Positions 1-64,000 of a stretch of 64,000 nt of DNA are shown piece by piece (positions within the stretch are counted from its first letter, which is position 1; each line of letters starts with the position of its first letter). The DNA is from Sabellastarte sp. h YS-2021 (Eukaryota; Annelida; Polychaeta; Sabellida; Sabellidae). The stretch is taken from contig OZ024930.1 of the NCBI GenBank assembly GCA_964017235.1, positions 153,264,221 through 153,328,220 on the forward strand, read 5' to 3'. The position numbers and the translations under genes were made by a program. Under the pieces are notes generated by a model. That model was not told the DNA's origin. It ran no database searches and was given only the letters and a program-made list of their open reading frames with translations.

Positions 1-990
1 CCTAGAGGTCCTTCCTCTATTTTACCCCTTAGCTCAGTTATCAAGGACGCCTTTGATAAATTTCAACATGACTTTAAGGCTGCCAATTTAGCTGAAGGCA
101 AATATGTCAAGCCTCATCCTTCCACTTCTAAGTGGTACAAGGTGGGACAGCCCACATTTCAGGATAAAATTCAGGAGTTGAATACAGACTTTGCCAAGAT
201 CTGTATTACTCCTAGACCTCCTGGGGCCCCTGTAGCCAAAGTTCCCCTGCCAGTTCTCAAGGAGCTGGAACACCAGGCTAGACAAAATATCTCAACCCTC
301 AATTTCACCGCTGCCTTTGCCAAAACTTCTTCTTCTTGCAATGCTTCCTTGGAGAAATGTCAACATAGCATCAAGTCAACTGTCAAGAAGATTAAATCTC
401 AGATTCAGAAAGGTGCCAATCCTGAGAAAGCAGCAAAGCGCGGATATGAGGAAGTCGCTGAGTACATGGATTTCTGGAATAAGACAGTTCTTATTCAACA
501 CAGGGCCCTCACCTGTCTCAGCAAATCTCTAGCGCATATTCTCCAGAGGGAGTTATATTCCATGGCTAATACCGGCTTGCTTAGGCGTGAAGCCGAAATG
601 ACTCTCTTACATCCACAGTTAGGAGAAACGAGACGTCAAGAACTTAGGAACTCGTCCTTTTGGGACCCGTCCTTGTTCGAGTCTCAACTTGTGAAGGAAG
701 GTGAGGACTTCCTTCTCAAAAAAGGCACCTCAAAAGACTCTCAGGGTTTCGCACCCTACCAGAATAAGCCCTTTCGTGGTCCCAACAAGAAAAGAGGCTC
801 CTACAGGAAACGCCCCTACGGGGGGAATTCCTCTCAAAGCAGTAATCAATCCATTCCCTCAGGAAGAGGAAAACCCAACTTCAGAGGCTCCAGGGGTCGT
901 TTTCGACCCACAATATGGGAAGGGGTCGTGGAAACCCCCCTCCCCAATGACTCCTCCAAAGCCTCACTCAGTCCACCAGTAGGTCGCCTC
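1..990 (+). CDS. DIRS copy 1 gag-like protein, 5' partial
   Basis: The frame is open from base 1 (first Met at 142) to the stop at 1411-1413, with gag-like sequence up to about 990 and RT sequence after it. The middle is helical and rich in Lys, Glu and Gln. The last 60 or so residues are rich in Gly, Arg, Asn and Ser with RG repeats, a basic tail suited to nucleic-acid binding. DIRS gag proteins are expected to package element RNA; no zinc knuckle is visible in the part shown. The N-terminus is missing because of the window edge. The gag to RT transition without a stop is either natural or a product of decay. The assignment rests on position and composition more than on a named motif. Confidence 0.65.
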
Positions 991-2040
991 CGTTCTTTCA
1001 GAAGAGACTGGCTAACAAACGTGTTAAACATTATCACCAATGGCTACGTTCTGCCATTCCTTTCAAAGCCAAACTTGGTCAGATTTCCTCTGATTCTGTC
1101 AGAGTACAAGGCCCAACAAAAAGACCAAGCCTTGGCCACTTGTATCCAGTCTCTCCTGTCAAAGAATGCTATCGAAAGGGTGGAAAATGTAAAATCTCTC
1201 AGGTTTTACAGTCGGCTGTTCTTAGTACCCAAGCGTACTAAGGCCAGTCATAGACCTAAGCAGGCTCAATACTTTTCTACACGTAGAAAAGTTCAAAATG
1301 GAAACTCCAGAGTCCATCAGGACCTCCCTGATTCCAGGGGAGTGGGTATCGTCGATAGATGTCGGACGCTTACCTGCACATCCCCATCCACCCAAACTCA
1401 AGGAAATACCTAAGGTTTTGCTACAAGGCTCAGGTGTTCCAGTTTACCTCCCTCCCATTTGGACTAGCCACAGCCCCCCAGGTCTTTACAATGATTGTAA
1501 TGGAAGTGAAACTAATGGCCCTCTCAAGAGGACTTGGAATTCACCAATACCTGGACGACTGGCTGATCAGGTCCCAGTCTCAGGAGGAAGCCCAAGTGGA
1601 CACTCAGGCGGTGGTAGACCTAACCCAGTCCTTGGGGTTGATAATAAATCAGGAAAAATCAGAACTGAAACCTACTCAGGTGTTTTCGTTTGTGGGCTAC
1701 GAATACCACCTAGATTCAGCCCTTGTAAAACCCACTCAAGAGAGATGGCTCAAACTTCAGGATTTGATCCTACGACTCAAGTCAAAACGTGTTTTGACTG
1801 CAAGATGTTTGATGTCTCTAATTGGGTTGCTAGCCTCAATGGAGAAAATGGTCCCGGAGGGACACCTTCACATGAGGCCCTTTCAGTTTCATCTCAAGGA
1901 GCACTGGAGATATCCTCAGTCGCTGGACAACCTCCTTCCTTGGACAGAAGCCATTGCAGCCCACCTAGATTGGTGGCAAAATCCCTCAAACGTGATGAAA
2001 GGTGCAGACCTTCATCCCAAAGACCACAGTATCCATACAC
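991..2040 (+). pseudogene. DIRS copy 1 reverse transcriptase, frameshifted
   Basis: RT sequence begins in the gag frame with conserved RLFLVPK about 1214-1234, moves to a second frame carrying METPESIRTSL (from 1298) and SSID, then to a third frame from about 1360 with DAYLHIPIH. The catalytic YLDD box is intact at 1548-1559 inside HQYLDDWL, preceded by the LPFGLATAP motif. Downstream are the conserved NQEKSEL and FVGYEYHL blocks. At least two indels (about 1236-1298 and about 1360) separate the frames, so no single protein can be made. The same blocks occur in the same order in the minus-strand copy at 24463-25687. Confidence 0.88.
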
Positions 2041-2760
2041 TTAGACCAAAATTCTACAAAGGGTCTGTGGTCAGATCGAGAAAAAAGGCTACACATAAAT
2101 GTCCTAGAATTGAAGGCGGTCTCACTGGCCCTTCGAGACTTCAAGGACCAGTGCCAGAACCAAACAGTGTTAGTGGCGACAGACAACTCAACAGTGGTAG
2201 CCTACATCAACAAACAAGGAGAAACTCACTCAGCAGAGATGTGTGCTCTCCTGTGGAAGATCATGACCTGGTGCCATCACTACCACATAACATTAAAAGC
2301 CAGGCACATTCCAGGGTGCCTGAATGTGATGGCCGACCTTCTGTCCAGGTCAAACCAAGTGCAGTCAACAGAATGGTCTCTACACCCGCAGGTGTTCAAA
2401 CAGATCTGCCAGAAGTGGTTCACACCTCATGTAGACTTATTTGCCACTCACCTGAACCACAAACTTCCACTGTACGTATCTCCCGTCCCAGACCCAAGGG
2501 CTTGGGACATAGATGCTCTAAACATAAACTGGACGAACCTCACGGCCTATGCTTACCCTCCGCCGGCTCTCCTTCACAAGGTGATCCAAAAAATCAAGCA
2601 ATGCCATTGCCTGATCATTGTAATAGCCCCAGGCTGGCCAGGGATGCCCTGGTTTTGGGACCTAGTGCAGCTCTCAACAGAGATCCCACTACAACTCCCA
2701 GTGTCAACGACCCTACTCAAACAGTCCCACAAGTATGTGTTCCACAACAACCCTCAGCAG
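2041..2760 (+). pseudogene. DIRS copy 1 RNase H and methyltransferase-like region
   Basis: The frame open at 2002-2943 carries an RNase H domain: LHINVLELKAV contributes the catalytic Glu, VATDNSTVVAYIN the catalytic Asp, and HIPGCLNVMADLLSR the C-terminal acidic residue. It is followed by VDLFATHLNHKLP, PDPRAWDIDAL and IVIAPGWPGMPWFW, the region annotated as Dam-like methyltransferase (MT) in DIRS elements. RT ends in a different frame near 2040, so a frameshift joins the two. Whether the MT part is catalytic cannot be judged here; the assignment follows family convention. Confidence 0.82.
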
Positions 2761-3997
2761 CTGAACCTCCACGCCTGGTGTCTAGGAGCGGACAACTCCA
2801 AGAACAAGGCTTCTCTGTGGAGGTGGCAGAGAGAATTGCTGCCCCTCAGCGGTCATCAACAAGGACCATCTACAAATCAAAGTGGGCCCTATTTGAAAAA
2901 TGGTGCAGAGAAAATTCGGTGGATTTCTCCACTCCATCTGTGAAACAAATCTCAGATTTTTTCATGTACCTGTACCAAGACCTGAACAGGCGCCCCTCAA
3001 CCATTGATGGTTACAGGACTGCAATCGTTGACACTTTGGGCCCAACGGCCCACCATATTGCACATAATGCAGACCTTCACAGGTTACTCTCCAGTTTTCA
3101 CAGGGATCGTCCCAAAAGTTCCAGAAATTCACCCAAGTGAAACCTTTCTGTTGTCCTCAACGAGCTCACAAAAGCACCATTTGAGCCCATGAAAGACACA
3201 GACCTCAAACATCTTACTCTCAAAACTGCTTTCTTGCTAGCTTTGGCCTCCGGCAAACGCCATAGCGAAATCCATGCCTGGGTCGCAAACAAAGTATTTA
3301 ATCTAGGCCAATGGGAAAAGGTCGCCTTGTTCCCTTCTTCTGATTTCATAGCCAAAAACCAACTAGCAAGAGAAGGTTCTCAAAGTGTGTCTCCGGTGAC
3401 TATTCCTGTAGTCCCGGTGACTACCATTGTAGATAGACAATTTAAAGAAGACAGGACCCTGTGTCCGGTGCGGGCCCAGAGGTATTATCTGGACCGAACT
3501 AAAGACCTGAGAGGGTCTCATTCCCTCATTTTCATCTTCTTTAAGAAAGGACAGACAACAGACCCGCTACACTCTCTTCCTGGTTGAAACAAACCATCCT
3601 ACTTTGTTACAAACAAGCAGATCAACAAGCCTTGGACTTGGTCCAAGTTAAAGCGCATGACATCCGGGCCTTCGCGGCCTCTAAGGCCTTTTACGGTGGG
3701 GTATCGGTGGACCAAATCATGCAAGCCTGTCACTGGAAAGCTCACAACACATTTACAAATTTTTACCTAAAAGACCTTACTTGGTCGGTCACCGACAACA
3801 ATATGTATCTGGGACCCGTAGTGGCGGCACAACAGGTCCTAGATCCTTCCCCTCAGACCAGTTGTCCTCGGAAAGAAAAAAGGGGGGGGGCACATCTGCT
3901 ACAACCAAGTCTTCAGGACTCTCTCCCAGGATCTAGGTATTCCTTTACCTTCAAGATGTTACGGGTAAGGTCATTTTGTTTTTTAGTTATCAAGTAA
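2761..3997 (+). pseudogene. DIRS copy 1 tyrosine recombinase, stop codon and frameshift
   Basis: The N-terminal core-binding part (STRTIYKSKWALFEKWC, STIDGYRTAI) lies in the frame that overlaps the end of RNase H/MT, as usual for DIRS. It is cut by TGA at 3138-3140 and resumes in the same frame with LTKAPFEPM and SGKRHSEIHAW, which holds the first catalytic Arg. At the stop the minus-strand copy has a Trp codon, so a TGG to TGA change is likely. A 1-nt deletion near 3560 shifts the last part into the frame open from 3584. That part carries the H-x-x-R motif (AHDIRAF), the His of ACHWKAHN and the Tyr of FYLKDL. All catalytic residues survive as codons, but not in one frame. A G-run at about 3882-3890 may be another indel site. 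Confidence 0.88.
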
Positions 3998-4357
3998 TTT
4001 GTATTAAGGACTTATTAAGTTGTCATTAATCTCATATTCAGGTGGCAAAAATTTATGAGATGTCCAACCACTGGGTTGGTCGGTCACACGTGAAGGGCCC
4101 TCAGGGACCCTTAGACCTCGAAGTGAGCACTGCTGCACTTCCGTCCTACAATCAAACATTTAGACAGTTTTAGCACTGTCCCTCATTTTCCTTAGGTTTT
4201 TGGCTTGTTACAGGCCCGGTCTTTGGGATCAGGGCACTGTAAATGGGACTCAGACTGGTATTTCTGGCACTATTCTATACATATTAATTCAAATCTTAGA
4301 AAAAAATGACATATCTTCCAGTCTCAGCTGTAATCCCGCCACCGGGCGGTTGAATTC

Positions 4358-4461
4358 AGCATTAAGTCCCACATGGTAAGCTATTGTAGCGTAATAAAAT
4401 TGAAAATTTTAATTACTTAAATGTAGCTTTTATAAGCTACAAGCTTACCATGTGGGACTTA
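4358..4461 (+). repeat. DIRS copy 1 internal complementary region
   Basis: Two joined halves meet near 4400. The second half (to 4461) is the reverse complement of the element's right end at 4651-4711, nearly base for base, including AAGCTTACCATGTGGGACTT. By the DIRS model the first half is the reverse complement of the left end, which is off window. This junction lets the two ends be restored from a circular intermediate. Confidence 0.85.
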
Positions 4462-4645
4462 GAAGAGTCCCACCCTGCCTCCCCGCTGTTTACAGCTGAG
4501 GAGTAGGTTTTTAGAAAATTTCAACGAGAAAGTAGGGCGATTGGTCAGAAGTTATCACATGACGACAACTACCAGTATATCCGGTGGCTAACAAGAACGA
4601 TCTTTTTTTCTAAGACGTTGGCCCCAGGTGTGGCAACCCGAGAAC

Positions 4646-4716
4646 AGCATTAAGTCCCACATGGTAAGCTTGTAGCTTATAAAAGCTACATTTAAGTAAT
4701 TAAAATTTTCAATTTT
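4646..4716 (+). repeat. DIRS copy 1 right terminal repeat
   Basis: Starts AGCATTAAGTCCCACATGG, the same as the start of the internal complementary region, and continues as the inverse of its second half to about 4711. The exact end is uncertain by about 5 bases. Confidence 0.75.
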
Positions 4717-4826
4717 GTCCATTTGAAGTAACAATGCCTTTTGATTTTATGTGCAACCATATCATAAACTGTTTTTAAAATGTATGCACTTTACTACTGA
4801 TTGACCTGTTTAATATTAACATTTTT

Positions 4827-5772
4827 ATCCCACAGCCCTTAAAGGCTGTCGGGGTATTGTCTTCAGCGATGGTGTTCGGATGGGCGGGCAGCGGGAAAAA
4901 GTTTGTCCGGCCTGTATCTTAGAAACCATAATGTGTAGGAAGTTGATACTTGGTAGGGACATTGGTTAGGGGGTGTAGGTGTGTAACCTCATGGTGTGAC
5001 CTTGATTTGACCTTTGACCTTGCCGTTGTGACCTTGACCTATAAAATCTTGTCCGGGCTATATCTCGGAAACCGTAAGGTGTAGGAAGTTGATACTTGGT
5101 GGGGACATTGGTTAGGGGGTGTAGGTGTGCAATGTCATGGTGTAACCTTGATTTGACCTTTGACCTTGCCGTGATGACCTTGACCTATAAAATTTTGTCC
5201 AGGCTATATCTCGGAAACCATAAGGTGTAGGAAGTTGATACTGGGTAGGGACATTTGTTAGGGGTTGTAGGTGTGCAACGTCATGGTGTGACCTGGATTT
5301 GACCTTTGATCTTGTATATATGATGCTATTTTATCTCTCTACATGGATATGGGATACTATATTATCCATCTTATATCTCTCATATCTTTTTACTTGAATC
5401 TTGGTTGTTGCACCTTTGGGTGTCTTTTGATGTAGATTAAGCACTGTTAAAGTTATATTAGAATTCATTAAGGGTTTTACTTTTGCAACTTCCCATTGTA
5501 ACAGATGGTATTGCATCAAGTGAGTCACAGGTTTTGCTCCAACTCCACATATAAGCATGTATTGCCACATCTGTATGTATGGGTAATATTCAAAACATTC
5601 AAACCATAATTTGACAATACATAATTGTGATATTTTCATTGATAGCTATTCTCCAGTTAAGAAATTTTACAGCTTCATAACCACAATCTGTGTACTGTTT
5701 CACTACTTCTATATCTCATGGTGTTGAAAAATATTTTCCCAGGCTGTGGGGTACGGGCATCTCTGATGCTAT
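4827..5772 (-). mobile_element. Satellite-cored element, group A, copy 1
   Basis: Read on the minus strand it starts with TAGCATCAGAGATGCCC near 5772 followed by TACCCCACAGCCT (5753-5741). It continues with a unique stretch, then tandem units containing AAGGTCAAAGGTCAAATCAAGG (about 5320-4960), and ends in a hairpin (4849-4832). The same plan occurs in two plus-strand copies at 14048 and 15397. No coding capacity; movement would need proteins supplied from elsewhere. Confidence 0.7.
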
Positions 5773-5822
5773 TTTTATTTATAAATTACATTCAAATATG
5801 TAAAGTGTGAAACTTGTCCTAC

Positions 5823-6064
5823 CTGGTGCAAAAAACAGCAGGTACAGTATTAACCCAACCATAGACATCCAGGCAAATGGGGTGGGACAATAGTCATAAG
5901 CCCAGGCTAGCTTTCCAGGCAGCTCCGTTGTGTTGCATCGGCCACCCTTTGAGTTGATGTAGTTATCATACAGTGATGGGAGGCAGGAACCTTGCAGTGG
6001 ACCATTGGCAGAATCCAGGTAACAGTACCCACAGTACAAGTCTTTCATACACATGTCACAAGTT
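5823..6064 (-). CDS. SLC2A13: HMIT exon: Cys-rich exoplasmic loop and TM10
   Basis: 242 bp; acceptor TTTCTTTCAG just above 6064, donor GTAGGA at 5822. It enters in phase 2 (GG|A) and leaves in phase 1. It encodes a loop with seven cysteines in spaced pairs (CDMC, CGYC, a single C, C before NTT, then YC), a possible N-glycosylation site NTT, then the hydrophobic segment [14 protein letters not shown]. The loop and the CPTPFAW lead into TM10 are typical of HMIT rather than other GLUTs. The next exon in the gene direction is not in the window. Confidence 0.93.
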
Positions 6065-9000
6065 CTGAAAGAAAAAGAGTGGAAATACTGGCTACATACT
6101 GGTATACTGAATACAATAGTTAGGATGTTATGGGATGTAACAAGACTTAATAATTATACTAATAATAATAATACTGGGCTCTTATATAGCGCTTTTTCTA
6201 TTATTACATAATAATCAAAGTGCTTTATACAGTATTACCCCAGCCAGGATTGCTAGCCTTGTTAGCCTTACCTTGTCTTACTGACTTGATGGTTACTGTT
6301 GGCAAACACATAATATTATATGGATCATTTTCACACTCTTTATTTCTGGATGAAACTCAAACAGTGCAGAATTGATTTAATTTATGTTTGGCATGCAAAT
6401 GTACTGGGAACTCAGACTAACCCAGGTTAAGGTGATCCTAAACTCCCAATAATCAGCAAACAACAGTTGGTAAGGTTAGTAGATGTCAGCATAGATTATG
6501 TAGGGATTCACCCAGAAATGAAGATGCTGTTTAAACTGTATAACATTGACCGTCATTCTGTAACACTTTACTAAATAGTTGCTGTACATGTCAAGGAAAT
6601 CAACTACAATTGGCTTAAATTAATTTAATCGGGAGGATGTAACTGTTATGCATCAAGGTGAGTCCTCTCAACAACTTCTGAGAATTCCAATCAATCAGGA
6701 AAATCGCGAGGTTAAAATAGCTTTATTTATTAGCTTTACAGGTATTCCATCAGATGCTTACCCATAGATGTCGCATTGGGTTCCGTGACTAGCTGTTTCA
6801 TGGTGGGTGATTTCTGGCGAGTAAACTGCTGTAAGGTTAAAGCCAATTGCCAACCAGGCAAGACTAGCAATTACTCCTGGAAATAAAAAAAGTGTACAAA
6901 TATGTCAGCATAATTGGATATAATTTGCATAACAAAAAAATATAACACTGTAGTGTGTGACTCCTATAGCTGTTAATGCTTCTGATGATCTTCAAAACCA
7001 TTAAAATCTTAAAAACTCTTAAAATTCCCCTTTTGTTTCTGTAAATTGTATGAACTAATGATAAAAACAACCTACAATTATTCACCTTAACAAAACCTTA
7101 AGTAAATCAAAACTAATAATCCTCAGTATTTTTAATGATTAACAGCAATTTTTTTTACTACTAAATAATTTCTGCACTTTAAACAGCTTTTTTTGCTTGC
7201 ATGTCAGTTTGCAAAAATTATTTATTGTAGTTGTCAGTCTGTTGATAAACAGGCAACTTAAAACTTTACAGTAAACCAGTTTTCTATTTTAAGTTCAATG
7301 TATCACATTGAAATTAACTGCAGCCATTTTTTTAACTTTCTATGGAATGTTCCAATTTTTCCACTAAACTTTATTTTTGGAACAATTTTGGAACAACATT
7401 TGTAATTATCTAATCAACTTCAGTGCATTAATGAAGTCTCACTTCTTATTAAAGGAAAGAACAAAAGTTTATTCCATGTATCAAATGACCTCCTACCCTT
7501 TCCACAACAAAATAGACCCTCTCATATTGTTGTGTAAAGTGACCGCAATTATCAAAATGATGTATTTCTCACCTTTGATCCAGTAATTACTGTTTAAGAT
7601 TTTAAACACCATGCAATTACCACTGGTCTGATCCAATGTTTGCCATTACCAGAATCTGAGACATTTTATGGCAAGATAAAATACCTGCTCCGTGGGAAAG
7701 CTCAGCACCAAAGAAAAAGTTGCAAAAAAATCATGGCAATTGCACCAATGGCTAAAAGGCTCAAACTAAATGACTTATTTGACTAAGTCTACTTAAGTAG
7801 TCAAGATTAATGGCAAGGCCAGGAATGGAATGTATAATACCAAGAATACTAATAAAATAGGCATATTGGAATACTCAAAAGGACCAGTCTTGATGAGACT
7901 TTCACACCTCCCCAAGCAATGGGATTTCATTTGTACAATATATGTTGTTATATGGAGCACATTAAATATGCCTGTTCAGATTTGCATACTCACCACCATA
8001 GTCCTACCTCCCTGGCAGTCGCTTACTGGGTTATGACCTCTGATTTTTACCAATTTTGTGCGATTTAAATGTTTCTATTATTACTTAAACAGGGCAGAAA
8101 ATAGCCACAAAATAAGTAAATGTGTGTCCATATTTTTATATCTTAAGTTGAGACACCTGTCATCTGGAAATGTAGCTATAATAGAGGTCATTGTAGCAGT
8201 TACATAGTCCAAAGTACCAGGAAATTGTCCTTACTGGATCAAGAACAGCCTTCTTTCAGCTTTGAAACATGATTGTATACCTTACCTTGAAGCGTACAGG
8301 ATATGATAATGAATAATTCCACTTTATATCTATGACAGATGTTTTGAATATTTTCAATGAGCATTAGACTTTCAAACTGTTAACTGCTTAATCTCTGTAT
8401 GGTAGCTTCTTTATTTTTTGAACAGTCTATATTCTGACATATACTTAGATGCCCATAAAATAGTTTTGACATCGTACCTACTAAACTTGTAAGAGTGAGA
8501 GGTCTCCTCCCAATTTTTTCTACGAGATAGATGCCCACAAATGTGAAGGCAAAGTTTACTGCAGCTGTCACAGCACCCAACCATATGGCAGCACTTTCAC
8601 TCTTCACGCCAGACATCTTTATAATAGTGGCACTGTAGTACCTACAAAACACAACCACACACAAAAATTAAGTACTTGATAAAGTAAACTGGATTTACGT
8701 GAAAATCTGACACAATGGAACTGGGGTATTAATCGGTCTTGTCTTTTGCTTCCACAAAAAACTTCCAAGAATTGGCCCTTAATAATATACATGTCTATTC
8801 ACAGTTGACAGTTTACTATAAAGATTCAATGTAATTTAGAAAGAAGCAAAGACAAACAACTTGGACTTTTAAATCAAAAACATTACAGCTGTTAAATATC
8901 CCTCACTTTATTTCCTTGCAGTAGACACAAAATAAATAATACTGTTGGACCACTTTCAGTGAAATGTGATGAGTACAATTTCCCTTTATGTAGAAGTAAA

Positions 9001-12000
9001 TAGCAGGTGTTTAAACAAACCCTTTTCATTGAAATTTACCCTATTATCTGGAAATCCTAGGTGCAGTAGAAGTTTTTGCTCCAGTCCATTGACATACCAC
9101 TTATTGCCCCTTTCACACTACAGGCAATCGGTTAAAAATTTTTCCCGGTGGCGAAACCGCCCCCCCCCCCCCCCCCCTTGACCTTTTGTATTAGACCAAA
9201 AGATGACCAAATCACAACCTTATGTACACCATGGACCACACCTTCGGTTACCGTAGTAGGTAAATCATGTGCGCATGAACAAAATTAGACGTCTGCGCAT
9301 GCTCACGGTACTGAAATCAGAGGCGGAAATTTTAAAACTTCCGTAGGACTCGCTAGGTAATGGACGGTTCGCCACTGACTCGCAAGGTTGTCTACAGACA
9401 TCAGATGGTGATACTGCCTGTAGTGTGAAAGGGGTATAAGAGATTTCAAATGTATCTACCATTTGTATTAATTATATCTAATCTAATAATGATGATGGAC
9501 TGTACAGCTAGCTAGACTTCAAAACAACCAGCATGTAAGCTAAGGAAGAACAAGTATCAGAAAGTCTAGCTCACAGACATTTGGCTGCTGGTGGGAAATA
9601 ACTGCCCAAAAAGGAAATGCTTCCTATCTCTAGCTGAATTATTTATAATCCTGTGGGGCCAATATCACAAAGGCCCATTAAATATAAAAGATAGTATGCC
9701 ACTAAGCTTACACAAACTTTGTGGGAGCTAACAACATATTCTACAGAGATCATATTAAGAATCTTTCAACTTTACAACTGTGGCTGCACTGTTTTTTAAC
9801 AATAAGTTTTGTTTATGGACTTTATTATCTGCCAATATATGCTCGATACTAGACCTAAATACTTGTAAATAAAGACCATGCAAAAAAATTTTTTTCATTC
9901 CCCTGGACCCCTTAGTATGTAGGTGTGAATGTGTAAACAAATGTAGGTTTTCACAAAATTTCTTTAGCAATTAGACAACCAACAAATGTGCAACATATAT
10001 AACTGGAAAGCTATTTTTACACAGCTTATACTAAATTTTTGTCGCATTAAAATCCACATAGGAAATGGCTGAAAAATCTCAAATTAACAACGGAGGTTTT
10101 TAATATTTACTGGTGCCTCTTACTATGCAAACATTTCATCGCTGATTTTTGGTACTGAGCACGTTAAATATTTCAGGCAAATATGGGATTATTTTACTTA
10201 TTATTATAGCAGATAATAAATGTTAAATAATAACCCTTGTAAAGTATAATAGTAATTTTAAATTTTATCACTAGAAATGTCAAAATATACAATCCTTGTA
10301 TTTGTTTGCTTTCAATGAAACTAGAACCAGGATAAAATACAGCCAAATATCTAATAAAGGTCAAAGTTGGGGTTTTCTGACCCGTTCAACAGCCAGGGAA
10401 TTATCTGCTAAAAAGTTAACTTCATTTTCTTCTTAACATGTTTATGAACTGGTTGTTGTATGTTTACGTCATTATTTGTATCAATGAAACGTCACAAACT
10501 GAACAATCTTAACTGATATAGTCAATTTGTAAACAGAGTACAGTGTAGGAGGATTAAGTGCACAGTTTCATGTTTATATCCACTTTTAATCATCATTGTT
10601 TCAAGATGGGAGTGGGATTTCATAAAATCTCAAATGTATTCTGTCTGTATATGATAAACACTACTACAAGCATCCTGTTTATTTACTTCTGTATGATTGT
10701 TTCATAGTCTATTTTAATATAAGAATAAATACAAATTTATTTATAGTGAGATTACACCACAAAAATATATTTGTTCTCTGGTACCCTTTGTGAACACTGT
10801 TTAAAAAAACTGAGTGTGATGAATTTTAACACATTAAAAGCAAATCATAACTCTCAACATTTGATGATAAAAGCAATGATCTCCAAGATTTAAACTATTG
10901 TACAGTGGATTTGGACTAAACAGTGGCGGTTACAAAATGTAAGTGATTTATTTCTGCTTAATGGCTGCTTCTAGGTCTATCATATTTGGGAAATATTCAG
11001 TTCTGAGGATTTAATTAATTTACTTTTGGTGCTTAATCCTTGAGTAATGTGTCATCTGGGTAATCCATTTACTTGGCAGTAAGGGCCACTGTTAAGGGAG
11101 TCTAACACTCCTATGCAGTTAATTAACACAATGCTGCTATTGTTTCACTTTTGCTTACCTTTTGACATTTCTGTATATCGATGAAGCGCAAGTTTATTTT
11201 TACTTTGTTATTTTAAATTCTTACCTGGTATACTGAAATGGGTGCTAGTTATGGTTACTTCTTGAGCAATCTTCCAGATGTCATTATATTTTGACCCATA
11301 ATAAATTACTGTTAGGGCTTCGAAATCAAAGTACTTCTGCTGACGGCAACATTCAACTTTTGACAGTTTTACTTGTACCAGATCTGTTTTTAAGTAATTC
11401 CTTTTGTTATTTGTAAATTTTTGTTGTTACTTTCTTTTAATGTTTAAATGACTTCTTATTAAAAAAGTAACATCAGGAATGACAAAAAAGGCTCTACTTA
11501 AAAAGGAAATTATAGAAGAAATTAATTCTCAGAAATATTTTTGTCACATCTATCAACCATAAAAGGGCCTCAGTGTAAAAAGTCATTCGCATGCAAAATG
11601 GCAGTGACTCTTGTCTTCTTTCATACCAATTACTACCATTAGCTTGATTACAACTGCCAAAACCCAAAGCCATCACCAGCACAGAATATGGTGCACTCAA
11701 AGCTTTTGCTTTATTGGCAGCCACTGAGAAATGAACTAGACAACAGTGGGACAGCTCAAAATTAAAGTCCATACTTGTATATATATCACACTCGATGTTA
11801 GAAGTATCCTTAATGTGATTATATCTTACTGTTACAGAACATGCTTGCAAGAACATGATTTTTGAACACCAGTCGATACTTTAAAATTCTGTTTATAAAC
11901 AGGAAATTTTTAAACGAAGTTGGTTTCGTGAGTGATCACATGAAGATTAATTATATTAGGAGCTTAAAATGTTAATGGAGGATTAAATATTTATACAGAG

Positions 12001-15000
12001 CAAAGGTGAGTTGTGTGAAATTTACTCTGTAAAACTCTTTCATTTTATCTGTTTATGCTTTACAAATAAATAAAAAAAGAGATTTTTTTTGTTTTCAAAT
12101 TGGTACATTCAACTTACTATAACTGACAGGTATAAAATTCATTCTAAATTGCTTTAGCATACTCTGTTTAACAGACATCCATTATTATATATTTTCTGCA
12201 GAAATCTCAGATAGCCGCCAAAACTTGAGAAAATCTAACTTGCCTCATGTTTCATATATGGAACCTGTTTTAATTTAAGAATTCAAAATTCCAATGAATT
12301 TGCTCTATCTCACACAATTTACAAGAAAAATGCAATTTTATAGCGCTGACTATAATTTCGCTATACATAACTGAGTTTTGTTTGTGACTTTAAGGTTATT
12401 GCAGAGTTAACATTTACTTTTAAAGTTATAATCTTTTATAGCAGTAACCCACTGTCTGCCACTGTGGCCTTGTGGGTAACATACATGGGAAAACAGAGGA
12501 CCTGGGTTTGATGACCACTTAAAATGCCTGTCCTCTGTCATTGGCTCCTTTCTCCAGTTGCAGGCTTAAGAATCTCAGGGACCCTGATAACTGGTCACCC
12601 CTTAGAGTTTACTTAGAGGAATGTCAGTCACTAGAGAGCCAGGACTTTACCTTGTGCAGTCAGGATGGGTGACAGAGCTTTGAGTCCTGTACTAGTAAAG
12701 GAGATATTGTGCTAAGTATAAATATACAATACAGTACATAGCTGTTAAGTCACCATGGTGGAGAATCTCTCATGAGTTTAAGGTTACCTTAAGTTAGCAC
12801 ATGTTTCTTCCGGTGGTGTATGCATACCCATGTACTACGGTAAATATGAATGAAATCTATTCAGTCACTTTTGAACATTAGCCACCAGAATTCACTAGAA
12901 ATGAGTTTCTTTTGGGACTTTCAGGTTACCATAAAGTAAGGATCTCACTGAGGTCCAGCTGACCTACGTAAAAAATATTTTGAAAAAATATGAAAACATG
13001 ACACATGCAAGTAAACATAGGCTGCATTTTAGAGATGGGAGACAATAAACAGTTATAAAAATTTGCTCTTAAAAAAATATAAAAAAAAATTATCAACAGC
13101 TTTTTTCTTGGACAACAGCATACATGTGTCACTAGTTCCAATAATAATGCAAAACTAAGATTTAATTACAAAGAAAAAGGCCAAGTATTTTATCAATGTC
13201 ACTCTGGAGTGTTGGTCATCAACTTTGTTCACACTACAACATTTTAATAAATGTTTAATAAATTGAGTTTGTTATATAACTCGAAGATAATGTAGATGTA
13301 CAGTATTAAAAACTTCAAAGGTCAAAGTTTGGGTTTTACATCCTGCTAAACAGCCAGGGTCATATTGGGACAAGTCCTCTGAGCATTGTGGGAGTTGAAC
13401 ACACAGAGGTGACAGCCTGCTAACCCACTAGGCCTCAGAGAACCATCTATTGAAAACTTCAAAGCTTTATACTTGTCCCATTTGAAATACAGCACTCAAC
13501 CTCGCCTTACCTTCCATCTTTTATAAGCAGAAAAAAAGACCTACAAAAGCTACTGAGAACAAGAAAAGTCATTTTACACAGTCATCCTTGGGATTTTTAG
13601 TTTGTTTTGAGAGGAACAACAAATATGAAGCACTCGTGGCTTCCATGACTTTGGGATATGGGGCATAAGACAGCTTAATGACTCTGCTTTAGCTGTCAGA
13701 CAGGCTCTAATTTGCATCAAGGTTATATTTATCTTGACCTGCTGCAGGCAATATTCAAATTAAGAGGACACATGGTGCAGAAGAAATATCTGGTCCTACT
13801 TTATGTGGTTTCATTTTATTGTATTTACACTCTTTCACAAACTGATATTCATAAACAATTTTATTGATATATTGAGACAATGAAACATAAAATACAATGT
13901 GATCTGTATCAGGAACATAAAGTATGCTTCCAAAATTTTGAGGCAGAATAAATCTAAATAAGTCACTCTAAAAGTTTCCCCTGTAAACATCAAACTTACA
14001 CATGAGGCTGTAGTGTGACTTGATCAAGGGATCTTATTTTTTTATAATAGCATCGGAGAAGCCCATACCCCAAAACCCAAAGATATAGTTTTCAATAGCA
14101 TGATACATAGAAGAAGTGAAACAGTACAAATATCAGGAGACTTTTACAGCAAACAATGTTAGTTATATGAAGGTCAAAATAATGTTAGCACAGAAAATAA
14201 CATTTAAGACAGAAAATGTCTGTTAAATTATGAAGCTGTAAAATTTATTAATTGAAGTATAGGTACCAGATATAGCATAATTAAATAAATGTACATAAAA
14301 TAATAATCAGTTACAGCAATCCATATACCTTTGTCATAAGAGAAATCTGTCTCAATTATGGCAGGTGAACACACCTTGGCAGAGCCATGGTAGAATATCA
14401 CACCTGACTTAGCATACCTCTATTCCATAACCAATGACCCATACAAAAATAAACTTTCTACACGTTACAGTTTCTGAGATAGATATGGCCCAAACAAGAT
14501 TTTATGGTCAAGGTTACAACAACAAGGTTAAATCAAGGCTGTTGCTCACCTACACTCTCTGACTAATGTCCCTAACAAATGTCAACTTCCTACACCTTAC
14601 AGTTTCCCAGATATAGCCCGGACAAGATTTTTAAGTTCAAGGTCACTATGGCAAAGGTCAAATCAAGGTAATGCCATGACATTGCACACCCAAACCTCTT
14701 AACGTATTTCCATAAAAATCAACCTTTTACACCTTACAGATTGTATTATACAGTCTGGCAAGATTTTAATGGTCAAGGTCACTACAGCAAGGTCAAAGGT
14801 CGAATCAATGTGACACCATGAAGCTGCACACCTACACTCCCTAACCAATGTCCCTACCATTAAGTTTCAATTTGTTACACCTTACAGTTTCTGAGATATA
14901 TTCCAGAAAAGCTTTTCAAACTCAAGCTCACTATGGCAAGGTCAAAGGTCAAATCAAAGTCACACCATGACGTTGCATATCCACATCCCGACTGATGTCC

Positions 15001-18000
15001 CTATCAAGTATCACTTCCTAAACCTGATATATGGCCAGGACAAGATTTTCAATGTCAAGATCACTATGGCAAGGTCAAATCAAGATCACATCAGGTTACA
15101 CAACTACACCCCCAACCAGTATCCATACCAAGTTTAGACTTCCTACACTTTATGGTTTCTGAGATACAGCCTGGACAACTTTTTCCCACTGCCCACCCAC
15201 CCACCAATCTGGACGCCATGGGTGAAAACAATACCCTGACAGCCCTTAAGGGTTGTGAGGTAAAATGATATACATCTCTTATCACTCACATCAAAAATAT
15301 CATCTTGAAGAACAACATAATGACTTAATTTGGTATAATAGTTTGACGTGATGAGAACAGAATATGTTGAGTATAAAAGATATCCAATTCTAAGTACAGC
15401 ATCAGAGATGCCCATACCCCACAGCCTGTAGAATAGCATTAAACACGATGAGATATAGAAGAGGTGAAATAGTCTAAAGTTCTGAAGACTTTCAGAATAG
15501 ACGGTGTAACTTTTGTAGAGGTGCAGGAGAAAATAACATAATAATTATACAAGACCAAATGTGTAAGGACAAAGTATCAAGACACAGCAATTCACTTGCA
15601 AGATGACAGCATTAATTAGTACACTAAAACTTATGAAGGTGTAAAATTTCTAAATTGAAGTCTTAACTGTCAAAGGAAATAGTACAATTAGGTAAAAATA
15701 CATATAATAATGAGTTGTAGGAATCCATTTATCTCTGTGATATGTTTCAAATATGGCAGCAGAAAACATTTTGGCATGGCCAAAGTCAAACATTAAACCA
15801 AAGTCACACCAAAATATTACACACCTACATGCCCGCACAATCCTACAAAGTATCAACTTTGTATAACTTGTGGTTTAACAATTACTGTGGCAAGGTCAAA
15901 AGTCAAATCAAGTTCACAGCATGATGTTGTACACCTACACCCACAAACTAATGTCCCCACCAAGTGTCAACTTTCTACACCTTACGAATTCCTATATAGC
16001 TCAGACAAAATTTTAACGGCCAAGGTCACTGTGGCAATGTCAAAGGTCAAACCAATGTTATACCATGATATTGCACACCGACAACCCCACCCAATGTCCC
16101 TACCAAGTATCATCTTTCTAAAACTTATGGTTTCCCAGAAATAACCAGGACAAGATTTTAAAGGTCGAGGTCCCTTCAGCAAAGTCAAATCAAGGTCACA
16201 CCACATTGTTGCACACTTACAATCCCAGCCAATGTCCCTTCCAAGTATCAAACATCCTACACCTTACCGTTCATGAGATATGGCCCAGACAAGATTTTCA
16301 AACTTGAGGTCACTACGGCAAGGTGAAAGGTCAAAACAAGGTCACACCATGACACACACCTCCAACCTCCAACCAACGTCCCTAACATGTATCAACTTCC
16401 TACACCTTACAGGTATGAGATACACCCCCATACAAGATTATTGTTCCTGCCACACATGCGCCAAGCTGGAAGCCTTAGGTGAAAACAAGACTCGCACAGC
16501 CTTTAAAGGCTATGGGGTAAAATGGGTTAAAATATAAGTAAATTTTTAAGAAATATGATGTCAAAGCATATTCTTAAGCTTCATCAGTTGAAGCTATTCT
16601 ATGATGGAATATTATGGTTTACAAAAACATTTGGGATGGGAAGAAACATGTGTGTACCACAGTTCAAATTAAATGGCAACAAGCTGCTCAACCAATATTA
16701 AAAACATAAGACCAAAAGCTTTTTCTTGAGAGATCTAATGTTGGCCTTACTGCAGGAGCGAGTTGGAAGTTTTTTACAATTAAATGGAGTTGCCTGGGTG
16801 AAATACCACATTTCAGATACAGAGCTTTGTATCTGGATCCCCAAATTTGATTTATTATTGGGCTGAAATTCTACTTTTCTCATTTCTTAGAATTCCTAAC
16901 AACTAAGATGAAATTTTTTCTCAAAACTGTTTTTCTGTATTTTAGTTTAATGGTAAGTTCATATTTTTAAATTTAATTTTTCAGTTTTTGGAAACTATAT
17001 GCTACCAGAATGTGATAATGCTGTTCATTTTCTCAACTCACCACAGTTTTAAAGAGGTAATAAATGTAAAGTAAATAATATGGGGTTCTATTTTAACTGC
17101 TATGTAAGTCTTTATAAACATGGGTAGGAATGGAATGAAACATTCATTAGCTGATTAGCCACTTAATTTTATCTTGAGCAATTATTGATGGCATGCAGGT
17201 GTATGTTATCTTGCTATAAAAAAAAACAGGTTGATTAAGCAAGAAACTAACACAGCAGAGACATGGAATTTGGCTTCTGTGAATGTTTACAATGCAAAAC
17301 AATTTTTACATGGACCATTTATTTATTATATACAACTTTCTTGAAGCAAGAAATGACACTGTGAATAAGCCCTTCTATATCCAGATCACAAACATCCTTT
17401 TAGAAAAGTTAAATTGTGAAAAGGTGAAGTTGTGCCAATCAAAGTAGAAGGGTAACAATGTTAACTTCAAACTAACTTTCCTAACATAACACATTTATCA
17501 GCATACCTGTCTAAGCAAAAATATATTAAACAAACCCCACTAAGTTTGTTACTAGGGGTGTTGAATTTTTATTTTTGCAGATGTTTTAACACTTATTGAA
17601 TATTCTCCTAAAATAAAACTTCTAGTTCTCAACAGACGTACTAATGGTTTATGAATTTTAAAAATGCTAGGTGCTTTACAGAACAAAGATCTTTCTTATA
17701 GTTTCTCCATATTAATAGCTATGAGTTATTGACAGTTTTCACACTGGTTCCATAAAAGTTAATGGAATGTGACATCATAAAAATTTAATGAATTATACCT
17801 CCAGATAGCAATTATCTTGAATTGCTTACTGCACACATAAGGAATCCAGAAAATGAGTTCTGTACCTCAAATAGACCTCAAGAGCCAGGCTGCTAATTTG
17901 TTTTCTTGATTTGCAAACAGTTATAGATCAGTTGGAATCAAATTTCTTGTTTTTCACAGTTATGCTTTAACAACAGATGCTAATGAATGAATTTCATTGA

Positions 18001-21000
18001 TTTACTGTTACTGCCAAGACTTTCGACATATGCAAGTGAAATTGATTTTGACTTGGTTAACTTTCACTATACTGTCTTATTCATAGTTTCATAACAGAAG
18101 AACCTACAGATCAAAATTATTTGCCTGAAACCATATCAGTTGTTACATTTACAATTTTACATTAAACTCCATGATGTAATATCTGAACAGGATCACATGT
18201 AATCATTATATGAGATTGGTAACGCATATCTGTTTGGTGTAACCACTGTAGCTTTTGTCGGCACAGCTGCATGATAGTTTAATGGTCATTAAGAGGTTAA
18301 ATTAACATATTACTGACTTACACTGTGGAGATAGTCCTTTAAGATTATTATTATTTATATTTATGTTGCACATTTGAACCCCCCTTTTAGTGGAAATCTG
18401 TCATGGAATTCCTTTTAAGAAAAGGTACATCTCAGGTCCTAATGCAGCCATATTTCTATAGTATGTATTATCCACCACGCGCTGTACATGACCTCATGGA
18501 TAATTAGCTTCCACCAGTGCCGATTTTCATTAATATCTTGGAAACTATGCAAGCTACTAATATGTATTATATATCATTAGAAATGTCTAATTTCAGCACT
18601 CCTCTTTTTTGGTAGCATAATCATCCATGCAGAAATGACAGAGAAATTGTAAATTAAAGATAAAGGGTTAACTTTCACTGGTGCCCCTGTAGTATGTGAC
18701 AGCGTTTTTCATATTCTATCTTTAAATATGGCTTTATTAAGTTATAAATCATACAAAATGGTGGATAATAAAAGTAAAACATCCCTCATTAGACATACAC
18801 AGACAAAATATATCACTCATGTAAAGACAGATACAGGATTTTCCAAAAAGGGGGGGGGGGGGGGGGGGCATGGGTTGTCAGGGATAAGGATATTTCATAC
18901 TTGGACATTTCGTAGTGCGACATATCATGTGGTGTGCAGACCAAATGCCAGTCAAAATTGCAAGGGAGGGCAAAGTGCTTTCCATTTTATGGGACGGGGA
19001 GGACAAAATCCTGATCTTATCAAAACACTTAATATATTGTACTGATGGTCAAGTAAACTGATAAAGCCTCTAGCAGAAAATAGCCTCTGTAAAAACCTGC
19101 AGTAGAGAATACCTCAGTGTAAAAGCCCTCTAACTAAATGGTACAGAACACATTTACACAATCACTGCCAAGTACTATATACCATGTAACACAGGTTTGG
19201 ATATTTTTCCAAATCTCCCAGGGTTTTTTCTTCTGGGATTATTTGTTGATATACTAATTTTCTAATTCCTACTGTGACTTTTTCTGAAGTTTGTTTTTCT
19301 ATTTAGGTTTATTTCTACACTCCTTTGTTAGACACATACAGCAGTTTACTGTCATGAATAAAACTACAATAAACCTAAAATAAACTTCAAAGGGGGGTTT
19401 CCCATAATAAACAATTGTTTTGCTGTAAAAAAAATGGAGACAAATATAATTGAATCTAAATTTATATGCCACAATGTTCCTTCTTTTCATATTTTTCATT
19501 TTAAAATAACAGATTCTTTCATCATTTTTCTTTAAAACCACATAAATCAACTGATTACATTTGATGAAACTTTTTCAGAATTTAACTTTTTTTCAATTTT
19601 AAATTAATCTTATAATAGGTACTGTAGCAAATTCTAATTGAAACATAAAAGTTCATTGATAAATTATTAATTGGGGTGAGTTATTTCAGTTTTGTAAATT
19701 GAATATCTCATGTTTAAATGTACACTGGTAAACCAAAAAGGTTTTTTAAAAAGTTACCCATAAAAGATGTAATCAACAGTTTGATTGAAGATGTGATCTA
19801 ACACAGTACACACACAAAACAGTCTAATACCCTTTGATATTGGGACAGTTTGACAGTGACACAGGCAGCTGTCAGTTTTAACAGGTATATACCCTAGAAG
19901 AGGCAGATCTAGGGGTGGGGATTGAGGGGGTGTGGACAGGGGATAAAAAGCCCTATGACAAAGGTGTCAGACTCTGCCTCTGTCATGAAGATTAACTATA
20001 TAACACTCATGGTTTGCACTCGTATAATATTGTTATATTCATTTTTGATATATTGTTTCTGTATACATCATTCAGGAAGTATTCCTATTCATTTGTGATT
20101 TTTTTTCTGTAAACATCATTCAGGAAGTTTTCCTACTTTACACTGTTATCTGGAAATCACAGGAAAGTTAAACAATTTATTTTGTCCTTTGACACTCTAT
20201 TTTACAGTATTTACTGGTATGGATAATTGTAAAATATATAAATTTTTAAATAATTTGATTACTTGGGTTTATCTTGAAGTGCTTTAACCTTAAATGTGGT
20301 TTATTCTTCAAATCAACTCACGCAAACTGAATTATTTCATTGACCCTTGATTTACTTAAACATTCCATACGACAACAAATGCAATTATATTATAGTTACT
20401 GTTAGAAAAGATAATACATTTTTCACAGTAGAATGTTAAAGGCTAGAAATTCCAGTAAATTTGGGAAGATCTTTGCTAGAAAAACAACACTCATAAAATA
20501 TATCCTAAAACACCTCAGAAAGTTTTTAATTGATTTAAGGAGATTGAGATTGTTCAGAAGACAATCCAAAGGATTTATTTTAATAGTGGTCAATCGATTA
20601 ATTTATAAAAATTTATGATTTTTAATATAATGAACAAAGTTATAGTACGTTTGTGTGGATTTGAAGGCTTTTTGGGTATTTTAATTTAAGTATGTTATAT
20701 TAAATAGAAACCCCTTTATCTGTGGCAGATGTGCAGTTAATTGAGAGTGTGAATTTATTTATTTATTTGGCGTTTTACAGCACTTTCAACACTGTATAGG
20801 TCATATCACGACGGGTAGTAGGAAGGACAGAGGAAACCAGTACATACAGTTGGTCAAGGTTCTGTACTGTAAACTGCCAACCAACGGCAAGCAACTACCA
20901 GCTTTCCCACTTGAGGTAGAGCCATGAACCGAACCCTGGCGTCAGAGGTGAGAGGCGAGAGTGTTACCACACGTGGCCCCCCCTTAAGAGTGTGAAAGGA

Positions 21001-24000
21001 AATGATTAGACTGTAACCAATTTCACCCACATACATTAGCTTTATGTGTTTGAGAATAAGACAGCCAGTGGACATCTTCCCAGATAGCAAGACTCTGTAG
21101 GGCCACCACTGGCCCACCAGCGGCATAGCTGTCAGTCCGACATTGGCTGTAGGTGGTGGCCAGCCATTGGCGTAACCAGCTGATAGGCAGTGGTCCACCA
21201 TTGGTAGCTGACAATAAGGTTTTCTGGTGGTCCTTCAGTGGCCCACTGTCGGCAGCCAATGATAAGCTTTTCTATTGGTCCACCAGTGGCCCACCTTTAG
21301 TAACCGACACGGTTGACTGGTGGTCCACCAGTGGCCCACTGTTGGGTGCCATCAACTTTTTATGGTGGTTCTCTGGTGGCGTGACCAGCTGATAGACAGT
21401 GGTCCACTGTTGGCAGCCAAAAATAAGGTTTACTGGTGGTCCATCAGTGGCCCACTGGCTTTTTGGCCGGTGGATGCTATGTCAATTTGACATTGGCAAG
21501 CCACTGGTAAAATTTTACTACCACTATAATATAGCATCAGCCAATCAGATTGCAGCATAAAGTTATGTGGTCATTGTTTAACAGAAAGCAAATAATTGAC
21601 AGATTGTGGGTGGATTTTAGTTAAGGGAATCCCTGATAAGTCACATGACCAAACATAAGCAATGGTGGAACAGTATCTTAGGATGATATGTTCCATAGTC
21701 AAATAATAAATTATAATATTCAGAAACAACTTTTCTTACTGTGAATTTATAATGAGAATATTACTTTTATGTCTAAAATTGTTAAATAGTTAGTTAAAAA
21801 TTGTGGGCTCCCTGAAATTTGCAAATTTAATAAGTAAATTAAATTTTTATAAGTTAATACCCTATCCATTGGACAATTGCTTTACCAGTCGGCGCAACCG
21901 GTCCCGCCAAACGTTAGAAAAAGATGTCCTGTATAGAATACCAGCAGGACCAGTCTGGAGAGTGCATTCGCCAGGTGGCGCATCGTACTTCCTCTTCCTG
22001 TCTAGACAGCGTGACGTCATAGCATCTTTTTTGTGTCTAGTCCTAGTAAGACCCCTAGTAAGCTGATAGCGGGGCCGGTTGGGTGGGCCTTGTCTGTCCA
22101 TTGGATAGGGTATTAACTTATACAAATTTAATTTACTTATTAAATTTGCAATTTTATTGCGTTAATACATCCTATCCAATGGACAATTGCTGAATAACTA
22201 CCACTTGGTAGGTGGGTAAGCTGCTAAGGACATGTATGAACTCATAAAAGAACAAAAACTGATATGGGCCATTTTGACCCAGGGTCAGAAACAACCCCAG
22301 GGGTCAAGGTCGGCTATGACTAACCAGTTAGCCGGAAGTCCAAGGCTGCCCCCCCCCCCTTTTTCTCAGACCTGCTCTGAGAATAGGAAGAGAGGGTTGA
22401 GTTCAGTCCCACAAGAAATAAACTTCCCAAAGGAAGCAAGTCAGAGTTGTTGTTTTTTTTTGTTTTTTTAAAACATATTTACAGCTTAACTTATATACAT
22501 ATTTACATATTTATAGTATGTACATATTTACATATACATGTATACACATCTCCTCACTTCTGGGTCTGGTGGTGCACCTGTTGAGCAGCCACAACAGGAC
22601 CCAGATGGAAAAGCTCAGAGTCAGCCCAAGCAACATCCTTCAAATAAAACTGAGTGAAGGTGTTATGAGACTTCCAGTGGCAGGCTGACAAGATCTGCTC
22701 TAAGGAGACTCCTGATTGGAAAGCCTTAGATGCAGCAAAGGACCTAACATCATGGGCTTTAACCTGATGTAAGGTGAGGGACTCCTGGTCCGAGAGCTCA
22801 TAGCATAGGATCACAGTCTGTTTGATCCATGAGGAGATGGTGGCAGGAGAAATGTCCTTGTCAAACCCTTTCTTGAAGGAGACAAAGACTAGTTCTTTAT
22901 TCTGCCTAAGGTCTGAGGTCCTGTCTAAGTAGTAGCGCAGGGCTCTAATTGGACATAGGGACCTGTCACCTTTGAGTGACTTATCCAGAGAAGGGGCCAG
23001 GGCTGGTATGACCACTAGGGCCACACTATCTGGACCCTCCTTAGCCAGCTGGTTCTTGGATAGAAAGCTAAGTGAAGGGTACAAGGAAACCTTAGACCAG
23101 TCTGACTGGTGTCTGATGTTCCTATGTAACCAAGCATGGATCTCACTCCTGCGTTTACCAGAACCCAAAGCCATCAGAAAAACAGTCTTGAAGGTCAAAT
23201 GCTTTAAAGAGGCCTCTTTCAGGGGTTCAAAGGGAGCCTTTGTCAGCTGGTGTAACACCAGAGATAGGTTCCAGGAGGGGATGCCCCTCCTGCCCTTAGG
23301 TCTGTCTCTACGGACTATCCAAGAGACGAGTGAGATTCTCATCTTTGCTGACATTAATGGTGGTGTTACCCAGTTTGTCAGCAATGGCTGATCTGTAGCC
23401 ATCAATAGTGCCTGGTTGTAACTTCTTGTCCTGAAACAAATGCAGGAGGAAGTCAGCAATGGCTTTCAGAGGTGGTGCCCTGAAGTCCACCTGATTAGCG
23501 ATGCACCACTTTGTAAAAATGGCCCACTTTGCCTCATAGACTGATCTAGTTGATCCTCTTTGAGGAGCCTCAATTCGTACTGCCACTGCCTCAGAGAACC
23601 CTTGCTCCTTGATAGCTGAGGCTCTAGGAGCCAGGCATGTAGGTTCAGATTTGACAGGTTCCTGTGAAGGACCTGGTTGAATGGCTGAGACACCAAGTTG
23701 GGTATGTTGGGCAGACAGAGTGGGATCTGACTGGACATGGCCACCAGATCCCAGAACCAAGGCATGTTGGGCCACCCCGGTGCAATCAGGATTAACCGGT
23801 TGCAAGGGGAGTCCTGTAGCTTTTCCACCACTTTGCCCAAGATGGCTGCTGGTGAAAAGGCATATGGGTCCAGATCCTCCCAGGAAAGGCTGAGTGCATC
23901 CACTGCCCATGCCTGGGGGTCTGGTACCAGTGACATAAACTGAAGTAGTTTGTTGTTGAATCTGGTGGCAAACAGGTCCACTTGGGGCTGGTGCCACCGG

Positions 24001-27000
24001 GAGCTTGGAAAACTTCTGGGTGAAGTGACCACTCTGTTTGAATGGTCTGGCAAAGTCTGGGTAGCTTGTCTGCTATCACGTTCAGCCAGCCAGGGATGTG
24101 ACATGCCCTGAGGGTCACCTGATTTCTGGTGCACCAGGACAGGATTCTCCACAGTAGGGCACACAGAGAGCCCAATTTCATCCCCCCTCTTTGTTTATAT
24201 AGGCAACCACTGTTGTGTTGTCTGTAGCTATTAGTACTGTCTTGTTGCAACAGCGGGTTTGAAAGTCTTTTAGAGCTAGAAAAACTGCTTTTAGCTCTAA
24301 ATGGTTTATGTGCAGTTTGCTTTCTGGAAGGGACCAGGTACCTCTTGCAGTGTGCTCGTCTAAGTGAGCGCCCCCCTGATGCGTCTGTAAAAATTTGCAG
24401 AGCATGTTTTAGAGGGTGTAATGGTTGACCTGGAAGCACATTGCTTTCCTGCAGCCACCACCTTAGGTGGGGGGTGGAGCGACCTGGGGACCGGGATCAC
24501 CTTGTCTAGTGATTCTGGGACCCTCCAGTTGTTTTTCAAGTACCACTGTATGGGTCTCATGTGAATTCGACATGAATTGCCGGACCGGACACACCGGACC
24601 AGACAGAATTGACTGGATCTTGTCTGTCGAGGCCTGCCAACGCTCTAGTGTGGGTCTGACCTTGCCCTCGTTCAGGTCGAACTGGTAACCTACGAAGTTG
24701 AAAACCTGTTTTGGAACCAGTTCTGACTTTTCTCTGTTCACCAGCCAGCCTAGGTCCTGACATAGAGTTACCAAGGTCTGTGTATGCTGGAGACAGGTAT
24801 TGGGGGACGAAGCTCTCACCAACCAGTCGTCTAGGTACTGGTGGATTCTTATACCCCTTCGTAAAGCCATCAGTTTGACCTCTTTGGCCACCACTGTGAA
24901 CTCCATGGGAGCTGTGGAGAGGCCAAAGGGTAGGGCTTTGAATTGGTAGGACCAACCCTGGAGGTGAAAACGCATGTACTTCCTGGACTGACTGTGAATG
25001 GGTATAATTATGGAAGTAAGCGTCTTTGAAATCTATGGAAGTGACCCACTCCCCTGCCTGTAGGGAGGTTCTTATGGTCTCTGGGGTCTCCATCTTGAAC
25101 GACCCTACGTCCAGAAAGGTGTTCAAGGTGCTCAGGTCCAGGATGGGTTTCCACCGGTTGTCGGGTTTGGGTACCAAAAATAGTCGGTTGTAAAACCCCG
25201 GGGAGTTTGGGTTTTCTACCGGTTCTACTGCATTTTTGTTTACCAGCTGACACAGTGCCTCTAAAAGGTTGGTCTGTCTCGTTGGGTTTTGGTAGTTGCT
25301 TATTACAGTTGGTGACCTGGATAAGTTTGGTCTGAACCGGAAGGGAAGGGTGTAGCCCTCTCTCAGTGTGGTGACTATCTTTGGACTCGAACCCAGAGCC
25401 TCCCACTTCTCCCAACACTGGTGTAACCTACAGGTGGATCGGTGACAACAGGAGGGGCATTTGTGACAAGATTTACAGAACTCAAGTGACCTACACAAGA
25501 AACTTCTTTCACATATTTTATTTCTGTGTACATTTGACAACAATTGGGATTTACACCTTTCCTTTGTGGCAACCCGGTGACAATATGAGCATTTGCAACA
25601 CAAAAGTCTACATTCAAATTTAAAGTCACTTTCTTGTCCCCAGCTACAGTTGGTGGTGGGTTCAAGCCTGTCTGACCGGTAACACAAACAGAGTTCTTCT
25701 GACCCGTCACAGAATTTACACAGTGATTGTCATTTACGTGGCTTCGAACCCTTAGCCGGCTTCTGGGAGAATGTTGAGGCCTTGCCACGACCTTTCCTCG
25801 ACTGTTGATTGTCCCTGATCTGTTTCCAGGCGGGGACACCAGACTTGTGGTCAGAGTGGCCCGTAGATTTGTCTGTGAAGCTGTAAGGGTGGAAACGACT
25901 TTGACGCCTGTGTGAGTTAGCAGAAGAACGCCTCTTGCTTCTACTGATCTCTTCCTCAGCCTTGGCAATATGCTGGTCCGGGAACAGTGAGTTAATATGG
26001 ACTGGAGACGTTCTCAAGGTGTTCAGGGTATCTTGCTTGACACCAGCATGTAGGTATTCTAAGTAACTGTCCCTGCGAGCCAGGGTGAAGTTTGACATAC
26101 TGATGAATACCCCCTCTGATAGATCTTGCATCGTTCTAGCCATGGCTTGAGAGATTGACCTGTTGAAGGTCACAAGATAATCACGTTCATCAACAGCTTT
26201 CTTCAGTTTTTCAGAAGATTTGCCTTTGGTGTCGAGATGCAAGGATTTCAGTTGGGTAGACATAGGATGTTGAACCCTGGTCAAACACCTTGACAGACCA
26301 GCAGCCTGGTTACACATGAGAGTCTGTTCACATGCTCTCCCAATGCCTGAGCATGTCCTGGCTAAAGGCCCGGGAGGGTGGGGCAGAAGGAAAGCTTCGA
26401 CGTGCAACTCAACTGAAGGAATGGTTGAGTTTTGCCGGTTCCGGAGACCAGGTGTACACAGTCTTACTGTCACTGTCTCCCCTCTCGGCATGCATCCCAT
26501 ACTATCTAGATGACTTGGGTGGCTTGACAAATTGATCTTTGAGGAGACCGGAAGTATCAGTATTTCTTGCAGGGTACCCCTCTGTGATGGTAAGGTTAAG
26601 CTTGTCCATCTTCCGGCATAATCAGTCATCAACCGGTAGTTTCACTGATACTTTACCGGTGGGTTGGACACGTGCACCAGCAAAAGGATTGTCATCAGAA
26701 GAGGACACAGTTTCAAACTCTGGAATCTTGTGCCAACCCATAAAGCTTCTGACACCTTGCATTGTCTCTCGGTAGCTGGCCTCCTCTGAAAGTTCCTGAT
26801 CTGTAGCCTCTTCCCTGGGGAGGTCTGTCTGGGGACCCGTACCGGTAGTTCTCGTCAGACAAGGAACCGGTAACACTTTGCTGGTCACCCTCACTGTCAG
26901 ATGCTGCACTGAGATCTCCCTCACCGGATGGCTGCACATCAGGGACTGAACCGTGGGCCTGAACAGGCTGGGTTGCTGTCCCGGCACCGGGAGCCTCAAG

Positions 27001-30000
27001 AGGCTGGGTGGCCGTCTCCATCTCATCTACTGCCTCACCGGTGGCCTTAACAAGACTGGGACCGGAAGTTTCTTTAGCCAGACTGCTGGTGCTAGCACCA
27101 GGGTCAAAAAATGGCTTCTGGCTGGTGGTGGCTTCTGCTGGCTTCACAACTGGTTCCACCGGTACAGTGAAGGACTTGGTTAACAGCATAGCTTCCAGCC
27201 GGGAGAACCTCTCTGCCCACTTGTCACCTAACTTCTGCAGATCTTCTGCTGAAGGTTTGTTGCTGGAACTGGACTTCTACTTAGAGGCAGTCTTTGGTGA
27301 TTCACTGCGTTTACTCTTCTTTGCAGCTGGTGTGGTCTCAGGCTTCACAGCCTTGCCTCCCTCTACCTTACCCAGCACACTTTCTTCTCTTTATTCTTGC
27401 GTTCTCTGTAGGTTGGTGTAGCCAGTTGTAACACTTGCTCAGGGGTAAACCCTTTGCAAACAGCAAGTCTTTCTTCAGAACACAATCGTGCTCACCCACG
27501 CCCTTGTCACGACAGCGTGCACATTTGGAATGGCCGTCGAAACTCACCATAACATGGCCACATGTGCCTCGTTTCTGTCCTGGTGAAGACACAGTCATAG
27601 AAAACTTCGTAGAAATACTTGGAAGTGAAATTCAAATGGATGGATTGGATGTAGAAGTAAAAATTCGTCTTCGTTGAAAACACGTCCACACTCTCCACGC
27701 GCCAAATGAAAAAGATGCTATGACGTCACGCTGTCTAGACAGGAAGAGGAAGTACGATGCGCCACCTGGCGAATGCACTCTCCAGACCGGTCCTGCCGGT
27801 ATTCTATACAGGACGTCTTTTTCTGGCGTTTGGCGGGATCGGTCACGCCGACCGGTAAAGCAATTGTCCATTGGATAGGATGTATTAACGCAATAAAAAT
27901 GATTTTTAGACATACCATAATAAATAAATTTTTACCAAGTGTCTCAAAATCCCCTATTATTGCTCGCCGCCATCTTGAATAAAAAGCCACCATTGGCCCA
28001 CCGTTGGCCCAACCTCGGCAGCCTGAGTTTTGGTTGGCAAGCCTTCATTGGGCCAACGTTGGCATGGGTACTTCGGCCACTAATTGGAATATATTTCAAG
28101 GGTAATTCAGCCACTGATTGGAATATGTTTCAAGTGTAATTATTCCTTTCAACTTAAGAAACTTTATATTTTATCGGACACATACATATTGCAGCTAGTG
28201 GACCAAGGGTAGTCCAGTGGTGGCTACACCTCAACCCCAATTAATAGGGTTTTGATTTAATATAATATTTTTTCTCCTGTACATGTTTTATAGTTTGTTT
28301 ACAGGGGAAACTTTCACTTCTGTTAACTTTTCTGTGTAATTCTCAGATGATTTTATTGATTCGTTCTAAAATCCGGGTGAAAATTAAAAAAATTCCCATC
28401 AGTGGCCCATCGATCTTAGCTTATATACAACTGATATAGTTGGTGGGCTGCCAGTGGTAAACCTTGGAAGAAATTTGTGGCACAAGAGTGGGAAAAAAAG
28501 AAACATGTATTAATGCAGAGATGTGACATCTGTTATTTAAAAATGTTGGTGTCTCAGTGATATACACACATATACATAAAGTATCCAATTACTTTGCCAT
28601 ATGTGGGCCACCGGTGGACCAACAGTATGTGTACCATTCAGGCAGAAGGTGGACCACTGACGGACCACCAGTGGCAAATCTTACAATTTTTTTGTGTAAT
28701 AAAATTCAGAACAACTACTTTTGGAAAGTAATTCACTTAAAACAAATGAATTTAAGCCAAGACAGTCTCTTTTCAAGATCTGTCAAAACAAATGCCGTTC
28801 AGCAGAGCTTGAGATGTAGCCATCAGATGACCACCATTGGTCCAACAACTAAGTATTGCTCTTACAGATCATAGTTGCATGTGTCAGAGAAAAAAAATTC
28901 TGAGATAGTTTTAGGTTTCATCAAAACACAAAATTATATCACATGGAAAAAAATGTAGATATTTTTCTGTAACCATCACTAAAATATTTGCCACCAGTGG
29001 CCCACTAGGTTCCAATCATGGGTCATGTACTACTTATGTAGTGGGTGGACCATTGATGGACCACCAGTGGCAAATATATAAGCAAGTAATATATAAAGTA
29101 ATAAAGTGGAGGAAAGACTGACTGAGCAAAGTGAAGGTTTATTGTTTATTTGGGGTTTTACGTCGCTTTCAACACTGTACAGGTCATATCACGACGGGTA
29201 GTTTGAAGGGCAGAGGAAACCAGTACATATAGTTCGCTAGGGCTCTGTACTGTAAACTGCCGACCAACAGCAAGCAAAGTGAAGGAGTACAGAATAAGTT
29301 TGTTATATAAATGAGACTAACTTATGTTAAGTGAAAGAAAATGCACATTTTATCTAATTTTTCCCGGAATTTTACACCAGTGGGCGTAGGCTGGTCCCTG
29401 AGCTAGAGCCACTGACTGGTAGTTGGTGGGCCAAGAGTGGGCCACCCAATATATTTATATTTTGAAATAATATGTTTTTAACATTGAATATTGTTAAATA
29501 ATATGTCAGAAAGCAATAGTTGAGGTTGCTTATGAAGTAGTTAATAATGCTGTAAAAAAATTTTTAAAAATGCAGTCAGTGGTTCAGCAGTGGCTGATTG
29601 GTGGCTGACTAGCTATATTTTGCCATCCATAGCCAACGGTGGCCACACAAATACATAAAGTATCCAATACTTTGCCATCGGTGGGCCACCGTTATACTAA
29701 CAGTATGTGTACCATTCAGGCAGAAAGTGGACCACTGACGGACCACCAGTGGCAAATCTTATAATTATTTTGTGAAATAAAATTCATAAACAACCACTTT
29801 CAGAAAGTAATTCACTTAAAACAAATGAATTTAAGCCAAGACAGTCTCTTTTCAAGATCTGTCAAAACAAATGCCGTTCAGCAGAGCATGAGGTGTAGCC
29901 ACCAGAGGACCACCATTGGTCCACCAACTAAGTATTGCTCTTACAGATCATAGTTGCATGTGTCAGAGAAAAAAAAATTCTGTGATAGTTTTAGGTTTCA

Positions 30001-33000
30001 TCAAAAAACAAAATTATATCAAAAGGAAAAAAATGAAAATATCTTTCTTTAACCTTCACTAAAAAAATATATTTACCACCAGTGGCCCACTGGGTGCCCA
30101 TCATGGGTAATGTACTACTTATGTAGTGGGTGGACCATTGATGGACCACCTGTGGCAAATATATAAGCAAGTAATATATAAAGTAATAAAGTGGAGAAAA
30201 GACTGAGCAAAATGAAGGAATACAGAATAAGTTTGTTAAAAAATGACATTAACTTATGTTAAGTGAAAGAAAGTGCACATTTTATCTAATTTTTCCCAGA
30301 ATTTTACACCAGTGGGCGTAGGCTGGTCCCTGAGCTACAGCCACTGACTCTGGTAGTTGGTGGGCCAACAGTGGGCCATGCAATATATTTATATTTTGAA
30401 ATAATATGTTTTTAACATTGAATATTGTTAAATAATATGTCAGAAAACAGTATTTGAGGTTGCTTTTGAAGTTGTTTATAATGCTTTAAAAATTTTGAAA
30501 AAAATGCAGTCAGTGGTCCAGCAGTGGCTGAGTGGTGGCTCACTAGCTATATTTTGCCACCCATAGCCAACGGTGGCCCACTAGCGTCTTGCTATCTGGG
30601 TTATAGTCTTGCACAAGACCCTTGATTCATCAGCTTTCTGTGTATTTCTTTAGTAATGTTAGGCTACACACAATTAGTTTCAGTTTGTACACGCTATGCT
30701 TATCTATACCAGATGTAAAGATTTATGTTTCTTTGTCAAATATCTCAAAATTAATGTTGAGATGCTACTGGTTTTTGCTTCAGTTTAAAATAGGTTATAG
30801 ATAAGAATAGTCAGATTATTGCCTTGAATAGAAAAGATTGTTTATACAAGTAATAAAGCTTTTTAGCTTATAAAATGCCAATTGTTGGACTAATTTAATT
30901 TAAAGCAATATTACAAGATTCAAACTGAAAGCTTACAAGACTCAACTTTATGTATTTGTGAGGCTAAGAAGCAGAATGATTGTAAATACTTCTCTTGATT
31001 TCTTACTTATTGTTTTCAATGTATTAATAATTATTTGCTTAAAGTATATAGCATAAATGTGCTATGAAAGTGTTACGATATTAAATGTTTAAATGCCAAG
31101 CCAGGTATGTTTACATGACTGTAGTATAGTTCTTTCACAAGTTGAATTATGTACATGTTTACAATGCAAATGACAATTTTTTTTTGATCACAAAATCATT
31201 TTGATAATATATACTGTTTATGGTGAAAAGTGTTATGTATTCATAAACTAAAGGTCACATCAAAGCCTTTTATTAAATTAATATTAAACAATTGTTATTA
31301 TGTCTACAGTACATTCTTATTGTATACTTAAAATGTTGGGTAATTCCCAAAAAACACCAGAAGGATCATTTGACTCAAAGGATAGGACTTAGTTGAATGC
31401 ATTATTTACTCCCATTCAATGTGTGCAAATTAACTCAAAAAGAGGAGACACAGGAATCACTCGTGCTTGTCAATAATATTCTAACAGGATATACTCGGTA
31501 TGTTTACAAGTGATTCAAAAATCAGTTTTAAATGCTCTCTTTTTAATACCAAAGTTATAATCTATTCATGTAATATTCATACTAAAATTAGCTTCTTGGT
31601 AATATAAAAGTATTTTATCAGCCGACATAAAACATTTATCAGTAAAAAGGCTTCAAAAAGACCAGATGTACCAAAGAAAGACTGTGCCGTTCACAAGGCC
31701 AACCTTTAAAGCACACCACACATGGAACTACACACAAGTCTTGTATTGGAAAGCAACAAGGGTAAACATGAACTGTTAGTACACAAGTTGTATCAACAAG
31801 TTCTTATGTTAAAGTTTTAAGGGAATAAAATATTCCGGGTGATGAACACAACAAGGAGAAATAAAACGGAAATTTGTTTATACTATGTTCACTGAAAACA
31901 TTACTTATGTGGAAAATGTGTTATTTTATTGACCTAATCTCTGGAAGTTTTTATGTTTTAAGTTTGGTGGATGGGTAAAGCGTCCGCTGGTATAAAAGGA
32001 TATAATTATAGTTTGAACTTTTGCATTCATGAAAGGGTGTCTTTGTTAAATACACGGAAGGTAAGGACAATATGAAGATTTTATAACTAGTGTGCAGGGT
32101 CACTGAATAATGAAAACTGTTCAATGTGAAAGTTTTAACATATGATATAAAGGTATTATTTAACATGCTTCATTTATTTGGTAAAATTACCAAACATAGA
32201 TAATCTTTTTCATTCACACATTATTTTTCACTCAAGAAAAATAGTCCAAATAGGTTTATCTCAATTTAGTTGTACTTAATTGCTGAGATAACAGTACACA
32301 CAGAAAGCCAATGTGTGACAATAAAAATTCAAATTAGATATCAGTATCCTCAGAAATCATACCGCCAGATGTTCACTGAGTCTTCATGTATAACTATATC
32401 TATTGTGTGTGTACTGATTTAAATTGAAATGAGCTTGACACTGTAAGTACTGTTAAGTCAGTAAAGCTTGTCACCTGCTCTATGTACTGTCCAGGACAAA
32501 AAATAACTGTTCAGTGAGTGTTTGAGTAAGTTAAACAACTGTTTAAAATAGCTACTGGTATGTGGAATGCTATTATGAAATCAGGGGCCATATTCGACAA
32601 CAATACTTAAATAAGGTGACGTTAGATCTAAGTAAGGGGAGGTTTTTCACTTAAGTTTTTCTTGCACTTTGTATTCACAAAACAAAAGTTAGGAATATTC
32701 AGTTTCTTCACTTCTTACTTGAAATCTAAGAAATACTTGAAATCTAGTTAGGAATGATCTAAGTATTGTTGTAGAATACGGTCCCTGATCGTAAAGAAGT
32801 TTTAATATTGCAATAAAATGTATGTGACAAATTTTATAGACTCAGCCTTGTACACTCATGCATTTAACGAAACAAGAATTAAAATCGCAAATTCAATAAA
32901 CATTGTTACAGTTTTTTTTAAGTATACTTATTTTGTATTGATTTTTTCCAGACCTTACAAAACTATTACAGTGAGAGCAAGTGGCACAGAAATGAAAGAT

Positions 33001-36000
33001 TAACAAGTAATAACAACCCCAGTGTTATGTGATAGAGATTCTGTCCCAAACAAGTGAAACTATCAAGTAGTATAAATGCAGCAGATGCTGTTATATATCT
33101 AAATGCATAGAAATCTGAAATCTAAGTTAAATTATGGATCTCCAAGCTATAAACAATGAAAGACTAACAACAGATGGAATCAGAAATGCCACAGAGGATA
33201 TATTACGCAATCCAATTTCAACGGATTATGAGAACTACGAATATTATTATGGCAATCAAACCGAGGATTTGGGGGATATTGACTGTGATGCTAGAACACT
33301 CAGGATATATTCTTTTATCATTCTTGTCCCTGGCGTTCTAGGGATTATTGGTAATTTGGTTTCAGCCATGATAATAAACAGGCAGCCTGAGGGTTCCGCA
33401 AGTGTGATGGCTCTTCTTTTGAAAATTTTGGCCATTGTGGATAATTCCTACGTCTTACTCTACCTCATTACGATACACCTCACTTATACATTCTACTATA
33501 GTTATGCCATTGATCCAACTTCTATAGTTGTACAGATTTTCACAATTGTTGCTGAGCCCATCTTATTCTTTGTTCAAATGTCTACTGTTTATGTGACAAT
33601 TATCATAGCATTTATGAGATACATAGCAATCTGCAAACCTTTCAAAGCCCCTACTGTGTGCACCAGGAAAAATGCATGGCTTGCACTACTTGTAACGGCT
33701 GTAATATCAGTGGTTATTCATCTTCCCATGTTTTTTGCTCATACTTTGATAAAGGAAGGGGGAATCTGGTATGCCACACCTACAAAACTCTACGAGTACA
33801 AATCATACAACTTTGGATACAGGATCGTGTTTATGGATATCTTAATGCGAGGCGTGGTACCACTGGCTGCATTAATGTTCTTTAATGGACGCCTTCTCAT
33901 GTCTTTGTACAGACAACCCAAAGTGCCGTGCATATCAGATTCCAGTGAGCCTCAAAGCTCAATGACACAGCAGAAAGAAGCCCAAAATGTGACTGTAGTT
34001 ATAATGGCCATTATCGGAGTCTTCATTCTCAGCTACCTTCCCCAGACTGTGAACTACATAATTCAAGAGATGAATCCACAGAGGTTTAAAATGTCTTGTG
34101 GCTCCCCAGAGTATAATGTTAACTATGTCTTTGATGCACTAATGGCACTCAACTCCTGCGTGAATTTTGTCATTTACTATCTATTACGGGAAAACTTTAG
34201 GAAGAGATTAAAAGTCTGTCTCTTTGGGTGTTGCTTTAAAGAAACTGCATTATGAGATCAAGATCTCAGTATGAATGGACATATATATGTAATTTTTAAA
34301 TGTGCCATTATGCATTGTGTAGAATCTTAGACAGGAAGAGTGTATAAAAGCATGTATATTACTGTGAAAAAGTATATATAGATAACTTGTTGTATATTTA
34401 TGTGGTAACTTATTACATTCTTGCATTTTTGAGCCTTTAATTTATCAAGTGATAAGTGTTTTATATAAAACCAAAAATAAAGCTATTTTTATTACATATT
34501 GAAAGAGACATTATCTTTCATTTTACAATAGATTTGTTGAAGAAACATCAATAGTTCAAATCAAAAATCTTTTTCATAAAAATATACAAAAAATATTATA
34601 TCTTTATTCCATTACATAAAATTTTTAAATATTACATTATTTATGCATCACATAATGTTCGTGACTGAGAAAAATGAATAAATAAATATTTTTACATATC
34701 ATATATTTTTGTGACATTTTGAAAAATGATAAAAAGTATTCTGAAAGCTTCACCAGTTTGCATGAGATGGGACCATTTTAACTGAGACAAAGAGACAAAA
34801 ACGTATAATATTGATTTCCAGTCCTAATTAAAATATCTCTTTGATCTTAGCTTTTTCATCTAAAGTCCATTAGATTTTACCAAACTGATAAAAGGGGTAC
34901 AACTGCTTTTTTTGGTTAAATGTAAAATGTGGTAAGCTAATGTAGCACAGCAAAAGTGCCATACCTGTAAGTTATTCAGAAACACGCTTTTGCAAAGCAG
35001 ATACACTTAGTCTAGTAGTTTCTAAACATGAAAATTTCCCTTTGTCAAAGCTCTGAGTTGGGAACATGATAACTACAACAAAATGGGTCATTAAGAGAGG
35101 GTTTAGGTCTTAAGATCAAATAGTTTGTTATATTTTATAACATGTAATGTATTGCAAGCATCTTACTGAACAGTTATAGAGAATATGTAGAATAGCAAGA
35201 AAGAGCAATGGAATAAATAATACACATAATTTCAGTCTTTATTCACATGTCAAGTAACACCTTCAAAAGAACTTGCATAGCTGCAATAATTTTGAAGGTA
35301 CAATCCATTTACTCATCAGGTAACTGCTGAAAATTGTGAAAGCAGATATTACTCATTCAGTTATGGAGATAGGCTTCCAAACCTCTGACCTGCGTCTTGT
35401 AGCTATGGAAATGGTAGCTGAAAAATGTATTTCAACAAAATACTCTAAATGCAACAGTTTTCAAATTTTTAATCATTTTACTCATTATGGAAAGTATTAA
35501 AAAGTGAGAAAGTAGCTATTACTCACTTAACTATTGGAATAGACTCCCAAGTTACTCCAAATGTTGTAGCTATGGAATAAGTGGGTGAACACCATATTTT
35601 AACAAAATGCTGTTAATGAGAAAATAGCTTTTGCTCAGGTATGCAGTGAGCTTTAGGTCTGCCATTTCATTGTGCTGTAAAGGCAACAGTTTTCAGGTTA
35701 CAAGTGATTTACTCAACATCAAGAATCTGAAACTAGCAAATAATCAGCTGTCAAATGAGCCACAGGTCTGCAATTTACTATGTCATGGCTGATCCCAAAG
35801 TAGGTGAACAACATATTTCAATGAAATACTCCTAATGCAATAGTTTTCGAGTAACAAGTAATTTACTTGACAGTGAGAACCTCAAAGTAGCTATTGCTCA
35901 GCAATGCAATGAGCTACAGGTCTGCACTTTTACTATGTTGCAGCTGACCCAAAAGTAGGTGAATAACATCTTTCAACAAATACTCTTAATGCAATAGTTT

Positions 36001-39000
36001 TCAACTCAAAAGTGATTTTTCCCGTTATGGAATTTAGTACTGAAAAGTCAGAAAGTAGCTATTACTCACTTCACTATTGGGATAGGCTCCCAAGCTACTC
36101 ACCATGTTTTAGCTATGGAAAATGTATCTGAACAACATATTTTAACAAAATGCTCCAAATGCAATACTTGTCAAGTTATAAGTGATTTATTGCATGAATT
36201 CATGAAATTTAATGCATTAAAATTATTTTAAAAATTCATTAAAAATAATAAAGAAAGATCCAGGCCTAATACCCACACAAGGTAATCTAGTTGTGGCTTA
36301 GTACATATGTGCAAGAGAAGAGACAAATCGCTTTAACAGTCAATGAGAAAAGTGTGACATTTCAGGTAGGGATACCTCGCTTGTAATGGCTCTTGGAAAC
36401 AGACAAAAAATACAGATATGCATGCCTTGAACACTTTTTCATCATTGATAGAGATAGATAATGTATCTTTTAAAAGAAACAGCATGTCTATGGGCCTTGT
36501 ACTTTTGGAGGAGAAATTGTTCACATGGATGCCAACGCCACAGAGTGATGCCATAATGTCCGGTGATTGACAAGTCAGCTGACATAAAAACCAGACCATG
36601 AAAATATTTTCAGATTATGGAGTAACAATGCAAACGGCCATCTAAGACCTTCTATTTACTTCTACTTGGAAGGTAATACAACTGAACAGAGTTCTACATA
36701 AATAGTTTATACTGATTTAAAAAAATAGACAATGTGTCTCAACACAGACCATCGACTGATGAATATCAGACAACACACGGCAAGTTAAACCTTACATTCT
36801 ACACAAGAAGCATGGAATATAATCAACTACGGTTAAAAATCACATGAGCCATTATCATAAATATCTTCGCCAGCTGCTACAAAAACAAAATAGCTAAAAG
36901 GGCTATACACATCTCCCATCAATATCCTTGAATTATTACAATTTCCAGTGATACCATGTCAATACATCATCGCATGCATCAGTCTATCAAAACATGATGT
37001 AATACCCTCCTGGTCTATTTTAAATCCTTAAGGCATCTTCTTTTTGTAGTGTGAAAGCTTAGTGACTAAAAATCCACTGGTAGCTTCAAAGCTTCCATTA
37101 CCATCAATTTGACTTATTGCAACATCATAAATAAGGCGACTATTCATATAATAGGGAGACATATTACTTAACAAAAATTTAAGCAACTAATAGACAAGGG
37201 AGATACACAGAATTTATGGTAAGTCCACTCTGTTTGACCATGAAATGGGATTAAATATTAAATCTTATCCCACTAAAATACTCACAGCCAAATAATGGCA
37301 ATGATTTCCAGTTTTCTTTCCAGATATTCCAGACTATTTTACCAAATGATACAGAGATAGAATCTTGGGTAAGTTGACTCAGGTTGACTTTGAAACATGG
37401 GTCAAATGTCAAATCTGAGACCACCAAAAGATTCACAGTCCCTGAAATCCTAAAAGTTGTTTCTACATTTGAAACTCCTTGGATCAAATAAAGGGGAGAT
37501 AAAACTAGACCTAGCGCATCGGAGAACCGATGCAAATTGTATCCACCGTAAAGACAATGCACCAAAACCTCTAGGACCAATAATAAGCGAGTTATAAGCA
37601 CTTTTAAGTTTGGCTGTCCTCATTTGACCTTCAAGGAGGGGCCCAAGGTCAAATCCGACCACACCAGAAGATTCCCAGAACATGATTTCCTATATGTTGG
37701 TTTACTATCCCAAACATCTAGGACCAATAATAAGCGAGTTATAAGCACTTTTTAGTTTGGCTGTCCTCACACTTGACCTTGAAGGAGGGGCCCAAGGTCA
37801 AATCCGACCATGACAGAAGATTCCCCGCCCATGATTTCCTGTATGTTGGTTTACCATCCCAAACCACTAGGATCAATAATAAGCGAGTTATAAGCACTTT
37901 TAAGTTTGGTTGTCCTCATTTGACCTTGAAGGAGGGGCCCAAGGTCAAATCCGACCACACCAGAAGATTCCCAGCCCATGATTTTCTATATGCTGGTTTA
38001 CCATCCCAAACCTCTAGGACCAATAATAAGCGAGTTATAAGCACTTTTAAGTTTGGCTGTCCTCGTTTGACCTTGAAGAAGGGGCCCAAGATCAAATCCG
38101 ACCACACCAGAAGATTCCCAGCCCATGATTTCCTATAGGTTGGTTTACCATCCCAAACCTCTAGGACCAATAATAAGCGAGTTATAGGCACTTTAACCTT
38201 TGGCTATCCTCGTTTGACCTTGAAGGAGGGGCCCAAGGTCAAATCCGACCACACCACAAGATTCCCAGCCCATGGTTTCCTATACATTGGTTTACCATCC
38301 CAAACCTCTAGGACCAATAATAAGCGAGTTATAAGCACTTTTAAGTTTGGCTGTCCTCATTTGACCTTGAAGGAGGATGCCAAGGTCAAATCCGACCACA
38401 CCAGAAGATTCCCAGCCCATGATTTCCTATATGTTGGTTTACCATCCCAAACCTCTAGGACCAATAATAAGCGAGTTATAAGCACTTTTATGTTTGGCTA
38501 TCCTCGTTTGACCTTGAAGGAGGGGCCCAAGGTCAAATCCGACCACACCAGAAGATTCCCAGCCCATGATTTCCTATAGGTTGGTTTACCATCCCAAACC
38601 TCTAGGACCAATAATAAGCGAGTTATAAGCACTTTTAGGTTTGGCTGTAATCATTTGACCTTGAAGGAGGGGCCCAAGGTCAAATTTGACCACACCAGAA
38701 GATTCCCAGCCCATGATTTCTTATAAGTTGGTTTACCATCCCAAACCTCTAGGACCAATAATAAGCGAGTTATAGGCACTTTTACCTTTGGCTATCCTCG
38801 TTTGACCTTGAAGGAGGGGCCCAAGGTCAAATCCGACCACACCAGAAGATTCCCAGCCCATGATTTCCTATATGCTGGTTTACCATCCCAAACCTCTAGG
38901 ACCAATAATAAGCGAGTTATAAGCACTTTTAAGTTTGGCTGTCCTCATTTGACCTTGAAGGAGGGGCCCAAGGTCAAATCCGACCACACCAGAAGATTCC

Positions 39001-42000
39001 CAGCCCATGATTTCCTATAGGTTGGTTTACCATCCCAAACCTCTAGGACCAATAATAAGCGACTTATAGGCACTTTTATCTTTGGCTATCCTCGTTTGAC
39101 CTTGAAGGAGGGGCCCAAGGTCAAATCCGACCACACCAGAAGATTCCCAGCCCATGATTTCCTATATGCTGGTTTACCATCCCAAACCTCTAGGACCAAT
39201 AATAAGCGAGTTATAAGCACTTTTAAGTTTGGCCGTCCTCATTTGACCTTGAATGAGGGGCCCAAGGTCAAATCCGACCACACCAGAAGATTCCCAGCCC
39301 ATGATTTCCTATATGTTGGTTTACCATCCCAAACCTCTAGGACCAATAATAAGAGAGTTATAGGCACTTTTACCTTTGGCTATCTTCCTTTGACCTTGAA
39401 GGAGGGGCCCAAGGTCAAATCCGACCACACCACAAGATTTCCAGCCAATGATTTCCTATATGCTGGTTTACCATCCCAAACCTCTAGGACCAACAATAAG
39501 CGAGTTATAAGCACTTTTAAGTTTGGCTGTCCTCGTTTCACCTTGAAGGAGGGGCCCAAGGTCAAATCTGACCACGCCAGAAGATTCCCAGCCCATGATT
39601 TCCTATATGTTGGTTTACCATCCCAAACCTCTAGGATCGATAATAAGCGAGTTATAAGCACTTTTAAGTTCTGCTATCCTCGTTTGACCTTGAAGGAGGG
39701 GTCCAAGGTCAAATCTGACCACATCAGAAGATTTGCAGCACATGATTTCCTATAGGTTGGCTTCACATTGCAAACCTCTAGGACCAATAATAAGGGAGAT
39801 ATAGGCACTTTTAAAGTCCGCTATGTGGGTTACTTCGGCACTCCGTGGATGACCTTGAATTAGGAGCTTCAAGGTCAAATGTGTGCAAGGTTGTAGAGGA
39901 CATGTATATGTGTCATATATATCACCTATGAAGAGATTCAACCTTCTACCTATGAGGAACAGCCAGTACAAAAATGTAGATTATTTTCAAAGAAATGCCC
40001 GTGGCGGCCATCTTGTTTTTCAGAATGAGGCTATTTTCCTTCCCAGAGAAGCTTACCTCCCAATGAAGATATCCTGCAAATTTGGTGAACCTAGCTGCTG
40101 TTGTTTTCCTCTTAGAGCGTTAACGCCGAAAATCTCTCTACGCGCGGCGGCGGCGTAGCGGACGCTAAACCAAAGTATCCACCGGATGCTTCCGGTGGAT
40201 ACAATAACTCACAAACTGGGATAACCTGTTTCTTGTTTGCCAACATGTCTATCTTAGGATGGTGCCACTGTTCACAGATTTTGTCAAACATCTCCTGAAG
40301 GAGTTACCATTCTACCTGAATAATCTGCCTGCCTAGGAATAGCATAAATTCTACAACCATAGACAGCCTGGAATGTGACAGATTCTCAGAATAATCTGTC
40401 TGAAATTGTATCATAATTGGAGTCTCTAAAACAGGACACAGAGAGATCCTGACCTCATACTGCCCTCTTTGTTTATGTAGGAGACAATCATGGGGTGTCT
40501 GTTGCATCAAAACTGTCTGGCCTGAACAAAACTTTTTTAGGGCTAGTAGGACTGCCAAGAAGTTCCTAAAAATTTATGTATAACATGCTTGCTGGAACTG
40601 ACAAGATGTCTTTTGTTGTGTGAGCACTGAACCTTTGCTTCATGCATCTGGAAAGATTTGCCACAAGTGCTGAACAGAATGTAGAGAATGGCCAGGAATG
40701 ACATTGGCTTCCTCTAGCTAACCATTTGAAGTGCATATAGAAATAGAAATCCTTGTATCCAGTGGCTCTGAAATGTGCCAGTAATTTCTGAGATGCCATT
40801 GAATTGGTCTCATGTGAAGATAGCCTGATGGCAGTTGCTTCTCTGCAGTAGTCGGAAGAGGTATTTGAGACACCAGTTGTTTGACTGAATAAACTGGTTT
40901 CTCCAGAAGGGATGTTGTCTTTGTGTTTAAGTCCTGCTACCTGTATGTGGTGGGTCAGGCCATCCCTTCTTCTAGGTTGTATTAGTTGCCTACAAAGTCA
41001 AACACTTATTTGAGGACCACTTCTGACTTTTGAATGTTCAGACTTCCTTAGACATGGCTAACACGAACCAGTCATCTAAGTACCAGTGATTTCTTATATC
41101 CCTTGCCCTGAGCTGTGAGTTTCACTTCTATTACTATGATTGTGAATTCCATGGGGGCTGTTGAAAGTTCATGGGCAGAGTCTTGAACTGGAAAGTTTAA
41201 CCTTGTTAATAGAATCTTAGGCACATTTTTGACTGATAGAGATGTGAAAGTAAGCGTTTGGATCGGAAAAGGCCTGTCCTAAAAGGCCAGGCAGGATTGA
41301 ACGTTGACCTGTTCTAAGGCCTGCTTTCGTAGGAAAGAATGCAATGCTCTCTACGGGTAGCTGTTCCTGAGGGCTTGGCATATTAGCTCTAAATGAGAGG
41401 CTTTATTTTAAAAGGAAGGTTGTAGCCCTTTTTAAAAATCAAGACCACATTTAAGACTCAAACACTGGGTTGTCTAGGCTTGACAAAATATCTGCAGCCA
41501 GCCTCCCACGGGGAGATTTGTTAAACACTGGGGACATTTGGCATAGGAAGAACACATTCTGATAGATTTGTAAAAGAAACATTGTTCAAATGCTTTATTC
41601 TATTCTGTGCATGATCAGGGCTTAGGACTGTCATTTGCAGCTGCCCCATACAGTAAGTGCAGGAGTTGCAACATGTTTTAAGTTTGCAGAACTTTGAATA
41701 ACATGGTCTACTTGATTTACAGACTTTAAATTGATTTTTGGAGTCACATCTAATATGAACTTATCCTTCACATTATTGTCTACAGAGTTCATAAAAGAAA
41801 AGTAATTGTCCTTTAAATGACTGCGCCCCTCACCTCCCCCCAGTACTCAGGCACTCTTGCCTTTGCCTCTTGAAGGATGGCTAGTACTCTTGAAAAACGT
41901 CCAAGCAAAGCCTTCAGCCTGCTGACTTAGTGGCCACTAGACGACTCTTGGCTGTGTGATTGCTGATGAGAACCTGATGTGTGGTAAGGTTGGTAGTAGT

Positions 42001-45000
42001 TACCCTTCTTATGACCAATCCTTGCTGAACCTGATGTTGGTTTTGGGGATACGGTAAGCAATCTGTTCATATTTGGCAATGTCATCATCTACCTGCCTAA
42101 GGGCTGCATGGGGAAAGCCCAGAAAGCTTGACTGGTGTGTTACACTAGGCAGACCAGTTGATCAGCTAAATGCTGGATTTAAGATGCTCCAGAAAGGAAT
42201 CTCTGCGCTCAAGGTAAAGTTAGCCAGTTGCACAAACATTACATCTGCCAAATGTTGGACAAATTTTCACATACTATAAGCCACTTCTTTGTTAAAGGCT
42301 GTCAAATCACATAGTTATCCACAACCTTCTGTGTTTGGCTTTAAAGATTTTCCTGTATGAAGCTCCTGCCAGTCTGCTAAGATAATGGTCTGCACATGGG
42401 AGGACAAGACCTGTTCCAGATGGCTTGTCAACTTGAGACTAACTTATGGTTTATAGTCTCCAGTTTTATGACATAACCAGTCTTACAGGGCATGTCCAAA
42501 ATATTTTCCCAACTGGCTGTAATATCTTTAATAACCATAAAATTCCAGGACAAGAAATTATGTGACCAACCCATGAAAGCTCTAACTACCCAGACTCTTT
42601 CCCTGCAGACTATCTATACCTCAGGCAGCAATTTATCAGAGTTCTGATTCAGTTCCTGTTCTGAACTGGGCTTTCCCAGTAATCTGACCCCTCCATGCAG
42701 GGGAGTTAGGTCTACCGACAAACACAGGCTTCTGACGAAAGTTTGTTCAGACGAGAAAACAATATCTCATGTCTGTTGACCAATGATTGAAAAAAATTAT
42801 CCAAAGTTATTATAATCATTACACTACTTCAGCTGAGTCGGAAATGGTAGGACCAGAAACACTGACAAAATCCTTACATGGAATTCTGTAGCAAAGAACC
42901 ACTAAAACTAGAGGATTGCTTGCAAAAAAAAAAGATAATGTTTTTGCACAGCAAAAACAAAGTGTCCCGAAAAGGATATAAAGTTGAGTGCTAAAGTATT
43001 AAGAAAATGCTCTACTTCTAGCCTTATACTGTTGTGGCAACCAAAGTCAGCGTAGTCTGCTCTGTCTAGCACAGTTTTCAAGATATAAGCATTTTTTGTG
43101 TTTTACAATTTTTGAAAAATATTCGAAAATTCAAAATGGCCGTCATTTTTGGCGAGACAAAAATTTTTTGAAAAGTGGGATGACTACTCTGTACAGATAC
43201 CCTGTGATTCAAAAATTTCGTCAAAATGCCTCTATCTAGCACGGTTTTTGAGATATAAGCATTTTTGTGTTTTGCAATTTTTGCAAAAAATTCGAAAATT
43301 CAAAATGGCCGTCATTTTTGGCGAGACAAAATTTTTTTGAAAATTGGGATGACTACTCTGTAGAGATACCCTGTGGTTCAAAAATTTTGTCGAAATCCCT
43401 CTATCTAGTACGGTTTTCGAGATATAAGCATTTTTGTGTTTTGCAATTTTTGCGAAAAATTCGAAAAGGCCGCAATATTTGGCAAGACAAAAATTTTTAG
43501 AAAATTGGCATGGCTACTCTTCAGAGATACCCTGGAGATCAAAATTTCGTTGAAATCGCTCTATGTCGCATGGTTTTCGAGATATAAGCATTTTTGTGTT
43601 TTGTAATTTTTGCGAAAAATTTGAAAATTCAAAATGGCAGCCAATTTTGGCGAGACAAAAAATTTTTGAAAACTGGGATAGCTACTCTGCAGAGGTACCC
43701 TAAAGGGTCAAAAATTTTGTCGAAATCGCTCTATTTAGCACGGTTTTCGAGATATAAGCATTTTTGTGTTTCGCAATTTTTGCGAAAAATTCGAAAATTC
43801 AAAATGGCCGCCATTTTTGGCGAGACAATTTTTTTTTTGAAAACTGGGATAGCTGCTCTGCAGAGATAACCTGGGGGTCAAAAATTTCATCGAAATCGCT
43901 CTATCTAGCACGGTTTTTGAGATATAAGCATTTTGTGTTTTCCTTATTTGGAAAATTCATAATGATTAATTAATCATTAATTACTCGGCCATTTCTTAAC
44001 CAATCAATGCCAAAATCTAATGATTTCCAGATTTTAATAGAATGAATGTATTTGCCAAGTGTCAGGTGAATTGATAAAATTCCTTTCAAGTTATCATCCG
44101 GACAAGCTTACCCATCGAAAAAAGACATTTTTGGTCATGTGACCTCTCTGATTGGTCGAAATATCACTGCAGCATATTCAAAAAAATTCCCCAGGGTTAC
44201 TGCATACACCTGCCAAATTTGAAAAGAATCCACCCAACAGTCAAAGAGTTATGAGGAAAGAAAATGCGGAGCTCACGGAGCGGGGGGAGCCAAATACCCT
44301 CCCATATACAAACAAGCGTCCCTTGCGGGACGCTTAATAATTACCAGCAGTTGAATGTTTTTCAAGAAAAACATCTCCTGTGAGAGGGTGCAGTGAAGCC
44401 AAATCATAACTGGTAAACCCAGCAAACACTTAATAGACATGACTAGCACATGGTCTCGTTGGTGATGATGTAAGAGATCTCGTAATTTGCCAGGCAGGGG
44501 TGAAAGAAAATCCACAGTAATATTAATAATAAGTCTTCATGAAGTATAAAGTAACATATCTGCCTCTGCCAAGGAGGTTTTGTTTCTAGTGGAGTTCATT
44601 AGTCTGACTGTATGTTTCTTTGTTTGTTTGGAAAGTAACTCAAAAAGTTATGGACAGATTTTGATTAAATTTTCAGGAAATGTTTTTTTTAATGGTACAA
44701 AGTACATATAACTTGTTTTTAGTGGTGATCTTGTTCACCATTTGTATCCCGGAATTTTTAAGAGGATTTTTTATCATTGCACTCATAAACAATAGTTGCA
44801 GTGTTGTGGGAAGTATGTTCTCTATGAGCTATCTTGTCTGTTATGTAATTCCAATGGACTATTGTAATTCAGATAATTACAATGGAAATCAAACATGACA
44901 TATGACTTGTATGCATAAAACTGAACACCATAACACTGATTGCGATGCCATAAGACTGATTGTGGCGCCATAACAATGATGGTAAACTCTTTCATCCTTT

Positions 45001-48000
45001 TTATGCCTCAGATTCTAGGAATTATTGGTAATATTGTTCCAACTTTGATAATACACAGACACCTTGAGGCAATTACAAGTGTGATGGCTCAGCTACTAAA
45101 AACTCAATATAAGTCCATAATTCTTATATCTGGCCAGGGTCTTTGTAAGAATTAGAAATAAGATATTGCAATAAAAAATAAATGTCAAATTATTTCTCTT
45201 GGAATTATGTAAAATTCTAATCTACTCTGATTCTAATTCTATATTTCATGGAATTTGCTTTATTTTCTTACCCTTTAGGGGTACAACTTGGGGAAAAAAC
45301 TCAGTTGTGAGAAAGCTTTTCAATGACTCTCCCAATTTTTTTCCAGACATTTTACTGACTTAAAGTTCTGATAAGCAAATCTGGTGGAAGATGTAAACAA
45401 ATTTATTAAAATAAAATATAAAATGTCAAAACAAAAGGAAAGGAAAAAGGAAAATTATCTCAAAAATAGTAATTAGGTGCATATATAAACAATATTTTAA
45501 CAGTTTTGTGAGTCTCGGTGCAGTAGGAAATATTCCTGAAAATCACCCCCAGGATGTTCTAAGACTTTTTTCTCCCCTCGCTCACCCCTGTGAAATCCCC
45601 CCCGCCCCCCTCAGTATTCTGTACTTTAATGTAACCAAATAAGTCAATTACATACAATTATTTATTTTTCCCTTCTATGAAACCATTAGACATATGAAAA
45701 TGGAGGATTTCCATGGAGGAGGATTTTGTGATACACCAGATTCCATCAACTCCAGGAAGTAGTCACTGGCCTCCCATTCTCTGCGGCCAGTTAGTTACAT
45801 ATTTTACATATCTTGATGAATTCTAATTTCTTATACCAGTTTAAACTTTAAATCTTGGACACTTTTAATTTGCACACATAGACATTAACACAAGTCAGGG
45901 CCTGTATCCACAAAGAGATCTTAAGTCTGAGACACAAAATTGTCTCAGATTTGAGATTTGGTCTCAGCTGAGACCAAGTCTCAACTTTGTATTCGCAAAC
46001 AGGTTCTCAGCTGAGACCAAACTGAGACCAGTCTCAAGTCTTTCCAATGTAAACAAACCCTATACTTGCAAATATAACCAACATTTTTTTAAAGATGAAA
46101 AGTGTTTGTGTGTTTTAATTCTTCACAAAAATTATACTGTCTATTAAAACTAGAAATAGGCCGCCCTGTTGATAGTAGATGCGAATAGAAACAGGATAGC
46201 ATAGAAGAACACACATTATCATGTGTAATGTCCACCCATGAACCTTTTGCCCAAATTGTACAGTAGTCTTACAAGACCCTGTTTCATTTGTAAAATATAT
46301 CAATGATGCTTAAATATTTGTTAGTGTAGATGTAAATAATTTCAGCTTCATGCCTTTTTGCATTGGTTGGGTTGAAAATTTTGACGAAATCACTCTATCT
46401 TGCACGGTTAAGAAGAAGCAAATTCCTGTTTTTCTATTTTTGGCAAAAATTTGAAAATTCAAAATGGCCGCCATTTTTGGGAAAAGGAAATTTTTTTGAA
46501 AATTGCCAAGAGTACATTTCTTAGATACCCTATGGGTCGAAAATTTCAACGAAATAACTCTATTTTGCACGGTTAAGGCCAGTTTGTGTTTTTCCATTTT
46601 GGGCAAAAATTCGAAAATTCAAAATGGCTGCCATTTTTGGGGAGGGGAAAATTTTTTGAAAATTGCAAAGATTACATTCCTTAGACACCCTGTGGGTTGA
46701 AAATTTCGACGAAATCGCTCTATCTCGCATGGTTAAGGAGATAGAAGCAAATTTGTGTTTTGCCATTTTTGGCAAAAATTCGAAAATTCAAAATGGCCGC
46801 CATTTTAGGGGAGGGGAAATTTTTTTTTAAATTGCCAAGAATACAATGCTCAAATACCTGTGGGTCGAAAATTTTGATGAAATCGCTCTATCTCGCATGG
46901 TTAAGGAGATAGAAGGAAATTTGTGTTTTGCCATTTTTGGCAAAACTTCGAAAATTCAAAATGGCCGCCATTTTTGGGGAGGGGAAAATTTTTTGAAAAT
47001 TGCAAAGATTGCATTCCTTAGATACCCTGTGGGTCGAAAATTTCGACGAAATCGCTCTATCTTGCACGGTTAAGGAGATAGAAGCAAATTTGTGTTTTGC
47101 CATTTTTGGCAAAAATTCAAAAATTCAAAATGGCCGCCATTTTTGGGGAGGGGAAAATTTTTTAAAAATTAACAAGAGTACAATGCTCAGATACCCTGTG
47201 GGTCGAAAATTTTGACGAAATCGCTCTATCTCGCACGGTTAAGGAGATAGAAGCAAATTTGTGTTTTGCCATTTTTGGGGAGGGGAAAATTTTTTAAAAA
47301 TTAACAAGAGTACAATGCTCAGATACCCTGTGGGTCGAAAATTTTGACGAAAACGCTCTATCTCGCACGGTTAAGGAGATAGAAGCAAATTTGTGTTTTG
47401 CCATTTTTGGCAAAAATTCGAAAATTCAAAATGGCCGCCATTTTTGCGGAGGGGAAAATTTTTTGAAAATTGCAAAGATTACATTCCTGAGATACCCTGT
47501 GGGTCGAAAATTTCGACGAAATCGCTCTATCTCGCACGGTTAAGGAGATAGAAGCAAATTTGTGTTTTGCCATTTTTGGCAAAAATTTGAAAATTCAAAA
47601 TGGCCGCCATTTTTGGGGAGGGGAAAATTTTTTGAAAATTGCAAAGATTACATTCCTTGCATACCCTGTGGGTCGAAAATTTTGACGAAATCGCTCTATC
47701 TGGCACGGTTAAGGAGATAGAAGGAAATTTGTGTTTTGCCATTTTTGGCAAAAATTCGAAAATTCAAAATGGCCGCCATTTTTGGGGAGGGGAAAATTTT
47801 TGGAAAATTGCAAAGATTGCATTCCTTAGACACCCTGTGGGTCGAAAATTTCGACGAAATCACTCTATCTCGCACGGTTAAGGAGATAGAAGCAAATTAG
47901 TGTTTTGCCATTTTTGGCAACAATTCGAAAATTCAAAATGGCCGCCATTTTTGGAGAGGGGAAAATTTTTTGAAAATTACCAAGAGTACAATGCTCAGAT

Positions 48001-51000
48001 ACCCTGTGGGTCAAAAATTTTGACGAAATCGCTCTATCTGGCACGGTTAAGGAGATAGAAGCAAATTTGTGTTTTGCCATTTTTGGCAAAAATTCGAAAA
48101 TTCAAAATGGCCGCCATTTTTGGGGAGGGGAAAATTTTTTGAAAATTGCAAAGATTGCATTCCTTAGATACCCTGTGGGTCGAAAATTTCGACGAAATCG
48201 CTCTATCTTGCACGGTTAAGGAGATAGAAGCAAATTTGTGTTTTGCCATTTTTGGCAAAAATTCGAAAATTCAAAATGGCCGCCATTTTTGGGGAGGGGA
48301 AAATTTTTGGAAAATTGCAAATATTACATTCCTTAGATACCCTGTGGGTCGAAAATTTCGACGAAATCGCTCTATCTCGCACGGTTAAGGAGATAGAAGG
48401 AAATTTGTGTTTTGCCATTTTTGGCAAAAATTCAAAATGGCCGCCATTTTTGGGGAGGGGAAAACTTTTTAAAAATTGGCAAGAGTAGAATTTTGAGATA
48501 CCCTGTGGGTCGAAAATTTTGCCGAAATCGCTCTATCTCGCACGGTTAAGGAGATAGAAGCAAATTAGTGTTTTGCCATTTTTGGCAAAAATTCAAAAAT
48601 TCAAAATGGCCGCCATTTTTGGGGAGGGGAAAATTTTTGGAAAATTGCATAGATTGCATTCCTTAAATACCCTGTGGGTCAAAAATTCTGTCGAAATCGC
48701 TCTATCTCTTACGGTTTCTGAGATATTAGCAAATTACTCAAAAGTAGTACTGAAAATACACAATGAAGTACCTAAATGGCTATTACTCATGTACTGACAA
48801 AGCTATCAGTCCCAAATGCAATACCAAGCGAGCTATGGACATAACAATCTTGTATTCAAAATTGTAGTAAAATATCTTTAATTATTTTGGCTTAAATGCA
48901 CGGAAACCAATGGGTACTGAAAATAGCTGTACTTAAGTATTACTCAGTAAGCAAAAGAGGTACAACAGCCAAAAGCAATCCCAAGCAAGCTACTGACCCA
49001 ATAAGCCTGCATACCAAATTTGGTGACAATAGCTCTAATACTTTTCCTTTAAATGAGCGGAAACCATGCGTGACGCCGGACATCGGACGCCGGACATCGG
49101 ACAACGGACATCGGACGGCGAAAAAAGCAAAAATAATATATCCACCCCCCAGGGGGGTGGACATAATAAAAATATAAATAAAACTAAAATAGAAAATTGT
49201 GTCAGTTGTTTTTTTATTTTGCATGTCACATGATCTACTTCTTTGTTGCTATGCAGTCAGAAAAAACTGCTGAAAAGTGTCTCAAATTAAGGTAGTTTTG
49301 GAACCAAAATTTGTGCTATCAGTTGTTTAAAAAGATTAGGCCAAGTATTATATACATTATAAATTATTTCTACTTTACCTTAAGACATACAAAGTAAAAA
49401 TATGTACCCCAGTTAAGATGAAATAATGCTTGAGACTTTTACCAAAATGTTTGAGACAACTATGTACCAGTCTTAAGTTTGAGACCAAATCTGAGACTAA
49501 ATTTGGTCTCAACTATTTTGTGAATGGCTAACAAGTCTGAGACCAAAAACAGTCTCAGATTTGAGATCAAAACTTAAGACTCGAGACAAAATTTGGTCTC
49601 AGCAAGTTTTATGAATACCGGCCCTGGTGCCCATATCCAGCAGGCTTATGGGAAATCCCCAAAAGTCCAAGTTATTTCTCATGCTTTCCTACACACAAAG
49701 ATATTACATGCTCTCCTGTTAACCAAGATCTGTCCTAGTGTCTTATATGAATGCATTATAACTCCAAAACTCACTGACAGTGAGAGAAGATCTTGAGTCT
49801 CTCGAACATGCAAACATTTACTATTTCTCTCTGCTGTGATTGTGTACTGGTGTCTTCTAATGTAAGAATTCAGCCCTGGATCCAGTGGCTTACAGAGCCA
49901 TTCCAGAATTTCAGGAAATTATTGAGGGTGATATGTGCACAAGGACATTTCAGAATGTACTTACATGACAGTGTTGATTCCAGTTAGCTGCTGAATCATC
50001 TGCAGACTACATCCAATTAACAAGGCTCTTCTGACAGAGGGGGTTTTCAACATCTTCCAGATCACTAAGGAGTCTTCTGTTAAAATTAGAAAACAGAATA
50101 AAATTAGAGGATTTCTCTGCTTAAACTCTGTAAGAGTATATTTTTAAAGCACACTAGTCAGATACCTGCAAATACAGTAAAGCTCTGTTTAGTGTAATCC
50201 AGAACGACCATTAAAATACATTCACTTACCCTGAATTTACAGATATCAGGAAAAATGTCGATGCGAACTAAGGAAGTGACTTTATTAGAAATATGACACT
50301 AGGTATTTGTCTTGAAAGAACCGATTCAGATTTGGGTAACTACGTTTTAATTGTAACCAACTGGAAGTGCCAGAGAAGCAAGCATGGCAGATGATGTATT
50401 ATTATTATTATGTATTTATACTCGGCGCAATATCTCCATATACTACAGGACTCAAAGCGCTATTTAACCAATCCGACTGTACAGGTACAGCCCCAACTCA
50501 CAAGTAACTGACATTCCCCTAACTGGAAGATAGAGGCTCAAGGATGACCATTTATCAACGTCCTTGAGGTTCTTTAACCTGCCACTGGGGATAGGACCCA
50601 ATGACAGAGGCACTATGTATCTGCCTGTACCTGGGATTGAACCCACGTCCTCTGAGTTCCTAGACAAGTGTGTTACCCGCTAGGCCACAGTGGTAAACAA
50701 AATGTTATGGAAATTAATGTTAAATATCTGTATAAGTAAGGAAAATTATGTGAAAACTAATATCAGGTAGAAAAATTTGACTAAGGTCTACCCAAGTATT
50801 TTATTGATTTACACAACAAAGTTCACTTTAAAGAGATTTCTACTAGGGAGAGTTGTACTCATTGGGGGTTAATTTGCATCTAATGGACACAGAATTTACA
50901 TCTACTTGAGACTACAAATTATGCTACAAGTTTTGCTTTTGCAGGAGTTTTATTGTATTTACTTAGATGAATCAAATATCTACAATTCATTTGGATGATT

Positions 51001-54000
51001 TTCACTCTAATATATTATGATAAATATATGAAAGTTGAACAATTCATCTGACATGTAATAAACTGCATCACAGGATAGTTTTACTAACTTGAAATCTTTA
51101 AAATGGAATTCCTTTTTATATAAATGTAATACCAAATCATGCGAGGACCTTTGTTATTAAAATTTTCACTGTTGTCTTTATCCTGGGTTAATAAAAATTT
51201 TTTTAAAAGTGCACTGACATTCAACTTGACAGGACTTAACTATGCTATGATTTCCCAGTTTTTTCATGAACAAATAAAGAGAATATTCATCACACTGCTC
51301 AAAATGCTATAGTTATTTTAAGAGTACATTATGATCTCAAATAAAGAGGTTCCACTAGCTAATTCAAACCTGGGAAAAACTAATGCACTCCTTACTTGTA
51401 TTACCACATTATGATCCTAACATATGCAGCTCAATGAACTGAAGATTTGCTGGAACTGAACCCCTGATATTCCAGTTACACAACTAAAACTTTTACCTAT
51501 TGATCTGAAGGTAGATTAACAGAAGAGCTCAGACAGGTATATGTTGTATTGAATGTGGATGACCATTACAAACACTATGTTGTCTTTAAATTCTTACTTG
51601 AGTCCATTTGATTTTGATCTTCTTCCCAACATGTCTGCTTGATGGTTTCAAACTCTTCTTCAATATCTTCTGAACCACGGATCTTCTGCAGAACCTGATT
51701 ATAAATTCAACAATTATTTAATTTTTTTTCAGACAATGTAAGTTATGTAAAGGTGCAAGAGAAATAACATTTAAGAAAGAGAAAATGTATGTGCAGACAA
51801 AGTAACAAAACAAGACGATAGCAAAATAAGAGGATTTGGACCAGACAAAGTTGGCAGCTGCCGCCACCCAGTCAAACTATATTGGTGAAACAATACCCAA
51901 ACAGCCTTTTGGCTGTGGGGTAAAAATTGAAGTTTTTGTATTTACTGGCGCCCACTACTACGGAAAAGTCTCCTAGTTCATTCTCTGTGGAATGAAAGTA
52001 CTTTTTAAGGTAAATAACTCAGTGTACTTACTATTCAAACAGAGTCACTGATAATAAATGTAAATAGCCCTGGTGAAGGATATTTTAAAATGCTATCACT
52101 CAAAAAGACATCAAAAAAAACTTTATCATCATACAAATTTGGATGCTACTTTTTTGTTTTGTCTTTATTCTTGATAAAACTTAAACATGTATATCATTAG
52201 TGAATTAGGGAAACTGAATCAGTGCCAAAGTGCCAAAAATTTGCAGGGATTTTGCAAAATCACCCAAATTTGGCTCACCAAATGCCTCAATACTTGCCTG
52301 ATGCCTTTTACATTATTTCAAATGTTACAAATAATGTTGGATGTGTTATATGTCTGAGAATTAAACGTTTTCATCAAACTTGTATACTACTGTAAGGTTT
52401 ACTGTAAGGTTTTCGCCGTCTGAAGTCCATAGGCAACCTTTTGAGTCAGTAGCAAACCATGCATTACCTTGCGAGTTCTATGGAAATTTTAAACTGTTTA
52501 AAATTTCCGCCTCTGATTTCGGTACCGTGAGCATGCGCATATGAATTTCTTTACTAAGGTTACTGGAGGTGTGGTCCACGGTGTATATAAGGTTGTGATT
52601 CGGTCATCTGTCGGTGTAATATGGCGACATAAGGCGAGTTAAGGTATTGCTTGTTTCAGCTGACAGCTACCAAAGGAGAGTTAAGGTTGCTTCACGGTGA
52701 CAGATGGTTAAAACACTGTGTCCAATCAGTGGCCGTCCGCCTGTAGTGTGAACAACTCATACAAAATGGGGTGACTGGGGGGGGGGGGGGGCGGTTCTGC
52801 CGCCGAGAAAAACTTCTAACCGTGGGACAACTGCCTGTAGTATGAAAGGGGCATTAGGACCTGATCCAATATGATTGTACCTGCTGACAGTGATGTAAAA
52901 CCCCATCTTTAAATCTTTGAATATTGTGTAGATATAAGTCTTGGTTTATTTGAATGTATTGTTTTATGTTTAAGGAATGTATTGTATTATGTTTAAGGAA
53001 GTCTGGATTTAAATCATCTTTGAAGCTGTCTACACTGTGTAAATAAAACTCTTGGTATATTCAAATATTTTGTTTTAAATATAATGCTCAAGGATGTTTG
53101 TATTTACACCCTATAATCTTTAAGCTGTAAACAATGTGTAAATATAAGTCTTGGTAAATTCAAATGTATTGTTTTATATGTTATGTTTAAGGATGTTTGG
53201 ATTTAAATCTATCTATAAAGCTGTCAACACTGTGTAAATAAAATTTTTGGTAAATTCAAATATGCTGTTTTAAATATTATGTTCAAGGATGTTTGGATCA
53301 TGAGGAGCACTTTTGGTGTGTGTTTCAGTAACTTTTTGTAAACTCTTCACAAACTCTTCTTCCCCAGATTTTCCTTAAAGTTGGGTATAGTTGAATAATG
53401 CTCCAATAGTGGTGACAAGGTTATAAGTACCAGAAAACTGTGATACTCTTCTATACCAAAGATAGTATAACAATCAAGTAGTAATAGCCAGCTTTAGTAG
53501 GCAAGAAGCCCAGCCCGCAGGAACAGCTAAATGAGCAACAACATTGTGATTTGGTTTTAGGATGAACCCACTTGACCTTGAAGCAGGGTTCTAGCTTCTT
53601 TTAGGGTAAACATATCTTTTAAGTTGTTACTGTACATGGGTTTAGGCTGTGGAACACCCACAAGCTTTATGCTGCCGCCCCCCCCCCCCCCCCCCCCCTT
53701 CCCCCCACCATGGTCTGATGTCGCACAGGGTGACTATAACTCCAGCCTTCATGGGCTGGGGTTAAAAAAGAATGCTAGTCACTGTTGACTATTTCCCTGC
53801 TGTCACTAATGAGGATATTATCCAATTACACCAGTCTTAAAATTTATGATACAATTCAAAGGACACCGGCAGCTGTGGAGGTATTTCACACTGTCACTTT
53901 GTTCATTTGTTTGAATGAGATAATGTGAAAAACACTGTGTATTTTCAGTAAGTGGAAGCTACCCAGGTATAGTTTCAGATATTCTAAAGCAACAGGTTTC

Positions 54001-57000
54001 CGGGATATAACTAGATCCAAAAACTTTAATTACACAATATTTCAGAGTCCAGATGGCAGAAAAAAATATTAACTACATTTCTGTTGCTTTTAAAATGCTT
54101 TTTGCTGCAGTCATAAAATGGAACAAAATGTTAATGGTTTTTGTCAGCACAGATAAATGACCTGTGGCATCCCATATACAAATGACTCAAAGAACAGAAT
54201 CTCAAACAGTAAGGCCATTATTCTTTGTAGCATTATGTTATTGGTGCAGTCAACTCTGTGTAACTTGATTTGCCTTTATTCAAATGTTGAAATTATTTGA
54301 ACCAAATTTGAAGTGTCAATATTTTACTGTTAAAAGTAATGGATTATGACTTGAAAGTTTGAGTTGTATTTCTGGCATCATTCAAACCTACAATATTGTG
54401 TGTGTTTGTGTTACTTTACTCGAATCAAGCCCCAATTACAGGAGAGGAATTTGTGAAAAGTTATTAACTGCATGTGATACTATTCATGGGGAATAAATGC
54501 TACCCATGGTGTGGCTATGTTCCTGGAATCCACTTGCCAAAAAATGTATTCCTGATACTGTCCCCTGAATATAAAAGTTCAGCATCCATCAATATACAAT
54601 CAATAGAAAAGTACAGAACCTTTTTTAATTTGACAATATGAGTTGATTTCTTTTTTACGCTTCTGTCAATACCATAATTACAGTAACTATTCAAACTGGT
54701 TTTTTTTGACAGACTGTATTCTGTTCTGTGTGGACTTTATTTACTTATATGGATCAACTGGTGTTTCAAATTATGGACGTTACACAATAAAGCCTTGTTA
54801 TAACAATGGCTTTTAATTCCAGGCTGGTATTCATAATAAATCTTAAACGGAGTTTCAAACTCACTCCCAGTCTCAAACTCAAACCCAGTCCTACATATTA
54901 GTATTAGCTCAAATTTAGCATTCTCAATAAAAATCCTGCCAAAGTAGTATATGCTCAAAATCACATTAAAAACTTGGCCAAACAAAACTAATATAGCTAC
55001 AATCTCAAATATTTAAGACACCTTTCATGCAAACTTAAAATATAATCCTTAAATATAGGGAGTAAACACGATTTTGAGCCTGAGTTTAAGTAAATAATTA
55101 CTTAGGAATAGCCATTATCTTTGAGTGTTAGTTTAAACTCAAATTTAGGGTTTAAACTCTAAATTATAAGGCTTATATTCAAGATTGAGTACGATTTTTT
55201 ATGACAGCCCAGTATTTTCAAAGGCAAATACAGTCAAAGAACCTGCTATCTGAAAGGAAATCCCCATCAATTATTGCTATTGGTGACTGAGATATAAAGT
55301 TGTAAAGCTGTTAATGACATTAACAGAGCCAAGTTACAAGGTAATATTATTATTATGATATAGTTCTCATATAGCATTTTTCTGTAAGCTTAAAGTGCTT
55401 AACAATTAAAATGTTTCAAAAGAAGATTATACTGAATATATAACACACTTGGAAGATGGACTGATGCATTGTTAACAACACTGTCACTCACCCGACACAC
55501 TTACACAGCATTAAAATGCATAATACCCTCAAACTACAATTGTCTATGGATGATGTTTAGTAATGATTTTGTTTTATTCATTAGAGTCATCAAATTCAAC
55601 TAGATACATTTAGCGACAGCTGTTTAATATTTGGGTGTCACCCAAACATTTAAGCAATTATGACATATATTTGACTTTTATCATTTTCAAGCCTTAACAC
55701 TTTTATTTCTGATTCAGTTTGAACCTTTTGTTTCACCTGCGAAAAAAAATATTGACACAAAATATCATTATATTTGCAAAACAGAAAGATATTTTACAAA
55801 GGAAAAAAAAAAATTTATTATCTGGGTGGTTGCAATAAAGTAACACATCAAAAGATGATAGATTACTGTGAAAGTAATAAAAATTGAGTGATAGCAAGAC
55901 AGTAAAAGAAAGCTTTAACTAAGACTCTTTTAAAGAGGAAAGAACAGACTTTTTCCTTTCAAAATCATTTTACCCTGGATATGTTCTAATGGTTAATTAT
56001 GATTATCTGCACATGTATGGACCACAAATCTTTATTATTGTAGGACAATAGTCAAAGGACAGGTTTTTATAAGCATGTTATAGGAGTGCTCTTACAAGTT
56101 ACAAAGGCATGCTATAATAACATAATGTCCTGTAAGATTTCCTGACCTGTGAATCCATCAATTTGTACAGGTAGAATCCACTGGGGAAGTATTGATCTTT
56201 CTTCAAAGAGGGAATACGCAAACTCAACCCACTCTCAAGAGTTTCAAGCTTTATTGACAACTCTAATCAGATATCTTTTGCTCAAGGCAATAAACAATGC
56301 ACCAGAAATAAGAGTCGATGTAATCTGTTCACTACACCAGTATTTCAGAGTGAGGCTATATTTTCTCAATGCCAGCAACTGATTTCAAATACCAATGGCC
56401 AAGCAACTGTTTCCTCCACACAATAGATATTGAAGGCAAAGCTTGAATATATTTTCAACAAAAGCTTTAACTGTTTTTTATATTATTTAATGTTACGGCT
56501 CAGGCTCAGCCAGTGAAGTTCACCCCCTGATTTATGACATTACTGCTTCAACAGACGCAATATGAAAAACCAATTTGTATGTAATTGTATAACATAAGCC
56601 TTATATGATTTCATTATGCCTGCATGCATATTTGAATTTTGTAAATAATTTAAGTGCCAACTTGGTATATTCCAAAACAGAACAAAGAGTGTCTATTGTT
56701 TACTTTAGATAATCACCATAACACCGGTTTATGTCACAGTTTTAAAAAGTGTTCATATCTGAGTCTATTTTACCAGACTGTACCTCTTTTGTGTAAACAG
56801 GATCTGAAGTTTTTTAGTAGCTGACTGTGATGCCAATACCTATGATTTGCAGTGCTGAAAGAGTCGCATCAAAATGTGGACTGAAGTTTGCTTTGAAATA
56901 AAGAAGGAACCTGAATCATCAGTTAGATTTTTTATTGAGTTTTAGAATGAACCCATGATCAGACCACATGATCAAGGTTTTTTGACCATATTGTGCAAAG

Positions 57001-57351
57001 TAAAATTTTGTGTAAAATAGTGAATATAATTAATCATAGATGATGGTTAGTGGTTCATTAAATTTCAAACAGCGTTTTATTGGACAATAAGAGGACTTTC
57101 AAGGTTTAAATACTTGGATTAAAATTTATTCACCATCATGCAGGTCTGACTTCATTTGACCCTACTAGTCAAAGGAACAGTTTGGGCACTGCACACTCAG
57201 ATGTGCTATCAATGGTTTGAGTAACCAGATACTTACCAATCTTGCTTTATCTTCATTGCCTGTTACAATAAGCCAGTGGGGACTTTCTGGCATGAACAGA
57301 AACCCAATAAACTGGATGAGAGCTGGAACACCTCCCAAACCAAGCATGTAC
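5823..57351 (-). CDS. SLC2A13: Proton/myo-inositol cotransporter (HMIT) gene, partial, six internal exons
   Basis: The six exons at 57351-57237, 51694-51598, 50076-49965, 8641-8478, 6876-6762 and 6064-5823 splice into 281 codons without a stop, and every junction is GT-AG with compatible phase. Family motifs appear in order: PESPHWL after TM6, [13 protein letters not shown] in TM7, EKIGRRPL between TM8 and TM9, then a long Cys-rich loop between TM9 and TM10, the mark of HMIT within the sugar-porter (GLUT/SLC2) family. HMIT imports myo-inositol with protons across the plasma or endomembrane. Human HMIT is about 650 residues, so about 43% is here. N-terminal exons are expected beyond 64000 and the last exon(s), with the PETKG region, before base 1. 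The third to fourth visible exon interval is 41.3 kb and hosts a GPCR gene and most of the repeats. The intact frame argues for a working gene. Confidence 0.93.
6065..6761. other. HMIT intron, 697 bp
   Basis: Non-coding. At 6155-6245 it holds a (TAA)n run followed by a TTATATAGCGCTTTTTC block, which resembles the 3' end of marine-invertebrate SINEs. Nothing else recognised. Confidence 0.7.
6762..6876 (-). CDS. SLC2A13: HMIT exon: TM9 and start of exoplasmic loop
   Basis: 115 bp; acceptor TTTATTTCCAG above 6876, donor GTAAGC at 6761. It completes a split Gly codon (G|GA), encodes [19 protein letters not shown] (TM9 and a possible NLT glycosylation site) and ends GTQCDIYG with the last Gly codon split GG|A. 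Confidence 0.93.
6877..8477. other. HMIT intron, 1.6 kb
   Basis: AT-rich non-coding sequence with poly-T runs. Small open frames here (for example 7830-8036) have no family resemblance and lie inside the intron. Nothing further recognised. Confidence 0.75.
8478..8641 (-). CDS. SLC2A13: HMIT exon: end of TM7, TM8 and GRR motif
   Basis: 164 bp; acceptor GTTTTGTAG above 8641, donor GTACGA at 8477. It completes the Met codon AT|G and reads [12 protein letters not shown], then [20 protein letters not shown] (TM8), then [21 protein letters not shown] is the conserved cytoplasmic loop 8-9 motif of sugar porters. Leaves in phase 1. Confidence 0.95.
9107..9434. mobile_element. 328-bp MITE with CCCCTTTCACAC termini
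   Basis: Perfect 20-bp terminal inverted repeats: CCCCTTTCACACTACAGGCA at 9107-9126 and its reverse complement at 9415-9434. No coding capacity. A pure C-run of about 19 bases (about 9160-9178) lies inside. A diverged copy in the opposite orientation is at 52407-52851. No clear target duplication, so the superfamily is undetermined. Confidence 0.85.
9435..12457. other. Intron sequence, no gene seen
   Basis: AT-rich. 10355-10412 matches the start of the SINE fragment at 13316 (shared GTCAAAGTT.GGGTTTT and CAGCCAGGG). Around 10080-10130 a stretch ending TTTACTGGTGCC resembles dispersed segments near 18690 and 51950. No convincing frame: 11494-11856 is open on the minus strand but has no recognisable domain. 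Confidence 0.6.
12458..12737 (+). mobile_element. tRNA-derived SINE, copy 1
   Basis: Head CACTGTGGCCTTGTGGGTAAC resembles a tRNA box A region; GGGTTTGATGACC stands where box B is expected. The body ends GAGTCCTGTACTAG then GAGATATTGTGC and an AT-rich tail. The minus-strand copy at 50398-50695 matches along its length and has a better box B. Transcription would be by RNA polymerase III and movement by a LINE. Old copy with several mismatches. Confidence 0.75.
13316..13440 (-). mobile_element. tRNA-like SINE fragment
   Basis: On the minus strand GAGGCCTAGTGGGTTAGCA resembles box A and TGTTCAACTCCCAC resembles box B, followed by a short body. A piece of the same body is repeated at 10355-10412. 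Truncated. Confidence 0.55.
14048..15266 (+). mobile_element. Satellite-cored element, group A, copy 2
   Basis: Begins TAGCATCGGAGAAGCCCATA (14048), then about 300 bp shared with the copy at 15397 and with 51730, then five or six tandem units (about 14450-15130, irregular period of roughly 130-150 bp) carrying AAGGTCACTATGGCAAGG, and ends in the hairpin ACAGCCCTTAAGGGTTGT (15239-15256) followed by GAGGTAAAAT. The 5' arm here reads TACCCCAAAACCC, decayed from TACCCCACAGCCT. No open frame of note. Confidence 0.75.
15397..16523 (+). mobile_element. Satellite-cored element, group A, copy 3
   Basis: Begins CAGCATCAGAGATGCCCATA (15397) with the arm TACCCCACAGCCT at 15415-15427. Tandem units run about 15780-16430, and the 3' hairpin CACAGCCTTTAAAGGCTATG is followed by GGGTAAAAT. 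The descending arm AGGCTATGGGGTA (16507-16519) is the reverse complement of the 5' arm with one mismatch. It follows copy 2 in the same orientation after only 130 bp. Confidence 0.78.
16524..20743. other. Intron sequence, no gene seen
   Basis: AT-rich. Contains a G-run of about 18-20 (about 18849-18868), a dispersed repeat at about 18640-18790 that recurs at 59200-59310 (shared GGATAATAAAAGTAAAACAT), and a short tandem duplication near 20060-20140 (ATCATTCAGGAAGT.TTCCTA twice). No supported coding sequence. Confidence 0.6.
20754..20986 (-). mobile_element. tRNA-derived SINE with target duplication
   Basis: 233 bp flanked by the duplication AGAGTGTGAA at 20744-20753 and 20987-20996. On the minus strand the head has GTGTGGTAACACTCTCGCC and GGGTTCGGTTC, in place of boxes A and B, and the 3' end is GCCAAATAAATAAATAAATT. 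The tail and body match 29138-29272 and, more weakly, 63078-63306, so this is a family. Confidence 0.88.
21100..21480. repeat. Tandem GGTGGTCCACCAGTGGCCCA minisatellite
   Basis: About six imperfect units of roughly 60-70 bp, each with a GTGGTCCACC.GTGGCCCAC core that is itself nearly palindromic, separated by variable AT-richer segments. Part of the CCCAGATAGC element. Confidence 0.75.
21819..22035 (-). repeat. DIRS copy 2 right inverted terminal repeat
   Basis: Matches the reverse complement of 27711-27880 over about 170 bp with few differences. The outermost 45 or so bases are unique to this end and are mirrored by the first half of the internal complementary region. Contains the palindrome TGACGTCA at 22012-22019. 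Confidence 0.88.
22012..22019. promoter_or_regulatory. Full CRE palindrome in DIRS terminal repeat
   Basis: TGACGTCA is the consensus site for CREB/ATF factors. It is present in both terminal repeats (also 27721-27728). In the left repeat it would lie upstream of gag. Function inferred only. Confidence 0.5.
22095..22191 (-). repeat. DIRS copy 2 internal complementary region
   Basis: 22095-22150 is the reverse complement of the right outer end (21819-21870), and 22150-22191 the reverse complement of the left outer end (27860-27900), including GCGTTAATACATCCTATCC. The junction is near 22150. Diagnostic of DIRS-type replication. Confidence 0.9.
22192..22553. other. DIRS copy 2 3' non-coding segment
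   Basis: Lies between the recombinase stop and the internal complementary region. Contains a C-run at 22351-22359 and repeated TACATATTTA(CA) short repeats at 22470-22545. No coding signal. Confidence 0.6.
22554..23640 (-). pseudogene. DIRS copy 2 tyrosine recombinase, one frameshift
   Basis: The catalytic half is in one frame (from about 23335 down to the TGA at 22554). It has [11 protein letters not shown] with the first Arg, the H-x-x-R motif in AHDVRSF, the His in ACHWKSHN and the Tyr nucleophile in FYLKDV. The N-terminal core-binding part ([23 protein letters not shown]) is in the frame of 23997-23308, which stops just past LLDSP, so a small indel near 23310-23335 separates the halves. 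The frame overlaps the RNase H/MT reading frame, a normal DIRS arrangement. Compared with copy 1 it keeps the Trp in GIPSWNLSL. Confidence 0.9.
23466..24439 (-). pseudogene. DIRS copy 2 RNase H and methyltransferase-like region
   Basis: RNase H blocks [18 protein letters not shown] and [13 protein letters not shown] lie in the 24405-24178 frame, followed by [11 protein letters not shown] and [11 protein letters not shown] in a second frame, and [22 protein letters not shown] and [14 protein letters not shown] in a third. At least two frameshifts separate them. The last blocks correspond to the MT region of DIRS elements. Confidence 0.85.
24463..25687 (-). pseudogene. DIRS copy 2 reverse transcriptase with Cys-rich leader
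   Basis: The frame opening at 25687 starts with a Cys- and His-rich stretch containing CKCSYCH and [13 protein letters not shown], then [23 protein letters not shown] and the RT block [10 protein letters not shown]. The frame is then lost near 24990 and RT resumes in the 24975 frame with LPFGLSTAP, catalytic YLDD (24837-24826 in HQYLDDWLV), NREKSEL and FVGYQFDL. A third frame carries [12 protein letters not shown] near 24560. So there are at least two indels. The Cys pairs suggest a zinc-binding segment before RT; that is inference. Confidence 0.88.
25700..27598 (-). pseudogene. DIRS copy 2 gag region, broken
   Basis: Starts at an ATG at 27598 followed by [19 protein letters not shown] and a further Cys in EHDC, a Cys/His cluster that could bind zinc. 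Later parts lie in the frames 27189-26713 (acidic, Pro/Thr/Glu-rich), 26632-25730 (Lys/Ser-rich, with basic [15 protein letters not shown] near the end) and 25968-25375. The overlap of the last frame with the RT frame is about 300 bp. Frame changes near 27370, 27190 and 26630 mean no single product. Assigned to gag by position between the left terminal repeat and RT. Confidence 0.7.
27711..27900 (-). repeat. DIRS copy 2 left inverted terminal repeat
   Basis: Inverse of the right terminal repeat over about 170 bp. The outer 40 bases (27860-27900, with GGATGTATTAACGCAATAAA) are unique to this end and mirrored in the internal complementary region. Contains the CRE palindrome at 27721-27728, about 120 bp upstream of the gag ATG. 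Confidence 0.88.
28563..30580. repeat. Two tandem copies of a roughly 1-kb segment
   Basis: 28563-29642 and 29643-30580 align along their length, each starting near TACATAAAGTATCCAA and ending near CATAGCCAACGGTGGCC. The first is longer by about 148 bp because of a SINE (29138-29272) plus its 13-bp duplication. Both hold CCACCAGTGG-type motifs of the surrounding element. Confidence 0.88.
29138..29272 (-). mobile_element. 5'-truncated SINE with perfect 13-bp target duplication
   Basis: Flanked by AGCAAAGTGAAGG at 29125-29137 and 29273-29285. On the minus strand it ends CAAATAAACAATAAA, the same tail type as 20754-20986, and matches that SINE over its 3' half (shared TCATATCACGACGGGTAGT on the plus strand). 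The head with boxes A and B is missing. The second tandem segment has an empty site near 30207. Confidence 0.93.
30601..32579. other. Intron sequence, no gene seen
   Basis: AT-rich without recognisable repeats or frames. It could hold 5' regulatory sequence or a 5' UTR exon of the GPCR that starts at 33134, but nothing specific is visible. Confidence 0.55.
32580..32789. mobile_element. 210-bp MITE with CAGGGGCCATATTC-type termini
   Basis: Left ATCAGGGGCCATATTCGACA and right TGTAGAATACGGTCCCTGAT are inverted over about 29 bp with a few mismatches. The inside is symmetrical in places (CTTAAATAAGG, TTACTTGAAATC). Not coding. It sits 345 bp upstream of the GPCR start codon. Related ends occur at 45896/49626, 54819/55212 and 57826. 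Confidence 0.8.
33134..34255 (+). CDS. Rhodopsin-class peptide GPCR, FMRFamide-receptor-like, single exon
   Basis: 373 residues with seven hydrophobic segments: about 59-81, 92-114, 136-160, 181-203, 231-255, 286-309 and 331-352. The order and landmarks fit class A: GN (73-74) in TM1, IVD (101-103) in TM2, P243 in TM5, P303 in TM6 and a Phe/Arg-rich helix 8 after TM7, then CC (366-367) as possible lipid anchor. The N-terminus has sites NAT (18) and NQT (41) and no clear signal peptide. Three landmarks are unusual: DRY is MRY (161-163), NPxxY is NFVIY (344-348), and TM3/extracellular loop 2 lacks the usual disulfide cysteines; C51 and C322 could pair instead. The ATG has A at -3 and G at +4. 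The closest named group I recognise is the FMRFamide/peptide receptor-like set expanded in molluscs; the ligand is unknown. It lies inside the HMIT intron on the other strand. Confidence 0.9.
   Translation: MDLQAINNERLTTDGIRNATEDILRNPISTDYENYEYYYGNQTEDLGDIDCDARTLRIYSFIILVPGVLGIIGNLVSAMIINRQPEGSASVMALLLKILAIVDNSYVLLYLITIHLTYTFYYSYAIDPTSIVVQIFTIVAEPILFFVQMSTVYVTIIIAFMRYIAICKPFKAPTVCTRKNAWLALLVTAVISVVIHLPMFFAHTLIKEGGIWYATPTKLYEYKSYNFGYRIVFMDILMRGVVPLAALMFFNGRLLMSLYRQPKVPCISDSSEPQSSMTQQKEAQNVTVVIMAIIGVFILSYLPQTVNYIIQEMNPQRFKMSCGSPEYNVNYVFDALMALNSCVNFVIYYLLRENFRKRLKVCLFGCCFKETAL
34476..34481 (+). terminator. Poly(A) signal for the GPCR
   Basis: AATAAA 221 bp after the stop codon, followed by a T-rich stretch. 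A usual distance for a 3' end; other AT-rich hexamers lie further downstream. Confidence 0.5.
34482..37499. other. Intron sequence with a loose satellite
   Basis: 35320-36190 holds diverged tandem units (110-170 bp) with AGTAGCTATTACTCACTT, CAACAAAATACTC and AATGCAATAGTTTTCAA. A similar GGCTATTACTCATGT occurs at 48777 in the 3' module of another element. 37390-37490 contains one badly decayed unit of the 147-bp satellite that follows. No gene seen. Confidence 0.6.
37500..40205 (+). mobile_element. Satellite-cored element, group C (147-bp array)
   Basis: Head TAGCGCATCGGAGAACCGATGC (short hairpin 37516-37533), then arm ATTGTATCCACCG (37536-37548), about 15 satellite units, a 3' module of about 380 bp with a GC-rich GCGGCGGCGGCG stretch, and the hairpin GTATCCACCGGA/TCCGGTGGATAC (40175-40202). 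The end CGGTGGATACAAT (40193-40205) is a perfect 13-bp inverse of the 5' arm. No transposase. It abuts the DIRS relic starting at 40206. Confidence 0.72.
37585..39800 (+). repeat. 147-bp satellite array
   Basis: The landmark AAGCGAG recurs at 37585, 37732, 37881, 38028, 38175, 38322, 38469, 38616, 38763, 38910, 39057, 39204, 39351, 39498, 39645 and 39792: every step is 147 except one of 149. Each unit carries TTTGACCTTG, an 11-base spacer and CAAGGTCAAA, an inverted pair with 10-11-bp arms. As 147 is divisible by 3, long open frames arise from the periodicity and are not genes. Confidence 0.95.
40206..42880 (-). mobile_element. Decayed DIRS relic, copy 3
   Basis: Follows the order of the minus-strand DIRS copy at 21819-27900 without any long frame. 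The segment near 40258 (GGTGCCAC) matches its 23988 region. An RNase H remnant with LLALKKF and TVLM is at about 40440-40560. The YLDD codons survive at 41082-41071 next to the TGGTT context, and the GTGAATTCCATGGG.GCTGT stretch at 41140-41160 matches 24896-24915. A gag-end match (CAACCCAT.AAAGCT near 42567) fits 26735. The recombinase end is missing at the boundary with the satellite element at 40205. Confidence 0.8.
42960..44336 (+). mobile_element. Satellite-cored element, group B
   Basis: 5' arm AAGTGTCCCG (42960-42969), about five units of a 169-bp satellite (43060-43950), a 3' module of about 370 bp, and the hairpin AAGCGTCCC TTGC GGGACGCTT (44314-44335). The arm and the hairpin end match 9 of 10. 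The satellite is homologous to that at 46380-48730 (shared CAAAATGGCCG, ATACCCTG, CGCTCTATCT). Confidence 0.65.
43060..43950 (+). repeat. 169-bp satellite array, group B
   Basis: AAAATGGC landmarks at 43133, 43302, 43631 and 43801, with one shortened unit at about 43460. Units hold GCATTTTTGTGTTTTGCAAT, TCGAAAATTCAAAATGGC and GCTCTATCTAGCACGG. The 60-90-residue open frames over this region are repeat shadows. Confidence 0.9.
44850..45120 (+). pseudogene. Fragment of a GPCR paralogue
   Basis: Translation in broken frames gives YNGNQT then a stop, then GCGATGCC, then [18 protein letters not shown] and [10 protein letters not shown]. These match the 33134-34255 receptor from its NQT site through TM1 ([15 protein letters not shown]) to the start of TM2 (ASVMALLLK), in the same orientation. 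Stops and a frame change before and after show it is dead, and nothing after TM2 is seen. Likely a degraded tandem duplicate of the receptor. Confidence 0.85.
45121..45895. other. Intron sequence, no gene seen
   Basis: AT-rich apart from a C-rich patch (CCCCCCCGCCCCCC near 45600). No feature recognised. Confidence 0.6.
46228..49164 (+). mobile_element. Satellite-cored element, group D
   Basis: 5' arm ATGTCCACCC (46228-46237) preceded by ATAGCATAGAAGAA, a satellite array (46380-48730), a 3' module with ACCAAATTTGGTGACAATAG and repeated GGACATCGGAC (49077-49118), then the hairpin TCCACCCCCC/GGGGGGTGGA (49141-49161). Its end GGGTGGACAT (49155-49164) is the perfect inverse of the arm. No coding capacity. 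Confidence 0.68.
46380..48730 (+). repeat. 169-bp satellite array, group D
   Basis: AAAATGG landmarks at 46461, 46621, 46790, 46958, 47127, 47428, 47597, 47766, 47935, 48104, 48273, 48434 and 48603: most steps are 168-169. One unit near 47270 has lost its middle and one (48434) is 8 bp short. Each unit has AAAATGGCCGCCATTTT and most have GTCGAAAATTT(C/T)GAC. Open frames of 74-80 residues on both strands recur with the units and are not genes. Confidence 0.95.
49965..50076 (-). CDS. SLC2A13: HMIT exon: TM7
   Basis: 112 bp; acceptor TTTTAACAG above 50076, donor GTAAGT at 49964. It completes a Lys codon (A|AA), then reads [19 protein letters not shown] and [13 protein letters not shown], the sugar-porter TM7 signature (QQLxGIN), and ends with AT of the split Met. 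Confidence 0.95.
50398..50695 (-). mobile_element. tRNA-derived SINE, copy 2
   Basis: On the minus strand: TGGCCTAGCGGGTAAC (box A-like, 50687-50672) and GGGTTCAATCC (box B-like, 50643-50633), spaced as in a tRNA gene. A body shared with 12458-12737 follows, including GCGCTTTGAGTCCTGTA and GGAGATATTGCGC, then a (TAA)n tail at the low-coordinate end. It lies in the HMIT intron between the TM7 exon and 51598. Confidence 0.88.
50696..51597. other. HMIT intron remainder, no gene seen
   Basis: AT-rich sequence between the SINE and the next exon. Nothing recognised. Confidence 0.6.
51598..51694 (-). CDS. SLC2A13: HMIT exon: central cytoplasmic loop
   Basis: 97 bp; acceptor ATTTATAATCAG above 51694, donor GTAAGA at 51597. 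It reads [20 protein letters not shown] and [12 protein letters not shown], the acidic loop between TM6 and TM7, and ends with one base of a Lys codon. Confidence 0.92.
51730..51926 (+). mobile_element. Group A element copy without its array
   Basis: 51730-51840 matches the unique region of the group A elements (AATAACATTTAAGA.AGAAAATGT, compare 14199-14222). It passes almost at once into the 3' end GTGAAACAATACCC and the hairpin ACAGCCTTTTGGCTGT (51901-51916) with GGGGTAAAAA. The tandem units are missing and the 5' end is not found. Confidence 0.65.
52407..52851. mobile_element. Second MITE copy, inverted and diverged
   Basis: Ends TGCCTGTAGTATGAAAGGGG (52832-52851), one mismatch from the 9107-9434 terminus. 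The body shares AAATTTCCGCCTCTGATTTC and GGTACCGTGAGCATGCGCA on the reverse strand. The G-run at about 52776-52791 is at the place of the C-run in the first copy. The left terminus has decayed. Confidence 0.75.
52905..53300. repeat. Four-unit minisatellite of about 100 bp
   Basis: TGTGTA(A/G)ATA landmarks at 52925, 53036, 53135 and 53231. Units share ATTGTTTTATGTTTAAGGA, GTTTGGATTTAAATC and AAGCTGTCAACACTGTG. Confidence 0.8.
53490..53768 (+). mobile_element. Short element with the group A-E plan
   Basis: 5' AAGAAGCCCAGCCCGCAGG (arm AAGCCCAGCCC at 53506-53516) and 3' hairpin CCAGCC/GGCTGG (53742-53759) followed by GGTTAAAA. The end GGGCTGGGGTT inverts the arm with one mismatch. Inside are TTGACCTTGAAG and a long C-run (about 53680-53698), but no real array. 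Confidence 0.5.
54819..55212. mobile_element. 394-bp MITE-like element, CAGGCTGGTATTCAT ends
   Basis: Left CCAGGCTGGTATTCATAATA and right TTTTTTATGACAGCCCAG are imperfectly inverted. The interior repeats ACTCAAA and its complement. The ends resemble those at 45896 and 49626. A lone related end, TGTGAATACCAGCCCTG, is at 57829-57845. Confidence 0.55.
55213..57236. other. HMIT intron sequence, no gene seen
   Basis: AT-rich. A SINE-3'-end-like block (TTCTCATATAGCATTTTTC, AAGTGCTTAACA) is at 55360-55405. The open frame 56149-56382 has no recognisable domain. Confidence 0.6.
57237..57351 (-). CDS. SLC2A13: HMIT exon: TM6 and PESP motif
   Basis: 115 bp; acceptor CTTTTGCAG above 57351, donor GTAAGT at 57236. 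It completes a codon (probably Arg), then [19 protein letters not shown] (TM6) and [12 protein letters not shown], the PESPRWL motif of sugar porters with His for Arg, ending in phase 0 after NEDKARL. The preceding exon is not visible up to 64000. Confidence 0.95.
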
Positions 57352-60300
57352 CTGCAAAAGATAGAGGAAACAATTAGCACATTTTCTTTATTGGTTTTGT
57401 CATTTAACTAAAGTCCTCTCGTGTAGTTTTGATATCATCCAAATTATAATTCATGAATTACTTAGTATTTTAATGTGTTTTTTATGGTCTGAACAAAGGT
57501 TTTGCCTCCACCTACTGATGTGGGTTTGAAATCTTGGTCTGTGGCTCAAGTGGCAAAGTCAGTATGTCTAGTTGCTTGCTAAGCATAATTGTCTTCAAAT
57601 CAGAATCTTATCCAACTGCACTGAAGCAATGTTAAGTTGAACTGCAAGGAACCAGAAAACATTCCACTTAGCAGTAAATGTCAATGGAAATAACCAAGGA
57701 CCAGGGGAACTACATTACAAGCAAAAAAAAAGGGTCAGTGAAAATTGACCCCAAAACAGTAAAAGTTCAGGATTAAAAGCCATATACTAGACTTGTGTTT
57801 TGCTGTTGGTCTTTGGATGATCTCTTTTGTGAATACCAGCCCTGTTATTTGCTGCTGCTTTATAAGTTTATTCAGTATAATGCTACTAGAAGGAATAATA
57901 CTGTTGTATGCACCTCTTTTAGTCATGCCCGTCATAATATGACCTACAATGCACAGGACACAGCAAGCAACAATGAACCCAAATAAAACATATTGCATTG
58001 ATCAAATATAGAGTATATTGTGCCTCTTACAATACCTAACAACATTAAAAAATGTAATAAAGCAAGGTACACTTTAAGCATGCAGTAAACCTGACAGTAT
58101 TTTATTAACAACAAAAATCTACAAACAGAATTAACACAAACAGAAGATAATAATTCTGGACAATACAATATTTTCTACAAACTACCTGGCTAGTGCATCT
58201 ACATAGTTTAATTTTTGTACTGACAAATTGTAAGTCATAACATCAGCTTTTATTGGTAAGATTTCAGTGACTCCACACTGCTGGTTTGGCAAACACTGAT
58301 AAATGCTCATTTTCCTGCCAGTGATGAATCTATTTTATTAGACATTTTGAAGGCTTAAGCTTCTCTTATATACCACCGTATGTTTAATTACAAGCTGTTT
58401 ACAGGAAAAAATGGGCCACCATGTCAATGTCATGCAAGTGAACGGCAAGTGAAAAGCACGTCTTCCGTAGGTATTTTTAGATGCAGGCCAGAGCCATAAA
58501 GAAGAAATTTGTATAGAAATCGTTTTCTGTGAGGTTGTAGAAATAACTGACATACAGCCAGGCAAAAAAATCACTTGCTTTGTTAGTAACATGCCCCAGC
58601 AAACATCTAATTCCCCCACAAACTGGCCACATCCATAAATTTCACAAAATCATAGGACACGTATGAGTGATAATGCCATGCGGTGGAATGTAAGGGAAGG
58701 CTTTACTCTCTTTTCTGAACAGATTTATTTTAAAACAGAATCGATGCTCAAAATACATTCAGCAAATTGAAGAGTCTTTGAATGATTGAAAGCAATATTT
58801 TACATTATTTTAATTTTTCTTTTCATAATTTTAATATTTTGTTTATACATTTATCTTGGGTGTATTTTCCACAAACTCTAGCTTTTAGTGTGCCATGTTA
58901 ATGTTTCTCCCTCAAAACCACCAGATAGCAAGAATCTTATTCAGCATGACGGACCACCACAAGCCATATTTCACTTAAATACTGGGAGACACAACACAAG
59001 GACAAATTTATTTGTATAATCCGGTGCAACCTACTCTGCGTAGTTAGTATTTCAAATATGTCAACAAATATGCTGGGTTTTTTCAACATATTTCATTAAA
59101 TATATAAGCCACCAATGTTATGCACAGCATTAGAAAGGTATTGTTACAGAGCTTCTGCTCATTTTATTGTATTAAAATCCATACAGAAAAAGGTGGAGAA
59201 ATGTAAAGTGACAGTATATACATGATAGCCTTTTTACATTCCTTCTTTAAATATGGACTCAGTTCACTTTATATCCATACGAAATGGCGGATAATAAAAG
59301 TAAAACATCTTGTTTGATAAATATTAAAAATATCACCAGGAAGAATAAGAACATAATATTTGTGCTATGCTTTCCTATAATATTGCAATCTTCATTCATG
59401 ATTATATTTTTTTGGCATATTTCATTTGGGAAGTTTTCTCATTGAAAACCTTGTCAGTAATCATGGTACAAGTGTTCATGCTGCAAAGCATTACCAAACC
59501 ATCAAAAGTCTTACATATTACAATCTTTTTATTGCAATTAATTAATTCTGGGAAATTGCAATCAAATAATTGTAACTAAATGCTCAAATATTCCACTACA
59601 GTTAGCATGGAAATAGAAAGTTTACTCAAAATGAACGACCCTCAAACTGGCAAATGTCACAATATCACATGAGGTTCTTTGACCTATCTTATAAAGAAGT
59701 ATAAAATATTAAATCTTTTCAGTCTCACAGGAGGATTACCACCTACACACTAAAGCTAATAAATATTTAAATCTTGTGTTATCCCACATGGGATTTCACC
59801 AGACAGATCCTTATAAAATAATCCTTAGTGTGTTCAATTTGCAACTGCTGATTTTTCAACACAATTTATCTTTTCTTCTTTCGAGATATTACAAAATGTT
59901 TCCACGACTAGCAATCCTTAATTTGTTATTTTTTCTATCTTATAGTAAAAAAACTTTATTTCTAATTTTGTCTATATTTTGCCAATATCTTTTCATCTGC
60001 AGTGGATTTCCTGTTTATTACTGTAAAAACAACAGCTAAAATCAACACACCTGGATACACCATCACATAAAATATGTAATCCACTCCACAATAAATGCTA
60101 AGTACAATCATGTCATCCGCAGAAAGGTAAATCTGTGATTATTAGAATCACAGCTTTGTGTACTCACTTGGGTCAGCCTAGTATGCCAAAAGGACTGGGA
60201 CACTAGCTCTACTCCAGTGAACCAGAAAATAGTTTTAAATTCTCATTGGAAATAGGTGGTGAGTTATATTTTTTGGTTCTGGTGGTAATTATTGAAATAA

Positions 60301-60606
60301 AAATTCTTTGATTATACTACTAGTAGTATATCTTCCTGAAACTTCTTAATATGGACACTGAACTATTTCTGGAACTGGACCAACCCGTTTTTGGACATCA
60401 GCACCTTAGAAGATGTTTACATCAATTTTGGCACTTTATAAATGTTTCTTACTTACTTCAGTTCAAAAGTCGTAACAGTTGAAGTAAAATGGCAAAGATA
60501 GAGATATTGACAATTTGATGTAAAATTGCAACAAACCAATAAACATTTGAAAAATTTCAGTTTTATTGTGATGTAGTACATTTTATATATGAAAGGAACA
60601 CTAGTA
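57352..60606. other. HMIT intron sequence, no gene seen
   Basis: AT-rich. 58921 has a CCAGATAGCAAGA terminus-like motif with GGACCACCA nearby, and 59060-59310 resembles the dispersed repeat at about 18450-18800. No upstream HMIT exon recognised. Confidence 0.55.
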
Positions 60607-61382
60607 CAGTAGAACCTTGATTATCTAGCCTTCTACTATCCGAATCTCTGGATCAACCGAACCAAAATCTTTTCTCCCCACATATAATACGCCATCTAGC
60701 ATCAGCAATAATACAGGATTTTACACATTCTCGGACATCATTTATTTTTGTGCTTTCTAAAACATACCATCCACAAAAAGCCTAACTTCTTTCAGCTTTA
60801 TCACCATTATTACAACAATTAATTCAATTACACGACCCCACTATACAACTTCTTTGATAATGCTCCAATCAATAAAAGCGTGTTTGATTGGGTATTACAA
60901 TTTATAATCTCCAGGAGTTAAAAGGTCCATTCACAGACTGATGTGTATTAAAAGAAAAGACATCAACAATGCATTACCAACCAAACACACCTATCACTGA
61001 AGGTGTGTTCACTTTGGGTTTTACAATAAATAATCTCCCGGATGTTTATCTAAAATTAAAATGTCACCAATGCATGTACCAAGCAAACACACCCAGCTCA
61101 AATCTGTGTAATATTTTAAATAGAATTGATAATATCCATAGATATGAAGCAAATAAGTGACAATTAGAGGGTCAGTTATGTTATATTACACAAATATATT
61201 AAACTACATCATCAATGACCACCGACATCTACATTTAGTGCATAAAACGATCTCTCTTCAATTATCGCCCACTCGGTAACCCATAGACAGTGAATTTCAG
61301 CTTCCTTCATCTATCCGAACCCCTTGATTATCCGACTGGATTGTGTGTCTCCCACTGGGTTCAGATAATCGAGGTTCTACTG
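60607..61382. mobile_element. pogo/Tigger-like non-autonomous DNA transposon
   Basis: 776 bp. Ends CAGTAGAACC and GGTTCTACTG are inverted, extended by TTGATTATCT against AGATAATCGA, and flanked by TA on both sides, the target duplication of the Tc1/mariner-pogo group. TATCCGAA motifs recur inside both ends. No transposase frame. Confidence 0.85.
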
Positions 61383-63077
61383 TATTTGAAAATATTAAGG
61401 TTTGTTGACATTCATATGGTCATGGCAACCTAGCTGGTCACCATGATCTTGAAATTTCTTCTTTAGGCTAACCACTTCCAAAGATTGATTTTGTAGCAGT
61501 AAACATATATCTTAAGGTTTGGTTTAGTTTACTCCTGGAGATGAGAACCTGTCAATGTTTCTGGTGGACCAGGTCTAGTTTCCAATAAGTACCGACTTCA
61601 CTGCACATATACATTTGTTTTAGACAAATAAGTGTCACAGGTAATGCTATGATGCCATATTTTTCATGATTCAAGACAGAGCTTTCAGCTTTAGATGTCA
61701 GGGATTCAATGTCACAGATAGCCTAGTGTGAAATAAAACCTATTTGCTTAAAGAGATATTATTGCTTTGATTTGCTGTTCTGTTTAATCTGAATGTATAC
61801 TAGAGTCAATTCTTGAATTATGGGTGTATTATTTTGTATTGAAGTTAATCCCTGACAAGTCAAATCGAAATAAACCACAAATATTCCACTTAACCAGACA
61901 TTCCAGAAAAGAGGGTAAATTTCAATGAAAAAGGCTCTTCTTATATATTTATTTAACAGGGATCAACTCAACTGGTTTGACTGTATTTTAAACCACAACC
62001 AAAATCTACTATCCTATTTAAATCCCTTGAAAGTCTAGCATTGGGCCTAGCAAAAACCAATTTGTATATCATCTTGATTTTAACACATTTTGGTCATTAT
62101 AGTGAACACCATTACTAAATAAAAGATATATGTGGCAATAGGGGGGGAGGGGGTTCTGGGATATAATCTTATTTACCCTTAATTATTTTAATTGCATGGC
62201 TATACATTGTTATATTACTTGAGTATTTAAAGGGCAAGAATGTTCACTTTTATGGATTTATATCAGTTGTAACCACACTAGTGCTGGCGTAGGGAGTTTA
62301 ATGTCATCAATATCAATACTCACAATATATGTTTATAACCTCCACCAGTAGGTTAAGTTCTTGGGTGTATACATTTGTTTGCCTGTTTGTTAGTTGGTTT
62401 GTCTGTTTTCATTACAACTCTAAAAGTAATACACAGATTTTTCATAAACTTTTTGCATCAGTAGAGCCTGATCGAAAGAAGAAGTAATTAAATTTTGGGA
62501 AAGATCCGGATCGTATTCTGGATACAAAAAAATCCCACTTTTCAGAAATGGGTCCTGCTGGAGGTCTGCACTCTATAATTGATTTCTAGTTACATTAGTT
62601 CATTTGTGGAAGTCAAAATTAATCAGCCATATGTTACAATGGATAAATATCAGTCATTATTTCTCCTTTCTTATAACAGAATTGTTGACCAATTTTTCGC
62701 TGGGAAATATAATTCAAACATTCCAAATTTACATTGTCACACTGTGTATAAATTACAATGTTTTACCTATGTTGCGCTATACTTAAGTCAACATTCACTG
62801 GTTACCTACTGAAGAGTTTATCCTTTTAAAATACAATCCCTTGTCTTTAAAGCCACCAAAAGGAGTCATCATTCAAATCTTTCTTCACTAATTAAGCTGA
62901 GCAAGCAGACTTAGAAAGTAAATTGACATTCTTCAACCAGATCAAAGAAAATAATAAGATGCTGCTTTGCTTTAGCAGTACCTGTGGAATGGAAATAGCT
63001 TCCTGAAATCATCGGGTTACAGTGTACAGTATTGGGTTAGATGTTATTTTGGTTACAACCTATTTTCTGGATTGACT
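61383..63077. other. Intron sequence, no gene seen
   Basis: AT-rich with a G-rich patch near 62140-62155. Two overlapping short frames near 62600 have no domain. Nothing supported. Confidence 0.55.
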
Positions 63078-63306
63078 TTTTTTATTGCTTTCAGTCTAAC
63101 GTCAATTTCAACACACTATATAGGTGATCCCACAGCATGTCGTTGAGGGAAAGGATGAAAACAGTGACATATTAGACCAAGTCAAATTTCTGCACGGAAA
63201 AGTATGGAGCATCTGCAGACAACTGGCAACTTTCTTGCTCCATGTCAAGACCAGGGTTCAAACCTCAACCTGTGACAAGAGAGTGTTACCCACTACACCA
63301 CTGTCC
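63078..63306 (-). mobile_element. Old tRNA-derived SINE copy
   Basis: On the minus strand GGTGTAGTGGGTAACACTCT (box A-like) and GGTTTGAACCCTGG (box B-like) are followed by a body ending TGTTGAAATTGACG, which matches the 3' half of 20754-20986 loosely. Confidence 0.65.
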
Positions 63307-64000
63307 CACCTATTTTATTACAATATAAACTTTCCCTTTTTTGAAAATCCATATTTATTCAGAATGTTTCTCAGCACTATTGTACTATATAAATGCCTAT
63401 TATTATTACTATATGTGAACTACTCGTGCATCTACTTTCAGGCATCAGAACAACTGTCTCCCTAATCCACATCTATTCAGGTGCTAAATTACAGAATTTA
63501 GTTTGTCGTGTTAAATATGAACCAAAAATTAATAAATAAGCAATGACAGATCATTGTAACGAATAATAGATTGCAAATCTGCTTTTCACAGCATAATTAT
63601 ACACACAAGTTAACACTTAATTAACAATAAATTAATCATACCATATCTCTGCTGAAGGTTTAATGGGCCAAGTTTTCTGATTAAACCAAACATATTATTA
63701 TATGAGGTAAAGTCTTTGGATAAAACAGTCTTGCATTAAAGTTAAAGTTAGTAAGTGAGAAATCAACAACAAAATGAAACAATTAATCCTAAGGCTTGTA
63801 ACCTTACAATTCTGTGTCATTTATATTTTATATGCTTGTTATTATTTAATTTATTTATATTTAATATCATGTTATTTGATGATATTTTTTCTTAAAAATT
63901 CGTGCATTACTTCAAAATAAACCCAAACAATTTAACAAAATCCTTCGAAAGCATCTTCTCACAGAAAGGTTGGATAAAATTTTGCTTGAAAGCACACATT
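63307..64000. other. Intron sequence at window edge
   Basis: Strongly AT-rich; no gene, repeat family or splice-flanked exon recognised. Confidence 0.55.

Follow-up and report, generated by a model that had tools for sequence, protein, structure and literature searches.

Satellite-cored elements in a Sabellastarte genomic window are very probably non-autonomous Helentrons

The 64,000-nucleotide stretch of the Sabellastarte genome analysed here (the window) contains several groups of elements, most of them built around a satellite array, that end in short inverted arms and hairpins. What these elements are, and which enzyme moves them, is the question raised by this locus. A sequence-only reading had proposed a new superfamily, with bivalve pearl elements or satellite-carrying non-autonomous Helitrons as possible relatives. 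These relatives point in the right direction. The six elements designated E1 to E6 are very probably non-autonomous Helentrons (HINEs), elements of the rolling-circle type presumably moved by the Rep-helicase-endonuclease of autonomous Helentrons. Their families are new members of the known Helitron2/Helentron kind and not a new superfamily.

The end plan of the window elements

Helitron2 elements are defined, in the text available to us, by asymmetric terminal inverted repeats (ATIRs) and a hairpin at each end (Bao & Jurka 2013, PMC3627910). For HINEs, similarly, the described features are subTIRs, repeats in the centre and a palindrome at the 3' end (Thomas 2014, PMC4067079; Vojvoda Zeljko 2020, PMC7492417). 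The plan of the window elements consists of these same parts (PMC3627910, PMC4067079, PMC7492417), and because it matches the published Helitron2 descriptions, insofar as these were available (PMC3627910), the proposal of a new superfamily was abandoned. In E1 to E6, and in an autonomous element of the same genome called H1, an ATIR/subTIR of 8-15 bp lies near the 5' terminus and folds with downstream bases into a hairpin. A subterminal 3' ATIR followed by a 3' hairpin is clear in E1 to E4, modest in E5 (-2.8) and weak in E6 (-1.4), and the 3' hairpin of H1 has a value of -3.6. Insertion is in T-rich DNA or at TT and, judged by the empty sites found, without target duplication. The elements do not have the 5' TC of canonical Helitrons (Helitron1), since E3, E4 and E5 start with TT, E1 with TA and H1 with a T run followed by AGG, nor the single 3'-only hairpin, hairpins being found at both ends. 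The 3' terminus is CTAG in E3, E4 and E5 and, by reading, CTAT in E1 and E6 and CTTG in H1. The A|TT...CTAG ends of E3, E4 and E5 are an end variant on Helentron-type structures.

The coordinates are collected in Table 1. The sequence-only reading had recognized one end plan with changing arm sequences, and this plan is real, but its polarity was inverted. Read from the opposite strand, the hairpin it placed at the 3' end is the 5'-terminal one and contains the 5' ATIR, and what it called the 5' arm is the 3' ATIR; it overlooked the second hairpin, which lies just beyond this arm, as well as the true 3' ends. A TAGCATCGGAGA-like head motif that it listed is present, and by reading is this missed 3' hairpin (GCATC-loop-GATGC) in E1, E2 and E3. 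Its description of all five groups as satellite-cored holds except for E6, where no TRF array was found between 53484 and 53765. Its description of the satellites as unrelated fails for E4 and E5, which have one satellite in common (alignment score 382 versus a shuffle maximum of 36). TRF run on E2 and E2' alone reported no single repeat unit above 100 bp. E2' had been absent from the earlier list.

Table 1 Putative HINEs and related features of the window, with positions in true polarity.
Feature	Position	Strand	5' end	Array	3' ATIR	3' hairpin and 3' end
E1, HINE	4826..5773	+	5' ATIR/hairpin from 4826	146-bp satellite 4903-5314	5742-5753	hairpin GCATCTCTGATGC 5757-5769; ends GCTATT
E2', E1 family	14046..15262	-	5' ATIR from 15262		14077-14066	
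E2, HINE of E1 family	15394..16519	-	5' ATIR/hairpin from 16519	~144-bp satellite, about 15890-16440	15426-15415	hairpin 15411-15399
E3, HINE	37505..40204	-	TTGTATCC at 40204; hairpin 40202-40175	147-bp satellite 39814-37565 (15.3 copies)	37548-37537	hairpin 37533-37516; CTAG at 37508-37505
E4, HINE	42908..44337	-	TTAAGCG at 44337; hairpin 44335-44314	169-bp satellite 43941-43059	42969-42960	hairpin 42959-42939; CTAG at 42911-42908
E5, HINE	46150..49166	-	TTATGTCC at 49166; hairpin 49164-49138	microsatellite 49117-49072; 169-bp satellite 48735-46368	46237-46228	hairpin 46226-46211; CTAG at 46153-46150 (or TTTTAAT further)
E1-family 5'-end remnant	51731..51922	-	hairpin at about 51922; body match 51731-51812			
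E6, short HINE-like	53484..53764	-	5' ATIR/hairpin from 53764	no satellite array	53516-53506	weak hairpin; ends GCTATT

Arm pairs, ends and insertion sites

All five arm pairs were found where the sequence-only reading had placed them, with matches of 12/13, 13/13, 9/10, 10/10 and 10/11. Its caveat that short arms could match by chance in any one group was justified. In 30 shuffled windows a loose structural detector found 11-29 such structures each, about 19 on average with both strands counted; in the real window it found 71 on the + strand alone, many of them from satellites. A lone arm pair therefore proves nothing, and the loose detector was discarded as evidence. A strict detector, which demanded a perfect 5' stem of at least 8, an arm match of at least 9/10 and a second hairpin within 8 nt, found three structures in the window, whereas 100 shuffles gave a mean of 0.03 and a maximum of 1. 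E3 and E4 account for two of these structures, and the third (4452/4651) lies inside another inverted repeat; E1, E2, E5 and E6 fail the strict rules. Arms differ between families and match within them. The between-family pairing score was reached by 1 of 720 permutations, the arms having been chosen as pairs. Thus the arms covary between families, while covariation is weak inside the E4 family: in the six copies with both ends the arms match at 7 to 10 of 10 positions, and in one of the six (L043) a change is cleanly compensated. Arms matching by chance next to unrelated satellite arrays would account for the yield of the loose detector in shuffled windows, but copies at independent sites end at the arms and so few permutations reach the observed pairing. 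This explanation, already contradicted for E1 to E5, has a practically negligible probability.

The ends of genome copies were sharp. Scored matches began within 12 bases of the predicted 5' end for E3 (40/40) and E4 (39/40, the remaining one beginning at query base 22), and within 10 bases for E5 (40/40). A mismatch between copy ends and arms did not occur, as the 5' ATIR ends coincide with the hairpin borders given by the sequence-only reading. At the opposite end the elements continue for 20-90 bases past the other arm before their 3' terminus, which is what the Helentron plan calls for. Besides the window itself, all 39 E5 3' matches stop at query bases 223-238, with CTAG ending at 219, and all 39 E4 3' matches stop at 165-185, with CTAG ending at 163. 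The 5' end was present in 30/30 E3 loci and 29/30 E4 loci (L042 was missed by the pattern). Among these 59 loci the triplet before the 5' end is TNA in 51, and T occupies position -3 in 57. CTAG is followed by TT in all seven E3 loci in which the 3' end was reached and in all six E4 copies with the tail read; a seventh (L041) is truncated where its locus ends. In E5, CTAG is followed by TTTTAAT in 10/10 fetched 3' loci (L099 being the tenth), and the 5' flank is TTTTA in 10/10 fetched copies; these flanks could be longer element ends or a very specific target. The earlier statement that no end shows the Helitron CTRR does not stand, CTAG being a CTRR motif. For 11 of 13 E4 copies with fetched extensions no 3' end was found within about 3.9 kb, and among 50 matches to E6 only the window itself spans both halves. 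The E4 copy L046 carries a second array with a 133-bp offset and matches L052 at 98%.

Empty sites were sought for 21 joins after removal of duplicates (L001, L009 and L039 lie in the window; L008 overlaps L002). Spanning matches, or local empty sites, were found at six joins, and the other 15 had none. Alignments were gapless at the junction for E3 in 30/30 (L014) and 1/1 (L028), for E4 in 236/237 (L042, satellite monomers) and 2/3 (L055), and for E1 in 2/2 (L006). The window join of E2 was gapless in 0/1, and no supporting empty site was seen for E2 or E6 among the joins examined. At the E5 window join all 40 scored genome matches run across. In the six aligned E5 empty sites the junction-adjacent bases are gapless and an AT-rich gap of 11-12 bases lies a few bases upstream, so that the left border of E5 is less firm. 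Insertion thus occurred without target duplication in E1, E3 and E4, and less firmly in E5. E1 and H1 insert in T runs, and E3 and E4 mostly at TNA|TT. MITEs that move by cut-and-paste and bear subterminal inverted repeats, the original description of pearl-like elements, would share the short inverted arms, the high copy number and the lack of a partner gene seen for E1 to E6. However, the arms are placed asymmetrically, with one at the terminus and the other subterminal, hairpins occur at both ends, the gapless empty-site alignments need no target duplication, and the H1 family has a RepHel-endonuclease as its demonstrated partner. A MITE origin is accordingly scarcely credible.

An autonomous Helentron and its derivatives

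H1 contains a 2245-codon frame with Helitron_like_N and PIF1 domains and also an Exo_endo_phos (endonuclease) domain (E 2.5e-06). It carries a satellite array and has the same end plan as the window groups. Its ATIRs match at 12/12 positions and lie 11.6 kb apart; this match is to the inner 5' copy, and the outermost 5' arm (at 890) matches at 11/12 by reading. Over 6.6 kb another copy shows 99% identity, the match ending just past the 3' ATIR, and the last ~160 bp of H1 recur in 39/39 other scored places, stopping there. Three of three fetched short elements have the H1 5' part at 97-98% and the H1 3' end at 99-100%. Judged by these identities, they are plainly internal-deletion derivatives that keep the H1 satellite array, and the H1 family has its termini in common with an autonomous Rep-helicase-endonuclease element. 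Two tandem copies of the 5' hairpin plus array are present in H1 and in the two derivatives that were read to the first 5' end.

A RepHel gene with the arms of E1 to E6 was not found in the two of 24 Helitron_like_N places that were read, both of which are H1. This result, together with arm sequences that differ between groups, would suit an independent superfamily, so far undescribed, whose satellite-cored elements have an enzyme of their own. Such a superfamily is nevertheless highly unlikely, given that the parts of the plan match the Helitron2/HINE plan as far as its published descriptions were available, and that a Helentron encoding an endonuclease, with this plan and with satellite-cored derivatives, is present in the same genome. 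The partner enzyme of E1 to E6 is presumably supplied by autonomous Helentron proteins.

In true polarity the 5' ATIR lies at the 5' terminus, or no more than a few bases from it, and folds back into the 5' hairpin. The tandem array (missing in E6) comes next, and then the 3' ATIR, whose sequence is complementary to that of the 5' ATIR; the element closes with another hairpin and a CT-type 3' end (CTAG, CTAT or CTTG). For E1 to E6 as HINEs, the following model of movement is proposed. Autonomous Helentron Rep-helicase-endonuclease proteins would move the elements, probably by rolling-circle copying of one strand starting at the 5' end. The 3' ATIR and hairpin would act as the end signal, and the element would insert beside a T with no target duplication. 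By pairing with each other, the two ATIRs may open the 5' hairpin, as proposed by Bao & Jurka in the text available (PMC3627910); a fixed plan with free arm sequence fits this role.

The origin of the satellites can be addressed only tentatively. They may be descendants of one module just inside the 5' hairpin of autonomous Helentrons, and not random cargo. Repeated 5' ends with one 3' end might then make and spread satellite DNA in rolling-circle copying, and the sequence of the ATIR pair might be free if pairing is kept. Blocks of 45 bp in the H1 array are related to the E1 satellite and to the E4 5' region, in pairs chosen after inspection and with the E4 region taken from L046. A GCTTATATCTCG-like box is common to E1, E3, E4 and a fourth array; for E1, E3, E4 and H1up it was reached by 0/200 shuffles at widths 12 and 16 and by 7/200 at width 20. 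The box is absent in E1, E3 and E5 taken together, where 101, 41 and 83 of 200 shuffles reached the score at widths 12, 16 and 20.

Relation to known systems

The following comparisons are with published descriptions as far as these were available. Cg_HINE of Crassostrea gigas (PMC7492417) likewise has a 5' subTIR with a complementary inverted repeat, a 3' subTIR followed by a palindrome, a microsatellite near the 5' end (here in E5), a 140-180 bp satellite array and a T-rich insertion site without target duplication. The likeness is one of described features, and three groups here differ in ending in CTAG, with a target of mostly TNA|TT. Helentrons and HINEs including DINE-1 (Thomas et al. 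2014, PMC4067079) also have 5' subTIRs, a 3' palindrome and central repeats and include deletion derivatives of a Rep-helicase-endonuclease element; in contrast to these, E3, E4 and E5 have the 5' TT and 3' CTAG reported for proto-Helentron-Pi of Phytophthora (PMC4067079). Helitron2 (PMC3627910) shares ATIRs of 8-15 bp, a 5' hairpin built from the 5' ATIR, a 3' ATIR that directly precedes the 3' hairpin and insertion beside T runs, whereas H1 has an endonuclease domain and the elements here have satellite cores. FoHeli1 and FoHeli2 of Fusarium have ATIRs, two hairpins and a target of TNAT|T or TNAT|A, close to TNA|TT at E3 and E4, but are fungal and end in ATTTT, with no satellite core mentioned in the available text (PMC5148889). 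As cited in the papers above, the pearl elements of bivalves (Gaffney 2003) similarly have central repeats of ~160 bp in short arrays, bounded by short conserved ends.

Helitron-related sequences are described as a notable part of oyster genomes (PMC11136912), and the available oyster report left the relation of satellite-cored HINEs to autonomous Helentrons unresolved (PMC7492417). Here, in contrast to Cg_HINE as described there, one autonomous Helentron and satellite-cored derivatives are linked by their sequences. In the window families, Helitron-like A|TT...CTAG ends occur on Helentron-type structures. A single genome thus offers an autonomous, open-frame Helentron carrying an array together with its short internal deletions, and therefore the origin of the satellite cores and the role of ATIR pairing are directly testable.

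Polarity and end structure of the window elements

The window elements E1 to E6 are very probably Helentron-type elements, ordinary in kind, and this assignment is well supported. Helitron2 is defined by asymmetric terminal inverted repeats (ATIRs) and two hairpins (PMC3627910). Non-autonomous Helentrons (HINEs) and their autonomous Helentrons have been described (PMC4067079), and satellite-carrying HINEs were reported from oyster, their link to autonomous elements being called unresolved there (PMC7492417); further sources are PMC8268682, PMC11136912 and PMC10294476.

The sequence-only reading had described five groups, corresponding to E2 to E6, each with a 5' arm and a 3' hairpin. The positions and matches of its five arm pairs were reproduced, but the groups had been read backwards: the true polarity of E2 to E6 is the minus strand, unlike that of E1, which lies at the start of the range described and has plus polarity. 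The true order is 5' terminus, 5' ATIR folding with its downstream complement, body and satellite array, 3' ATIR, second hairpin and 3' terminus. What had been taken for the 3' hairpin is the fold of the 5' ATIR with its downstream complement, and the supposed 5' arm is the 3' ATIR. The second hairpin beyond the 3' ATIR had been overlooked and is present in E1 to E5. E2 and E2', a further member of the E1 family, stand head to tail in the same orientation, about 130 bp apart. A short inverted repeat near the start of the window is unlike a Helentron end and is perhaps a small inverted-repeat element.

Features of the window elements and of fetched genome loci (L numbers)
Feature	Location	Strand	Sequence	Basis
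Second hairpin, E1/E2			GCATCTCTGATGC	by reading
Second hairpin, E3			GCATCGGTTCTCCGATGC	by reading
Second hairpin, E4			TGTTTTTGCTGTGCAAAAACA	by reading
Second hairpin, E5			ACACATGATAATGTGT	by reading
E2' and E2	window 14046-16519	-		
E6	window 53484-53764			
Short inverted repeat	window ~4390-4700, arms near 4422 and 4690			
5' body, E5	window 48736-49130	-		by eye
5' body, E4	L045-L048			by eye
Double array, E4	L046 with extension L080, ~bases 1886-5117			
Tandem repeat inside Rep-helicase frame	L107 7031-7837 and same part of L071			

An autonomous Helentron and its derivatives

Two of the 24 genome matches to PF14214 were read, H1 and L107. H1 (C3; loci L073, L071 and L072) carries a 2245-codon frame with Helitron_like_N and a PIF1 helicase, together with an endonuclease domain (PF03372, E 2.5e-06). 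The inner of its two 5' hairpins pairs with the 3' ATIR at 12/12 positions over 11.6 kb; the outer, by reading, matches it at 11/12. L107 is a second copy with a broken frame, 99% identical over 6.6 kb, and the match ends just beyond the 3' ATIR. The Rep-helicase gene of this Helentron contains a 63/126 bp tandem repeat inside the frame, and the L107 and L071 copies are roughly one 126-bp unit apart.

The final ~160 bases of H1 were found in 39 other places among 40 scored of 1567 candidates, with matches running from query base 1 or 2 to a stop at 161-179. Three derivatives were fetched from places where 5' and 3' H1 matches lay close together. All three are H1 without its middle, with a 5' part 97-98% and a 3' end 99-100% identical, and all retain the 164-bp array; in two the deletion starts at H1 position 2062, adjoining the array end (2055). 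Because these short elements are H1 minus its middle, the element type first noted in the window is, for the H1 family, an internal-deletion Helentron derivative. For E1 to E6 we infer an autonomous Helentron partner. H1, like the two derivatives in which the first 5' end was reached, has the module of 5' hairpin and array twice in tandem, and the outer flanks of these three differ. For tandem arrays, a model that combines several 5' ends with a single 3' end has been reviewed (PMC12628747).

Termini, copies and insertion sites

Each genome search scored 40 candidates, so that copy numbers are lower bounds: for E3, 40 of 3285 (identity 98-100%); for E4, 40 of 3959 (93-95%, plus the window itself); for E5, 40 of 297 (96-100%); and for E1, 74 matches from 40 of 4253. 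The 39 non-window matches to the E5 3' end (40 of 336 scored) end at query bases 223-238, and those to the E4 3' end (39, with 40 of 2164 scored) at 165-185. The 5' end lies at TTGTATCC or TTAAGCG in 30/30 E3 and 29/30 E4 loci, preceded by TNA in 51/59, with T at -3 in 57/59; Fusarium Helitron2 elements use TNAT targets (PMC5148889). The 3' end was reached in 7/30 loci of each family, with CTAG then TT in all seven for E3 and in six for E4, one being cut by the locus end. A Phytophthora proto-Helentron has 5' TT and 3' CTAG (PMC4067079). In all ten E5 copies fetched for each end, TTTT precedes ATTATGTCC and CTAG is followed by TTTTAAT, which may be element or target. Four E1-family copies read whole have a T run before the 5' end and GATGCTATT or GATACTATT at the 3' end. 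E6 shares its 72-bp 3' end with many copies, and other matches cover the 5' part only; besides the window no match spans both, and the half-matches look as if ends had been exchanged.

Twenty-one flank joins were compared with sampled loci, duplicate places being removed; spanning matches were found for six and, among those loci, none for 15. The junction was gapless for E3 in the E4 5' end (30/30 empty-site matches) and in another repeat (1/1), for E4 in an E3-like satellite monomer (236/237 monomer matches) and in an E1-family body and a second locus (2/3), and for E1 in a T run (2/2), but not for the E2 join in the window (0/1). None of the gapless empty sites needs a target duplication. 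Searched alone, the window E5 join was crossed by 40/40 scored matches (669 candidates), but these fall short of the query length by about 9-17 bases. Six, when aligned, had gapless junction bases; slightly upstream, within AT-rich sequence where gap placement is uncertain, each has a gap of 11-12 bases, which makes the left border of E5 less firm. Three E4 copies (L051, L059 and L061) have 5' flanks in the E3-like satellite at monomer positions 24, 27 and 27, on the same strand, and the empty-site match of a fourth (L042) lies at nearly the same position, a possible insertion hot spot.

Satellites and arm pairing

The satellites had been called unrelated. E4 and E5 carry one and the same satellite (score 382 against a shuffle maximum of 36), and E1, E3 and E4 have a GCTTATATCTCG-like box in common with the array upstream of H1, reached in 0/200 shuffles at widths 12 and 16 and in 7/200 at width 20; the combination of E1, E3 and E5 gave no shared box in the shuffle comparison. 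Related 45-base blocks, picked as pairs after inspection, join the monomers of E1 and H1 and the E4 5' region (taken from L046) at 27, 30 and 31 of 45 positions, with 0/200 shuffles each. Calling the whole set unrelated is therefore inaccurate, but common descent of all satellites is not proven. There seem to be E4 elements with two successive arrays, the 169-bp satellite and then an array with a 133-bp offset. The apparently unique 5' bodies of E4 and E5 look like decayed satellite monomers, spaced ~150-170 bp beside the young array; of these, the E4 block match was tested.

Arm pairing was compared using a single representative of each family (E1, E3, E4, E5, E6 and H1). The own-family match sum was 65/72, reached by 1/720 pairings (next best 59, mean 32). 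Because the arms were chosen as family pairs, this indicates that they differ together between families and does not address the manner of change. Within E4, six copies matched at 9, 8, 10, 7, 9 and 9 of 10 positions, and one (L043) combines a G-to-C change of a 5' loop base with a matching change in the 3' ATIR. The proposed covariation holds between families, with that limit on the choice of arms, and is weak within E4, where one compensated change among six copies is too little for proof. In 6/7 entries the ATIR duplex had a lower computed energy than the 5' hairpin (DNA parameters requested), E4 being the exception. These values say at most that ATIR pairing could open the 5' hairpin, an idea from the Helitron2 paper (PMC3627910).

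Titles and abstract openings of the papers listed tied no bivalve autonomous Helentron to derivatives with satellite cores; Repbase and most subscription papers were outside this scope, so a first report is not claimed. The present elements add two things: a link, within a single genome, between an autonomous element and satellite-core elements, and Helentron-type elements with Helitron-like CTAG ends.
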